Shown: positions 1 to 64,000 of the stretch, piece after piece | Position numbering within the stretch: position 1 is the first letter of the stretch | How the letters are laid out: every line of letters begins with the position of its first letter | Source: Polytrichum commune | Taxonomy: Eukaryota > Streptophyta > Polytrichopsida > Polytrichales > Polytrichaceae | Assembly: GCA_950295325.1 (NCBI GenBank) | Contig: OX485803.1 | Coordinates: forward strand, 36,905,554 to 36,969,553 | Length of the DNA: 64,000 bases | Reading direction: 5' to 3' | Made by a program: the position numbers and the translations under genes | Notes under the pieces: model-generated | What the model saw: the letters and a program-made list of their open reading frames with translations, nothing else | What the model was told of the DNA's origin: nothing | Databases searched by the model: none

Positions 1-796
1 CACCTATCTGCTTACACCAACATTCACTAGAAGCTCATCGACTACAAGCAAAGAAAACACATATACCCATTCCTCAAGAATTTCGGTAAATACTTCAACT
101 TACGAGCTTCATTCAAGCACACCATATCCATGTTTAGCTCCACTAGTTGATTTAATCGAGAAGCAACTAGAAATAGAAAGACGGGAATGGAGTCTAACAG
201 GAAACGAGAGAGTAACCGGAAAACCTACCTTGTGGCAGGAAGGGAGCGATTGACTGGCCCGTAACATGGAAGCCCTACAAATTGGCGAGGAGGGAGTAGC
301 TGGACCGGTCGCACTTACACCTCCAGATTTCGCCATACAAGATGAACTCAGATCCATGGCACTTGAGATTCCAGCCATCTTGCAACTTCTCAAATGGACA
401 CGAATCAAACAAAACTTGAACTCCTAACCCTCGGAACTGCAGGAATTGTCTCCACTGGATTTGCAAAAACTAGCTGTGGTGATGCAAGACTTACTAAATT
501 TCGATCTGTTTACCTCTGTGAGCGTGTGTCCCGAGGCAAGAAACTAAGGTAGAAGGCGATTTGAGGACCTACTTACTTGAAGTATGCAAGGTCCTGATGT
601 CAGAGAGATTGAATGGCAAGAAACTAATAAGCTACAGAGAGGTGATTTGAGGAGCTAACTTAATAAGTTACATGAAGTCTGCAAGGTCTTTGAATGTGAG
701 AGGCAGGAAGCACATGGATTTGGGAGTTGGGAGGCATGCAAGGAGACACTCTTGATGAGTGGCATTGCCAAGTGGCAGCCTGCAGGGCACCCAAAT

Positions 797-833
<37 letters not shown>

Positions 834-871
834 TCTCCTTCCAGTGTTGCTTCCTGCCAAATACTTTTTAA
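1..871. other. Intergenic stretch, no supported gene
   Basis: No open frame here has recognisable domains, codon structure or supporting splice sites. The only clear structure is a (CT)n microsatellite at 799-832. The short frames on both strands are low-complexity or overlap each other. Confidence 0.6.
799..832. repeat. (CT)n microsatellite
   Basis: About sixteen uninterrupted CT dinucleotides, followed by an imperfect pyrimidine tract. Seen directly in the sequence. Confidence 0.95.
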
Positions 872-1300
872 GGGTTCACACAGGCCCCAAGTTCTAAAAG
901 TCCCAGTTCACTTGAGGTCAATCCGTGTAATCTCAGCCGTTGAGAGCATGGAAGTTGGGGCTTACCACTTCACACGGGTCTCAAGTCCTAAGTCTCAAGT
1001 ATGACATGGATGCCTACATGGCAACATTTTTTGAAGGTGGGGCTCAAGACTTGTGTTGTGAGTCGGGTCTAGCTTTTTTGCTTGAGTTAGGTCGAGTTAG
1101 GTCAAGCAAAAAGCTAGACCCAATTCACAACACATGCCACGAAATGTTTTTGCATAAAGTAACCAAGATTTGACTTTAATGACTTTAAACCATATTTCAG
1201 TGGTTTCTTAAGGCTAAAAAGTTGGGCCTTGGCCTCCATGTTGGGACTTTTTGATTGAGTGCATGGGACTTGGGACTTGGGATCCCATGTGAACCGGCCC
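872..1300. mobile_element. Possible PIF/Harbinger-like MITE
   Basis: The segment is flanked on both sides by TAA (869-871 and 1301-1303). It begins GGGTTCACACAGG and ends with the complement of GGGCCGGTTCACATGGG, so the ends are imperfect inverted repeats. A TWA duplication with GGG/GGC-starting ends is typical of Harbinger MITEs. Inside, 1052-1134 forms a long hairpin with arms of roughly 35 bases. The left end lacks a few bases of the right-hand terminus, so the call is tentative. A similar GGGCCGGTTTACACT start occurs at about 8629. Confidence 0.4.
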
Positions 1301-1303
1301 TAA

Positions 1304-3079
1304 GTTAGCGGCCCATAGGTGTCGAGGGAGCAAAATGTCATCGTATGGAAATGCAATGAGGGGGTTCATTTTGAAATTTGAGATCATTGTCCAAAAGTTC
1401 TACAACCTCAGGGGTGCCAACACTTGTATAATAAGTAGGAGTCATTGGCAAAGTAAGACTCCAACAATTTATAATGAGTTCATAATCATGCATGAAGGCG
1501 TTATTATAAGAGTATTAAGCTATCATAGAATAGAATAGAGTGTGACATAATGACATATGACAGTAAAGAATGTTCTTATTTCATAAGCTTTGTGAAACCC
1601 TTTGTTATATACTATGCTCCATGAATAGTAGATTTCTTTATTCTTCTCTTATTATCATTTGCCAGAGGTAGATACGGAAGCCAATTATGTCCAATAAGTA
1701 ACCATTGGAATTTCATCTTTGTGAGCTCTTTGCAACAATACTAATTTCATTGAGAGAATAAATTTTGTGACAAAAAAAACATAATAGAGTTATCCATTAA
1801 TGAGGTATAGGCAGGGACGAGTAAGGCCAATTAGGTGTTTTCGGGTTGAATGAAATCCGATCTGTCGCTCGAAAGAGCAAATTCAAAGTCCCCTTTCGTC
1901 CGAAAATTCCGTTTCTTTGTGAAATTCCTTTGCAAGCTATCTGGAATGACGTAATCGTTAGATTGTGCTCGGGTGCAGCAGCATCGCAATGTTTTGTGCG
2001 ATGTCAGTGGTGACCCATCGCCACCTCCATCACTCCGGGGAAGTTTAAAACAGGAGACGTTCCGGAGGCAAGGAAGCTCCAGATCCCAAACGAGGTATCT
2101 AATCAGAAAAAGGGACCTCAGTCGCACAGGTGATTGGGTGGCACCGTCCTCCTAGGGTTCAGGAAGTGGTTTGGGACCTTAAGCCCGGCCACTCCCGCCT
2201 TCTACCCAGAAATTACGGTTGCAGATATCCGGCTTCGTAATCTAACCGTTGGTCAGCCGGGGGTGGAGATTTCAACGTCCAATGTCGAGGATAAAGCAAT
2301 AATACCCGGCGGATATGTACCAGCCCGGGTCGAATAAGTCATGGTTTTGGATTCCCTTTGTGGCCGCTTTTTTATTTCCACAGTCTACTCATTTTAAAAA
2401 TCTGATCACGGTTGTTTGAATATTGGAGATAAGGTTCTAAGGGGGCCTAATTCGGTGGCTCATCTTAAACGGACACTTATATTTGAGTGGTGTGTGGTTA
2501 GGTGTGGATCTAAGAATGGACACCAAAAACGAGATTCTAGGTTCATTACTCAACACAATTGGGGGCATCTACATGATCACTTCATACGAAAGAAAATTGT
2601 CACTGTAACAATGATGAAGATATTCTTACGAGCTCCACAAATTATGAGGGAATATAACTACATGTACAATTTGGGCTCGGTAGTCATCTCACATTGATTG
2701 CATGTTTCATATCCTATAATTAAGAAGCATGAATGCAAAACTAAAAGTGTCCATTTAAGTTCCACTTACCTTTGTGATAAGTATCAATTTAGGTATTGAC
2801 TTTTGTGTGAATGTTTTAGTTGCTCACCATCTAAGAAAATCGGAAATAAAGAGACATGAAAAGTATATTGATTCTCCTATTTGTGTGGACTACCATTTGG
2901 ACTTACACATTGTTGTAAGATATTCTTGGGAATGTCATCAATTTTCATCAAGTCATTTTATTCTTTGCCTTTGTGCATACCACCTAATTGTGTTATCTAG
3001 GTGAAATAAGTATGTATGTATATACACTCAAGACAAAACCTATATGAGAGTGAGAAACTTCAAATGGTCTACATTAAGA
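1304..3079. other. Intergenic, dispersed-repeat fragments
   Basis: No supported gene. A stretch near 2480-2530 (GTTAGGTGTGGATCTAAGAATGG and flanks) recurs in inverted orientation near 7220-7290 in intron 1 of the ankyrin gene. It is therefore a dispersed repeat rather than unique sequence. Confidence 0.5.
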
Positions 3080-3790
3080 GCATGAATATGGGTTTGTTTG
3101 GGGAGTTGCTAGTAACTTTGCCAAAGGACATGAATGTGTGTACCAAACGAAATTCATTCAGAAGGACCAATATGATTGCCATAGATAGAAGGCATTGGAA
3201 TGTCCAACCAAAGCTCCTAAAAGCTTGACAAGTTCACACAAGGACGATGAATATTTCAATTAAGGTAAGTGGACATAAGAGTCAAGTTCCATGGTAGGGG
3301 GTGGCAAGCATTTTTGTGTGCCTGCAAATGCTCTCTTCCATTGCCAAAGGACATAAATGTGTGTACCAAACAAAATTCATCAAAAAGGACCAATATGATT
3401 GCCATAGATAGAAGGCATTGGCAAAGCTGCTAAAAGCTTGACAAGTTCACACAAGGACGGTGAATATTTCAATTAAGGTAAGTGGACATAAGAGTCAAGT
3501 TCCATGGGAGGGGGTGGCAAGCATTTTTGTGTGCCTACAAATGCTCCCTTCCATTGCCAAAGGACATGAATGTGTTTACCAAGCAAACTTCATCAAAAAG
3601 GACTGATATGATTGCCATAGATAGAAGGCACTAGATTGTTCAATCAAAGCTCTTAAAAGCTTGACAAGTTCACACAAGGACAATGAATAATTTAACTAAG
3701 GTAAATGGTCATCAAAGTCAAGTTCCATGGGAGGGGGTGGCAAGCATTTTTGTATGCCTACAAATGTTCCCTTCCATTGTGGACCCTACC
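3080..3790 (+). repeat. Host tandem repeat R (about three units of 212-224 bp)
   Basis: The unit contains the anchors GCTTGACAAGTTCACAC (3223, 3435, 3659), GTTCCATGGGAGGGGGTGG and TTCATCAAAAAGGACCAATATG. The same unit occurs at 8938-9275, 25803-26150 and 44718-45493. These copies give the empty target sites for E1 and part of that for E3. It has no coding potential. Confidence 0.9.
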
Positions 3791-4746
3791 CTCACCCCCA
3801 ATCCACGCCCTCACAAGCTCTCGGGGTGGATCCATGTGTGAGGGTGAGAGTGTGCAAATGTGCATTTTTTTCGTCATTTTCTCCCATTCATATGGGAAGG
3901 TCCATGACCTTTTCATTTACCTTTATGGCCACCTTATGACTCACTCTCAATAGCCTTTGGAAATTCATAATCATTCAACACTACTTCCAAACTTTATGAT
4001 ATTGATCCTAGCTCCTTCGTGTACATTTGTGAATGCTCAAAAATTTCAACCTCGCAAATCCGAGTAGTGTAAGGTAGCATACAAAACAAAGTAATCAAGG
4101 CCGGCCCATCTACCTTATTCGACGTGTGTTTCAACAAGACTTATCAACTTCATTTAGTAGATGAAAACCTCTCATACAACATAGGAGAGACAAGGGTGTC
4201 ACTCTAACAACACAACAACCATATCCAGCCATGTGCATATGTCACTGACAAACCAAGCTAGCTATGATATAACTACAATGAGTTCTTTAAATTCCTCGGA
4301 GCTCCACTAATTTGAGACCAATCATTAGTCTACTTGAATGATGCTACAAGACCTTCGAGTTCATGTGAATTTCACTCCACATGTGATACTTACATGCACT
4401 ATATCAAGAATTCAATGTAGATACATCTCAATCCACTCAAGTTCACATGCTGGCACCAAAACTTAGAGCTCACAAGATTTTCAAATTCAAGGAGTGCCGC
4501 AAAAGCAACAAATGCTTAACATCCAAGGATCATGCGATAACTTCTTCATTCAATTGAGAGTCACATACATATGAAGCAATAGTGAGTAACTGAATGAATG
4601 AATGAGAGCGTTGACAACATGAGTATGCTATGCAAGATTGAGAATTTTTTCTAACTTTAACAACCATGGCATCAAACACACAAAAGTTAGTTAAATACTT
4701 AATAACAATCAAAATATACATACTCATAGAGGCTTGTAAGTATAAA
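3791..4746. other. Intergenic, 3' flank of the ankyrin/PGG gene
   Basis: No gene or clear repeat is seen. It would hold the 3' untranslated region and terminator of the minus-strand gene that ends at 4747; no specific polyadenylation signal is claimed. Confidence 0.5.
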
Positions 4747-7700
4747 TTATCCTGACAAATTGATGTTTCTTTTCGTACACATAATAAACTTCAAATTTTC
4801 CCCCATTTTTTTTGCCCATGCCCGTGTCTTCCTCGAAATACGAAACAACAAAAATTTGCCCAATGTAATCCCACAAACTAAAGTACCTAGTGTAACTGTA
4901 ACGATCATGTTCACCTCAAATTTTGGCAATGGAGGTAGGATTGCGAAGCCCGCACTTGCAAACGCACCGAGCACAAAAAGGATGGAAAATATGAACGTCA
5001 CACTCGCCCATTTGAGCGAGAAGCGCACGAAGTCCACGGACTTGCCAATGTACGAGTCTTGGACAGGGAAGGCGGCATCCGCACCCGAGATGATGGTCGA
5101 GATCGCGCAAAAGAACGAGAGGGAGTTGAACACCATGAACGACAATATGTTTCGGTGGCCTTCGATTGCCACAAATTGCTCATACGTGTTTGGAGGTGCC
5201 GGATACGGTTGTATAAATTGGTAGTTGGGCGTGAATCCAAGAGGCGGTTGCAACCATCCTGCAAATGTCACACTCGCAATAAGCGCAGCCCCTACAAGGA
5301 TCGCATTTGCTGCGTCAACGTAAACTTGCCGGTCTCGATACAAGTAGTCCACATTCTCCTTCACTTCGGGGACAGTCAACAAAATTTTCTCAATGTGCTT
5401 GTGCTTGTTTTTGATGGCGTACTCGAGAGGCGTGTACCCGAGTTCGTCCTCCTCGTGTGCCCGGACATGCCACCGCACCTATGAAATTTGGGGCTCCACG
5501 TAAATGAGACAAAGTTGAATGTAAATCCATATGAAAAAATTGCTTAGAATTATGTAGTTGAATTGTCCTCCCACTCATAAGATAAGGCATAGAAAGGAGA
5601 TATGGATAGACAAGATATTAGACAGTGAGGAGCAAATAAAAAAATCCTCTCCACCTTCAAGGTACTTGGTGTTGGTTGACCTCTCCAATAGCTCATGTAA
5701 ATTTAATAACCCTAACCTACAACTTTACTATGTTATTATGTAATGCTCCACGTAAATAAGACCGAGTTCTTTATAAGTCCATGTGGGAAACTACATAGAA
5801 CTATGTAGTTAAAGTGTACACTCAAAAGATTAGGCATGGAGGGGAGCTATGTATAAACGAGGAGATTAAGTAGTGAAGAGCAATTAAAATGATCCTCTCC
5901 GTCTCCAGGTGCTTGGTGTTCAATCAATCTCTCCAATAGCTCATGTAGGGATGGTTCATGCCTTAGATAGAACCTTAATCCATAACTTGACAACCATATT
6001 ATGTGAGGTTACATGTAGATGGGAGTAAACTAACTGAAGGAGATTAGGAATTCATATAGGACACTACATAGATCCATGACACTAAGTTAACTTCACTATT
6101 ATTATACGGCATGAAGGAAGTTTGTAGACGAGGAGAGACAAAAAGTAAGAAGCAGATAAACTTATCATGTCCACCTTCAAAATATTGGGTGTTGACTAAA
6201 TCTCTCCAATAACACATGGAGGGGTGATTGGTTTATGCAACCCTAGATAAAACTATAGGCCAAAAAACTATACAATGGTATATACACACACATTCAAATG
6301 GGATCGAGTGGATGTTAATTTGAGTTACCGTGCCATCACTCTTGAACAACAACTCCTTCACCACGTTCTTGCATCCATATCGCGTCGCCTCATGGAGCGC
6401 GGTCCTACCGAAACGGGACGTGGCGTTCACGTTGACATGGTCGGGTTTTTCCTTCAAAAGGATCCTAACAACTTGGACGTGCCCGTGGTTGGCAGCCATG
6501 CACAATGGTTGTGTCCAGAGAGATGGCTTGAAGTTGAAGAGGTCCTTGTTCTCAAGGAACCTCTCCACGACAAAGCGACAAGCTTGCTCGTAATTGTTGT
6601 CGACGTTGCTCTCCCTAGATGAAATCAATGGCTTCGGACTTAACATAGACAAGTCTCAAACGGTTAGTATCTTCTTCATCCAACTAGCTAGCCCACTTCT
6701 CATAGGCTATTAAACACGTGATGAATACTATGAGATGATTAGCAAGTCCAAATTAAGGCTGTATTTATTTTCATTACATCAATATTCAAAGCTCATATAA
6801 ATACATTAGTACTCATTATCAATGTGCAACCCTATTTCTTCTTAGCTGATCATTTACATCTCTCTAGTTATGTTCCCTATTGAACCTAGAAATGTTTACA
6901 AATTTTGAGTACTTAAGATAGGTACACCTAGTGTGGACCAATGACCTATAATTCTTTCTAACGCATATGTACATGTCAAGGTCTAAAATGTACATACTTC
7001 GAATAGAACCGTTATAGGCCATCTATGAGTTTAACTTTAACAATTTAGAAGAGATTCACTGTAAATCCAATTCTAGCAAACTCAATTCTCATGTAACTCC
7101 TTCCTCGTTTGGATGTGCTATGTGTGTTCATGTAAGTTTATGTTTTGTCATCAAACCCCTTCATAAGCTGAAATGCTCAAAGTGTCCATGTTAGTCCAAT
7201 CTCTTTTAAGTGCATCTCATTTCGGAATGATGTCCATTCTTAGATCCAAACCTAAACCATACACCTAATACATACGTGTCCAATTAAGATAAGTAACTGA
7301 ACTAGGGCCGCTTAATTACCTTGACTGATAGCTGAGTTGGGTGTAGACCAAATCAAGCATGCTTTCAAAGAAGGTGCACCGAAACTCGGGCGTCTCTTGC
7401 CGGACTCTCTCAAGCTGCTCCCGGAACAAGCACTTGGCCATCTCCAAGTCTTCGTTGTTGTCATTTGCAAGCTGCAAGATCTTGAGGTTTGCATTTTTTT
7501 GGTGCAACCGGATGGCACGAGCGATCCTCTTGGCAAGCACGCTCCCCCCCGCCATTGGGACTTTGTACCGCACAGACTTGAATTCCGTGAACAGAAACTC
7601 GTGGGAGAGGATTGGTTCTCTCGCCTTGATCGCGTCATCCTCCTGGAGCTTTGTCACAAGGAGCCTGAAAAACAGGTAGTTTTTCATAGAGGATTGAAGA

Positions 7701-7948
7701 GCTGATGATGATTCGTGGGAAATATCATAATTTTCTTCTCCTTTGAAATCAGTGATGCAGTTGTTGAACAACATCCAAAAGAACTCGATCCTCTCCTTCA
7801 CGTCCTTGAAGCGCATTCGCTTAAGCTGTTCTTCAAGCAAATCTTTGGCCTCAAAAATGTTGCCCTCACGCACTGCCTGCACGAGACGCGACTCTAGTCC
7901 CAAGGACTCATCCATGTTGTTGCTCTCAGCAGCAGCTGCATCCTCCAT
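4747..7948 (-). CDS. Ankyrin-repeat / PGG-domain membrane protein
   Basis: Three exons assemble cleanly on the minus strand: 7948-7320, 6614-6329 and 5478-4747. The GT-AG introns (6615-7319, 5479-6328) keep the frame (phases 2 and 0), giving about 548 residues. The second and third exons carry ankyrin-type helices (PLCMAANHGHVQVVRILL, GRTALHEATRYGCKNVVKELL, GYTPLEYAIKNKHKHIEKIL). The C-terminus is a PGG domain with four hydrophobic segments. Plant proteins of this ankyrin-TM class act at membranes in defence or stress signalling, but the specific role here is unknown. The namesake Pro-Gly-Gly is replaced by QPPLGF, and only about three ankyrin repeats are recognisable, fewer than many relatives have. 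The start ATG (MEDAAAAESNN) is the first in the open frame. It is the only ordinary host gene in the window. Confidence 0.85.
5488..6225 (-). repeat. Degenerate tandem repeat in intron 2 of the ankyrin gene
   Basis: Three diverged units of about 250-270 bp, recognisable by CTCTCCAATA at 5681, 5929 and 6202 and by CTCCACGTAAAT near the unit starts. They fill most of intron 2. No coding role is seen. Confidence 0.75.
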
Positions 7949-8937
7949 AGATCCCCAATTAATGTGCTAGTGCCTCTTGGACCGCTGGTTGCGAAAACAT
8001 AAAAAGAAGGAAACAATTAGGTTTGATAGAAAGATGCAACAACTCTACATTTAAGTTCAAACTGAGTTAATCTATCATGGTCCACTATGAACTAAGTAAT
8101 GGCTGCACCTTGCACAACCTCTAGTTAGGATAGAGAGAGATGGGATCCCCTCTGGAGCACTCTAGTAACTGGATCCGAACTGTTCCTTAACCGGCAACCT
8201 TCAATTCATAGTTCGTGAATGATTCACAACCTCATGACTAAATTTAGTAAAGCAACCGAACCCTCAACAACCCTTGCCAGGTGCGGCCAACTGACTAGTT
8301 CAATGGCATGATACATGCATACTTCCTGTTGGTAAGTTGGTTTCAAACTCCCTGGCTTGCAAAAACGAAGGGAAGTTATTACAACAGCTAGGTTAGCCCA
8401 AGCACTATCGCATTCCGTACTAGAATTCGTCCAAAAAATGGTTTCAAGCTACAAAAAGGTGCAAGTCTTTCGGCTCAAAACCAGAGATGAACAAATGATG
8501 TTGGGATTTGCTCTACACAAACTTTCTCAATTGAGAGGCCTTGACAAACTACAAAGCCTACAGTAACGTCTTGAATTAGTTGCACCAATTTATTTCTACT
8601 AGAAAGTAATAAAACTTGAGTGCTAAGGGCCGGTTTACACTATGGACCATGAAGTCGGACCAAGGTGTTGTCAAAGTGTTGATTGGTTGTTGAACTCGTC
8701 CTGGGACCACTTTGGTTTACACTAAGGAAAAAATGACAAAGGGACCATGGAGGTCGAGGTCCCCAAAATACGATTTTCAAGGCCTAGTAAATATGCGATG
8801 ACATGTCCAACGGGTATTGTGGTGAGAGAGGCAAGAGAAGTGATGTGGTACGAAAAGACACGGGCCCATGGCAAAAAAATGTCACCATAGTACTTTTCTA
8901 ATGAATTTTTCTGGGGTACTTAATAGATAACTCTTCC
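7949..8937. other. Upstream region of the ankyrin gene, no other gene
   Basis: Presumably contains the promoter and 5' untranslated region of the minus-strand gene starting at 7948. A repeat-like segment begins near 8629 (GGGCCGGTTTACACT), which resembles the end of the MITE candidate at 872-1300. No open frame is convincing. Confidence 0.45.
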
Positions 8938-9275
8938 CACTAGGTAAGGCTCACAATGCACACTTACCTAGTGCATTTCCATATCCCTGCAAGTGCTCCC
9001 TTCCATTGCCAAAGGACATGAATGTGTGTACCAAACAAAATTCATCAAGAAGGACCAATATGATTGCCATAGGTAGAAGCTATTGGATTGTCCAACCAAA
9101 GCTCCTAAAAGTTTGACAAGTTCACACAAGGAGGATGAATATTTCAACTTAGGTAAGTGGACATAAGAGTCGAGTTCCATGGGAGGGGGTGGCTAGCATT
9201 TTTGTATGCCTACAAATGCTCCCTCCCATTGCCAAAGGACATGATTGTGTGTACCAAACAAAATTCATCAAAAAG
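8938..9275 (+). repeat. Host repeat R, left half, interrupted by E1
   Basis: Matches the R units at 3080-3790. It begins with a hairpin (CACTAGGTAAG ... CTTACCTAGTG, 8938-8973) that also occurs near 45026. It breaks off at TTCATCAAAAAG, exactly where E1 begins, and resumes at 25800 after E1. Bases 9273-9275 are the left AAG target duplication. Confidence 0.9.
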
Positions 9276-9301
9276 CACTATGCCAAAAGCAGGCTTTTTT
9301 T
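9276..9301 (+). repeat. E1 left terminal inverted repeat
   Basis: Begins CACTATGCC, followed by a T-rich stretch. It pairs with the right end at 25774-25799 over the outer ~11 bases and again in the poly-T block. Confidence 0.9.
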
Positions 9302-9525
9302 ACTACAGCAAGTTGACCGAACTAGACTAACTAGTCACATGAGGACTACAACTAGTAAAAATAGATTCCCAGAAGATTCCCAGTCAAGTTGTAGTAAAAA
9401 ATTTGAGGACCTCGAGGGGAGCAACTTAGGGAACAAAATTTTACTCATTGGGTACGATCATGGTGACCAATTTGACTAGTTTTAGTCAATGTTGACTACA
9501 TCAGTCGACGTCTCAAAAGATCACA

Positions 9526-12500
9526 CTATAATTCCTCTTCATTGTAATCTGGCTCTTCCTCTCTTTCTTGCAGTGCTACATGAACGTCCTCAGCTTCTAG
9601 TACTGTGCAGCCTTCTAGCACCGGTGTGCCAGGTTGCACATCTTCGTTTAAAATATTAGATCTCAATCCACGGTAGTCTTCATCTCTGCCTAGAACTAAA
9701 CTGAGGGTTTCAGGTCTCCTCTCAGATGTAGACGCCACTCTTGCACCTCGAGCTTCTTTCCTCAGCACAACTTTCCATTCGGGATTCTCCACATCGTCCA
9801 CAAAAAATACTTGTTGCACATGGAGGGGAAATGCAAAGGAGTCTGCTGAATATGGGATGACACGGTCGTATTTGATTAATGTGAAACCGTAGTCGTCACG
9901 TTTCATTGTTGCTCCAGCACCCCGAAGGTTCGCTCTCACCCACGTGCAATACAAAACTATCAGCTCAAACTCTCCATAGTCTACCCCTATTATTTCTTCC
10001 ACCCATCCTATGTATTCTAAATTTGTTGTCCGTACATTTCTAGAACTGTTGCTCGCTCGACATGCTTGCAAAAAGGTAGCTGCCACACCACTATCACACG
10101 TATTCATGTTTGATTCCACGCTACGAACCCGTATGTGGTTGCCGTACGCATACATTGACTTGTAGGACTTGGCGTTCTGAGAGGGTGGCATTAGCAATGC
10201 TTGAACATCCATGGATACAACAACCCCTTGATTGATGTCATCTTGCACTACAACAGGAAACCAGGCCGTGAAGGCCTCCTCTTCCATGTTGCTTGGGTAC
10301 TGCAATCTCCTACCCCGGTGTTGACGTCGCATGTCTTCCCTTGACCTCTTCCTTCGGGTCATTTCTGCAGCGTGCCGTCTACACCACACACTCACATTTT
10401 GGTGACATTAATTACTTCAATTACCACGACACTATAATAGTCACAACTTAAAAAGTGCAATGACTGAAAATAGTCATCCAAATAGCAATGATGACTATAT
10501 ATAGTCAACTTTGTGGATATCTACTACTGCATTTAGTCACATTATGAACGTTTATGACTATCATGACTAGTCAACAATGTAGTCAACAATGAAGCAACAA
10601 CAGAGTTCTTGGACATACTCTCTGTAAACTTGCAATGGCTCCGCATTGTTGAGCACAAATTCATGTATCCAAAAACGTAGTTCGTCTGGCAACAACCGTA
10701 GCCGCCCATTTCCCTCTATGACCTCGCCATTCATTGCAGGTTCTTCTTTGTCGTCCCACACACGACGCTCGCTTTCACAACAATGTTGCATATATTCAGT
10801 ACAAAACCCCACTGCTTCATCCATGATGTAGCCTTGTGCCATAGAGCCTTCAGGATTGCTTCGAAGACGCACGTATCCTTTCAGAGTTTTCATGTACCGT
10901 TCCATTGGGTACATCCACCGGGTGTGCACTGGACCGCAAAGGTCTAACTGTTGTACCAAATGAATAGGCAAGTGGGACATGACATCGAAGAATGCTGGTG
11001 GGAAGACCCTTTCCAACATACACATAGTAACGGCTGTCTCATTGAACAAATCAGTCATGCTTGAAGGGTCCACCAACTTCACGCACAAACGTGCAAAAAC
11101 TCTACATATCCGTATAATGGCAATTCGGACATCCTTTGGTAAGAGCGTTCGTAAGCACAACGGCAAGACTTGTTGCATTAGAATGTGGTAGTCATGACTC
11201 TTCATACCCCGTAACTCTCCATCGGTTGTAATTCTTTTAGACAATTGGCCCACGTAGTTGCTAGGAGTCTTCAATCCACGAATGATATTTGTGAACACAA
11301 CCTTCTCTGCTCTTGATAGAATATACGGAGCTCTTGGTATCAACAATGTCCCCCCTGCACCACCAGCAACTGCGTGCAATTCCGGCCTAATGTTTGCTTC
11401 CGCTAGATCCAACCGTACTTTGAGGTTATCCTTTAAACCCCAAATTGTCTTCATGATGTTCTCACATATGTTCTTTTCACAGTGCATTGCATCCAGCACA
11501 TGCCGTATTGTAAGAGACTGCATTCACACAGTGGCTCTCATTAGTGGAATGCTCTCTGTGCTCTTCGTCATCATGTACTGTACACTATTATACTAGCTTT
11601 GACTATGAGTAGTCAATCATATTGGACCTCAGTCAACTTTGCGTGGATGTGACTAGAAGGTGATTGTCGGCAGTCCTCCAAACCAATTTCTAAAGCTCTG
11701 AGTTATCCTTTGACTAATGTTAGTCTTATTTTAAGTCGTGAGCGTATGACAAAGGGTTTAGATCTATACACTCACCTGCCAATATGGAAGTGCAAATAAT
11801 GCAGACAGTCTCTTCACGCCCGTGTCATGTACTGGATCGTTTAACCCTCCTGCTCTGTTTCGTGGGGAGTTAGCCAACCAATCTTCTCTCCTCATCGCAT
11901 AACGGACTATGTCACTGCCACTTAGTTGTCTTGGTGGTGGACGGGTCTCTTGTGATCCATCAAACGCTCTCTGCAATCTTCGATATGGATGGGTTCGGTT
12001 CAGAAAACGACGATGTCCTAAATATACATTCTTCGTTAACGCTGCAGAACGTCGAGTTGTTACACTAGGACCGCATTCGGTGCACCCTCTGTACCCCTTT
12101 GTAACTTGCCCCGACACTAATCCATATGCCGGGAAATCATGAATGCACCACATGAGGATGGCCTTTAACCTGAAATTCCTATTCACACTCTCCGCAGATG
12201 CATCTACTGCATCAACACCTTCCCAAAGTTCCTGCAACTCCTCAATCAAAGGAGCAAGGTACACGTCCACGTTTTCGGATGTGACGCTCTCTTTCCCAGG
12301 AATGATGAGGGCCAACATTAAGAAAAAACGCTTTGTCACCAACCATGGTGGTAGATTGTAGTTTAGAAGTACAACTGGCCAAGTGGAATGACTTAGGGAT
12401 TGGTTTGAGAACGGATTCACACCGTCTAGAGCAAGTCCTAGTCGTATGTTCCTTTCTTCCAGCGCAAACCCTGGATATACGGAGTCAATGTGTTTCCATG

Positions 12501-13990
12501 CCTTCGAGTCCGGAACGCACTCCACGTTGTCAACCCAATCCTTCCGTTCAGTATGCCACTTATTCAATTTTGCAAGAGATGTACACCGATACATCCTGCA
12601 CAGGCGTGGTACGAGTGGAAAATGCCGCAAAACTTTCATTGGTGTCCTACTTGACTCCGATTTATACCTCAACTGTCCACACTTTGGACAATTCATTGCG
12701 TCTTCTAACTCCTTTCGGAATAAACAACACCCATTTACACAAGCATGTATCGAGACAAATGATAATCCAAGTTGTCTTAGATACCTGCGAGCTTTATAGT
12801 ATGATTTCGGAAGAGTATTTTTGCCAGGTAGTAGCTCCGATAGCAACTTCAGCAATTCCGTGGCGCATGCATTGGAGACTCCAAAAACTGCAAAGCAATT
12901 GAGAAGGAGAATGACGGCAACTACTCGGCTTGTTTTGCTTCCCTCGTATAGTGGGATGGAAGATTCTTCCAGTAGATCCATTCCTTCATCGGCCATAAAC
13001 TCTCGTTCATCTTCAAGTATTTCCTCCTCCTGACTATCAGCAATGTCGTTCTCAAACCGGCCAAAACACTCTGTTATCATCCGCTGCACTTCAAAGTCGC
13101 CTTCATCATTCGCATGCTCATTTATGTCGTTGCGTTCCTCGTCTTCGGCATCCATTGTGCTTGGAAGGGGAACATCAGTATTTAGTGTGCTTTCTTTGCC
13201 ACTAAGACCAGACTGCATATGCACGTGCCAAAATAATCCCACAGTAGCGGTGATGTCAGAAGCGACTTCTAGGCTAAGCTACACCTGTTAACAACTCTTC
13301 TGTCACATATTTGCTGAATGTTTACTACATGTAGTCAAATACTATATGTTTACTATATGTAGTCACATATTTACTATATATTTACTATATGTTGTCTATA
13401 TGTTGTCTATATGTTTACTATTTGTTTACTATATGTAGTCACGGTATGTGGTTAAAGGTGCACATACTTCATACTCAAAGAGATAGTTTGATAACCACCT
13501 CGTAGCTTGAAGTGTGAACGTTATCACTTATAAGAGGTATTCAGTGACAACTTTCAATTGAGCATGAAAATCTCCTTGTTTGAAAGGCCACCAAACCCCT
13601 TTGAACTGGACAATCATGAGGAAACAATAATTCACGATAAACAACTGTCCCGCAATGAGTGCCACACAATATGCGGCCAATGTCTTTCAGTGCTTCTACT
13701 CCCACATATCTACACCTATGACTACCCGTAGTCACAACATATACCTATGTGCCTATGGTTATTCAACAAGTTTTAGGATTACAAACTCGTACCAATATAG
13801 ATGTTTGGAACTGTGGATCGCGCTTGTAATGCCTCAAATGCTTGCGAATGGTTTCTCTTGATAGAACCCTCCCTCCCATGCAGTTTTTACACGGACATGG
13901 ATATGATGAGAGGTGCAATCCATTTGCCTCCTTCTCCTCTAAGTCCCAGAGTTGTAGGTGCAAGAGTTCATCTCTTGAATTCTGGTCCAT
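9526..13990 (-). CDS. CACTA TNP2-type transposase (Transpos_assoc, TNP2, DUF4218, DUF4216)
   Basis: Likely one gene of at least four exons: 13990-13793, 13278-11776, 11517 to about 10567, and about 10395 to 9526. The first junctions have GT-AG borders and matching phase; the border between the last two exons could not be fixed. Exon 1 has the Cys-rich transposase-associated segment (YPCPCKNCMGGR, then RKHL). Exon 2 has TNP2 hallmarks: GLALDGVNPFSNQSLSHSTWP, HDFPAYGLVSG and CTECG, which hold the first catalytic acids. Exon 3 (HVLDAMHCEKNICENIMKTI and following) is DUF4218-like. The last exon (LIKYDRVIPYSADSFAFP, QVFFVDD, WKVVL) is DUF4216. The product cuts and joins E1 ends. Confidence 0.85.
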
Positions 13991-16285
13991 CTAGGACACT
14001 TCAATTTGGTGGACTGCAACTCCTCAGTCGAAGAGCTACGTCTTGCTGGAGCATATATTTGTGTCAATGGAGCTTCGCTATGATGGCTTCACTATGCAAG
14101 GCAGTCAACATTAACATATGTGACTATGGCTAGTCAACATCTTACATGACCAGTGTCATCAACCCTGTTGCTTGGGTTTCAAGTTCTATACATGCATCAT
14201 AGAGGACCAGAGGACTCTTGGTTTCAAATTCTATATCTGTATCACAATAAGCTCCTGATAATAATTAAGCAATAGTCAAAGTTTGAGCTAGGTACGGTAC
14301 AAGGACCTTCATCACCTACCCAGTGATCAGGGAGATTTTTGGGCATGACCGGTTGAGATCCAAGTGTTTGCAAGTCCAACTGGTTACATGTTGACATCCT
14401 CCGGTTTTCTTTTATTAATCGGGGGTATATTCTACAAATTCTTTTAAAATGATCAGTAATTTTCCTGCAGTCTTCAGCTTCAACCGGTTATTTCTCAAAA
14501 TCAACCGCTTATTTTTTAACCAACTGCCGGTTCTCCCCGCTCATAGCACCTACCTTTGGGAAGAGATGCCAAACATTGAGAGATTGCAATATTGCGACCT
14601 AAGCAAACTCATGCCAAATTAAATGATAAATTTGCACAAACAAGAACCAATTTTTGGAAGGAATCATTCCAATTCTCATTTCAATATGTTGTATTACAGT
14701 TTATGTACAAAAGTTGAAACAACAAGTCATGTCCAGGAGTTTATAATGTTTGGTGAACTTCATGTACTTTGTTCTTCAATCCAAATTTCTAAGATATTGT
14801 GAAATCTGGGTGTTTGTAAATTGTCCTAATACTTGGGCAACCTTAAGGTTGCAGAGATTTGCGGAAGAATTGACCCTTTAGTTACAGTCATATGAGAGGC
14901 AGATTCAAAGCAAATGTGAGAATACGGGCACTCTGCTCCTTTTTGAAACTAGAAATGAAGGCACAAAAAATTGGTGACTGAAGAGTAATGACCCCAGCTG
15001 CAGTGTACACAAATTATATCCTATTACATTCCTTCAACTCTAATTCATCTATAATTGTAGGGATGCATGGAATTTTACCGTTGTAAGGCCCCAACCCATA
15101 GCAACCTTTGTTCACCGTTGTAAACCCTCTGCAGATTCAACCCAAATTTTTTGAGGAAATTAGAGATATAGGATGAAGACTGGAACAATTTAGCGCCGCA
15201 AATTGTAATAGCAAGCTTCCAAATTTTGTGGTCTAGTTGTAGTCAACTTTTAATCTAGTTGTAGTCAACATGTAGTCTAGTTTTAATCAACATTTAATCT
15301 AGTTGTAGTCAACATTTAGTCACTAGATCAGTTCGTATCATGAGAACACTAAATCCTTCTCAAACAACATCTCCTAAAAATCACTTGAAATCTTATGCAT
15401 AAGTTTGTTCAAAGCATCGTTAAACATCGCTATGAAATTAGTCTCTTATCAACTGGCTTTCCAGGTCTTTTTTCGCAGCAAATTCACACTCATCCACCAG
15501 GCCTATATGTTTTTCAAATCGTGAATGCCCATGGACGAGAGAAAGAGAGAGATTTGATGCCCCATGCCATCCCAAAAATATCTCTGCAGTTCATTTACAT
15601 GCAATAGAAAAAACTTGAACAGAGTTGCAACGAGTTGAAATGAGTTGCAATAAAACACCATCAGAGAAGCTGGATAGCATACAGGAAGAATCCTCTCAAG
15701 TTACTCAATGACACTAATTCTAACTTGCTCACTCGTCAACTCTAACAATGAGTCCACCAGATCACCCTCGAGAATGGATGGAGCTTTCCCTGTCCTCGTG
15801 TACACGTTTGTTATGCCAGTATGGACGTGAAAGAACACTAAAATAATGGATACTGTTGGTTTATACATTTCGGTTATAAGCAAATTAAAGAGCTCTAAAA
15901 TGGTAAACTCTGTTGGTTTATACATTCGTAGGCATGGCCACTGGTGTTAATTTGTCAGTTGAATAAGTTTGTTTAAACTAAAGTTAGTGTGACGTTGAGT
16001 CGGTCCTCAAAGTTATAAGTGTCGGTACCTCCCATAACGGTCCCTAAACCCTAACCTAACCCTAACCCTCCTAACCCTCCCCGCCATGTGGAGCACTCTA
16101 ACCCTCCGTCCCAGCAAGCTTCAACGCCGGCAGCTACACTCCTCGATTGTTGCCACCAAAGTGAACCATCGATTGTGCACGAATTGTTGGTGAACGGCTC
16201 GCTAGTATGGTGTACAAAACCATCTCCTTCACAATGGCGTCGCTTTGGAGGGCTGCCGCCACCACTTTGTCCATGCTGTCTCGAC
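13991..16285. other. E1 internal non-coding region between the two genes
   Basis: No supported gene. It lies between the divergent TNP2 and TNPA-like genes and should hold their promoters. TAGTC-type motifs cluster at 15235-15320. A telomere-like CCCTAACC tract lies at 16038-16080, just before the TNPA-like frame; such telo-box sequences are common in plant promoters. Confidence 0.5.
15235..15320. repeat. TAGTC-motif cluster
   Basis: Four imperfect copies of CTAGTTGTAGTCAACAT. It belongs to the same motif family as the arrays at 22190-22450 and in later E1 introns. These are probably binding sites for an E1-encoded protein. Confidence 0.6.
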
Positions 16286-19200
16286 ATGGACACAGGTAGC
16301 GAGAGTGAAGGTGGACCATGGAGCGATAGTTCGGCCACCACAAGCAGCAGCGATTCACCAAGGAGCGGCGATTCCCCAAGGAGCAGCAACAGTGAGCCAA
16401 CCGCGTCCCCCACAGCGGAGGAAGGAGTAGTTCTAACTCCACACGAGGCCTCTCGGTTGCAGAACATTGAGAGGAACAACAGGAAGTTGCGCGACTTAGG
16501 GTTGCCTGCACTTGTATCTCAAGTCGGCGGAGCAGAGAAGGCGGGGAAAGAACTTTTAGAATCAGAGGCAGTCCCAAGTCTTTTTTCGATCAAGGAACGG
16601 GAGGTCCTGCCGAGGAGGGTGACGCGGTCCACGAGAGCAGCATCCCCGACGCCGACTGGTCACCTGCCTGGGAGAGAGGTGCGTTTTGCCACCACATTTG
16701 CTGGGATCGGTGATTCTCCTTAAGTCTTGATCCTCAACCGGTCTGGTCTCTCAAACTCAACCAGTCGATCCTTCCAGTGAAATGCTCTTTAAATGGTTGA
16801 TGTGTGTGATGACCCTAGGGGTGTGCTGTAACTCGCAATGTAAATCTAATCTGATGGGTTGAAAGATGTGTTTTCCGTGATTTGGTGGTTGCACAGAGGG
16901 GGGTTAGGTTTAAGTTTAGGGTCGGAATCTTATGCATGTAGTTCCCCATAGATTGAAAGATAAGTGTCTTTTTGAAGATGTGAGAAAACGAAGGAGCCTC
17001 AAATTTATCGCCACTGCAATCGCTGAGTCTGAGAATTTGGTACTTGAGATCTCATAGTAACAATCTACGTGAATCCTGGACATCGAAGAACTGCTAACCA
17101 AAGACAAGGCTTTTTGTACCATATATAAGTTGGGTTTCATTTTGTGTACCATGGTGTCTTACAGACAGGGAAGGTGCTGAACTTTGCAACTCAAGACTCC
17201 TGAGATTTTATGTGAACATTAGACTTAAAAAGAATTGATTATAAATGGTGGGGCTTGTCTAAGTTGATCAGAATGTTGTCAATTAGTGGAGGGTGCACTG
17301 TGGATGTGGTGAAATTTTGCATTTCAATGGCTGCACATTGTAGCTTAATGCAATTTCTGAAACCTTTTTGTATACACATGGATAAGCCATCTTCAAAATT
17401 CCTATGTTCTGATGAGAAAAAAGAAAGAATCATTTAGTTTTGTGGTGTCTCTCGTACTAACTAATCACGTGTTTCACATCCTTTAGGAGAAACTGGGCGA
17501 ATCAGGATGATGAATAACCATTTTAATTTCACTCAAATTTTCTGTCTTTCACTCCAATTTTCTGTTGTCCAATTTTGTGGCAATTCTTATAATATGTTAC
17601 AAATAACTGCAGGTGAGAATTCATGGAGCAATGAGGGAGTATCAACGAGTTGTGAACCTTGTAGTGTAGTTGTAAACCCGGCAATTTCTGTACTTCACGG
17701 TTACAATGTGAGGTTAATGCATTTTCACATATCCATTTTCACTAGTTAAGTTTGGAATCACAACTTGTGTCTGCTTTATTTTGAAAATTACCGTGCATTT
17801 TGTCTGCACACTAACATTGATGATTTTATGCAAGTCTTGCAGTTGGAGGAAACTGAGCAGTTAAAGGCCCCCTTACGACCAGCTGAACTTGAGGTTGTTG
17901 CAGGGGTTTAGGGTTTAGGGGTTTAGGGTATTCCCCTTGTGTCGTGACGGAGGGTAATCCCGGCATAATGTCGTGCCGTCACGACACGTATCCGTCACGA
18001 CATTATGCCGGATGCTGTCTTTATCCTGACGGACTTGAATTTTACCGATTTTTTTGTGTAATTACATTAACCCAATTCAGACACGTAGGATTTACAATGT
18101 CCACGTGTGATGACATGTCAGCAAAGTAAAGGTAAAGTGGGGAAAAATTTACTAGAGCCCGTCCGCCCTTGTTCCCGACCCCGTCCGCTCCGTTCCCAAC
18201 CCCATACGCCCCGTTCCCCCCCGTCCGCCCCGTTCCCCCCCGTCCGCCCCTCCGTCCGCTCCCCCGTCTGCCCCAATTTTTTTAATTTTTTTTAATTTTT
18301 TTCCCCCCCCCCCCCCTTCCCCGTCCGCCCCATTTTTTTTTTTAAAATTTCCCCCCCCTCCGTCCGCCCCAGTTTTTTTTTTTTTTTTTTTTTTCCCCCC
18401 CCCCTTCCCCGTCCGCCCCATTTAAAAAAAAAAATTTCCCCCCCCCGTCCGCCCCTCCGTCCACTCCCCCGTCCGCCCCAATTTTTTTTATTTTTTTCCC
18501 CCCCCCCCCTTCCCCGTCCGCCCCATTTTTTTAAAAAAAAATTTCCCCCCCCTCCGTCCGCCCCGTTCCCAACCCCGTCCGCCCCGTTCCCCCCCGTCCG
18601 CGCCCCGTTCCCCCCCCCCGTCCGCCCCATTTTTTAAAAAAAAAATTTCCCCCCCCTCCGTCCGCCCCCGTTCCCCCCCCGTCCGCTCCGTTCCCCCCCC
18701 CCCCCCCCCGTCCGCTCCCGTTCCCCCCGTCCGCCCCCGTTCCCGACTCCGTCCGCTCCGTTCCCGCCCCCGTTCCCGACCCCGTCCGCTGCGTTCCCCC
18801 CCCCACCCCCGTCCGCCCCACCCTCGTCCCCCGTCCGCCCCACACCCTCCTTAGTCGTTTTTTACTACTTTGATTTTAACAAAATGGTAAACAAAATGGC
18901 AAAATGATTTACCTGGCGCTAGGCATATCCACGACCACATCGGCGTTTTCTGCCACATAGGACGCCACCTTGGCAAGAAGGTAAGTATTTTACCCACCCT
19001 AGTCCGTTCCCCCTATGTTGACCCTACGTGGACCCTATTGTGTCGTGACGGAGGGGTCCGTCACGACACGACACGACATGACGGCACGACACCGTCATGA
19101 CGTCGCGATAGACAACCCTGCTTTTATCCTATTAGTATGTTAGCTGGCCATGCATGTGTGACAATATAGAATCACTATAGTCACTCATTGTGAAAATCAA

Positions 19201-22200
19201 TCAGAAGAAACAAGGTGTTCAAGACGGCGATCACTCACCGCAAGCTTCAAATTTATGCATAGTTGTAATTTCGCAGTTTGTTTCCATCATTCCTTATTCA
19301 CTCTGATTGGCCCTGCCCTTACAGCTGGCTATGATGGCACTTTATTCATCTAATGTTGGCACTGGATACATCTTGATACGGCACTACTAGTAATTTTTTC
19401 ATCTAAATAGTGGTACAAGTTCTCCTCCATAGCTATATAGATTGGTGTTTGAGCTAGCCTGCTAACCTCTACAAGGTAAAGCAGATCCAGTAAAACCATT
19501 GCCTCATAGCTTTACGGTGATTTTCCTGCACTCTTGAACTTTCAACCGGTTATTTCTCAAACTAGTATGACTAACACTAGTATGACTAACACTAGTTTGA
19601 CTAACACTAGTATGACTGTCTCTGCAGTCCTAACTCCAGTATGACTAACACTAGTCAAATCTAGTAAACCTTGTATTGGTACTAGTGAAGTATGCAAATA
19701 GGGTGACTGTGTGTAGTACCCTTTGGTAGGTATTTCACCACTGTGGTGCCAGTTGTTTACAATGACCAATTGCTTGATTAACCAGTGTCTCTAACTATAT
19801 GTATTGACCTAAAGAGCCGTGTAGTACCAGTACACATGCAGACTAATTACTGCGCAGGCACTGCAGGCATTGGAAGAAGCGGGGACGAGGACCAGAAGGT
19901 CAGTGGAAGCATTGTTGCCACCATCCCCAGCACGTCAGACTCCTTTGCAGGTGGGCCTTTCGCAAGCTCTGACATTACTTCATACTTGTTAAGTTAATAG
20001 TCCCCCATACGTGTGTTGTGAACTTGGCGGCACGTAATTAGGATATAAGGCTTGAAATTTGAACCTACAAGTGATTATGCATCTACTATGCGCACTCATC
20101 CCTTGGTTACAAAACTGTTGGCTAATGAACCTACAAGTAATTTAGAACCTGCCACAAAGAACAAGTACATGACCTCATAAGCCACTTTGTTGCACTACAT
20201 AATGAATATGGAGTGCTGATTGACCACACTTCTTGATGCACATATCTTGCATACATGACCAATGAACTAGACAAACTTGACTAATGTAGAGATACTTGAC
20301 TAGTTAAGTGTTCGTCTTGACTAGTGCTAGTCAGTCTACATGAGAACTTGTCAACTCGTAGTCATAGGTTGTACTCGTTTGACTAGCACTAGTATGACTA
20401 ACTCTAGTCAAATCACAGTCAATTGCAGGTTGGCCTCTCTAAAGCTTTGACATGACTTCATACTTGTTAAGGCAATAGTCCCTAATACGTGCGGTGATAG
20501 TGAACTAAGTCATTGTGTACCAAATGTGCAGTCCAAACTTGTATTGTCAGAACCTACGAAGTGGGAAGTTAGAAGGCGTTGCAGTGCCAAGACCACAACC
20601 GAGGAAGGACGTTCACGGCCACCAACACCCTCTGCCACGAAATTTGCGGTGCCACAAACAGTGCAACAACCTTCATCAACAGCAGTGAAGCCAAAACGCA
20701 CCATGTTGACGAGTGTGACGTGGTCATCGAACGATGAGGACGCCCACGACTTCTTGGAGGAGGAGAGCCTATACCCGGACTTTGCACCACCTAATGCTCG
20801 GAGGTACGAAGGTTCACGTTATTCTGCTAAGACCTCTGAAGTTGGTTCGGAAGACTATGCAAGTATGGACCTCAAAATTTTGAGCAAAGAATTGGAGATG
20901 TTGAAGGTACAAAGGGCTCATGCGCAACGTCAAGCGGCAAAGCTCACACCGGATGTAGGTGGAGGAGAAGACTTCGATGGATTATCACGGAATTTGGATG
21001 CCGATAAGCGCCATCGGAGGCGGCTGCATTCACGGCAACAGCAGCAGGAAGCACCGGTCCGAGAGCAACAGGGAAGAAAACGGTACACCGTAGAAGTTGA
21101 CATGAAGGGGAGTCCATGCGGGGTAAACCGACACCTATGGTTGAAATGCCTACGTGGCCATGCAGTGGACCTGGACTTCAGCGTCGATAATTTCAACGAC
21201 CACAATCCAATGACACTGCTAAATATCAAGAAGAGGGTGGATAACACCTTTGAGTACGAAGGTGGCATTGGGCACATTACAGAGTGGTGTTTTCATTCCA
21301 ATTTGAAAACACAGTTAAAGATGAAGAGGTATGCCATGAAGAAATTAATGATCGCTGGCAAAGAGAAACCCAAGCACATCCGCCAAGACCATTGGGTCAA
21401 CTTGTCGGCACTAATCGCAGATGAGAAGAAGGTGAAGCAAGCAGAGACTCTGACTCAGAACCGAACTCAACTGAAGCGGCTTTCTCATGCTGGTCGGTCC
21501 GAGGGGGAGGTCACCGCACATCTGGTAAGTAATTTGCCTCTAGTCAACCTCTAGTCATGTTCTAGTCACCCTACAGTCTTGAATTTGATAACCATTGGGT
21601 CAACTTGTCGGCACTAATCGCAGATGAGAAGAAGGTGAAGCAAGCAGAGACTCTGACTCAGAACCGAACTCAACTGAAGCGGCTTTCTCATGCTGGTCGG
21701 TCCGAGGGGGAGGTCACCGCACATCTGGTAAGTAATTTGCCTCTAGTCAACCTCTAGTCATGTTCTAGTCACCCTACAGTCTTGAATTTGATAACCACCT
21801 CGTAGCTTGAAGTGTTTTCCTCCTCTTACACATGTACTAATGTTATCTACAAGATTAGTATCTAAACTCATGAACATTTTTATAAAAGCTATCTCTCTGA
21901 ATGTCCCTTAGAGTTTCCTAGTATTACAAAATGTACTATGTGGGGAATGGAATAAAGGTCTTGAGATGATGTTATGCAGGGTGTAATATTAGGCAATCAA
22001 ATCAAAGTTTGAGTGATTTTCAATCCTTGTTGAAGCTATGTTTAAATTCCTTCTAAACAACTGCTGACAAGATGATTTGGTGACGATCAATGCAATGTTA
22101 TGTGATCCAACCTAAGGATATAGTTCTTCAATTATGGCTTAGTAAACATCCAAGGAGGTTGTAGTAACATGTTAGAGAACATGTACTCAGGTTGTAGGCC

Positions 22201-24860
22201 GGTTGTGGTCAACCTCTAGTCACGTTGTGGTCTAGTTGTAGTTAAAAGTTAGTCTAGTTATAATCAGCATTTAATCTAGTTGTAGTCAATATGTAGTTTA
22301 GTTGTAGTTAACATGTAGTTTAATTGTAGTCAACATACAGTTTAGTTGTAGTCTAGTTGCAGTCACCTTATAGTCTAGTTGCAGTCACGTTTGTAGTCTA
22401 GTTTCAGTCACCTTGTAGTCTATCTGTAGTCACCTTGTATTTCAGTTCATGCTTATTTGACAGCATGTTTCAAAATGTAATGGGTTAATGTCTGATTAAT
22501 GCAATTGAACTGCAAGACAGTGTTTCTGCAGGCAGTAGAGCTGCAACGGGATCCAAGCCGTGAGGAGATTGAGTCCGAAATGCAACGACAAAAAGCTCGC
22601 AATAAGCAACCTGTGGGATGCTCCAACGTGTCTCACATATCTGCAGGTGCAAGCCAAGCCGAGATGCCATCACCATCCCTGGCCATGGAAGTAAAATTCC
22701 TCAAGCGCGACTTTTATACCCGCATGAGTGCGATGGAGGCACATGTGAAGGCTATCATGCAACATCTGAACGTCCCCGTTCTAGTAGATACCAATATTTG
22801 CAATGTGCAGCCGCAGTCATCCATCCCGCAGAAGCATTCAACTCCAAACATGGATTTCAGCGGACTTCAGCAGAGCACATCGGAGTGCTTGCTGAAATCG
22901 GTACTAACTCTATATAGGTGTTCCGAATTTGAATTGGTGAATTTAACTTGTTCATTGTTGCAACCCTCAACCTTAACTACGTGTCGTTGCCTACATTTTG
23001 CAGGTTCCAATCCAGAAAGTGGCCTCTTCAAAATCAGGAGGAGACTCGAGAGGAGGTTTTCCCAAAAATGACACAGCCCCTGCAGGAGCTGCACACACAC
23101 TTGATGCGGAGAAGGTGATATGTAGTCAACTTGTAGTGTAGGTATAATCAGCTTGTAGTGTAGTTATAATCAACTTGTAGTTATAGTCAAATTATAATCT
23201 AGTTATAGTCGCACCATAGTTTAGTTAGTCAAAGTGTAGTCTACTTACAGTCAAAGTATAGTTTAGTTACAGTCAAAGTGTAAGCTAGTTACAGTCACAT
23301 TGTAGTCTGCTTATAGTCAAACACTTACTCTAGTTAGCGCAGATGGTGACTTCTTGCAGCCCATTCAAGTTGAGTTGGTGACTAAATTCTCGTAAACTTG
23401 GGTTTTTAGTGGAACCCTTTTGGATGGATGACTAAATAAGATAGCTGGGTACTCTGTGCAGGGGAAAAAGCGGAAGGCCTCTGACGGAAGTCCATCAGAA
23501 ATGGCCTCCTCAAAATCAAGAGGAGACTCAAGAGGAGGTTCTCCCAAAAATGACACAGCCCCTGCAGGAGCTGCACACACACTTGATGCGCAGAAGGTGA
23601 TATGTAGTCAAATTGTAGTGTAGTTATAATCAACTTGTAGTTATAGTCACATTATAATCTAGTTATAGTCGGCCTATAGTCTAGTTAGTCTAAGTGTAGT
23701 CTAGTTACAGTTAAAGTATGGTCTAGTTACAGTCAAAGTATGGTCTAGTTACAGTCACAGTCTGGTTATAGTCAAAGTGAAATCTAGTTAGCGCAGAAGG
23801 TGACTTCTTGCAGACCATTCAAGTTGAGTTTGTTGACTGAATAGGACAGTTGGGTACTCTGTGCAGGGGAAAAAGCGGAAGACCTCTGACCTAAGCCCAT
23901 CAGAAATGAAGGTTGACGGTTTGGAGAAAGAAGATGACGAGGAGGTAAGCTTGGGCTCAAGGGAAAAGGCAACCCAAGATGTTGCAGGTGACAAAGGAGT
24001 TGGCATAGGCACTCCGAAGAAGAGGCCGAGGGCCACGGAGTTACAGAAGCTGCAAATTGGAACTCAGTCACCTCAAGGGCCTAGAAAATTACGTACTAAA
24101 CAACATGTGGATGACGGAGGAAAGCCTAAACCCAAGAAAGGGGATGACATAGGAAAGCCTAAACCCAAGAAAGGTGCAGCAAAATGTCCAAAGGTAAAAA
24201 GTTTATAATGTACTTGACAAATTTGATATAGTCAATGTGATCCTTGAAGTTGTGACTAACTCATATTTATAGTCAACTTGCAGTGTAGTTACAGTCAAAG
24301 TGCAGAGATAGTCAAATTGCAGTCTAGTTATAGTCAAGTTGTAGTCTAGTTACAGTCTAGTTACACATGACTAATGTTTGACTAACCATTGACTAATGCT
24401 AGACTACCCCATGACTAATGCTGGACTAACCCGTGACTAAGTCTAGACTAATAGTTGACTAGGTCTAGTCAACATACCCTAAATATCAGTTTCAGAGTGG
24501 GCACTTACTAACTTTTTGAGCATGTCAATTTCTTTGTAGGAGAAAGAAATATTGAAGGAGGTTGAAGCACCGCTACCCTTTGTAGTAGGATACGTCGTAC
24601 AGATCATGGGAATAGGAGTCAACGAGGAATCCCTTCTAGTAGGGGAAGGGCGGGTCACGACTCTTCCGGGGGGGACATTGCACGGAGTAGTAATCGTTGA
24701 AGGAACTGTGTCCTTGGCAGTGCTGCAGAGCCACGATGACAAATATGTGCTATATAAACCCTTAATGCTAGATGATCCACCGGTGTCCAAAATTGGTGAT
24801 GCCGTTGGGCAGTTTATTCTGTGGCCCACAGAATGTTTGCGCCGGCCTCCGGCAGTTTAG
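16286..24860 (+). CDS. TNPA-like CACTA accessory transposase gene
   Basis: Multi-exon plus-strand gene. Well-supported phase-0 exons are 20532-21524, 22532-22900, 23004-23114, 23462-23596, 23867-24193 and 24540-24860. Earlier exons are less certain: about 16286-16724 and 19867-19950. The first carries RLQNIERNNRKLRDLGL, a motif common in plant En/Spm accessory proteins. The 20532 exon holds the plant-transposase-like core (MKGSPCGVNRHLW ... DHWVNL). The exon at 23867 is Lys-rich with two KPKPKKG repeats, likely nuclear-targeting. The last exon (LPGGTLHGVVIVEGTVSLAVL, KIGDAVGQFILWP) resembles the DUF8039 domain found at the end of such proteins. In En/Spm the TNPA protein binds subterminal motifs; the TAGTC arrays are the natural target here. 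The start ATG and the 5' exon chain are not settled. Confidence 0.65.
17938..18035. repeat. TGTCGTGACGG inverted repeats, left block
   Basis: Contains a strong hairpin: GGCATAATGTCGTG pairs with CACGACATTATGCC across about 20 bases. The core TGTCGTGACGG recurs at 19037-19110. The two blocks bracket the C-rich minisatellite inside an E1 intron and may be remnants of a nested element. Confidence 0.7.
18155..18845. repeat. C-rich minisatellite with poly-C/poly-T blocks
   Basis: Irregular tandem copies of CCCCGTCCGCC and TCCGTCCGCCCC, interspersed with runs of 8-18 C and 7-20 T. The minus strand is extremely G-rich (GGGGCGGACGG), so G-quadruplex or i-motif structure is likely. It lies within a presumed intron of the TNPA-like gene. 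Long open frames here, rich in Gly/Arg or Lys, are by-products of the repeat and not genes. Confidence 0.95.
19037..19110. repeat. TGTCGTGACGG inverted repeats, right block
   Basis: Several copies of GTCGTGACGG and its complement CCGTCACGAC in alternating orientation. Partner of the block at 17938-18035. Confidence 0.7.
21389..21794 (+). repeat. Apparently exact 203-bp tandem duplication spanning an exon end and splice donor
   Basis: The block starting CCATTGGGTCAAC (about 21389) repeats from about 21592 with no difference that I could see. It includes the last ~135 bases of a TNPA-like exon, its GTAAGT donor and adjoining TAGTC motifs. The second donor is therefore a decoy exon end. Identity suggests a recent event. 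Confidence 0.9.
22190..22450. repeat. TAGTC-motif array in E1 intron
   Basis: About a dozen variants of CTAGTTGTAGTCAACATG in direct order within one intron of the TNPA-like gene. Further arrays of the same motif lie at 23115-23330, 23600-23800, 24240-24475 and 25080-25780. They are probably protein-binding sites, by analogy with En/Spm subterminal repeats. Confidence 0.75.
23004..23943 (+). repeat. Duplicated exon-intron modules in the TNPA-like gene
   Basis: Two successive partial duplications. The exon segment GGAGGAGACTC ... GATGCG(G/C)AGAAG appears at about 23033-23114 and 23516-23596 (offset ~481 bp). The intron end and exon start around GGGTACTCTGTGCAGGGGAA appear at about 23447 and 23851 (offset ~404 bp). 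All copies keep splice signals and phase 0, so the repeated peptide can be included without a frameshift. Confidence 0.8.
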
Positions 24861-25799
24861 TTTTTGACTAGTTCTAGGAACCCGCATGTGGTTATGGGAG
24901 GACTATTTGCAGTAACAACTATTTTCAATATAAAAGCTCTTTTAACCAGTGTATGGATTGCCACCAGTGACTGTTTCTATGCAATGTTTGAATATGCGCA
25001 ACTGAGCTTGTTACCAGAAGTAGTACAGATTGCACATTCATGGATATGCATCTATCTCTATCACTAGTCGTATTAACTTGACTACTTGTGATAGCAATAT
25101 TAAAAATGAAGACTAAAACAATTCACATGGGCTTACTAGAGTCAGTCAAGAATCTGGAATGCAAGACTAAAATGAATGAGGAGTTGACTATGCGTAGTAG
25201 TTTGCAATTGACAGCAATTACTAAAACGATTCCAAGTAGTGAAAAAAAAAACCCTAAAACCAGCTGAATGCCAATTGTGTGACTAGTTTTAGTCAAGGTA
25301 AACCCTAGATTATCCACCATGAACAATCCCTTGACTAATCCTAGTCACAACAATGTGACTAAATATAGTGGAACGTTGGAGCAAACTTGACTATGTTTTT
25401 TTTGGATTATACACAAATCATAATGACTAGACTTAGTGAAGCGACATAGTTATTGACATGACTAAGCTTTTACTAGGTATAGTCAAGATTTCCTAACTAT
25501 CTTTACTAGAGTAGGCACTACATGTTTACTACTGTTAGTTAACAATACTTGACTATATGTAGTCAAGTCACACGAGGTCCCAAGGGCGGTGCCAATCGAG
25601 GTCCCAAAAGGTCATTGGGAACGTGCATAGGGAACGAAATGCCCACAGAATAAACCATAGTCAACTTGTTGCAAGCGACTGGTCCGACCTGACAAGCAGT
25701 TGACTCACTTTGCCACTACTGTAGTCCTAGTCAAGTACCTGGTCTTATACCATTTTTAGTCAAAAACCCCAGTCAAAAAAGCATGTACTTGGCATAGTG
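24861..25799. other. E1 right subterminal region
   Basis: Non-coding. It is dense in GACTA/TAGTC motifs in both orientations from about 25050 to the right end, typical of a CACTA subterminal repeat region where the accessory protein would bind. Confidence 0.7.
25774..25799 (-). repeat. E1 right terminal inverted repeat
   Basis: Read on the minus strand it begins CACTATGCCAAGTACATGC and then T-rich sequence, matching the left end. It is followed directly by the AAG duplication. Confidence 0.9.
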
Positions 25800-25802
25800 A
25801 AG

Positions 25803-26150
25803 GACCAATATGATTGCCATACATAGAAGGCACTAGATTGTTCAATTAGAGTTCCTAAAAGCTTGACAAGTTCACACAAGGACGATGAATATTTCAATTA
25901 AGGTAAGTGACCATAAGAATCAAGTTCCATGAGAGGGGGTGGCAAGCATTTTTGTATGCCTACAAATGCTCCCTCCTATTGCCAAAGGACATTAATGTGT
26001 GTACCAAACTAACTTTATCGAAAAGCACCAATATGATTGTTGTAGATAGAAGGCATTGGATTGCATAATCAAAGCTCCTAAAAGCTTGACAAGTTCACAC
26101 AAGGACGGTGAATATTTCAACTAAGGTAAGTGGACATAAGAGTCACGTTC
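25803..26150 (+). repeat. Host repeat R, right half after E1
   Basis: Continues the R unit interrupted at 9275, starting GACCAATATGATTGCC, then a second unit with GCTTGACAAGTTCACAC at 25860 and 26086. It ends at GTTCCATGGG, where host repeat S begins. Confidence 0.9.
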
Positions 26151-26671
26151 CATGGGCGAGGGTGTGTAAAACATAATAATTAGTTGGTTTAAATTTCTTT
26201 TAAGCCAAATAGGATTTAAATGTGAAAATGACTTATTGAGAACACAAACACTTAAAAATAATAGGTATGAATACACAAAGAACTTGAGATATCAAAAACC
26301 AGATTGTGCGAGACAATAGCATGATTGTAAATGGCACCAGCAGCGAAGAACATGTCTCTCATGAAAATTATAAGTAGGTGTGGGAAGTTACCCGAGGGCT
26401 ACGAAGAGAAAAAAAAAACTCTTTTTTTAGTCTGGAGAGAGAGAGGAAGAAGTATACATGCTATTGTCTGGACAATTGAATTGAGTTATGAATGATTTAT
26501 AACTTAAGGCTATTGCCTGGTGATAATCAAAGAAGAATACTCCAGGGGTTTGGTACTAGAGTGCAAGTGTTTTACTCTAATTTTACTATTATCTATGGTG
26601 TTTTCTGCAAGCCACTTTCCATTTTGGCTATAGTCTTACCGTATGTTGAGATTTTGCATTATGGTACTCAT
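26151..26671 (+). repeat. Host repeat S, copy A, left part (interrupted by E2)
   Basis: Starts ATGGGCGAGGGTGTGTAAAAC and matches copy B at 62844-63282. It breaks at GGTACTCAT, where E2 is inserted, and resumes at 44341. It also supplies the empty site for E3, because GTTCCATGGGCGAGGG is uninterrupted here. Bases 26668-26671 are the left TCAT duplication of E2. Confidence 0.9.
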
Positions 26672-26705
26672 AACACTATATTCGTTAAATTGAGACTTTT
26701 TGGGC
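26672..26705 (+). repeat. E2 left terminal inverted repeat
   Basis: AACACTATATTCGTTAAATT followed by GAGACTTT. It is identical to the complement of the right end (44313-44340) over at least 28 bases. Confidence 0.95.
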
Positions 26706-26829
26706 ATTTTGAGACATTCACAGAAATAAGAACAAGGATAAATGGAACACATATTGGAGAAAGTTGTAAGATGCGAACACTTTGAAGCGGGTGTTTAGAA
26801 CAAGAACCCCGTTAATAACTCAATATTTG

Positions 26830-27070
26830 GGATTGTTTAGGGTGGGCAATCCAAACCTTAGGCCAAGTTGAAGGGGAAATCTTAAAACATTCATATTATC
26901 GCACAAAAACTTGTATGAATATGGTTTAGGTAGGGCAATCCAAACCATAGATCATATTGAAGGGGAAATATGTGAACCAATATAATATAACATACAAAAT
27001 ATTCCAAACTCATATTTGTGATGGTTTAGGTAGGGCAATCCAAACCTTAGACCATATGGAAGGGGAAATC
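26830..27070 (+). repeat. E2 subterminal repeats with decayed palindrome
   Basis: Three units of about 90-100 bp, each containing GGTTTAGGTAGGGCAATCC followed by AAACC, or a close variant (about 26838, 26923, 27023), then ...GAAGGGGAAAT. The motif matches GGTTTGGGTCGGTCGACCC plus AAACC at about 19 of 24 positions. Some differences are of the CpG-decay type. Confidence 0.75.
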
Positions 27071-27212
27071 ATGTGACACTTATATTATTGCAAAAAAAAA
27101 ACATACAAAGTGTGGCATGTAAAATGCATAGCATGCTAACACAACACATCCATTGGATAGTGCGACCCAAAATGTTCTTGCCTATGGCCCAAAACCCTAC
27201 GCCTACTATGGC

Positions 27213-28030
27213 CTATCTAGCCTCGGAGACTACCTCTTTTTCTTTTGCTTCATTTTCTTTTGCTTTTTTTTCTTTTGCCTCTTTTTCTTTTGCCTCTTTT
27301 TCTTTTGCTGCGGCTTCTTTTGCTCGCATTGCTTCAACATTCCTGAAAATCTCCGCCCCGCGACTATAGCCATTCTTGGGGTGACCGCCATCAATAACAC
27401 ATTTTGGATTCCGTCGGCCGCCCGAATTATACGACGAAGAATTCGAATACGATGAAGTGGACTGTCTTGCATTTCTGGTCATGGAGTAGAAACGCTCCAA
27501 CTCGACGGACGCACTAGCCCGCATAGGTCTACGGGTGGGAGCAACCTGCAACGCGTGAATGCAAGAACACACGTGTTAGTTTAGGGAGGAAGACCCAAAC
27601 GTGTCACACGTTCATTTTTTAAGTGCCGGATGATTGTAATGCGCGGTTAACCATGTTTTGGGGGGGGGGGGTTCACCTTGTCACCGGGGGCGTTCCCGTC
27701 GGAGTCGGCGAGGAGGGGCAATGCGTCCCGCAAAGGAATAGGAAGGGTGCCACTCTTCGTAGGCCGAGCGTCCATCCGCAGCCGCCGTTGAGGTGTACTA
27801 CTGCCGCCGGGCCGAGAGGGGGACGTCCGGACGCATTTGCGATTTATGCCCTTGAGCGGCGACGGGGACGGAGATCGCCGGAAGATTTGCTTGGGTGGGG
27901 GGCTATCGACGACGCCGGCGTCAAGAGGCTCCTTGGAGTAGTCGATGGTGGACGCGGCATCGTAGACGGTCTCGTAGAAGAAGCTCCCCAAGTTTGATTC
28001 GCTAACGATCTCAATCGAGGGCTCCAAACG
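27213..28030 (-). CDS. E2 small two-exon gene or alternative 3' end of the fusion gene
   Basis: Two phase-0 exons on the minus strand, 28030-27677 and 27545-27213, with a GT-AG intron 27546-27676. The first contains YDAASTIDYSKEP, GVVDSPPP and RSPSPSPLKG. The second contains NGYSRGAEIFRNVEAMRAKE and a simple (A)KEKEAKEKK tail made by a 15-bp microsatellite. E3 has the homologous pair at 61637-62035 and 62186-62533, which supports real exons. No known domain is recognised. Because the exons sit just downstream of the stop of the phosphatase-like exon and start in phase 0, they could replace that exon by alternative splicing, or be a separate gene with its own upstream exon. Confidence 0.55.
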
Positions 28031-29409
28031 CTGGCGCAAAAAAGGAAACAAAACAAAACCCAAGGGGAGGGGGGGAGGGGGGAGCATGTGAAAATCGATA
28101 TACATTTGAGGCATAATATATCACACACAATGGCACACCATGTAGTATCTCAAATGAGTTTATTATATTTTGCGTGAGCGTACAACTCTCTGTACATATA
28201 GTCCTTCGGATCCATGTATCTTTCGCCTATCGGATTACAACTAAGGAACCGGGGCACGGGTAGTCCGCTCCCCACGAGCGTTTGAATGTACTTAAGTAGG
28301 TCTAACAAAAAGCGGTCTCGGACCTTCTCGACCGTCCACGTGGGGCAAACGATGAAGTTGGAGGTCGGGTTCAAAATGTTTTTGGAAGCGCTGTCGTCCA
28401 CCATCAACGTGTTGTCACGGGTGGGGCGAACGTCGTAGGGACAGCCGACCATGGTCGGACGCTGGTCCCATACAACTGGCTTCAAGACCTTAAGAAATTG
28501 GTTTACGGCGGGGTTGTTGGGCTTCTTCACAACCCTGCCCTCGGGGGTGTACAATGTTTTACAAGAATCCTGTCCTAAGACCAAGCACAGGGGTTGGAGT
28601 CCCTTGAAGATGAACTCCACGACGGCCTGGGTATTCTCGGACTTCATGGAGCTCCAAATGATCACCCACCATTTGGATAGGGCGACCTGTAGGAAGCGCC
28701 GAAGCCACGGGCGGAGGTACACTAGCTTGCTTTTGATGTACGCGGGGGGTCCATCGTAGTTGGCGTCCTCGGGCTTGCAGAAAGGCACCGTTGGGACCCT
28801 CGGACAATGCACGCACTGGACAAGGACCCCGTTGAGGTCTAGCACCAGGAACCGGGTCTTGGGAGGCGAAGGTGGCGAGGGCAAAATCGGGGGGACCACC
28901 GCGCTGTCCTCCACACTCCTCGGAGAGGATCGGTGGGGAGCCGCGACGCTATGCTCCGAACCCTGCGGCGACAAGCGAGAGAAGGCGACGAGGACTATGT
29001 TATGCTATGTCCATCTCAAGCAGAACGGAAATTTTGTGCAAACACAAGAAGAATTGGACCATTGGTGGCAACAAAAACATACAAGGGAACAACATACATT
29101 GGGACACGGATGCAAACATATGGGCGCCAAAAATAATAATTTTATTTTTACAAATCTCTATGTACAATTTGATTCGGGGGGGGGGGGGCGCGGTGAACGA
29201 GGGCATTTACACTATCCTAATTCTACATCTACAAAATTGGTTGCGCGCCGCCAAGGTCGAGCGTAGTCGAATGCAGGTCAGACGAAGGGGATCGCGGGGG
29301 GGCACGTTGGGGGGAGGGGGAGCAAGTGTAGACCAGGGGGGGCAGGGGGTGTGCATTTCCTCCTAGCAAGGGGGACACGACCACGCCAACAAGACAGTGA
29401 CCCAGGAAG

Positions 29410-29820
29410 TTTGGGTCGGTCGACCCAAACTGGGAGGGCTCAGTGTATTACCTCGCCCTGGTCATGTCTCGACGATATGGAAGCCTCCACCGTCCCCGCT
29501 GCCCCGCCTCTCTCGCCACCGCCTTCTCCGACGACGTCAGGAACCTTCTCCTGCAAACGATCGGCATCAGGCCCTTGTCCTAAACCAATCTCCGCATGTG
29601 CATCATGCATGGGTTCATCGATTTGGTTAGGAGTAGAGGTATCACCAGGCCCTTGCAGACCTTCAACATCTAGCATGGCCGTGTCTAGTTGACACCCATG
29701 TTGGTCAAGGGAGGACTGCGCTGCAACGGGGTTTGGGTCGCCTGACCCAAACTGTCCTGCATCTGGAGAGGGCCCTTCGGACACTACAGTGGATGGTGGG
29801 TTTGGGTCGGTCGACCCAAA
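29410..29820. promoter_or_regulatory. E2 palindromes in intron 3 and exon 3 of the fusion gene
   Basis: Copies at 29410-29429 (intron 3), 29732-29751 and 29801-29820 (both in the coding part of exon 3, read as FGSGDPN and MFGSTDPN). The coding copies show the motif is tolerated or selected inside protein sequence. Confidence 0.85.
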
Positions 29821-31014
29821 CATCCTGGGGTCGTCCGATTGGTGGGGTGGTGCCATGACTATGGGGGGCCGAAGTGGTGGAGGGCCCAAAGGGGAGGAGG
29901 CTCCAGAGACGCGCCAGATGTTGGGGTCATCCACTTGCTGGACCGGCGCGTACGGAACTTGGTGGGGCCGCATCAAGTGCTGGAAGCTGAAAGACGATTG
30001 CGGCACAGGCTGCTGAGGGATGCTCTGCGGAGGGAAGCCGGGGGGCAAGTGCGGGAAGGAACTGGAGGGAGCCACCACCAAACCTTGCGCCCACATTCCT
30101 TGTATCACTTGTGATATCAAGTCGGCGTGGGACGGAGGTTGGGCCATCGCCCTTTGACGCTCCTGCTCCAACAGGAGAGCCCTCAGCTCTGCGACCTCGT
30201 TCCGCATTGAGGGTTCTTCCGCGGCAGCCTTCTGCAGGCGGACTCGCTGCTCCTCGTCCCTCCTCATCTTCTCGTTCGCCTCCTCCACAGTCAGGACCTT
30301 GGGCTTCACCCTAACCATGCCAGCGAACGCTGTCGGGGACGGGGGATCTGATCTTAGCCGTTTGGCGAGCTCAATGTCATCGTCGTCCTCGCTACTTATG
30401 GCAATGGTCTCCTCCACAGAGTAGTCGCCATACAACTTCTTCCCCTTTAACTTCCTCCTCTCCCTGAACGTCGCGGTGGCGTCCCTGGAGTACATGTCCC
30501 GTGCATCGTCCACAGTCAGGACGGGCACGAGCTTACTCTGCGGGGTTGCCGCCCACATCGCCTTCTTCCGTTGAGGGGCTTCGGATTGTTGCGTGAAGCC
30601 CGTTGCCCCTTCCTCGACGTCGCCTTCCTTCTCCGCCTCCTCGTGTTCCTCTTCTTCCTCCTCCTCCTCCTCAACCTCGCCACCTTCTGTGCGGGACGGA
30701 TTGCCCGGATGCAACCCGACTAGAGGTTCGGGAACTTGGGTCGTGGCCCTCATGGCCATTTCCTCCGGGTTGATGCGCCTCACCCTATTAAGAGGGTTTT
30801 CGCCACCCTGAACAACCTCGTCGACGTAGCTACCCGGGATCCAATCGAGGATGTCCATCTTCTTCGCCAGCAATTTCTGCACCCTGTAAAATGGCAGATC
30901 GCCATCCTCTATGTAGGAGTATATATTCAGCCCCGACATCTACACAATCCAAGTTATAGGGAAATTAGAATTTGTCGAGGCAATCACATAAACAAGACTA
31001 AGTACAATGTGTAG

Positions 31015-31070
31015 TTTGGGTCGATCGACCCAAACCTGCAAAGAGCCTAGTTTGGGTCGGTCGACCCAAA
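31015..31070. promoter_or_regulatory. E2 palindromes in intron 2 of the fusion gene
   Basis: Two copies, 31015-31034 (centre AT) and 31051-31070 (centre GT), within the 160-bp intron 30940-31099. E3 has three palindromes in the equivalent intron. Confidence 0.9.
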
Positions 31071-32522
31071 CTGCTTACGAGCTATAGAAAGTCACTTACC
31101 ATAGCAGCATAGACAGGTTTTGAGCCTCCGAAGACATTGAAGATGCAGTCCCCTCTCCTTGTCAGCGTCCTCATCATTCTCATGTAAAATTCCATCCGCA
31201 GCTCATCTGCAGGATAGTTCGCATATTTAGCCTCGTCGTAGAGGCACTTGTTCGCACCCAACCCTTCTGGAACTTGGAAGAGTTTGTCCATCCGGGATAT
31301 AGGGTGGTTTGGCACCTTCAGCAACTCCGCTTTGTACACGAAGTACAAACACAAGACGTTGACGAACTTGGTCTTCTTGTCCTTCAACGTCGTGTAAGCC
31401 CCCTCCGCCGGTGCGGCGATGTAGTGAGACTTGGGCACTGCATACTCCGGCTGCAGTTTTCGGACAAGCTCGTACACCTGCTCTGCCCTTCTATCCTCGA
31501 CTATCCAAAGCCAGATATCTACCTCCCTGAACTTAGGGCTTGCATAATCGACGAACTTAGTTAAGAAGGGGTCGTAGAAGAGGGTGCTTATCGTGCCCTC
31601 AAATGAGCTTCCAGGAATATTTCTAAAATCAATCATCCCAAAAGGAAAGCGGTCCCTTGCTTTCGTCCTTATCGCCATTCTGGCGTCTTGACTTGGCCAG
31701 CCCTGAATTTTCAAAGGCTCGAAGGTGACAAGGTTGAAGTAAGCGTCCCCTTCAAACTGGACAATCTTCTTCTCCTTGATGAAGTTCGAGAACGCACACG
31801 CTGTGTGATCCGGAAGCGCCCGGTTCTTCCCACCCTTCACCATCTTGGCCCGCAAGAAGTCGTCCCCCGCTTCCCTTATTAGAGCCACCATGGAGGCACT
31901 GGTGAACTTATATTCATCTTTGAATGCTCTCCAGTTAGCCCCATGAACCTCGCCGTCCACGACAATATTCCTCTCTAGCACCAATTTATGCAGCTCCTGC
32001 ACGATAGTCGTCTTCTTTTTCCTGTTCTCCGTCCATTCCTTCATGGTGTAGCATGAAGGAACGAAGGATTTGGGCTTTACGAAGACAATCTTCGGGTGCA
32101 CCCAACACCTCTTGGCCGTGGGTGCCACGTGCAGAATGTGCGATGCCGCCTTCTCCACCTCCGTCTCTGACAGCCCTTGAAGAGTTCTAAAGAACTCTCT
32201 CACGAGAGGCTTCATCTGCTTGAAGCACGAGGTTTGGCTGAAGAAAATGCCAGTGTCGGGGTCGATCAAATCCCCCGTTTCGTGCTTTTCAAACACGGTT
32301 TTCCACTTCCTCCAAACTGAGTCCGATGCTGTAATCAAGTAAATCTCCCCCTTGAGGTCGCTGTATTTCTTCTGCTTGTGGCTCGAATTATCAATGGAGG
32401 AGAATTTGTTGATCATTTGGTATTTGAAATCCTACACGTGAACAAAACATAACATTTGAATGCGTGTTAGTTAAGTACATGTGATTTCCAAACCATATCA
32501 TGACCAACATCTACAACAAGAG

Positions 32523-32640
32523 TTTGGGTCGGTCGACCCAAACTGAAAAAAAACACAAGACTGCAACAGTTGTTTGGGTCGATCGACCCAAACTAAAAAA
32601 ACACAAGACTGCACCAGGAGTTTGGGTCGGTCGACCCAAA
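32523..32640. promoter_or_regulatory. E2 palindromes in intron 1 of the fusion gene
   Basis: Three copies at 32523-32542, 32573-32592 and 32621-32640, spaced by about 50 bp and joined by repeated AAAAACACAAGACTGCA spacers, all in intron 32432-32650. E3 has one palindrome in the equivalent intron. Confidence 0.9.
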
Positions 32641-34003
32641 CAATACTCACCTCCCACTTGGGATTCTTGTCCTTCGCATTCTCCCTCTTCTTGGGAGGCC
32701 TACCATAGAACTCCCACACCTCCCGCGAGGCCATGATATTCCTTATCCAGGAAGTTTGGTAGGCCCTCTTCTTGTTTCCCATATTGAAGTACCGGGAGAT
32801 GTCGCTGAGCTTGGTCTCGTCGTCAAACCACACCACCAGTGCCTTTCAAACCTTCAGCTTTTCCTTCTGATTGTTGGGATCGTCCCACTCATTCATGAGT
32901 TGGATTTTCTTGGATGCCTCCACGCTGTGTTGGCCGTCTATCAGCCAAAAATCGCCCTTCTGAATTGTTGGCCACATTTCAGGTGTAGGCATTTTCTTGA
33001 GACCCTGTGGCATCACTACAATCGTTTGGCTGTCGTCTTTAAATTGCTCGCAAACGATCTGCGCGATTATCCAGTCAACGTAGGCGTCCTCCTTTGCCCG
33101 GACACACTTCTCCGGTGGCGCTAGATGGCACTGGCTGATGTTCACGTCGAACTTGAAATCCCTGCCCATGAAAAAACAGTGGGAGCATTTCGTCGTGAAA
33201 TTGTTCACGATTTTCTGCAGCTCCCCTGCATCCACCTCTTCGCCGGGCTTCGGCATGCGCAACTCCGGTGAGACTGGCTCGTCAGTCATCACAGATGACT
33301 CTCTCGCCCTCTTGGATGGAGTTGTTTGACGGCTCCCAGAAGGTGTAGGGGTCTCACTATTCGTAGGTGTTTGGGAGGGAGTGGTCCTACGAGAGTCAGC
33401 CGGTACTGGTAGCGGCATCCTCACCGATTGAGGTCTTGACAACCCTGCTCCTTCCTCTGTGGGAGCTTTCCGCCTCACAGGTTGCTGTGATTTGGTTTTG
33501 CTTTGCAGGCCCCTGTTCAGCACGGTTATTGCATGTTTTAGTTTTGTGAACCGGCTTGAGACCTTGGTATTCGATGTACTCCCATCGATAAATATTGTCT
33601 CCGGCTTGATAACTTCCGGTTCAACACAGGACTCTCTTGCATAGAGTGCGTCGAAAGGCTCGGAGAACTGGTGCATGAACATATGCGCGTTCTGCACAGC
33701 CGAGTTCTCGAGGATGACGTCGGTATAGTCTCCAAGAGACTGTACCGATGCGACCTCCCATCCCGTAAGAGTCGCCCAGGTGTGTTTCTCCACGGTTCCC
33801 ACCTTGACAACAAAAATCATTTTGTATGTTGAGGTTTTGACTACTTGAATAGACCAAGCGAGGACAAGCCCGTCCTTAGGGGAATAGGAGTCATCCTGCG
33901 GGGTTTCGTGCTCCTGCCACAACATGTCCGGCGCAGGCATGAACCACCTTTCGCCGGGTCTTTTCTTTGGAGCCATCTGTAAGAAAATAATGCGCAAAGT
34001 TAG

Positions 34004-34437
34004 TTTCGGTCGTTCGACCCAAACATCTACGACATGAATAGGTTTAGGTGGATTGTGTATTTATATATTTCAGCATCATTTGTAATGATAATAAGAATGT
34101 TGTGATTATTGGGTGGATTTGCATTTTATATTGTTTGTGACATGCAGGATTCCTTGATACTTTTCCTTGATACATTCCTTGATTATTATTTTGGGTTGAT
34201 GTGAATTTTATATTGATGCAAAAATCATGGATTTCTTTATGAGTTTATAATTAGAAGACTTAGTTTGGGTCGTTCGACCCAAACATGATGCTTTGTGTTA
34301 TATTTTGGTCGTTCGGCCCAAACATGATGCTTTGTTTTGTGTTTGGGTTGAGCGACCCAAGCAAGGGGCTGTGTTTGGGGCTATGTTTGGGTCGGTTGAC
34401 CCAAACAAGAGGCTGTGTTTGGGTCGTCTCCCCAAAC
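34004..34437. promoter_or_regulatory. E2 palindrome cluster upstream of the fusion gene
   Basis: A copy at 34004-34023, just upstream of the start codon, and a group of about five at 34264-34437 with variable decay (centre mostly TT). They lie in the presumed 5' untranslated intron. Confidence 0.8.
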
Positions 34438-37400
34438 AATATTATTTTAATATATTTTTTAAACTTGGCATCTAGCATATACAATGCTTATGCATTGTGT
34501 ATGCTACAAAACCGTGAATATACAAACACATATTGGTTAAAATAAAACACAATACCTTTCAAAGATGTTGTGCAGACAATTTGGAGTAGAGCAGGTTGTT
34601 CTTCCAATAATTCTCAATATCAAACAAACTGTGAGAAAGTTCAATGAGAAACTTTCAAACAAGTATCAACTCTCTCAAATAGCTCTTGGATCTCTCAACC
34701 AACTCCTGAATCTCACACAGAACTACTGAATCTCTCAAAAGACTTCGAAATGTCTAAACCAACTCCTGAATCTCACACACAACTACTAAACCTCTCAAAA
34801 GCCTTCGAAATGTCCAAACCAACTCCTGAATCTCACACACAACTACTAAACCTCTCAAAAGACTTCGAAATGTCTAAACCCACTCCTGAATCCCTCACAA
34901 AACTATTGAATCTCTCAAACGACTTCGAAAACTCTCAAACAACTCTTGATACTCTTAAAGAACTCTTGAATTTCACAAGCACTCCTAAAACTTCCAGTAC
35001 AAACACCTGGACCTCCCAAACCGAAGCTTTATCTACTACCGAATGTTCTACTAACTTCCTTCAGCACTTTCCAATACTCTTCAACACTCTTTTGCTAACT
35101 TCCTTCACTCTCACGCTCTAAAACCTTCCTCCGTATGTTTCTGTTTCTTTCAAAACTCTTCCTAACTTCTAAGATTGCACAAGGGCTATTCTATTGAAGA
35201 GCAAAAGAAAGGAGGGAAAAGAAGATGCAGAAGAAAGCAATGAACACGGGAGAATGAAGGGTTAACCTACACCAAGCCTGATTCGCCGCGGCGCTTCAGG
35301 AGAGGCGGCGCTTCCAAGCGAGGCGCGGAGAGAGAGAGAGAGAGAAAGAAAGAAATGAGAAATGCGACGGTTGGGGTTTTGTTTACCTCGGGCATTGGCC
35401 CCCAACCGCATGAATAGGGTGCCCACAGGATTAGGGCACCCACGGAAACAGGGTTATAGGGAACCCTAAAACCTAAATCATAACGCTTGACTCTAAACCC
35501 TTAGCGGGCCTACCTCTTTAAGAGTACATAGGCTATTTGCCTCATAGCATAGGTTGCATTCTACAATATCAACTTTTTGTAAGTTGAAAACCTTTTGAGT
35601 TTGTAAGTTCCTCGCCAATTGCCTCAAAACTAAATTTTAGTAGGTTAAAATCCTTCATATCTTTTAATGTTGTAGGTTTTAAAATCAAAATTTGAGTACT
35701 AAGTGGGATCCTTCAAGTTGGCAGGAATCGAACCTGGCTCAGCCTTTCACCACGTTTGAAGGCCAAGGATTAACCAAGTCTTTTTTAAAGAGTTGATTAT
35801 AAGTTTTGAAAGCCTAGGTTGCTAAAATTCAAATGAGTTTAAGGGTGAAAGTTCTCACCATGTTCTCATTCAACCTCTACTCTTCCTGCAAGATATAGCC
35901 TAAAGATATGTACTTAGGCCAACTAATTTCCCAATTTGAAGAAGGATGAATGGCTAAAATCCTTTCTTTTAAAAAAAATTTAGGCAAAATTTCCTAAATG
36001 TTTTTATCACATAGGTTGATATCCTATGTTTTTAAATTGTCCATAGGCTCTTTGTCCTACACTTTCAAAATTTTATAGGCTAAGTCACTAATTTTGTAGG
36101 CTGCATTTGTTTTAATCGGTATATTCGTTAATTTGGGATTTTTTCGGCATTTTGAGAAAGTTACAAATATAAGAACATGGATAAAATCGCACGTACATTG
36201 GAGAATGTTGTAAGATGCAAATACTTTGAAGCGGGTGTTCATATCAAGAACGCAATTAAGATCTCATATGAAGATGGTTTAGGTAGGACGACCCAAACAT
36301 TACACTATGTTGTTGTGGTCCATATATTAATTTGAGAGAAGAGAAAATCTCAAATTAGCGAATTTTAGGGTTTAGGTTCTTTTGGACCCTGCTCTAAACC
36401 CTTATTAGTTTTTTCAAAAGAACTATGGAGTACCCTAAGGTGCTACATAAAATGTGTTATTCTACAAAACTAACCATTTATATAGCCAGCGCATTCTTAC
36501 AACAAAACTTTATGCTAAACTAATACTTATCCCCTACTTACATGACACCATACCCTAAATTTTCCAAAATCATTGAAGGCATTGGTTTCTCTTTTGTTTG
36601 AGCATGTTAGAAAATTTAAACCATATAATTGCGTTATATTTAACGATGTAACCATTCACATTTAGTCCTTACCAATGATGCCAACAATTCACACGATATT
36701 GAATGAAAAAAAAAAAGATTACCCACACCCCCCAACATGTGGAACAATTTAGAATAATTGAGTGTGGAGCCTAATAAATGAATACCTTCCCCAACTGCAT
36801 TTTGCAAGGGTTTTGAAATGCACGATCCTTATTTGAAAATGCGAACATGCTCAAGTTTTAAGTACATCCCTTAGATCGTGACTTTCACGAATCACATAGT
36901 CGCCAATAAATCATGGTTCATGATTTATTTAATATATAGATTGTGATATAAGAGTAAATGGGATAAGCACAACATCAAATGAAGCCATTCAAGCAATCAT
37001 GTTGTTATTCCCTGTTCCTTCCATGTATATTAGATGATGGCGCAAGATAAAATAGATGTTGTTTGTATATGGGGGCATCAGTGAACCACAACTACATTTG
37101 GTGTTTAGGGTTTAGGGTTTAGGAGATAGGAGATAGGAGATAGGGTTATAACATATTAATCTATCCAATGTCAATGTATAACATTGTCTTACTCGTGAGA
37201 AGAGTCTTATAGGAAGGTTATAGTGAAGACGATGTTGATTATGTTAATTTGTTATTCGAGACGTTTAAACGCGATATATTGATTGGTCGTGTGTTTATTC
37301 AAATAACATGAAATATTGTGGATGTTAATAGGGGCTAGGGGTCCAACTTTGGATGTTTCGCTCACTTTAGGGAATCACATATTAGTCGCTAATAAACCAT

Positions 37401-38306
37401 CGTTCATGATGTATTTAATATATGGAATGTCATGTAAAAGTAAATCGGAGAAGCACAACATCATGTTGTTATTCATTGTTCTCTCCACGTGTATTAGATA
37501 ATGGAGGAAGATATAACAGATATTGTTTGCATAATATGAAGAAGAGTCTAATCGGAAGGTCATAGTAAATACAATCTTGATCATGTTAATATGTTATATG
37601 GGACGTTTAAACATGATATCCTAATTGGTTTTGTATTTAGTCAATGCGTATTTCATGTTGTGGATGTTATAAGGGTTTAGGGTCCAATCTTGGATGTTTT
37701 GCTCTCACACATTAGTAAACTTGAAGTGAACTTGAGGATGGATTCAAGTAACATTAAAAGATTGAACTAGAAAGGGACATTGGTAGTTAGTATCCCCTTA
37801 ACAACGTCCACATACGTTCATCATTGCCACTCTTGCATGCGAGATAATAGAGCAAGGTTCTAGGGTTTAGGGTTTAGGGGGGACAAATAAATAATTCTAT
37901 TCATCATGACAATGGCCTCAAGCCTTGGAAACTCTCTCATAATTGCAGCCTCCAAATGGCCCAAACCCCACCTAAATAGGTTTACACTTGAAAGCATTGA
38001 ATGGAGTTGTGTTTGGGTCTACATATTGGTTAAAATATACCTTGATGATACTTGAAAAAATTAATGTGGCCGCCACCCTTCCTCCCAATGGCGTATGTCA
38101 TATCCACACAAAACAAAACAAATAGATTAAATAACATAGACTAAGTCATATGACGGCTAGGGTATCATAGAGGCATTGATAGATGCGCATTTTTCTATTA
38201 TAAACAGAAAACGGGGAATTCTGTCAGGAGGTTTGAAATAACCTCTGCAAGAGAAGAAGGCGGGGAAGGCATCCAATGACTAAGTCTGGGAAGCGGAGGT
38301 GGATAG
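34438..38306. other. E2 central non-coding region between the divergent genes
   Basis: No supported gene. It holds a short 60-bp tandem repeat (34690-34920, CTCCTGAATCTCACACACAA units), whose apparent Ser/Thr-Leu frame is a repeat by-product. It also holds a GA-rich block near 35325-35355, a MITE-like relic (36114-36372) and short telomere-like TTTAGGG runs (about 37107-37125, 37862-37880). The 5' exon and promoter of the minus-strand fusion gene are probably around 34600-35400. Confidence 0.5.
36114..36372 (+). mobile_element. MITE-like relic of the E2/E3 family
   Basis: The left side (TATATTCGTTAATTTGGGATT ... CTTTGAAGCGGGTGTT) matches the E2 left end and subterminal region (26678-26815). 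The right side (CATATATTAATTTGAGAG ... AAATCTCAAATTAGCGAAT) matches the E2 right end (44290-44332). Only about 260 bp remain, so it is an internally deleted derivative, degraded at the very ends. No duplication could be confirmed. Confidence 0.65.
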
Positions 38307-38313
38307 TATAAAG
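38307..38313 (+). promoter_or_regulatory. Possible TATA box of the E2 transposase gene
   Basis: TATAAAG followed about 30 bp later by a pyrimidine-rich stretch (TCCTTTTTTTCTCTTCTCCC) that would suit a plant transcription start. The palindrome array then lies between this promoter and the coding start, in a leader or leader intron. Confidence 0.4.
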
Positions 38314-38618
38314 GGGCGCACCCCCCAAAAGTCGGTCCTTTTTTTCTCTTCTCCCGCTGTCGAATTCGTAGAGAGAACTCTTAGTAGGAGCTGTACTTCA
38401 AGGTTCGTGCATGTTGCCGTTCATGAGCACTTATCCATAGCATGCAAGTTCATGAGCACCTATCCACACCATGCAAGCCCACCGTGAACTTTGCAATGAG
38501 CTCAAATTCAACACACCACGCAATATCCGCCGCATTATACGCCGGATTTTGTGGTGTACTTGGGCGAACCTTCACCTTTACACTAGTGTTGGCGGGTTTT
38601 GAGTCTGACCCTATGAGG

Positions 38619-39618
38619 TTTGGGTCGACCGACCCAAACCTGTCCACTAGTGTGTTAGGGTTTATGTCTGACCCTTAACATGTTTAGGTCGGTCGACCCA
38701 AACCCCAACCCCAGTGTGTTAGGGTTTTTGTCTGACCCTTATCAGGTTTGGGTCGACCGACCCAAACCTGTCCACTAGTGTGTTAGGGTTTATGTCTGAC
38801 CCTTGTGAGGTTTGGGTCGGTCGACCCAAACCCCTACCCCAGTGTCTTAGGGTTTTTTTCCTGACCCTTATCAGGTTTGGGTCGACCGACCCAAACCACT
38901 ACATGGTGTGGGTGGATGTACTCTTGTGAGGTTTGGGTCGGTCGACCCAAACCCCTACCCCCAGTGTGTTAGGGTTTTTTCCTGACCCTTATCAGGTTTG
39001 GGTCGACCGACCCAAACCCCTACGTGGTGTGGGTGGATGTACCCTTGTGAGGTTTGGGTCGGTCGACCCAAACCCCTACTCCAGTGTGTTAGGGTTTTTT
39101 TCTGACCCTTGTCAGGTTTGGGTCGACCGACCCAAACCACTACCTGGTGTGGGTGGATGCACCCTTGTGAGGTTTGGGTCGGTCGACCCAAACCCCTACC
39201 CGAGTGTGTTAGGGTTTTTTCCTGACCCTTATCAAGTTTGGGTCGACCGACCCAAACCCCTACCTGGTGTGGGTGGATGTACCCTTGTGAAGTTTGGGTC
39301 GGTCGACCCAAACCCCTACCCCAGTGTGTTAGGGTTTTTTTTTCTGACCCTTGTCAGGTTTGGGTCGACCGACCCAAACCCCTACCTGGTGTGGGTGGAT
39401 GCACCCTTGTGAGGTTTGGGTCGGTCGACCCAAACCCCTACCCCAGTGTGTTAGGGTTTTTTCCTGACCCTTATCAGGTTTGGGTCGACCGACCCAAACC
39501 CCTACCTGGTGTGGGTGGATGCACCCTTGTGAGGTTTGGGTCGGTCGACCCAAACCCCTACCCCAGTGTGTTAGGGGTTCAGTCCAACCCTTATGAGGTT
39601 TGGGCCGGTCGACCCAAA
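38619..39618 (+). promoter_or_regulatory. E2 main palindrome array, 17 sites
   Basis: Seventeen copies of TTTGGGTCG-NN-CGACCCAAA every ~55-65 bp. The two central bases alternate AC, GT, AC, GT over the first sixteen sites, so neighbouring sites point in opposite directions. The array is built of ~121-bp dimers with distinct spacers (GGTGTGGGTGGATG and GTGTGTTAGGGTTTT). It lies just upstream of the transposase frame. Open frames in it on both strands (VWVDRPK/FGSVDPN repeats) are by-products. Confidence 0.95.
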
Positions 39619-39790
39619 CCCGCACCAAAATAATTTCTGGAACTTGTTTTGGACTTGCACACAGTGTTGGGAGTTCACATTGTAGTTGTGTTGGAAATGT
39701 CTTCATCCTCGGTGTCCCCATTGATCATGGTGTCTTGCATTTTCCGATATTTGATTCTTTTGGACCCTTACATTCTTTCCATGTGTGTAG

Positions 39791-42700
39791 GCGCAATGGA
39801 GGGAGTTGGTGGAAGAGGGGATTCCTTCTCTGACGACATGGGCAAACACCCAATCTACGTCTGGGGATGAGCTAGACATTGTTGGGGAGGATAGTTTTGA
39901 TGACAGTGCAGATGAAGGTGACTTGGGGAGTCCTTCGCCATCTGCCCCTTCTTGCCCCACTGTGGAATGTGTTGGGCTTTCACGAGCTTCATGGGTGAAT
40001 TTGGATGTAGTACTTGTTAATGACAGTGGAGTTGCTGTGGCGGAGGGTATTTGTCGTAACACACATCCACAAGATTGCATTGATGAAAACCCCCTTGGCA
40101 CCGAGGACGTTGGAGTTGTTATATTGGAATCACTCGTACATTCTGAAGTGAATCCAACTCATAGGTTCTCGTTGCGAAGGTGGCCGTTGAGGAATGTGAC
40201 AATTGATGGGGTTAATTTGCATGAGCATGAGCGACGACACATCCAAATCCAAGAAGAGCTCCAAGCAAACATTCGGCCACGCAAAGGCCTACGGAAGTAC
40301 GATACATTGGCACGTCCTACTCCGTCTGCAAATGAGTGTAAACGTCAAAGGTTGCTTTGTGAGGAGTCCATTAGAGAAGTTGCCACAAAGGATTGTTGTG
40401 TACATCGTTGTTGCCAATTGTTCCCAAGGGATAAATTGAAGGCCATCCGCGAGGAAATGTGGCTTGGAGATTTCCGTCTAAGATCCACCAAAAAGCTTGA
40501 TGTCCATAGGGCGATACATGTGAACGGAGTGGGTCGCAAGGTCATCACCCTTGAGAGCATAGACGTGTGTTGTACCGCATGGTACATCATTCACGGTGTG
40601 TCGAAAGCGGAATTTTATAGACAAGCCGCGTATGCCAAGGAAGGCCGCCGGTCCCGTCACCATGGGAATACGGGCTTAAAGAAACCAAGGGAAGCAACGA
40701 GACAAGCAACCGTCACTCTGGCAACCATCATTGTCCCCCTTGCCGATGCAATGCCGCACAAAACACGCACACTCGCAACCGGTGAAAAGGTTGTGGAGAA
40801 GGTTCTTCCTACAGGCACGAAATGGAAAGACATATTGTTGGACGTAAACGCAGTTGGCGAGAAGGCTGGGTTGGACCCTATTTCGTTGTCGAAACTGAGT
40901 GTAATAAAAAAATCTCACTTTAGCGAATACATCACAAAAAGACGAGGCAACAAATTTGCCCGTTGTTCCAAATGCGAGAAGTTGAAACGCCTTCGAGATG
41001 CACACACGATGGGGACAGAGTCCTATGCCGCACATCAAATGAACTATTTCAAGCATGTGAACATGCAAGAGGCACACCGTAATGATTACTACACAAATAG
41101 AGCTTTGTCCATCTCTAGGCCTTTGGAGGTCCTTACAATCATCCATGACAAAATGGACCATGCCAAAACAGCCTCACCATGTTTTGCAAATCGAATCAAA
41201 GCCACGGACGGCCTTTTTAAGCTTCCTGTATCGGTTACAGGTGATTTCGATAACAATTGCATTGCATTACCTAAACACAAATTTGTGCTTTAGGTTTGTA
41301 CTTGGGGCCATAGATGTACACCATGTGATTTTTTTGGTGTTATAGTTGAATATTAAACCATTGGGTTGGCTTTACAGGGATGATTGCACATGGACATGGT
41401 GATGTCAAGTATGCTCATTATGCTCTTGATTTGTATCCGGCGGATTCAAACCACACGATAGGGTCATTTGCAAAGCTTTTACGTGATTTGGAGAAACCGC
41501 CGTCCTATTCATCAAGATTGTTATTTGAAAACTCGGGATCAACACCTCTATATGAAGCGGTCTTGGATGGAAGAGATGTATGCGTGCACTCCTTGCTGGA
41601 GCCACCAAGTGAAGATGTGATTGCCAAGAATTTGCCCCCAACTCTGCGTGTCCAATTGGACAATTGTGCAAAGGACAATAAAAATAGATATGTTTTTGCA
41701 TATTGGTCGTTGTTGGTTGCAAAAGGCATTTTCAAGGAGGTTTTTGTGTCCTTTCTATTGGTAGGCCACACGCACGATGATATCGATGCATCTTTTGGGC
41801 GGTGGAGCATGAAGTTGCGCGAGGAGGATTTTCCGACAATCCCATTGTTGATGAAGTTGTACATGGATTTGGAGAACATTCCCGTCATCCCCCATATGAT
41901 CGAGGAGGTTCCAGACTTCAAGGCATTTATAGAACCGTATATTCGAAGCGGAGCTCACCGATTGATCGGACATACGAATGCACAACAATTTTGGTTCTAC
42001 GTGCGTGACGATGGTGTCCCCGCCATGCAATACAAGTTGTTGTGCACGTCACAAGACTGGAGCCCGCCGGAGGGTCTCCTTGTATGGCGTGTTGATGGGG
42101 AGGGAAGGACGATGTTGCCTGACGGAGAGCCTAAGCCTTGCAAACCAATACTAATGAAGAATTTGGAGGACATTTGTTGTCGCGCACCTCTCCATGAGGA
42201 GTGCCCGCAACACCATGGGCACAAGGGGGACCCCGGAGTGACACCCGGGACTTGTGACGCCATTGGTGAGAGGGACCAAGTGATCCTAATGTGGGTGAGG
42301 GCCCCGGGCGTTTAGAACGCCTCCCACCCACAAAGACTAGGAGTCATGAGGGTAAAGCCATAAGCTATGAGTAGCTTATGGCGTCCCGATTCTAGAATGC
42401 TAAAGAACACCTCAATCTGAGGTGTGAGCTAGGAGATATGGCACTTTGAGTGGGATGCTGTCCCGGGACAGCGCCCTGGAACAGCAGGGGCCTGGGAGTG
42501 GCTCCCGGGACTGCAAAGGTTTAAACAGGCATAACTTCCTCAATACTTGCCCGAATAGGGCAAGTGAGGTGTCCATAGGGATCTACGTGAAATGTAGATG
42601 ACGATAGAGTGGTTGGTTGTTAGATTCAGAGACCGCACGTGGAAGTTATGAAGGTCTGAAGCTGCAGGGAGGCTTCTAGACCCAACGGCTAAGGGAAAAT

Positions 42701-43809
42701 GTCTACTTGGCCCCAACTCTTGGTAGAGAGACAAAAGGGATGTTGACGGTGGGGGAGGGGCCCCGCCAAAAGTCCTAGAGGCTTATATGGGTGAGGCGGC
42801 TTTGCCGACCGACCCCCCCGGAGCATACTTGGCAATGTGCTCCGGGTGGTTGTAGTGTTGTCCTAGCAACACTATGACCAAGTAGGGAGTGGACTTCCAT
42901 GGATGGAAGTCCACCTTAGCGATGGGTTACCTACTAAGGGGAAAGAGTCCCGAATGCATGTGTAGGAGGGTTTGGTGACCAAATATGGGATTGAAGGTCC
43001 GCGGTTTTGAAAGCTAACCATGCATGTGCGTGGGATGTGCAGGTTAGCGCTCGGGACACTTGCTAGAGTTGGAAAGCGATTGAGCTAAGTGGAGAAAAAC
43101 TAGCAAGGGTCGCGACATTTGTAAAGGCATATCAGGCTTCATACAATATTGGGAGAGTTTGAGGGTAGCGGATGTTGGTGGATCGTGTTGGCTTCGTTAC
43201 GGAAGTTGGATACAATATTGGACACGTGTTCGTGGTGCTTTGGCAAACCTTCATCAAGATACACCCCTTACTTTAAGGCATGGGTTTTGGCCACAAACAC
43301 GTGTCAATGTACAAGCTTCGGAGGCTAGTCTTTTGGGAAATGGAGAGGTTCGAGAGGAGTTTGATGTGGACGACCATTACGTGGGGCCTGCTAGTAGTCG
43401 TCCGCCACCATCTTTCCGCATTGCAGTGGATTGTCATGAAGGTTATATGCTCATTTTGCGTCCTGGAGATGAAACATATGCAAAGCCAGTGTGGGTGGCA
43501 AGAGCTTTGTCGAAACCAAATTTTGTAACTTCCAGCCCTCATTTTCGACAAATACAAGTAGAGTACTACCGACCGACAGCACGGAATGAAGATGTTGTTC
43601 GGCATTATACAGGCTGGGATACAAACCAACACTTTCGGTGGAAGGTGGATTCTGAGCACGGTCCATCTTGGGTAGATACAGATTCCATATTCATAGCATG
43701 GAAACCACGGAAAAATCATAGTGGATCAGTGTCCATCCCTCAAAAGTACATGACTTTTGCAAAAGACAACCTTGCTCGGATCGCAGAAGAAGCAACCCAC
43801 GTTGAATGA
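39791..43809 (+). pseudogene. E2 DUF7869-like transposase, interrupted by a solo LTR
   Basis: Exon 1 runs from about 39791 to 41240 and exon 2 from 41378, with a GT-AG phase-1 intron in the same place as in E3. The protein has a Cys-rich segment (TKDCCVHRCCQLF), CSKCEKLK, and the conserved blocks LTIIHDKMDHAKTA, VQLDNCAKDNKNRYVF and VGHTHDDIDASFGRWS, which supply the candidate catalytic acids of an RNase H-like transposase. Exon 2 is cut after LEDIC by the 940-bp LTR at 42178-43117. The frame is open again from 43123 and ends at 43809. The start is uncertain: there is no in-frame ATG before the well-conserved part, so an upstream exon or splice acceptor (GTGTGTAG near 39790) is likely. Identity to E3 is high through the core. 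Confidence 0.8.
42178..43117. mobile_element. Solo LTR of a retrotransposon, 940 bp
   Basis: Starts TGTCGCGCACC and ends GGGTCGCGACA, with TG...CA termini. It is flanked by the 5-bp duplication TTTGT (42173-42177, 43118-43122). It has no coding content, and the 940-bp length fits a single LTR left by recombination. Removing it and one TTTGT restores the transposase frame in line with E3. Family not identified. Confidence 0.88.
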
Positions 43810-44312
43810 GAAGTTGGTAGGATTGTGTTAGCATGATTATAGTGTAATATGTAATTCGACGAATATATATTACTCATATGTGTGCTCCTCAAACTTGGGG
43901 CAAAGTTTGGGTAGAACTTGCGAATGCTATATTGTTTGGGGTTGGATGAATATCCATTTACTATATTTCAATACAGTTGTGAAGTTCATTTTTTTATTAA
44001 GTTTGGGACTAAATTTTCCATTGAAGAAAAATGCATTTATTGCATGTACTTTGTATGTTGCAATGTCTATATTTTATTGACCATGCTAATAATAGAAATC
44101 ATTTTATATGTTTCTTGGGTGAAACTAGTTTGGAGTGCTCTACCCAAAGTGTTTTTGTTGATGAAGTTGGTGTTGAGTGCTCTACCATATCTGCTTATGT
44201 CCACACCCCATAGATTTGGGATATTAGAACATATAATATATTTGAGATTGTTCGCAATATAGTTTCGGAACACGGAATGTTGTTTGATCCATATATTAAT
44301 TTGAGACTAGAG
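43810..44312. other. E2 right subterminal region
   Basis: Transposase 3' flank and subterminal DNA, AT-rich, with no gene. TGGAGTGCTCTACC / TTGAGTGCTCTACC is repeated twice near 44132-44186. Confidence 0.5.
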
Positions 44313-44340
44313 AAAGTCTCAATTTAACGAATATAGTGTT
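44313..44340 (-). repeat. E2 right terminal inverted repeat
   Basis: Complement of the left end. A further GAGACT inverted copy just inside (44303-44320) could form a small hairpin, as also occurs just inside the E3 left end. Confidence 0.95.
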
Positions 44341-44717
44341 TCATATAGACGATGGCCTGATAGAAATTGGAGAGAGTGACCATGAGTAAGTGAAAAAAAA
44401 ATTTATTAAGTGATTGGATTTGAGTTAATCCATGCCGTAATGAGAGAGTGAACTGAGAAGTTGCAATACAAATTCATTATCTTAGATTGATACAATTGAT
44501 TAGACAAGTGCTTATACGATGGATCTGGTCTAATCATAACCAATCATGTTATTGTGAAGAATTGTCTTGAAGGGATTGATTTTGAGTAATAAGGAAAAGG
44601 TTATAGTTTGTGCATGATATTATTTTTGTTTACAAAGGATTGTGAGATGATCACCTACATTGGAGTATGAGGAGGCTATGGCCATTATTAGAAATAAGTA
44701 GAAGAGCTACTTGAGTT
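44341..44717 (+). repeat. Host repeat S, copy A, right part
   Basis: Begins TCATATAGACGATGGCC (the TCAT is the right E2 duplication) and runs colinear with copy B 63279-63570, ending near AGAAATAAGTAGAAGAGCTACTT. It has a stretch of about 80 bp (near 44500-44600) that copy B lacks. Confidence 0.9.
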
Positions 44718-45493
44718 CGATTAAACCTCCTAAAAGCTTGACAAGTTCATACAAGGAAGATGAATATTTCAACTAAGGTAAGTGGATATAAGAGTCAAGT
44801 TCCATGGGAGGGGTTGGCAAGCACTTTTGTATGCCTACAACGGCTCCCTCCCTTTGCCAAAGGACATGAATGTGTTTACCAAACAAACTTCATCAAAAAG
44901 GACCAATATGATTGTCATAGATAGAAGGCACTAGATTGTTCATCAAAGCTCCTATGGCAAAAAAAAATGCCACTATAATACTTTTTAAATGAAATATTTT
45001 GGTGTACTTAATATACAACTCTTCCCACTAGGTCAAGCTCGCAATGCACACTTACCTAGTGCATTTTTGTATGCATGTAAATGCTCCCTTCCATTGCCAA
45101 AGGACATGAATGTGTGTACTAAACAAAATTCATCCAAAAGGACCAATATGATTGCCATAGATATAAGGCATGGCCCTGTTCAACCAAAGTTCCTAAAAGC
45201 TTGACAAGTTCACACAAGGACGATGAATATTTCAATTAAGGTAAGTGACCATAAGAGTCAAGTTCCATGAGAGGGGGTGGCAAGCATTTTTGTATGCCTA
45301 CAAATGCTCCCTCCCATTGCCAAAGGACATTAATGTGTGTACCAAACTAACTTTATCGAAAAGCACCAATATGATTGCCGTAGATAGAAGGCACTAGATT
45401 GCTCAATCAAAGCTCCTAAAAGCATGACAAGTTCACACAAGGACGATGAATATTTCAACTAAGGTAAGTGGACATAAGAGTGAAGTTCCATGG
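44718..45493 (+). repeat. Host repeat R units, interrupted at the right end by E3
   Basis: Three R units with GCTTGACAAGTTCA-type anchors at about 44735, 45198 and 45421 (the last as GCATGACAAG). The CACTAGGT ... ACCTAGTG hairpin also seen at 8938 recurs near 45026. The last unit stops at GTTCCATGG; 45490-45493 is the left ATGG duplication of E3. Confidence 0.85.
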
Positions 45494-45521
45494 AACACTA
45501 TATTCGTTAATTGGAGACTTT
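45494..45521 (+). repeat. E3 left terminal inverted repeat
   Basis: AACACTATATTCGTTA, then ATTGGAGACTTT. It matches the complement of 62816-62843 with about two mismatches and shares its outer 16 bases with both E2 ends. Confidence 0.95.
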
Positions 45522-46150
45522 GGAAAGTCTCAAAATAAATTGGACCCGTAGTTTCGGATGCGAATATTGTGAACGTAGGGAACATGGGGAACAATGGCAA
45601 CATAATGTTCGAAAGATCCATATGTGATGAATATATATGTTTCTAAATATAGTAATTATTTGGGGGATAATCAAAACTACGCCAACACAATATTCCAATG
45701 TCACAAATTCACAATTATTTTGTATTTTTGATTTTGTATTGAACAAAATTAATGAATCTATAAATAGCCATCTGATTTTATATCTAGGGACTCTTGGATG
45801 CGTATCCCAAACATAACATCTTAGCCAATTGTGGGTGAATTGAACGGCACATCCCAAACGCAACAATATTAAAATAATTTGACAGTGTGTATAAGAAATT
45901 GCAAATTAACATCTGCAATATAATTATATAGTTTGGACTCCACATCCGTAAACACAAACATATAAAAAACATTTGATAGCGCATGTGAAGTTGGATTCCA
46001 CATCCGTAAATCAATACAATCATGATATATAATTGTAATCTATAAAATTGCTATAAAATGTGTCTAATATAGTATTCGACCCCAATGTCATATATTTCAT
46101 GAAAAACCAAGACACATTTCAAATAATTGTGGTCCAACCCTACGTCAATA
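45522..46150. other. E3 left subterminal region
   Basis: AT-rich, no gene. It contains weak half-sites of the palindrome (CATCCGTAAA at about 45948 and 46000, GGATGCGTATCCC at 45797), comparable to the decayed subterminal copies in E2. Confidence 0.55.
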
Positions 46151-49100
46151 TCATTCTCCATCTTCATCTTCAGCTTCATTTCCATTCTCGACATCGTTTT
46201 CTGCAGCAGCAATACGTGCCAAGTTGTCTTTGGCAAAATCTATATGTTTTTGGGGGATGGTCATTGTCTCTGATTTGGAACCTTTGCGTGGTTTCCAAGC
46301 ACAAAGTATGGTATCTGTGTTTATCCATATTGGTTCGTATGCTGAGTCCATTGTCCATTTGAAACCTTTTTTGGTGTCCCACCCTAAATATGTGCGGAGC
46401 ACATTTTGATCTTTGGTGCTGGGACGGCAATATTCCACCTCAATTTGATGAAAATTTGGGCTAGTTGGAACAAAATTTGGTGATGACAATGCTTTTACCA
46501 ACCAAATCGGTTTAGGGTGCTCCTCATCTCCAGGACGTACGAGGATCATATACCCTTCGTAGCAATCAACAGCCACACGAAATGATGGAGCCGGACGATT
46601 ACGAGCTGGGCCAACATAATGGTCGTCCGCTGCGAACTCTTCACGGATGTCCCCATTGTCGAAGAACATGGCCTCAGATTCCACGATTGTCACTCGGCTT
46701 TGTGGCCAAAAACCTTGTGTCAAACATGAATGTGTTTCGACATCGGGTGCTAGCAATGCTGAGCGAATGCGATCCCAGTACGTAATCAATGGTTCGTGGG
46801 TATCCCGAACACGCCTTGTGATGTCTTCCTCGCACAATTCTTTCCAATATTGGATGAATCCGGATATACCTTTGATGATTTCTGGTCCATTCCTCATGGG
46901 GTTGGGTTTGCAAGGCTTCGGCTCCCCATCAGGTAGCATACATTTGCCTTCTTCGTTTTGGCGCCATACGAGTATCCCTTCCTCTGGACCCCAATCCGGG
47001 GAAGTGCACAAAACTTTGAATTGCATGGCCGGCAAACCATCATCACGCATATAGAATCGGAATTGTTGAGCCTTGGTATGGCCCACTAAACGGTCACCTC
47101 CCTTAAGAATGAATGGTTCGATAAACGCTTTGAAATCGGGCACTTCTTCAATCAAATGCGGGATGACTGGCACATTATCCAAATCCATGTATGATTTCAT
47201 GAGAAGAGGAATCGTCGGAAAATCCTCCTCGTGCAACTTCATACTCCAACGTCCAAATGAAGCGTCAATGTCATCATGCGTGTGGCCAACCATCAAAAAA
47301 GACACAAACACTTCTTTGAAAATGCCCTTGGCTACGAGCAATGACCAAAAACAAAACACGTATCGACATTTGTTGTCTTTGGCACAATTGTCCAGTTGCA
47401 CATGTAGAGTTGGAGGCAAAGGTTTAGCAAGAACGGTTTGTTCAGGCGGTTCTTGCAGTGACGATAGACATACTTCTTTCCCCTCTAGCACAGCCTCATA
47501 AATCGGTGTTGTTCCACATCCAACAAAAAGAGCGCGAGAGGATGATGTTGGCGGACTCTCAAGATCTCGTAGAAGTTTTGCAAAAGACCCTACGGTATGA
47601 TTGGCGTCGCCTGGATAGAAATCCAAGCCATAATGTGCATACTTGACGTCCACATGGCCATGTGCGATCATACCTGAATTAAGACATACAAATGAGAAGT
47701 ACATTCCAATATCATTTATGATAAGAAAATTCAATTTTTCCGCAAGCAGGCCAAGAAAATGAACAAACACTTACGGATGTACATCCGTAACTCTTAACGA
47801 TGAGCATGTGGGTTCGCAAAAAAAATGTGAAAACCAACGAACCTGTGACAGATATTGGGAGCTTGAAATATCCATCTGTAGCCTTTATTTTCCGTGCATA
47901 ACAAGGGCACGCAGTCTTCGCATGGTCCATTTTGTCATGAATGATTGTCAAAACCTCATTCGGCCTCATTATCGATAATGCGCGATTCTTGTAGTAGTCT
48001 TGACGGTGTGCCTCTTGGTTGTTGACATGCTCAATGTATTTCCGTTGATGTCTATTGTGCGACTCAGTCCCTATGGGATGTACATCTCGAAGGCCCTTGT
48101 ATTTCTCACAAGCAGAACACCTAGCAAACTTATCCCCAGGCCTCTTCGTAATGTACTCTGCAAATTGTTGATTCTTGATCACACTCAATTTTGACAACGA
48201 AATCGGCCCACATCCAGCATTTTCGCCAACCTCATTAACATCCATAAGTATGTTCTTCCATTTTGTCCCTGTAGGCAAAACCATCTGGACAATCTTTTCC
48301 CCCGACGGCAGAGTCCGTGTCTTGTGTGGCATCGCATCTGCTAATGGCATAATGATGGTTGATAGTGTTACAGTTGCTTGGAGTGTTGCCTCCCTGGGCT
48401 TCTTTGTACCAGAGTTGCCATGGAACCGAGAACGCCGTCCTTGCAGCGAGTAGTTCCGGAACCTATAAAAATCTGCCTTTGAAACTGCATGTATAATGTA
48501 CCATGCCGTGCAGCATACCTCTATATTTTCCAAGGTCACAACCTTACGACCTTCGGCATCAAAGTGCATGTTGCGATGGACTTCAAGTTTCTTTGCAGAT
48601 CGCATCCGAAAGTCCGCAAGCCACATCTCTTGTCTCAAAGATTTGATTTTGTCACGGGAAAATAGTTGGCAACACATTTTTGCACAACAATCCTTTGTTG
48701 CTACGGACCTAATAGATGTGTCTCCCAATGTTAGATCTCGACGACGTTGCGTGGGTTCACGGGGCACGCGAACGGAATCATATTTACGCCGACCTTGTCT
48801 AGGACGCATTGTGGCGAACAAAGTCTTTTGTATTTCCTCAAAACGACGTGCATGATTCCACAAGCTGACACCATCGTGAAGAACACTTCGCAACGGCCAT
48901 CGACGAAGAGAGAATCTCCAACCAGGAGGTACTTCCAATGGATGTAAGGAGTTCAAAATGCACACCCCAACATCTTCCTCCCCAAGGGGATTTGCATCAA
49001 TACAGTCCATAGGATTTGAGTTCCTACAAACACCATTGGCCACGGGGACGCCGTATCCATTGACTATGACAACATCAAGATCAATCCATTGTTCCCGCGA

Positions 49101-49307
49101 ATAACCCTCACATGTTGGTATGAAATCATCCTCTGCATTGGCGACACCAATTGTAGTTTCATGTTCCATGACACCTTCAAATTCGCTAGCATAGCTTGAC
49201 GCTTCCGAAGAGAACTCGAATGCACTATCTCGGACGTTGGAATCCATGGCCACTACAAGTGACCCACATGAAGAGTATGTCAAAATATCCCATTCAATAA
49301 ATGTCAT
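46151..49307 (-). CDS. E3 DUF7869-like DDE transposase
   Basis: Exon 1 is 49307-47843 and exon 2 is 47673-46151. The 169-bp GT-AG intron is phase 1, and the gene encodes 995 residues; an alternative start at 49247 (MDSNVRDS) gives 975. In order: acidic N-terminus, a Cys-rich block (ATKDCCAKMCCQLF, ~203-215), CSACEKYK (~397-404), then three conserved acid-bearing blocks: IIHDKMDHAKTACPC (Asp ~458), VQLDNCAKDNK (Asp ~583) and VGHTHDDIDASFGRWS (~617-632). The spacing and GHTHDDID block resemble the DUF7869 family seen with mobile elements and suggest an RNase H-like transposase; this is inferred. The C-terminal third (DEEHPKPIWLVKAL, TYLGWDTKKG) resembles a BAH/chromo-type beta fold, weakly. It probably cuts E3 ends, and perhaps E2 ends too since the TIRs match. 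Confidence 0.8.
47770..47791. promoter_or_regulatory. Palindrome in the E3 transposase intron
   Basis: CTTACGGATGTACATCCGTAA plus flanking C: a perfect palindromic variant of the E3 site, with TGTACA at the centre. It lies inside intron 47674-47842. The E2 copy of this intron lacks one. Confidence 0.8.
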
Positions 49308-49395
49308 GGATAGTCCTAACGCTTATTGTCAATGAAACACAATGTCAACAATAGTGGATTTCATGGCCTGGAAACAAAGACACATTGGTATACGA

Positions 49396-50431
49396 ACGCG
49401 CGTACGTATATCTCCATGTAACAACATTATCAGTGCAAGCACGCGCATACATATGTCTTTATTTGTTCATAGTCGGCGGAAAGGTCCAGACAACAAAAAC
49501 ATGACAGTTTTATGGGCGCGCACCCGTAAATCTCTTCGTGGTCAAAGAGGTCAATATCATGCGCAAATGTTTTCGCAAATTATACAACATAGGTATACGG
49601 ACGTGCGTCCGCAAACATCTGAATGTCAAAAGTCAGTGTTGTGCAAGACACACAGAGGTTTAGGAAACCAAGATGTCCAGGTGCCAGGTTCCTACTGTGT
49701 ATTATGAATGTCAAAATATTATACTATGACACATAGGGTGATGTAAGCTTAGGGTTTAGGGATCTTATACCTCCATTGACCGTACAGTCTCAATGTAATA
49801 TTCTACATGGCACATAGTGAAAAGTATGGAACCAAAGGTTTGCAGGTTTACGGATGCGCGTCCGTAAACCTCTCTGTACCTCATTACTAGCACAAATAGG
49901 TTTAGGTTACTGGACGTGAGTCAGAAAATTTTCATGACAATACAGTCTCGTTGGTATACTATACATGGCAAGTGGTCATGATGTCAGCTCAGGTGCAATA
50001 CCGAACAATGGAACAAAAAGGTGCAAAAGTTTACGGACGCGCGTCCGTAAACCTCAATGTAGATGAAATAGGTCAAGTATAATTCTCACTGCAATAGATA
50101 TCCAATCAAGCAAGAGGTTTAAGGTTTACGGACGCGCGTCCGTAAACCTTAATGTACATGAAATAGCTGAAGTATAATTCTCACAACAATAGATATCCAA
50201 TCAAGCAAGAGGTTTAAGGTTTACGGACGCGCGTCCGTAAACCTCAATGTACATGAAATAGCTGAAGTATAATTCTCACAACAATAGATATCCAATCAAG
50301 CAAGAGGTTTAAGGTTTACGGACGCGCGTCCGTAAACCTCAATGTACATGAAATAGCTCAAGTGCAATTCTCACAGAAATAGATATCCAACCAAGCAAGA
50401 GGTTTAAGGTTTACGGACGCACGTCCGTAAA
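49396..50431. promoter_or_regulatory. E3 palindrome array upstream of the transposase
   Basis: About ten sites. Diverged ones lie at about 49397, 49510, 49590, 49850 and 49912. Near-perfect ones are at 50030, 50125, 50220, 50315 and 50410, the last four in an exact 95-bp tandem repeat. The full site is TTTACGGACGC plus GCGTCCGTAAA, a 22-bp palindrome. The position relative to the transposase start matches the E2 main array. Confidence 0.92.
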
Positions 50432-51652
50432 CCTCCGTGATTTGCGGCGCCATAATAGGACCATTTCACCAGGAACGATACTTGCCATAAACAAAAATCA
50501 ATCACTATAAGGATCCAGACAGTGCAATCCACATAAAATTGGCTCCACTAATGGGTTTATGGCTTGGAATTTAGTGTTTAGGGTATAAAAGGTCCATTGC
50601 AATAGGATCTGTACCTGCACGAAATAAACATCCAGAACACTACAAGGGTCCAAGCAGCGCAACCCACATCTGAGATGCAAAAAGAGTCCCTTGGTGGAGG
50701 GGTGTCCCCTTAAGTACTGATCGTTTCCCTTGGATCCGTTTTCCAACATAGGATACTAGCCACCATCTACGTCCTATAAATAAAAACCTAACATTACTAC
50801 ATTCCGTGTGCCAGCCTTACAATGGAATGTGTATTCATAGTGGACAACATGCATAGACGATGAGTCCACATAATGACAAAGAAAAAGGCATCTACGTATT
50901 TATGGTGGACAACAAAGAAAATAGGCTAATAATATATGAGCATTGAACATTGTTGAGGGGTGGTTTATAATATTGAAGTACCTAATATTGAGAGGTCATT
51001 GTAGAACTAGGAGACAGAAAATTATAGTGTCGTGTGAAACATCAACCACAACAACAACAATAGTACATGGAGTATAAAAATACGTGTCATTCAAAATTAA
51101 ACTAGCATCTATTTTATTGTTTTGCATACGATGTAATGATATTCACTCCAATATCATGTTATCTCCTCTCATCTAGCATTTAAACTAGTAATTACATTTG
51201 CCACCACCCTACCATCCAACCCGTTTAATTTACCCACTTTTACACACCTATACATAATTATACTAATACGTACACAAACTTTGAGCGCCTAGATGCCATG
51301 AAAATAGCACATCTATTGTCATAGGCACTATGGGTTGCTTTAAAATCAATATTCTCAATTTCCTCTCTTAACTTTAGGGCCCCCTTCAATACATCAACAT
51401 TTATTTCAAAAAAAATAATACTAGCATTCTTAATGTACTATACGTGAGACAAAAAACAATTTTTAGTACCCCATGTACATTATCTACAATATTGACTCAA
51501 ACAATAGCAGTTGTTGTTCTAAGTAACATTATGAGCCCAACAAACCATAATGGAGAGAAGGGGAGGGTTGGGTATCCAAATATTATAAAGGCAAGCAATT
51601 TTAAGTTGGTGACAGAAGGGGGATACTCTCATTAGTTCATACGTGGTACCCT

Positions 51653-51740
51653 AAATCCTAAACCCTAAACCCTAAACCCTAAACACTATACCCTATACCC
51701 TATACCCTATACCCTATACCCTATACCCTATACCCTATAA
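51653..51740 (+). repeat. Interstitial telomere-like repeat
   Basis: About four CCCTAAA units pass directly into about nine CCCTATA units, all heptamers. Plant-type telomere sequence inside the transposon. Confidence 0.9.
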
Positions 51741-54069
51741 CCGCCCACCCCTGAACAAACACAACGACATACGGTACGCATGGTTAACTGAATAACTCCC
51801 AATACATGTGTAGCCTTAAGTGGAAGTAATTCAAAACTATATGACTACCTTTAAATTTTGTAAAATAAAACCATAAACATTTCAAATGTGAAGCAAATTT
51901 AGGGGTAACCTTACCTTTCATTTTTTTAAATCTTTCTTTGGCTTTAAACCATTTGCTTTAAACATATACTTTTGATGAAAGGTTTTGAAGATCGTATATT
52001 GGTATTCTATAATCGAGTCCTAAACACAACTCACCACCGAAAGAAAACTCCAAATATAAACAAGTTTGCTACTACTTATAAGCGATAATACAAGCTGAGG
52101 CCTATGTGTGGAAGGATTGGATGGATCCGAAAGGTTGTTTAATGTACAAGAGGGATGTACATTCAACACATACCCATGCATTTTGTTTTAATACAAGCTT
52201 AGACCTATGTGTGGAGGGATTGAATTAATCCGTAATGTTGTTTAAGGTATTACAAGCATATGAATTCTCCCCATATCTCGATGTTTCGGTTTTGTTAATT
52301 GCGTTTCACAACTTATTGCGATAATTGAGGGATTCACAAGTATTTCTTGGCAAAGTTTCATGAGAATTTGTGGCCAATTGGTATATTGCCCCAATTGCAT
52401 TTGAATCCCACCTTTGAGAAGAAAAAGAATTCTTATACTGAAGTTAATCAACAAGACATCCTTTTATTGAATATTATTACTATTCTCGAAATATAGAGTC
52501 CCCTCCATAGCTCGGGGGGTGCACTGTACTAAACATGTACGAGTTATACGTGAGTGCACAGGAGGGGTATTGATTTGGACCTTGCCGTATTGCATATACA
52601 TATGGTATACATGTTATAATTTATAGTTACGTACATATATGGAAGGCCTTTAAAAAGTATAGAATAATTGTACTTGTATGGTATTGTTACTATACTATAT
52701 ATCATAAGTGTTCATATTGGATAAGTTTTCATAAGGTTTGGTTTGTTGGGAGAGTTTATAGGATGCGGAGGAAGTTTGGTAATCGTTGGGTGGAGTATAG
52801 GGATCCATTTGACTTGATGGACCGTCCATCAAACGTGGAGATTGGTTTATGTTGGTATCAAAAGGGGCTAACAACAAGTGGACATATGATCTTATTGATC
52901 ATTCCATGGTAGACTTAGAGACAATAATTGCATTTGTATACTTATGTTAATGACTCTCGGGGGGGGGGGGGGTAGTCATTGGTTGGAGTAGCAATATACG
53001 TGCAAACAAATGATAGGGTATTTTAAAAACATGGGGGCAAAAAATTATAAATGGACTTAAGAGTAATATAGGGTATCAAAAATGGCACTGGACATCTTTA
53101 AAGTAGTATAGGGTATGGAATAATTGGTAATTTGGAATTATAAGTAATGCAAGCCATTTTTCTATTAACCCAAAGTAGAAATTTATATAATGATAGCATG
53201 TGAAAAAAATAAGAGAATTGAAAGTAATACCCCCCTATATCCTTATTTTTTTAACACACTGCCCCCCCGAGTAATGACTAATATATATGAATGGATGTTT
53301 TTTTGTGTATACATATTGTCGCTTGTATATTTATTGTTGCAATTGTATGTGTATTACTTCATTTCACAAAAAATCACTTGTATATATTAGGGGGTTTTTA
53401 GAGTATGCAGTGAACGCACGTGATTCTAGGTTTTAATGAAAGGTGCTCCCCCACTCTCCATAGAGGCCACACTAGAAATTGTAGTTAGTTTCTCTCATTG
53501 TTTGGAGTTCCAAAATGATATTATTATTATTATTGATGTCATTTAATTGTTGACAATGACATAATAATTTACTCAACCTCACACCCTAATATAATTTCCT
53601 AAAATAATGAATACTTTCTAGAGCTCGTATGAATATTTCACTCATTATCAAAAGTGAAGAGAAGAGGCAACGAGATGGCTCATTTTATATTTAGAGTGAC
53701 ATTTAGTGTGACTTTTAACTTGCCTTAGCATAAACATAAGATGTTATTATGACATAATATGATAATAAAATCACCAAACTAAGTATAAATTAAACCCCTA
53801 TTTCAATACCAAATATAGACCAGTAGGGTGATGCCACGTAAGGGTATAGGCCGGCGATTGGGCGCGACGTTTGGGGTAGGGACACGTGGAGGCACGCCAT
53901 TGTTTTAGGGTTCCAAGTACTCCAGCACCCTTTCGCCCTCGCTCTTCGTGCTTTTCCTTCCTTCTCTATCATCTCTTCCTTCCGTTCCTTCTACTGTTGC
54001 TCTTGCTTCTCTTGCTTTAGGGTTATAGGGTTTCAAAGTACACCAGCTCCCTTTTGCCCTCCTCTTCGT

Positions 54070-54385
54070 GCTTTTGCTTCCTTCTCTTGCAACTCTTGTT
54101 TATCTTGTTTATCTTGTTTATCTTGCTCATCTGCTCTTGCTTCTCTTGCTCATTTGCTCATCTTCTCTTGCTCATCTGCTCTTGCTCATCTTCTCTTGCT
54201 CATCTTCTCTTCTTCTCTTGCTCATCTTCTCTTGCTCAACTTCTCATCTTCTCTTGCTCATCTGCTCATCTTCTTTTGCTTCTTTTGCTTCTCTTCACTT
54301 TCTTCTCTTGTTTCTCTTGCTTCTTACCCTTATCTTCACTTTCTTCTCTCTCTTCTCTTGCTTCCCTTGCTGGTCTTGCTTCTCT
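54070..54385 (+). repeat. CTCTTGCTCAT pyrimidine-rich microsatellite
   Basis: Irregular CTTGCTCATCTTCTCTTGCTCATCTGCT repeats. Hydrophobic Leu/Ser open frames across it in all three forward frames are by-products. It may be part of a leader. Confidence 0.85.
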
Positions 54386-55252
54386 TTCCTCACAATGCAA
54401 AACTCATTCTTATTGGTCAATTGCTGACGCGCGTCAGAGCTAGAGTAAGTTCTCCTTGTTTGCTGCTCATTTGCTTATTAGCTCATTAGCTCATTAGTAA
54501 GTTTTGCTTGCTGCTTGCTTGCTTGCTGCTCATTAGATCATTAGGATGCTCATTGTTGCTTGCTACTGCTCATTAGGTTGTTTTCAGTTGTTGATCTCAG
54601 TTGTTGCAAGGGTAATTAGTGTTTCAGATGTTGCTCATTAGGGTTTCAGTTGTAGCTTCACCATGTAGTTCATTATATTTTTTGCATACAAATCAATAGT
54701 TTCCTTTCACTTGTGTTGCATGAATCTGATTTATGAGCAACTTTTTTGAGTAGTTCTCAATGTTGAATCATGCATGTGCACATTGAATTACTAGAGGTTT
54801 CTGACCTCAATTTTATTGTTCATTTGCAGTTGGTATTAGCTGCAGCAGGAGCAGCTAGTTGTGGTTTAGGAGCAAACACTCTAGAAAGGTAAGTTTTTTA
54901 GAACATTGCAATTGCATTTTGTATGATTGCAATTTTGGGTTGTTGTGGTTTAGGGCTTAAGGTTAGCATGACAGAATGTGAGATTCCAGTTTCAAGGAAT
55001 TCTGAATTTGTTTAGTACTTTGTCTATGGCTACATTCTAAGAATCATTTAGTTATGGACATGTCAGTGTTCTGAAAGTGCCTTATGTTGTCAATCTGCAG
55101 TGCAGTGTTTGCTATTGCAGTGAAGTAAGATTGCATTCTTATTTGGAGGGCAAAACCATATTGGACGACAAGGTAAAGTCCCGAAAAACACGGAGCATTA
55201 ATGAAAACATTGGAATACGCAAACATTACAATAGCCTTTATAATCCTCAAAG

Positions 55253-55987
55253 TTTACGGACGCGCGTCCGTAAACTTTGTGGATCTTTGTGTAGGTGAGA
55301 GACAAGCCTCTCAAACAACATATTACGCAAACGAAGCCAAATATTGTAATATTAGGCATATTAAAATAGCCTTTATAATACTCAAAGTTTACGGACGCGC
55401 GTCTGTAAACTTTGTGGATCTTTGGGTAGGTGAGAGACAAGCCTCTCAAACAACATATTACGCAAACGAAGCCAAATATTGTAATATTAGGCATATTAAA
55501 ATAGCCTTTATAATACTCAAAGTTTACGGACGCGCGTCCGTAAACTTTGTGGATCTTTGGGTAGGTGAGAGACAAGCCTCTCAAACAATATATTACGCAA
55601 ACGAAGCCAAATATTGTAATATTAGGCATATTAAAATAGCCTTTATAATACTCAAAGTTTACGGACGCGCGTCCGTAAACTTTGTGGATCTTTGTGTAGG
55701 TGAGAAACAAGACTCTCAAAAATATATGTAGGTGAGAAACAAGACTCTCAAAAAATGTAGGTGTGAAACAAGACTCTCAAAAAAATATTAACCGTAACTT
55801 GAATACATTGATATTTACCACCATACTATCTTTGCGAAGTTTACGGACGCGCGTCCGTAACTTATAGAGATATTTGAGTATATATAATATACGCGTTATG
55901 CGTATTTGGAAGAAATGTATCTTTTCATTTGGATCCAAAAATATAATTGAGACAATTTGGAAAACTTTACGAACGCACGTTCGTAAA
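55253..55987. promoter_or_regulatory. E3 palindrome array upstream of the fusion gene
   Basis: Sites at 55253, 55388, 55523 and 55658 lie in an exact 135-bp tandem repeat. Further sites are at 55840 and 55966 (diverged). They sit in the presumed 5' untranslated intron that ends at the acceptor just before the ATG at 56043. The 135-bp repeat also produces a repetitive open frame on both strands, which is not a gene. Confidence 0.92.
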
Positions 55988-56042
55988 GTATGATCTATAT
56001 CTTTTGCCAAGAATTCTAACTTATCTATCTTATCATTTGCAG

Positions 56043-59000
56043 ATGGCATCTAAAAAGAGACATGCAATTGAGATGTTCGCAGAAGCTCTCATTCCTCCGC
56101 TACCAGAAGCCATCAAAGACATAAGTCCCAACGACCATTACAAGCCACAAGATGAAATTGTGGATAATTGGACAGTATTGGTAGAAAAGGACGAGAAAGA
56201 AATATTTGTGCTTAGATTTGCATATCAAATGAAGACGGACATAGATGAAGCTGAGAAGTGGATAAAGCTTAAATCGTGGACAGTAGAGTGTGCAGTGGCA
56301 CAAAGGGATTATGTAGTAATAGACCTTGAGAAGAAAGAAGATCGGGTCACTTTCATTTTGCACGAATCCTACCACCCCTTCAACAAAAATGAGTGTGAGA
56401 ATGCTAGTACAGATGCGGCTTGCTTCAATCTCCAGACGGAGTTCCAAGACTATGCATGCAATGCACCTTGGACGGGTAAGCGGCTTGGACGACTCTTGAA
56501 CAATGTAACAAGAGTAAATGGAGCCTTGCTAGAGGCCAGAAAGGGGAAAGATAAGAAAAAACAAGTCGTTCCTGAACGACCCAAGCGTGTGCCTAAACCA
56601 GTGCCGGAATCCTCAAGGCCCTCGCAGAGTGGTGCATCAAGAGGGAGCAGACAAGCGAGTAAACGCTCTCACTGGCAGATGGACTCTGGACTAACAGAGG
56701 GTCCGGATGTCAGCTCTACACTGACTGTCGCTCCACTCCTCAAAAAGGGTCAACGCCCTGACGCCGAACTCTCAACAAAAATATTCCAAGAGTTCGATGA
56801 GAAGACGAAGGGATGCTGGCCCCTTGGCATGTATTTTACTTTCGAAGTAGACGTCTACAAATGCCACAAGGGCACCGAAAGTATGAATACCAGAGCAAAA
56901 GAAGAAAGCGGTGTATGGTGGCAAATGAACAACATCATGAACAACCCCAAGTTTGATATGCAAACCATTTGTGTGACACCAAAGGATCCTATCGTTGAAG
57001 TCAACGAAAAGAATTGGCCGATTCTCAAGAATGGAGAGTTCTACATTGTCGACGGCCAACATAGTGTAATGGCTGCAAAAGCTCTCCTTGAAGACGACGA
57101 GTGGAAAAGCCCATTAAAGGAGACAATCCGATATTGGAAGGCATTCGTCGTGCATTCCAAGGACTCGAACCAACTCATAGCAATATCTGCCTTCATGAAC
57201 CAGGGGAATAAAGTGAGGCAGTTCGAGGCTTCATGGGCAGCCAACATCGTGGCTGGGAGGACCTTGTGGGTGGAGCACGAATGTCCCCCAAAAGAAAGAG
57301 ATAATGCTGTCGTGAAGAACCCAAAATGGCAGGTATGTTACTCAAATAGATTTACGGACGTGCGTCCGTAAATGTGGCCCTTCTCCTCCCACTGATTCAA
57401 ATATTTGAATTTAATTTGTACTGAATTCAATGTTCTGATTTCTTGCAATTCGCGCCTCTTGCAGACATTCAGCAATGCCATATTGACAAAGTTCTCGAGT
57501 ATAGACATGAAGACAAGCGGCATGAAAACAGTGCATGAATTAAAAGGCGAACTCAAGCTCATCACTGCAACAGAAGAGACGTGGTCAATATGGTTGCGAC
57601 TTTTCGATGCCCACAACAACGGCGACCTTGTCAATCCATATACGGAGAACACCTACAAGAGCGACTCAAAAGTTAAGGTACCACCAATCCTACGAGAGTT
57701 CTTTCGTCCCCTCCAAGGATTGATGGACTCGGAGCTGTACAAGGCAGCAGAACACATTCTTCTAGAAACTCCTAGAAGAACTCTGCCCTATCCCAAAATC
57801 TTTCTGAAGCGGCCGAAGCACATGAAGCCATCCACGTACCACATTAAGGAATGGTGCGATTACAGAAAGAAGAAGACCATGGCTGTAAGGGAGATTAGCA
57901 AATTGCTACCCACCCACAACCTCATTAATAGTGATGGTGAGATCGTGTGGGAGAATTGGAGGAAGCTGAAGGGTGAATACCACATCAATGGCGTCTCAAT
58001 GCGAGCTTTGATAAGAGGGGCATCATCCTTCCTTGCCCAACGATCCAGAAGGAACAAAAAGAAGGGATCCATCGACGAGAGGGAGGCAGGGTTGTATGTT
58101 CACTTTCTCGATAGGAAAAAGAACGCGAAATTTGGAGGGTTTGCAAGATTCTGCACGGTCGCAAAGGGCATGAAGTTCGGCGCATGGGACACCCATGCTT
58201 CAAGAGCCTCTGTGAGAGATGACCCCAGGGGTTGCCCTTTCGCCATTTTTGATTTTCGTGCAATTCCCGGAGCATGGAAGCAAGACGTTGCGGGAGCACC
58301 CTTCTACGAGCCCTTCTTAAAAGCCTTCAAGAGCTATCGCTCGCCTGCCCTCTTCGAGCCTCATGTGTGGTTATGGATTGTAGAGCAAGAGAGGTCCACA
58401 TCCATTGTCCATCTGTACACATCAACGATGGACCTCGAATACGATATGTACCACAACACCTACATCCCAGCGAAGACAGAAGGGATCACTTTCATTCAAG
58501 AGGCAAGGGGGGTGAAGCAAGTGGGAGCTGTGCAGCTTTATTTCTTAACACGCAAGTCTTCCCCAACTGGGCGATTGCCCATTAAACCACACGAGGTGTT
58601 CAGGAAAGTCTATTCGTTGCCGCCACCACATCCCAAGGAGCTTGTTGAGGAGACAATGCATGCAATCTATCCGGCGTTCGAGCTCCGGATGGACTTTTAT
58701 ATAGGGGTCTTGAAGGCTTTAACTGTCATGAGTGAGACAGTTTACAACGTCTTCGGAGGCACGAAGTTTATGTATGCAGCACTGGTGAGTATTTGTTTGT
58801 CTTTCAACCCACCTATCTTTTGCATAGTTATTTTACGGACGCGCGTCCGTAAAAACCCAGTATCAGGTGCATGTGAATTTTACGACCGTGCGTCCGTAAA
58901 ATTGTCCAACTTTTGAGTGGTGGTTTTACGGACGCGCGTCCGTATAACGTGTTGACATCTAGCCTCATTTATATGCAATCACCACTATTGTTCTTATCTA

Positions 59001-61544
59001 ATTTTCTTGTTATGGTCCAGATGCTTGGCTTGCAGGTGAATTCTTTTGTGCAGGATTCCGACTACGATGACGCCCATACTCACAGGGTAATGGCCTCCAA
59101 AATGGATATCCAGGACATCATGGACGTCCTTACACCCCATCCTGTTGTGCCTCTTTCTTCTAGAGAAGAGGCAATGCCCGGAATGGAGACAGACCCTGAA
59201 GAGGACCAAGATCCCAGTTCCCCAAGAGCGCAACCCTCCACACAGGAGCCTTTACACGGCCTTGTTCGCGACCCAATTAATCCAAGTGTTTTCCTGCTGG
59301 GAACAGACGACACGGATGCGCAGGAGGCACGCGTGAACTTCACTCCGATAAGGGTCCCTCATACCCCTGTTCTCTCACCTTTTGGGACTCCCACCTCTCG
59401 AGTTGGATTTCCCTCAACTGCGGGTCCATCTCGTGCTCCAGGAGTTATGGCCGAGAAGGATGTGGACCTTGCGGCAGAAGGCGGATGCACCGCTTCATCT
59501 GGAGGGGGATCTCAACATTCAGATCTACCCCCTATGGAGGGGAGGGATGTGCTGGAGTTGATATTGAGGCCTGATATCTCTCTATATCGTGAGAGTCGAC
59601 GAAAGAGGAACAAGACGCCATACAACGAATACCCTGAAGGCGCGGTCTTGGAGCTCTCCGATGAAGACGAGGATGAGATTAGGATTCACAATGCCATCTC
59701 TGCCTTGCCTACAGAACCTGGCAAGGTGAAGAAAGAGCCGATGTCAGTGTCCGAATTGGACGAGAAGATGGAGAGGCGAATGAAGGAAGAGCTTGACCAA
59801 CGGCTTCGAGAAGCTAACGAGGAGCACGCCAAAAAGATGGCCGCCATCCAAGCTGAGATGGAGCAAGCTAGGTTGGAGTCTGCTCGAAGGCACGCCGATC
59901 TCATGGCCCAAAATCAACAGTTCTTGGCCCAAAGTCAACAATTTATGAGCCTGATGCAGAGCTTGCAGGCAAGACCCCCTGTAGTCTATACAGCTCCCGA
60001 TGCCGTCATGTCTATGCCCCCCACTCTCATGCGGCCTCCGTCTAGTAGCCATGCGGTGTATATACCCGAGCATGCTTATCCAGCCCCCGCGTTGATTGTC
60101 CCGCCCTCTCCCCTTGTTGTCGCCACTCCAGAGGAGCCCTCCTCTCATCCTACAGGAGTGGAGGAGATACCGGCACGTGACATGGCGGGTGCCGCCGAGA
60201 CAGATGTCAATGAAGGCAATGCCCCCATCGGCGATGAAGATGTACATATGCGGGGCAGCCAAGACTCCACAGATGAGGATCAGCCTTACGTGGATACTCA
60301 AGGGTCGCAAGCGGCTGGAGACACCTTGTTGGTGGTCGAAGATCTGGACAATTTTGCGGACGCGCGTCCGGATCCTGTGCCCATGACGGGGCCAGGTGAG
60401 GGAGGCACTGCTGGCGCGGACCTCGCCCTTGAAGAGGTAATCAACCTTTGAGCATGCCTCCCACGTTACGGACGCGCGTCCAAAACTTCCTTGTCTGCCT
60501 CCTTCGTGGCGTGTGTATATTATCGAGTTCAATCCTCGACTTCGCCCGGCGGGTGGATACAATTTTGTTAGCATAGATTCCATTAACTTCAACAGATATT
60601 TTTTGCGACAATGTATATTATTCACCAAATGTATATCACCAATTACATTAATACCAATTTTTCAACTGGATGGTTCGGATTATTTTTGGCCTTATAATTT
60701 GTGTTGAGTTTATCCATGCTTGTCAATTGGTTTTCTTGAGTAGTACCATTTACCTAGATAGAATGTTCCATCACAGGGTCCGTCGGAGATATGTCGCAAC
60801 CCCGCGGGAAAACCAAGCGCGCCCATGATGAAACCGTTCATAATATTTGACCTCAATGGGGTGCTTTGTCAATCCAAACATATCTCGAATAGTGCGTCCA
60901 AGGGGCCCTTCCGTAGTCCACAAGACATGGATTACGGCGGACATTTCGATACTCTCATAAATAAGAAGGTTGTACGTGCCCGCCCCGGTTTGAGGAGCTT
61001 CCTTCGTGAGGTCCTTGGCTTCGCCCATGTCATCATCTGGAGCTCTATGCTCATGGACAACACGAAGGCCATCGTCGGTTTCCTTTTCCGAGAACTCGCA
61101 ATGCCATGCTTGCTTCTCGGTCAAGAACACTGCGATGACCTCTATGACCGTAGTGGCAATATTGTACCCAAGGTTGGAGGAGGTCGTGGGCCTCAATTCT
61201 TAAAGGTCCTGAGGAAGAACCTCTGGGTGGGCGTCCCTATGTTGGAGGGGGTTCCCCACGGTTGTTGGCCCACCCCGGATAACACACTCCTCATTGACGA
61301 CAGCCCGGCAAAGAGTATTCTCAATCCCCCGGGCAATTGCATATTCCCGGATCCTTGGGAAAGCGATAGAAATGACAACTTTCTAGAGAGTGAACTAGGA
61401 CCCTACATTAGGAGGCTTGCCTATCACCCCGGAAGTGTCCCGGATTTTGTGCTCTCCAACCCAATTGGCAATAGGCCTCTAGGCCCACAAGATGAGGAAT
61501 TTAGGAGATTGTACGGCTACGCTAGACTCAATAAATTAATATGA
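56043..61544 (+). CDS. E3 ParB/DGQHR-like - MTase-like - coiled coil - FCP1-like fusion protein
   Basis: Four exons, 56043-57332, 57465-58784, 59021-60436 and 60777-61544, all introns phase 0 and GT-AG, encode about 1,597 residues. Residues ~330-400 (FYIVDGQHSVMAAKALL, then LIAISAFMNQGNKVRQF) have the DGQHR signature and following helix of the ParB/DndB-like superfamily. Residues ~431-870 resemble a class-beta DNA N6/N4 methyltransferase in permuted order. DFRAIPG (~693) stands where DPPY is expected, then a strand HVWLWIVEQE. Finally IYPAFELRMDFYIGVLKAL with VYNVFGGTK and AAL resembles motifs X and I. Both catalytic motifs are degenerate, so activity is doubtful. Then comes a Pro-rich acidic region with a coiled coil (KMERRMKEELDQRLREANEE). 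The C-terminus is FCP1/NIF-like: IIFDLNGVL (~1367), VIIWSSM, LLIDDSPAKSILNPP; the second catalytic Asp is Asn. One mRNA is inferred from splice sites conserved with E2. Confidence 0.72.
57351..57372. promoter_or_regulatory. E3 palindrome in intron 1 of the fusion gene
   Basis: TTTACGGACGTGCGTCCGTA plus AA, one central mismatch from perfect, inside intron 57333-57464. Equivalent to the three E2 sites in its intron 1. Confidence 0.9.
58832..58946. promoter_or_regulatory. E3 palindromes in intron 2 of the fusion gene
   Basis: Three sites at 58832, 58878 and 58925, spaced about 46 bp, all within intron 58785-59020. Equivalent to the pair in E2 intron 2. Confidence 0.9.
60353..60486. promoter_or_regulatory. 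E3 palindromes in exon 3 and intron 3 of the fusion gene
   Basis: The site at 60353-60374 is coding (read as FADARPD), near the end of exon 3. The site at 60465-60486 is a decayed copy inside intron 60437-60776. E2 has palindromes in the same exon and intron. Confidence 0.85.
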
Positions 61545-61636
61545 AAACTTTGATGATTTTGGGTTTGTACTTGGACTCTCCATGTAAATATCTAACATTT
61601 CTCCCCTTATCTTTGTAATGTATTTTTGTGTCTTAG

Positions 61637-62533
61637 TTGCCTCACCAAGCACCCAAAAGTGTCGTCAATGGCATGTCTGCATCTCAGGCAGACACCGGCT
61701 CCCTTTCCCTTGGTATGAGCGACGTTGCAATGCCTTCACTATTCCAATATTCGGCCGTCGATGCTGCCTCTGCTGTTGATTACTCCAAAGACTCCGGGTT
61801 TGAAGACGGAGTCGTGGATAGCCCTCCTGCAAAGGTTGCAAAACTCAATTACTCTCCAAGTCCATCTCCATCTCCCCTCCGCAGTGAGAAGCACGTCCGT
61901 AACCCACGGTCGACCAGACGCCTTTGCATGGATGAACCCCAAATTGATGTCCCGGCGTTTGCGAACGTCCCTCTCGGGCTTGTATCTACACCCGTCGATG
62001 TCCCAAAAGCTCTAACCAGCGCCCCAAAGGCGAAGGTGCCCAACTATTGGCATTCTCAAGTTTTTCCTTGATGATTTCCGTGTATTAGTGCATTTCAACT
62101 TCTTGGGTTTTTCGGACTTCCATCCGTAACTTGTAACCACTTATACTAACCCACTTCATTATATATATTTATGGTCATTGTTCAGACCCCAATGTACACG
62201 AATGTGGGCCGGGCATCATCGACTTCGTCATTGGATAGGCGAACACTGAAGACAGCTTCTTGCGAGTCTGATCGTTGTTTGGCCCTACGGAAGAGTGCAA
62301 GACGTTCGGTTTCCCAAACGCATTCGTATTCCACTTATTCGGAAGGGGGTCGGCAAATATGGGCAAATGGCGCATATTCGGGGTCAACAAATAAACAAGG
62401 TTACAGCCGCGGACCCGAGATCTTTAGAGCCATGGAGGCCATGAAAGCAAAGGAACATGAAACGGCCGTAAATGCTAATAATAGTATTGCAAAAGCAAAA
62501 GTAGTGAGTCGTAATCATGATCCGAACGTATAG
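61637..62533 (+). CDS. E3 small two-exon gene or alternative 3' end of the fusion gene
   Basis: Exons 61637-62035 and 62186-62533, GT-AG intron, both phase 0. The first carries VDAASAVDYSKDS, GVVDSPPAK, SPSPSPSPLRS and TRRLCMDE. The second carries QGYSRGPEIFRAMEAMKAKE. The order and blocks match E2 27213-28030, supporting real coding function. No recognised domain; basic, Ser/Pro-rich and probably disordered. The acceptor at 61637 follows the phosphatase-like exon stop by under 100 bp. Either exon 4 is skipped to give a second C-terminus, or this is an independent gene whose first exon is not visible. Confidence 0.55.
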
Positions 62534-62815
62534 GCTATATTAACATACATGTAGTTGTGGAATTATGTTTCTAGGACTTTCGCCTAATATTGGATATTCC
62601 ACTTGCATTTTGTACTTCAACCCCTATTCAATAAATATGATATTGATTTTCCATATGCAAATGTTTTCATATATCCCATTTTCTTATTGTTAATGTGTAG
62701 TTCCATGCATTTGAGTCTCTTATTTGTTTCCAAAATTGGGAACATAGCATATTTTTAGTGTTTTCATTCCTATAAATGTGAAAGCCACGTCCTTAAATAG
62801 TCTCAAAATTAACAA
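62534..62815. other. E3 right subterminal region
   Basis: AT-rich 3' flank with AATAAATATG near 62630, which could serve as a plant polyadenylation signal. No gene. Confidence 0.45.
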
Positions 62816-62843
62816 AAAGTCTCCAAATAACGAATATAGTGTT
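62816..62843 (-). repeat. E3 right terminal inverted repeat
   Basis: Complement begins AACACTATATTCGTTATTTGG then AGACTTT. It is followed directly by the ATGG duplication. Confidence 0.95.
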
Positions 62844-63570
62844 ATGGGTGAGGGTGTGTAAACCAGAATAATTAGTTGGTTTCAGTTTCTTTTAAGCCAA
62901 ATAGGATTTAAGTGTGAAAATGACTTTTTGAGAACACAAACACTTATAAATAATAGGTATGAGTACACAAAGAACTTGAGATATCAAAAACCAGATTGTG
63001 AGAGACAATAGCATGATTGTAAACGGCACCAACAGCGGAGAACATGTCTCTTAGGAAAATTATAAGTAGGTGTGGGAAGTTACCTGAGGGCTACAAAGAA
63101 AAAAAAAAACTCTTTTTTTAGTCTGGAGAGAGAGAGGAAGAAGTATGCATGCTATTGTCTGGACAATTGAATTGAGTGTTTTTTACTCTAATTTTACTAT
63201 TATCTATGGTGTTTTCTGCAAGTCACTTTCCATTTTGGCTATAGTCTTACCATATGTTGAGATTTTGTATTATGGTACTCATATAGATGATGGCCTGGTG
63301 GAAATTGGGGAGAGTGACCATGAGTAAGTGAAAAAAAAATTATTAAATGATTGGATTTGATTTAATCCATGCCGTAATGAGAGAGTGAACTAAGAAGTTG
63401 CAATACAAATTCATTATCTTAGATTAATACAATTGATTAGACAAATGCTTCATGAAATGAGTTTGTGCATGATATTATTTATGTTTACGAAGGATTGTGA
63501 GATGATCACCTATATTGGAGTATGAGGAGGCTATGGCCATCATTAGAAATAAGTAGAAGAACTACTTCAC
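62844..63570 (+). repeat. Host repeat S, copy B, uninterrupted by E2
   Basis: Colinear with copy A (26151-26671 joined to 44341-44717). It contains the unoccupied E2 target GGTACTCATATAG at 63275-63287. It lacks about 90 bp present in copy A near 26490-26575. The first four bases are the right ATGG duplication of E3. Confidence 0.92.
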
Positions 63571-63589
63571 ACCTTTTATAGCCCTTTAG

Positions 63590-63990
63590 CTAGCTGGGCT
63601 AGCCCATATTTTTGAGGCCTTAAGCTTGTCATAGCTAGGCTAGCCCATATTTTTTTGAGGCCTCAATCTAGCCATAGCTAGGCTAGCCCATATTTTCTAA
63701 GGCCTCGATCTAGCCATAGCTGGGCTAGCCCACATTTTTTGAGGCCTTGATTTAGCCATAGTTGGGCTAGCCCATATTTTTGAGGCCTTAATCTTGTCAT
63801 AGCTAGGCTAGCCCATATTTTTTGAGGCCTCAATCTAGCCATAGCTAGGCTAGCCCATATTTTCTAAGGCCTCAATCTAGCCATAGCTGGGCTAGCCCAC
63901 ATTTTTTGAGGCCTCGATTTAGCCATAGCTGGGCTAGCCCATATTTTGGGAGGCCTCGATCTAGCCATAGCTGGGCTAGCACATTTTTTC
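63590..63990 (+). repeat. 42-bp minisatellite with a TGGGCTAGCCCA palindrome
   Basis: About ten units of 41-43 bp, each with (T)(G/A)GGCTAGCCCA, then CATATTTTT and GAGGCCT. TGGGCTAGCCCA is a perfect 12-bp palindrome. The array probably continues past the window edge. Confidence 0.92.
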
Positions 63991-64000
63991 CGGGTACCGT

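Follow-up and report, generated by a model that had tools for sequence, protein, structure and literature searches.

Type-specific palindromes and a candidate VANC-like second protein in two related DUF7869 transposons of Polytrichum commune

Two related DNA transposons, E2 and E3, lie in the window, the whole stretch of 64,000 nucleotides of Polytrichum commune DNA that was analysed (Table 1), and each type bears repeated copies of a palindrome of its own. These 10-NN-10 palindromes, together with the resolution of the second gene into domains, are what is new here. The best explanation is that E2 and E3 represent separate subfamilies within a single large family of cut-and-paste DNA transposons, which move by a DUF7869-type transposase and make a 4-bp target site duplication (TSD), and that their second protein may counter host silencing; we give this joint reading an even chance of being right.

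The preliminary description of this DNA had proposed two related elements of about 17.5 kb with a common terminus, 4-bp duplications (TCAT and ATGG) and the same divergent gene blocks in opposite overall orientation, and the elements themselves bear this out. All four ends carry an exact AACACTATATTCGTTA (at 26672 (+), 44325-44340 (-), 45494 (+) and 62828-62843 (-)); a scan of the window for this terminus at up to 3 mismatches gives 5 occurrences, 4 of them exact, against a chance expectation of 0.61. The 28-bp TIR of E3 agrees at 27/28 positions, position 17 being the mismatch, and both duplications are exact on both sides. When the flanks of each element are joined with one TSD copy and compared to the rest of the window, ungapped paralogous copies of both empty sites are found, at 63224-63341 for E2 (95%, 118 bp) and at 26096-26215 for E3 (93%, 120 bp).

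Genome-wide, the exact 16-mer terminus occurs 1,273 times (635+638), and 0 times in the reversed-sequence control. Telomere-like TTTAGGG repeats point to a plant host. A 4-bp TSD flanks 8/8 full elements and 22/22 adjacent end pairs, compared to 18/462 mismatched pairings. The eight elements (6 E2-type, 2 E3-type) are E2, E3 and six others, chosen as end pairs 16.9-18.1 kb apart and all on contig C1, so that the sample is skewed to complete copies. Every exon region of the second gene and of the transposase gene has a homologue in each of the 7 other elements, and the 260-aa sequence of the E3 NIF exon recurs with the full top score at 22 further places. E2 is damaged by a ~936-bp insertion in the transposase coding region and by an in-frame stop in exon A of the second gene; the listed reading frames of E3 contain no break of either kind. 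E2 and E3 are both large, recently active elements.

Table 1. Positions of the elements, their genes and their palindromes in the window.
Feature	Position	Strand	Remarks
E2	26672-44340	none	complete transposon, 17,669 bp; TSD TCAT at 26668-26671 and 44341-44344
E2 left TIR	26672-26699	+	28 bp, perfect match to 44313-44340
E2 right TIR	44313-44340	-	partner of 26672-26699
E2 second gene, frames E and F	27216-28120	-	homology among elements
E2 second gene, NIF phosphatase-like exon	28153-29004	-	PF03031 E=3e-14
E2 P1 sites, two	29409-29430, 29800-29821	none	NIF-region C interval
E2 second gene, region C frame	29443-30939	-	acidic, low-complexity; perhaps partly intron; 29% over 136 aa
E2 P1 sites, two	31014-31071	none	exon B-region C interval
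E2 second gene, exon B	31085-32431	-	amino-methyltransferase-like; 37% identity to E3 exon B; fold from model of E3 copy
E2 P1 sites, three	32522-32641	none	exon A-exon B interval
E2 second gene, exon A frame	32849-34060	-	ParB-like domain; in-frame stop right after, homology resuming at 32501-32845; fold from model of E3 copy
E2 P1 and degenerate P1 sites	33987-34424	none	upstream of or at start of second gene
E2 P1 array	38618-39555	none	upstream of transposase; tandem repeats mostly of 64 and 120 bp
E2 transposase, exon region T1	39791-41290	+	stop-to-stop frame; 67% identity to E3 T1
E2 transposase, DUF7869 part	41350-42312	+	PF25273 E=4.1e-44; frame enters insertion at ~42178-43113
E2 transposase, C-terminal part	43084-43806	+	3' of insertion; 53% identity to E3
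E3	45494-62843	none	complete transposon, 17,350 bp; TSD ATGG at 45490-45493 and 62844-62847
E3 transposase, DUF7869 and C-terminal region	46154-47770	-	PF25273 E=4.5e-40
E3 diverged P2-like palindrome TTACGGATGTACATCCGTAA	47771-47790	none	T1-T2 interval, probably intron; >3 mismatches, outside the 239 sites
E3 transposase, exon region T1	47715-49322	-	reading frame, homologous to E2 T1
E3 P2 array	49844-50450	none	upstream of transposase; 95-bp tandem repeat
E3 P2 array	55250-56006	none	upstream of second gene; 135-bp tandem repeat
E3 second gene, exon A	55947-57332	+	up to CAG|GTATGT donor; ParB/Srx-fold domain at ~56751-57332; 5' limit approximate
E3 intron A|B	57333-57464	+	GT...AG, read by eye; one P2 at 57351-57372
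E3 second gene, exon B	57465-58913	+	amino-methyltransferase-like; frame overruns GTGAGT donor 3' of VFGGTK motif
E3 P2 sites	58831-58965	none	exon B-region C interval
E3 second gene, region C frame	58877-60448	+	reading frame, homologous among elements
E3 second gene, NIF phosphatase-like exon	60762-61541	+	PF03031 E=4.4e-13
E3 second gene, frames E and F	61637-62530	+	homology among elements

The protein in the place of TNP2, presumed to be the transposase, is indeed of the DUF7869 type: when the transposase regions of E2 and E3 are scanned against Pfam, only DUF7869 passes its cut-off, and TNP2 (PF02992) does not reach its own. An hhalign comparison of DUF7869 with the genome's own TNP2 transposases finds no similarity, with low power given the shallow alignments (Neff ~1.4 and 1.1); TNP2 is the one transposase class to which this comparison extends. 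A PDB sequence search with the transposase alignment gives no credible relative. The hallmarks of En/Spm (CACTA) elements are a TSD of 2-3 bp and a 5'-CACTA terminus, whereas E2 and E3 end in AACACTA, with a 4-bp TSD outside the AA, and differ from En/Spm in both respects, of which the TSD had been claimed earlier. Within the broader CMC group, their TIR does have CACTA two bases in and their TSD has a size that fits Chapaev, for which passages of PMC4079192 give 3-4 bp together with invariable CAC/GTG termini; however, E2 and E3 start with AACAC, and a third family described below with ATGGG, not with CAC.

The palindrome of the E2 type, P1, is GTTTGGGTCG-NN-CGACCCAAAC, and that of the E3 type, P2, is TTTACGGACG-NN-CGTCCGTAAA, both of 22 letters. 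The arms of P1 are fixed: 153/196 sites found at up to 2 mismatches are perfect, with 12 different central dinucleotides. At up to 3 mismatches, the 2 E3-type elements have no P1 and the 6 E2-type elements have no P2. Exact sites number 9,231 (P1) and 1,147 (P2) in the genome, and 0 in the reversed controls. The palindromes are the most distinctive feature of these elements and were absent from the preliminary description. A further candidate, P4 (GGTGTCTCGG-NN-CCGAGACACC), may be a mere satellite and is left out of the argument.

The eight elements hold 239 sites with up to 3 mismatches, of which 233 fall upstream of either gene, in intron A|B or in the interval between exon B and NIF; the remaining 6 are unassigned. 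At the same threshold, no site is found in exon A (8/8 elements), in exon B (7/7 located), in the transposase spans (6/6 located) or from the NIF start to the nearest end (8/8). Some sites of the exon B-NIF interval are perhaps in region C coding sequence; the P1 at 29800-29821 is inside the region C stop-to-stop frame in E2 and outside it in B7843. E3 and F37219 each have one extra diverged palindrome in the transposase region, probably intronic.

The second gene runs divergently from the transposase gene in both elements. It had been described as very large, with prokaryote-like and host-like domains, and it resolves, in order, into a ParB/Srx-fold domain resembling a bacterial DNA-clamp protein, an amino-methyltransferase-like domain and a NIF-phosphatase-like domain, the last being the eukaryote-like one. 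As modelled, exon A holds a ParB/Srx fold: the first 28 Foldseek matches are without exception ParB, Noc, KorB, Srx or SbnI chains (E at best 5.0e-03, with prob 1.00, and none at or below 0.001), and VIA gives Z 9.0 and rmsd 3.0 over 95 aligned residues for a model of mean pLDDT 68, with the caution that middling Z values are common. A weak ParB-like sequence match falls at the same place (phrog_1033, E 0.025); Pfam scans of the second-gene frames give no ParB match, nor do they recognise a ParB HTH or C-terminal domain. A YEATS match to exon A (E 0.017, under the cut-off, 1/7 members only) was set aside as chance. The P-motif of the ParB CTPase, which contacts the nucleotide, is GERR. In its place the 6 rows of E2/E3 type show GQHS and the third family shows GQHT, so that a CTP switch is doubtful.

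For exon B, a methyltransferase fold is weakly supported: the top Foldseek rows are MTA1c, CcrM, M.BceJIV and similar chains, with a weak best E of 0.033, and the structure match to amino-methyltransferases has Z 8.6 and rmsd 7.8 over 202 aligned residues, from a poor model (mean pLDDT only 39.6). The catalytic motif of amino-methyltransferases (MT-A70/beta class) is [DNS]PP[WYF]; no DPPW/DPPY-type motif is present in 7/7 aligned exon B sequences, where the catalytic position has DFR with variable residues after it, as in FDFRAIPG or IDFRNIPG. PDB sequence searches with the exon A and exon B alignments give no credible relative, the NIF alignment has a weak match to UBLCP1 (E 0.0007), and an NCBIfam search gave nothing useful. 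Pfam includes a DUF1985 model; the second-gene frames scanned have no match to this VANC domain. The transposase is less diverged between the two types (65-68% identity in T1, 53-76% by piece in T2) than the second gene (29-34% in exon A, 36-41% in exon B, 40-42% in NIF).

This combination is reminiscent of the VANC proteins of Arabidopsis VANDAL elements. According to passages of PMC5735166, a paper in which 'palindrom' occurs 0 times, VANC targets are short motifs that form fast-changing tandem repeats, both intronic and upstream, while the transposase is more conserved; different VANCs, which act in the anti-silencing of Arabidopsis MULEs, have different motifs (PMC5735166, PMC10398659, in part). 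E2 and E3 share with VANDAL an element-encoded second protein, intronic and upstream motif repeats and a more conserved transposase. They differ in that VANC has DUF1985/DUF287 and in that their transposase is not of the MULE type, and anti-silencing, demonstrated for VANC, is inferred for E2 and E3. The second protein would most probably recognise, as a dimer, the private palindromes at both gene promoters and within the introns of the gene that encodes it, and this binding would keep palindrome-bearing copies transcribed by countering host silencing. It would consist of a ParB-fold domain, a methyltransferase-fold domain without catalytic motif, an acidic linker and a NIF-like domain with an altered active site, and the system would be a functional analogue of VANC, assembled from different domains. 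Whether the two subfamilies of this DUF7869 family do hold such a VANC-like module of sequence-specific self-recognition and anti-silencing is an evenly balanced question. We infer that the second protein is the palindrome binder and that the outcome is anti-silencing or activation, not repression; the binder could instead be the transposase or a host factor.

Other elements carry related parts. The genome also holds a third DUF7869 family, whose termini differ; it bears a third palindrome, CCCACGGGTG, and shares with E2 and E3 the transposase, the ParB-like and NIF domains and a methyltransferase-like segment. P1 is also carried by a MULE-like element, in which the transposase-like gene gives no match to DUF7869; as P1 is present in such elements too, the pairing of site and protein is not strictly one-to-one. 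An hhalign comparison of the ParB-like domain with the MULE-like DGNHR protein aligns only 23 columns around the motif, at a probability of 3.3%, too little to show that the two are homologous. A bolder proposal, which we consider unlikely, is a ParB-parS-like self-marking common to several families: a ParB-fold dimer would nucleate on private palindromes in promoters and introns and spread along the element, the dead methyltransferase and phosphatase-like domains would block silencing or re-set Pol II, and palindromes would define private recognition groups that other superfamilies (the MULE-like element with P1) may join by gaining a palindrome. A ParB-fold domain and palindromic nucleation sites of similar size are common to both systems, as far as passages of PMC7053999 and PMC8367383 go; the protein of E2 and E3 differs by its GQHS/GQHT, by the lack of a recognised ParB HTH or C-terminal domain and by its place in a eukaryotic transposon.

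Several other readings have to be weighed against the VANC-like one. Sola elements make a 4-bp target duplication, which is the size found in E2 and E3 (8/8 elements, 22/22 pairs), so that these could be Sola-like. Our literature search found no account of the present element, the nearest being a paper on Sola1-1_Ec32 of Ectocarpus (PMC12477816), whose passages describe a 21.5-kb DNA transposon with an accessory gene opposite in strand to the transposase, coding for ParB-like and amino-type DNA methyltransferase domains; green and red algal cases are cited there too. The resemblance lies in giant size, strand layout and this domain pair; E2 and E3 add the degenerate methyltransferase motif, the NIF phosphatase-like domain and the type-specific palindromes ('palindrom' and 'binding site' occur 0 times in the main text of PMC12477816). 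The earlier claim of an apparently undescribed type is only partly supported, as ParB-methyltransferase accessory genes are already on record in algal transposons. It is possible, although we think it doubtful, that E2 and E3 are ordinary Sola-1 members carrying this known gene and that the palindromes are incidental tandem-repeat sequence, as TSD size and second-gene type would suggest; however, incidental repeats would not be expected to hold the same 20 fixed bases over differing periods, with a free central dinucleotide and outside located exons.

The second protein could also be a sequence-specific repressor or copy-number regulator acting on its own family, the palindromes being its operators. 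Operator-like palindromes upstream of both genes, and the repressor KorB among the ParB-fold matches, agree with this, but intronic sites and tandem expansion resemble VANC targets more than operators, and a family with >100 nearly identical copies looks more like one that escapes control than one held in check; we find this reading unlikely. A repressor or autoregulator would give an identical DNA pattern.

In En/Spm, subterminal TnpA repeats serve as transposase-binding sites for synapsis and excision, and the palindromes could likewise be bound by the transposase and required in cis. Their type specificity, repetition and high copy number would fit, as would the divergence of the transposases themselves (65-68% in T1). 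A role in synapsis nevertheless predicts sites near the ends, and at up to 2 mismatches the first 2,360 bp from the left end and the last 3,780 bp before the right end are free of sites in all eight elements, for which reason this reading ranks lower and is, in our opinion, improbable; the presence of P1 in a MULE-like element without DUF7869 match also argues against it. E3 does have a more diverged palindrome ~2.3 kb in from the end that is on the right in the orientation of the site map. Two internally deleted copies, L015 and L016, have perfect TSDs and zero P1 sites, which would again speak against transposase binding; the deletion junction of L015, the one of the two examined, is single-copy in the genome when up to 2 mismatches are allowed, so that the deletions may postdate insertion. 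This point is not relied on, and the copies were dropped as proof that palindromes are dispensable for mobility. Finally, a role of the second protein as an enzyme that places N6-methyladenine or N4-methylcytosine in the DNA of its own element, as proposed for the algal proteins, is most improbable: domain pair and strand layout match the Ectocarpus Sola1-1 gene in the passages of PMC12477816, and the poor exon B model matches amino-methyltransferases, but 7/7 exon B sequences have DFR and not DPPW/DPPY.

For the VANC-like reading, the significance of the palindromes lies in what they may make visible. The function of the algal ParB-methyltransferase proteins is only proposed, and the authors, in the passages of PMC12477816 concerned, call them "intriguing" and suggest that they perhaps bind and modify their own transposon; here, likely targets can be seen as thousands of fixed palindromes. 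These sit where VANC-type proteins act in Arabidopsis, and their sequence differs between types with diverged second proteins. E2 and E3 are thus a testable candidate for a second system of sequence-specific anti-silencing, built independently of VANC, and they offer protein-site pairs for binding assays. The private palindromes suggest a route by which these transposons may identify copies of themselves and perhaps evade silencing.

E2 and E3, after which the E2 and E3 types are named, had been described as related transposons of about 17.5 kb with a shared terminus and 4-bp duplications, and their exact ends, their target-site duplications (TSDs) and two empty sites bear this out. All four ends are exact AACACTATATTCGTTA termini, delimiting elements of 17,669 bp (E2, TSD TCAT) and 17,350 bp (E3, TSD ATGG). 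When their flanks are joined with one TSD copy, those of E2 and of E3 match paralogues in the window without a gap (95% over 118 bp and 93% over 120 bp, respectively). As these paralogous empty sites are ungapped, both insertions and their 4-bp duplications are seen directly. About 936 bp of inserted DNA, with a 99% identical counterpart in F37219 (another full element), breaks up the E2 transposase, and the E2 exon A frame carries an in-frame stop; no such break or stop was seen in the listed E3 frames. The insertion, which ends in TGTCGCG/CGCGACA, is edged by a short direct repeat (ACATTTGT) and is 77% identical to a stretch of the fetched locus L013, is probably a small mobile element in its own right.

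Positions of features (in the window unless a contig or locus is named)
Feature	Position	Observation
E2	26672-44340	
E3	45494-62843	
Match to joined E2 flanks	63224-63341	
Match to joined E3 flanks	26096-26215	
Local repeat, two copies	26096-26427; 62844-63341	host E2 and E3, each supplying the other's empty site
Insertion in E2 transposase	42178-43113	
Telomere-like runs	51648-51740 (E3); 37101-37137 (E2)	CCCTAAA/CCCTATA
Exon A, modelled	56751-57335	E3
Intron A|B	57333-57464	E3; CAG|GTATGT...TTGCAG, by eye
Diverged P2-like palindrome	47771-47790	E3
TNP2-type (PF02992) transposase of En/Spm-like element	10570-13278 (-)	presumably E1 of the preliminary description; one of at least 150 scored genome matches
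DUF7869, near-full model	G000 C2:52992202, C6:41940433, C7:2075344, C3:1632694	single frame; in-frame stop in several; possibly further families
Third-family copy	C2:4151001-4180500	
GGTGTCTCGG-NN-CCGAGACACC array	L017:7469-9975; L013:93-947	spacing about 139 bp
Methyltransferase-like frame	L013:1473-1847	by eye; no Pfam match

The family is large. The 16-base terminus occurs 635 + 638 times in the genome (408 Mb, 64 contigs), and its reversed control 0 times. Of 100 ends listed by a pattern that omits those preceded by T four bases out, the 95 on contig C1 were typed; they form 22 adjacent +/- pairs with a spacing below 50 kb, and the 4-bp flanks agree in all 22, compared with 18 of 462 pairings of mismatched ends. 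Exact 4-bp TSDs are also found in all six further full elements, which come from C1 and were selected as end pairs 16.9-18.1 kb apart, a choice biased towards complete copies. The E2 DUF7869 exon has at least 124 scored matches in the genome including itself, the others being 89-98% identical; the E3 NIF exon has at least 147. At least 23 of these (itself and 22 others) share the full top score across 260 aa, and other groups lie near 93%, 88% and 63%. So many near-identical exon copies point to recent movement of the family.

The transposase-like gene matches Pfam DUF7869 (E 4.1e-44 in E2, 4.5e-40 in E3), in agreement with the preliminary description, and its conserved stretches include HDKMD, VQLDNCAKDNK and GHTHDDID, which could form a DDE-type core. 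The divergent second gene had been proposed to be very large and to combine prokaryote-like and host-like domains, and this too is upheld; its frames A, B, C, NIF, E and F have homologues in all eight elements (E2, E3 and the six others). For the AlphaFold model of exon A (seven sequences, mean pLDDT 68), Foldseek ranks 1-28 are all ParB, Noc, KorB, sulfiredoxin or SbnI chains (best E 5.0e-03, none at or below 0.001), and VIA aligns it with Myxococcus ParB (Z 9.0, rmsd 3.0, 95 aligned). The assignment of a ParB/Srx-fold domain to exon A thus holds for the predicted structure. The exon B model, which is poor (mean pLDDT 39.6), best matches the permuted amino-methyltransferases MTA1c, M.BceJIV and CcrM, with METTL3/14 lower (best Foldseek E 0.033; VIA Z 8.6 at rmsd 7.8). 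The catalytic motif of amino-methyltransferases, DPPW/DPPY, is missing from exon B in all seven aligned rows, which have DFR and then variable residues instead. The NIF domain (E 3e-14 and 4.4e-13) has DLNGVL or DVNGIL, in 8/8 copies inspected, where HAD phosphatases have DxDx(T/V). With the first motif absent and the second altered, the second protein seems closer to a group of binding domains than to a group of working enzymes.

Each type bears many copies of its own 22-bp palindrome, of the form 10-NN-10. P1, GTTTGGGTCG-NN-CGACCCAAAC, has 23, 36, 31, 24, 12 and 27 perfect copies in the six E2-type elements, and P2, TTTACGGACG-NN-CGTCCGTAAA, has 10 and 12 in the two E3-type elements; three block shuffles per element give on average at most 1.0 palindrome of this size. 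With up to two mismatches, 153 of 196 P1 sites are perfect, with 12 forms of the central dinucleotide, and 22 of 41 P2 sites, with four. At up to three mismatches, neither palindrome is found in those of the eight elements that belong to the other type. Exact sites number 9,231 (P1) and 1,147 (P2) genome-wide, and reversed controls 0. The palindromes occupy local tandem repeats, whose period varies between elements.

Their placement was scored on spans defined from conserved protein motifs. The eight elements hold 239 sites with up to three mismatches (31, 17, 40, 41, 29, 19, 24 and 38). In seven of them, every site lies upstream of exon A or of the transposase, in intron A|B or in the exon B-NIF stretch; in the eighth, C28958, whose A|B boundaries were not located, 6 of 29 sites are without assignment. 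At the same limit, no site falls in exon A (8/8 elements), in exon B (7/7 where located), in the transposase spans (6/6 where located) or between NIF and the nearest end (8/8). Some sites of the exon B-NIF stretch could be coding, since it includes region C. The E3 intron A|B contains one palindrome; when more mismatches are allowed, one diverged P2-like palindrome, probably intronic, turns up between the two transposase exon regions of E3, and another in the same place in F37219.

A third DUF7869 group, a 692-aa frame with many copies, was examined in one copy, whose ends, by eye, are ATGGGGATATTAACTAAAATGAG with TACC on both sides. It encodes DUF7869 (2.4e-46), NIF (4.4e-11), a GQHT ParB-like segment (22% identity in alignment with exon A) and a NICGGNK segment resembling exon B by eye. 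Its palindrome, CCCACGGGTG-NN-CACCCGTGGG (644 exact sites in the genome), has nine perfect copies there, seven upstream of genes or between coding frames and two in stop-to-stop frames, at local 7103 (region C) and 9245 (exon A frame, past the aligned domain). Each of the three DUF7869 groups, which share their domains, therefore has a different palindrome.

VANC anti-silencing proteins of Arabidopsis VANDAL transposons target short tandem motifs in introns and upstream regions that vary between related families, within systems whose transposase is conserved while the second protein changes quickly (PMC5735166). The elements described here have the same DNA anatomy, and their transposase likewise differs less between types than their second protein does. 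By this analogy, the second protein would recognize copies of its own element sequence-specifically and then counteract their silencing, a role as self-recognition and anti-silencing factor to which we give an even chance. ParB-like spreading from the palindromes is attractive but speculative, as the ParB-like domain departs from the ParB phosphate motif. A wider alternative, less likely than this role, includes a Sola-1 classification; that classification by itself would be compatible with any of the other readings. It is unlikely that the second protein is a repressor. That the palindromes serve as transposase sites is improbable: in the eight elements, the outermost sites with up to two mismatches are 2,363-3,898 bp in from the left end and 3,790-5,729 bp short of the right end, unlike the subterminal transposase sites of En/Spm. 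An epigenetic writer is slightly less probable still.

The accessory protein type is already known: a report on Sola1-1_Ec32, a 21.5-kb Ectocarpus transposon, describes a gene that encodes ParB-like and DNA methyltransferase domains and lies on the other strand from the transposase, a strand arrangement like that of E2 and E3, and cites similar proteins in green and red algae (PMC12477816). In the literature searched, neither the palindrome system nor the NIF fusion nor a DUF7869 protein with this role was found described; absence there counts as weak evidence. Membership of E2 and E3 in En/Spm or Chapaev fails on defining features.

P1 also occurs outside these (AACACTA) elements. At two loci, around L013 and L014 (neighbours L017-L019), it is found together with a second palindrome, CCCTGTGCGT-NN-ACGCACAGGG (461 exact sites). 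By position, 77 of 100 listed P1 sites fall in three AACACTA elements, one counted from its listed left exact terminus only, and 23 elsewhere, one of them (438279) beyond the fetched DNA. A further palindrome, GGTGTCTCGG-NN-CCGAGACACC (292 exact sites genome-wide, the listed ones mostly in arrays), adjoins another methyltransferase-like frame. At the two loci, P1 and the second palindrome adjoin a gene whose DGNHR motif looks ParB/Srx-like by eye, without support from profile comparison; a methyltransferase-like exon follows, which in L019, next to L014, matches a PHROG DNA methyltransferase (E 5e-05). In L014, a transposase-like gene that runs divergently has a SWIM match below threshold (E 0.076), and the element appears MULE-like by motif only. 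P1 being common to both transposon types, one factor may serve both, or one transposon may exploit that of the other.

Follow-up and report, generated by a model that had tools for sequence, protein, structure and literature searches.

Private long palindromes and a candidate ParB-fold binding protein in two diverged families of a large moss transposon

Two DNA transposons of the moss Polytrichum commune, E2 and E3, each carry many copies of a CpG-containing palindrome of their own and none of the other's. We consider the most plausible reading, at a probability of roughly 0.55, to be that the ParB-fold product of a second gene in each element binds these self-specific palindromes and controls its own family, probably by way of silencing. 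Both elements lie in one stretch of 64,000 nucleotides (contig OX485803.1, positions 36,905,554 to 36,969,553), hereafter the window. Their extents, ends and genes are as follows.

26672-44340, E2, DNA transposon of 17,669 bp, both ends present, TIR AACACTATATTCGTTAAATTGAGACTTT
26668-26671 and 44341-44344, TSD of E2, TCAT
45494-62843, E3, DNA transposon of 17,350 bp, both ends present, TIR as in E2 (AACACTATATTCGTTAAATTGAGACTTT)
45490-45493 and 62844-62847, TSD of E3, ATGG
39806-43809, plus strand, E2 presumed transposase gene (DUF7869), PF25273 E=4.1e-44
46187-49307, minus strand, E3 presumed transposase gene (DUF7869), PF25273 E=4.5e-40
32651-33976, minus strand, E2 second gene, ParB-like exon 1, with one in-frame stop in this copy (32846-32848)
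31100-32431, minus strand, E2 exon 2 (p2), 37% identical to E3
29452-30939, minus strand, E2 exon 3 (p3), 25% identical to E3, HTH_17 match below cut-off only
28153-28962, minus strand, E2 exon 4, NIF domain, PF03031 E=3e-14
56043-57332, plus strand, E3 second gene, ParB-like exon 1, PH/FERM-like N-terminal domain (weak) and predicted ParB N-domain fold (residues 264-392)
57465-58784, plus strand, E3 exon 2 (p2), no Pfam match
59021-60436, plus strand, E3 exon 3 (p3), no Pfam match
60777-61541, plus strand, E3 exon 4, NIF (NLI-interacting-factor-like phosphatase) domain, PF03031 E=4.4e-13

E2 and E3 have their ends, gene order and DUF7869 protein in common, and are best explained as diverged families of one large (~17.5 kb) plant DNA transposon. 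Both end in AACACTATATTCG with a 4-bp TSD, and their TIRs are nearly identical while their palindromes differ. The terminal inverted match spans 28 bp in E2 (26672-26699/44340-44313) and 28 bp, 27 of them identical, in E3 (45494-45521/62843-62816), which is inverted with respect to E2. Empty sites occur for both, TCAT being found once at 63279-63282 in a flank 94-96% similar to that of E2, and ATGG once at 26152-26155 for E3. The four exons of each second gene join in phase 0 at GT...AG introns, and are predicted to be spliced together. DUF7869 (PF25273), a domain of unknown function for whose name a literature search found no paper, is the only domain that Pfam assigns to the transposase exons above cut-off, scoring 137.7 bits in E3 and 150.9 bits in E2 against a gathering cut-off of 26. 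From its place in an element bounded by TIRs and TSDs, the one such protein in each element is presumed to be the transposase; the E2 and E3 versions are 67-76% identical over the two best blocks and 53% in the last.

The E2 palindrome, GTTTGGGTCGNNCGACCCAAAC, has 31 sites in E2 at up to 3 mismatches; 23 are exact matches of the 22-mer, and the 20-mer gives 31 matches at up to 2 mismatches (largest shuffle count 0). The E3 palindrome, TTTACGGACGCGCGTCCGTAAA, has 17 sites in E3 at up to 3 mismatches (shuffles 0), with 8 exact and 21 within 5 mismatches. Within the window the half-site TTTGGGTCG occurs 54 times, in E2 alone, and TTTACGGACG 25 times, in E3 alone. Neither element has the other's palindrome at up to 4 mismatches, and E3 has one E2-like match at 5. 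Aligned on their centres, the two have TT..GG.CG in common. Scanning the whole window for palindromes with no sequence chosen beforehand (half-length 11, up to 2 mismatched pairs) returned 70 matches, 47 of which are E2 or E3 palindromes or close variants. A sequence-only reading of this DNA had reported dozens of private palindromes in each element; the privacy holds, and 'dozens' is right for E2 (31) but a little high for E3 (17-21). The interval it gave, 34004 to 60486, begins too late, with eight E2 sites lying at 29410-32640, and the TTT...AAA outsides it described carry an extra outer base pair in E2 (GTTT...AAAC). The sites are placed as follows.

38618-39619, E2, transposase gene 5' flank, 17 palindromes in an array
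36277-36298, E2, one degenerate site (2 mismatches) in a nested MITE-like copy
34003-34406, E2, ParB-like gene 5' flank, five sites, with the centre of the last ~38 bp from the ATG
32522-32641, E2, ParB-like gene intron 1 (32432-32650), three sites
31014-31071, E2, two sites in intron 2 (30940-31099)
29731-29821, E2, two sites within the exon 3 coding sequence
29409-29430, E2, one site in intron 3 (28963-29451)
47770-47791, E3, transposase gene, between its conserved blocks, palindrome variant CTTACGGATGTACATCCGTAAC
49389-50431, E3, sites in the transposase gene 5' flank, including a 95-bp tandem array (50030-50431)
55253-55987, E3, ParB-like gene 5' flank, with a 135-bp tandem array and ATG-proximal sites
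57351-57372, E3, site in intron 1 (57333-57464) of the ParB-like gene
58832-58946, E3, three sites in intron 2 (58785-59020)
60353, E3, a 4-mismatch site in the exon 3 coding sequence
60465-60486, E3, intron 3 (60437-60776), degenerate site (4 mismatches)

Both elements have their sites mainly in promoters and introns; coding sequence, which makes up ~45%, holds 2 of the 31 E2 sites and 0 of the 17 E3 sites (p 3e-6 and 5e-5). The claim that the positions are equivalent stands for the three ParB-like introns and for the 5' flanks of that gene and of the transposase gene, the E3 intron 3 site being the degenerate one. All 20 fetched E2-clade loci have a degenerate site (1-3 mismatches) at the fixed position of -36 to -38 from the ATG, and the 10 E3-clade loci have a site at -55 to -68.

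This placement bears on which protein might bind. The transposase had been proposed as the alternative, and the DUF7869 protein or its N-terminus could bind the palindromes to regulate its own gene or in a transposition complex, as TnpA of CACTA elements does. The largest E2 array (17 sites) and the 95-bp array of E3 lie directly upstream of its gene, and it is likewise diverged between the families (65-68% identity over exon 1). However, sites at up to 3 mismatches are missing from the outer 2.7-4.7 kb of E2 and E3, coming no nearer than 2.7 kb to any end, and E3 has no site at up to 5 mismatches within 2.3 kb of either end. E2 does have degenerate matches near its ends, at 4 mismatches (26924, 27024 and 27579) and at 5 (163 and 191 bp from the ends), at which end recognition may occur. 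Because of where the good sites are placed, end recognition by the transposase is disfavoured as their main role; moreover, the families hardly differ in their TIRs although they do in their palindromes, and sites also fill the introns of the other, ParB-like gene. The transposase is therefore the weaker candidate, and we regard it as an unlikely binder.

Pairing of protein and palindrome extends across the genome. Among 38 elements, 30 of them examined as 2.4-kb stretches, all 21 of the E2 clade and all 17 of the E3 clade carried only their own palindrome, the other type being absent at up to 4 mismatches, and the same protein never occurred with an unrelated palindrome, the finding that the sequence-only reading had named as its refutation. 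Its proposal that protein and site diverge together is partly supported, in that palindrome type and ParB-like exon co-segregate in 38 of 38, but all genes of the element co-segregate, so that the binder is not singled out. E2/E3 recombinants were absent among the seven elements with both genes read at least in part (the window's E2 and E3 and five of six pairs, L013-L014 being without a transposase part), which are too few. In a tree of 86 ParB-like exon sequences the palindrome types fall on two sides of branches with 100/100 support. Among database relatives, 27 of 42 readable introns gave the expected type within 1 residue, 15 gave neither and 0 the other type. Intron read-throughs in P0042-45 can encode perfect palindromes changed at positions 4/7 only, and two control peptides encoded no palindrome; sub-clade variants TTTCGGGCG.., TTTCGGTCG.. 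and TTTACGGCC.. are predicted from such sequences. A perfect TTTACGGCCGCGCGGCCGTAAA occurs once in one E3-clade element (L015-L016). The relative P0066 has no close copy among its matches in this genome, which are at 44-46% identity, and the 20 loci fetched from its match list were all E2-clade. IMG/VR scans found neither relatives nor the E2 palindrome. A first look at the genome gave ~1060 candidates for the ParB-like exon, and many family members are near-identical copies.

A host factor, either a transcription factor or a methyl-CpG-sensitive reader, could also be the binder, with each family exploiting a different one. The CpG-containing sites in promoters and introns would suit this, and binding by an element protein is itself putative. 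Against it, the common TT..GG.CG frame and the apparent drift at few positions along the element phylogeny accord better with a single co-diverging binder than with a pair of host factors. In 408 Mb the E3 palindrome is matched exactly at 878 places (reversed control 0), and the clusters of it that were read, among the matches listed on one contig, were all elements (7/7). We find a host factor quite unlikely.

The sites themselves are constrained. The 286 E2 sites hold 1.3-1.9 bits per column inside, with 0.5-0.6 at the NN centre, and the 145 E3 sites 1.3-2.0 bits, these inside values being raised since the sites were chosen by similarity; flanks hold ~0.1 bit, and up to 0.65 directly adjoining the site. 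Across 20 E2 loci, sites with 0 to 5 mismatches number 161, 56, 26, 6, 0 and 4, a sharp fall-off. Array units come in many lengths and differ between elements while the palindrome persists. Selection is the best explanation for the keeping of the palindromes. Deviations in E3 sites comprise 48 transitions and 5 transversions at CpG bases versus 30 and 41 elsewhere, and we count this decay by CpG transition, as a footprint of methylation, in support of our reading.

The palindromes might instead act as RNA hairpins in introns or UTRs, controlling the splicing or export of element transcripts; by inspection a palindrome of 22-24 nt could give a stem of 9-10 bp and a loop of 4 nt, and palindromes occur in each of the second gene's three introns. 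Yet the bases beside the centre, which would fall in the loop, are as conserved as the stem, the E2 sites have no excess of compensatory changes, and many of the sites are hundreds of bases away from the ATGs on the 5' side, where transcription is hypothetical, making this account improbable. Least credible of all is that the palindromes are functionless, an ancestral repeat spread by tandem duplication and gene conversion, as the many tandem arrays and near-identical family members might suggest, given that the palindromes stay intact beside flanks of ~0.1 bit and differing array units, are strongly non-coding in placement, and remain mostly intact or one change away despite the ongoing decay at CpG.

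The 'ParB-like' label given to exon 1 from its letters is supported by fold comparison with VIA-align, in which the predicted structure shows a ParB N-domain fold; a structure predicted from 10 sequences (pLDDT 34) was set aside, and a sequence profile compared with solved structures gave only weak, unrelated matches (best E 0.049). ParB proteins have a helix-turn-helix DNA-binding domain following the N-domain, and in this part of the exon helices are predicted at 375-390, 398-411 and 416-425, model confidence being below 60 beyond about residue 390. The GERR-type motif is the CTP-binding motif of ParB, and its position here reads D337 G338 Q339 H340 S341, invariant or at least 90% conserved in 44 sequences. 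A parS-like CTP clamp copied from bacterial partition is disfavoured because the motif is altered to GQHS. Outside sulfiredoxin, the use of this fold in a eukaryote would be a rare one.

Our preferred reading is that the ~22-bp palindromes are DNA sites bound two-fold symmetrically by the second-gene product, a putative fusion of the ParB-fold exon, p2, p3 and the NIF-phosphatase-like domain. We infer from sequence this choice of protein, the symmetry of binding and an anti-silencing or regulatory effect. Binding would mark the element's own noncoding DNA and control its expression, most plausibly with silencing (DNA methylation) kept off or cleared from promoters and introns, and the site just before the second gene's start codon would allow autoregulation. 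Specificity would have shifted between the families at half-site positions 4, 7 and 8 from the centre, such that each family acts on itself only. The fuller proposal, that in a plant transposon superfamily ParB-fold protein and parS-like arrays form a self-recognition system, independent of VANC, which protects or activates only its own family's copies and whose specificity moved stepwise at positions 4, 7 and 8 as families split, leaving a natural eukaryotic series of proteins matched to their sites, is tentative and somewhat doubtful.

Among known systems, CACTA (En/Spm) elements encode TnpA, a transposon protein with many repeated sites within its element, and in this E2 and E3, with their candidate binder, are alike. 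TnpA sites are short and subterminal, whereas good E2 and E3 sites keep away from the ends. The CACTA superfamily has CACTA ends, a 3-bp TSD and a Tnp2 transposase; given the AACACTATATTCG ends, the 4-bp TSD and the absence of PF02992 from E2 and E3, membership is rejected. A CACTA-type Tnp2 does lie elsewhere in the window, at 11764-13242, outside both elements. VANDALs are Mutator-like, with a Mutator-type transposase and a TSD of ~9 bp, whereas E2 and E3 have a DUF7869 protein and a 4-bp TSD; as TSD, ends and transposase domain all differ, Mutator-type membership is also rejected.

Bacterial ParB-parS and Noc-NBS (PMC7383237) differ in that the GERR CTP motif is GQHS in the E2/E3 protein, whose DNA binding is putative. 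The setting here is not a centromere but a eukaryotic transposon, each element having tens of sites, and the palindromes are neither parS nor NBS (PMC7383237).

The closest likeness is to Arabidopsis VANDALs, for which published work describes an element-borne accessory gene (PMC5735166, PMC10398659), VANC proteins that diverge together with tandemly repeated target motifs (PMC5735166), and related families with different motifs in rapidly diverging arrays (PMC5735166, PMC10398659). E2 and E3 likewise have a family-private motif that is clustered, often tandem and noncoding. The parts differ. The second gene is a ParB-fold and NIF fusion, and a Pfam-only comparison found no VANC-type domain in the 10 E2/E3 exons scanned. 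VANC21 motifs are 9-base and non-palindromic and VANC6 motifs 8 bases (PMC5735166, PMC10398659), whereas E2 and E3 sites are palindromes of ~22 bp that contain CpGs. Anti-silencing of this self-specific kind is documented for the VANDALs of Arabidopsis (PMC5735166), and the best reading by analogy is that the E2/E3 system may work in the same way from apparently unrelated parts. If so, a second, unrelated system in a moss would suggest that private pairs of site and protein are a recurrent solution. With palindromes that are long and clean, and with genomic copies in the hundreds, it would offer a large set of natural protein-site pairs in which to follow how a protein's DNA-binding specificity and its targets change together.

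E2 and E3, the two DNA transposons considered here, are placed as follows.

C1:36905554-36969553, the window, within a 407.8-Mb genome whose seven long contigs total ~406 Mb
26672-44340, E2, TSD TCAT
45494-62843, E3, inverted relative to E2, TSD ATGG

Their boundaries are exact because the local repeat has two copies, and the insertion point of each element is uninterrupted in the other copy. Both begin with AACACTATATTCGTTA and carry two divergent genes. One of these, a DUF7869 gene that is presumably the transposase, shows 67-76% identity between E2 and E3 in its two best-matching blocks and 53% in the last, while the exons of the second gene stand at 29% (ParB-like), 37% (p2), 25% (p3) and 42% (NIF domain). 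A four-exon model of the second gene is predicted at the DNA level from splice signals and block conservation. All four exons join in phase 0 across GT...AG introns in each element; the E3 frame has no stop, whereas that of E2 has one, in the ParB-like exon. Classic FCP/SCP phosphatases have a DxDx motif, in place of which both NIF domains (28153-28962 and 60777-61541) read DLNGVL, and the phosphatase may therefore be inactive or altered.

Other features were seen in the window. E2 contains a nested MITE-like internal-deletion copy of ~254 bp (36120-36373), which matches 26677-26860 at 79% with its left end and 44277-44341 at 85% with its right end and has one degenerate E2 palindrome, and E3 contains a telomere-like short tract (ACCCTAA; 51647-51742). 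Immediately beyond E3 lies a tandem array (63591-63989) whose 42-bp unit includes another palindrome, TGGGCTAGCCCA. The minus strand at 4747-13242 encodes a PGG/ankyrin protein and the CACTA-type trio Tnp2, DUF4216 and DUF4218; these, together with CCCTAAA-type repeats, indicate a land plant, presumably a moss. A 203-bp tandem pair with 100% matches is found at 21388-21797.

Each element has its own ~22-bp palindrome, the E2 type with 31 sites at ≤3 mismatches and 37 within 5 in E2, the E3 type with 17 and 21 in E3, and shuffled sequence gave no matches to either. The sequence-only reading held that neither element carries the other's version, which was confirmed at ≤4 mismatches. It also placed the sites at equivalent positions, and this stands in that palindromes occur in all three second-gene introns of both elements, although that of E3 intron 3 is degenerate (4 mismatches). 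From the centre outward, the half-site is N-G-C-T-G-G-G-T-T-T-G in E2 and C-G-C-A-G-G-C-A-T-T-T in E3, identical at positions 2, 3, 5, 6, 9 and 10 and different at 4, 7, 8 and 11, position 1 being free in E2; this suggests one layout in two variants, a point absent from the earlier reading. Coding sequence is avoided (it holds 2 of 31 E2 sites, p 3e-6, and 0 of 17 E3 sites, p 5e-5), though the arrays make these sites non-independent. All sites at ≤3 mismatches lie at least 2.7 kb from the element ends, though at 5 mismatches E2 also shows degenerate matches close to its ends, at 163 and 191 bp.

Across the genome (407.8 Mb), exact copies of the E3 palindrome occur at 878 places and its reversed control at 0. 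Protein searches for the ParB-like exon gave ~1060 first-look candidates, among which 109, 96 and 94 were scored with three queries. From two candidate lists 20 + 10 loci were picked for diversity of frame length, and of identity where this was variable, and 2.4 kb around exon 1 was retrieved for each. All 30 loci, chosen by protein alone (20 E2-clade at 80-88% ParB identity, 10 E3-clade at 77-93%), contain the palindrome of their own clade and none contains the other type. Adding the window's two elements and six clusters read earlier, the palindrome is of the element's own type in 38 of 38, the clusters not being independent tests since they were selected for exact E3 palindromes. At 5 mismatches, a single E2-like match appears across the 22 E3-clade stretches, and E3 of the window has another. 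It had been proposed that the palindrome might track either the ParB-like exon or the transposase; it does follow the ParB-like exon clade in these 38 elements, but co-segregation cannot tell the two genes apart, because all genes of an element are inherited together.

Every locus sampled is at least 77% identical to a window element, and intermediate types were therefore visible through peptides only. The palindrome is visible as peptide in many protein database relatives of the ParB-like exon (17 E3-like, 50 E2-like or intermediate), because translation of those proteins continues beyond the exon 1 donor site and into the first intron; 25 of the 67 have no readable tail. Allowing one residue difference, the E3 palindrome is present in 9 of 11 readable E3-like tails and the E2 palindrome in 18 of 30 E2-like ones, the opposite type being found in no readable tail of either group; 15 tails match neither type, the majority too short or uninformative. 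The palindrome types are fully separated (100/100) in a tree of 86 exons, where P0066, a lone third lineage whose six readable residues match neither type, sits on a long branch with uncertain placement.

The supported sub-clade P0042-P0045 (100/99) has the tails VSGDRPK or ISVDRPK, for which the longest perfect palindromes encodable, one each with the two centre bases read as free, are TTTCGGGCGATCGCCCGAAA and TTTCGGTCGATCGACCGAAA. As controls, the true E2 peptide returns the E2 palindrome, and no palindrome can be encoded by either of two control peptides. P0049 (VSVARPK), E2-type within one residue, also points to TTTCGGTCG, and the peptides of P0005 and P0008 are compatible with TTACGGCC-type palindromes, though several are allowed; their clade (99/92) also holds P0006 and P0007, neither of which has a readable tail. 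Predicted from peptides, the compatible variants would differ at positions 4 or 7 (plus position 1 in P0005) and retain TT..GG.CG. A perfect TTTACGGCCGCGCGGCCGTAAA variant was observed in an E3-clade element of the window's genome (L015-L016 joined, 16754), its position-4 change being the one compatible with the P0005 and P0008 peptides.

Aligned sites hold 1.3-1.9 bits per column in E2 (286 sites; free centre 0.5-0.6) and 1.3-2.0 in E3 (145 sites), inside values inflated by construction through selection at ≤5 mismatches, and the 25-base flanks mostly 0.0-0.3 bit, up to 0.65 beside the E3 site. Independent of similarity selection, sites with 0 to 7 mismatches in the 20 E2 loci number 161, 56, 26, 6, 0, 4, 25 and 31, so that intact sites form a steep peak, followed by a gap and then by matches that are degenerate or due to chance; the 22 E3 stretches give 78, 61, 30, 20, 19, 6, 4 and 3. 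Array spacings differ widely (32, 35, 57, 73-75, 85 and 97 in E2; 53, 66-71, 95, 102 and 135 in E3), and the palindrome therefore persists through replacement of array units. A degenerate ATG-proximal site is fixed at -36 to -38 bp in 20 of 20 E2-clade loci, and the 10 E3-clade loci have a site at -55 to -68 bp (8 degenerate, 2 near-perfect). Deviations at CpG bases comprise 48 transitions and 5 transversions in E3 sites (other bases 30 and 41) and 18 and 1 in E2 sites (other bases 53 and 66), the footprint expected from cytosine methylation in some copies. Complementary double changes are in excess in E3 sites (45 complementary, 10 other; 9.8 expected) and not in E2 sites (1 complementary, 11 other; 3.0 expected), so the case for two-fold symmetry draws on the E3 changes and on the palindromes as such.

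The literature searched gave no match for DUF7869 or for transposable elements of a chromosome-level Polytrichum genome. Among the matches listed on new superfamilies with 4-bp TSDs in moss, on anti-silencing in bryophytes and on ParB with transposons in plant genomes, no title or abstract opening describes such elements; one of the papers listed, on Ectocarpus transposable elements, mentions ParB once (PMC12477816). According to two studies of Arabidopsis VANDAL transposons, VANC proteins bind family-private motifs in noncoding DNA and cause methylation loss, and they co-diverge with these motifs, which are often tandem repeats (PMC5735166, PMC10398659). The bacterial ParB/Noc proteins form a fold family able to change palindrome preference (PMC7383237). 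Since E2 and E3 share the VANC pattern and the ParB/Noc fold can make such a switch, we favour an element-encoded ParB-fold protein that would act as a self-specific regulator of its own family's copies. Its most likely effect would be anti-silencing, with autoregulation through the ATG-proximal site as a possible additional or alternative effect. VANC is the closest working model for the E2/E3 system; the elements show the VANDAL/VANC pattern, but have a DUF7869 gene and 4-bp TSDs where VANDALs have a Mutator-like transposase and ~9-bp TSDs.
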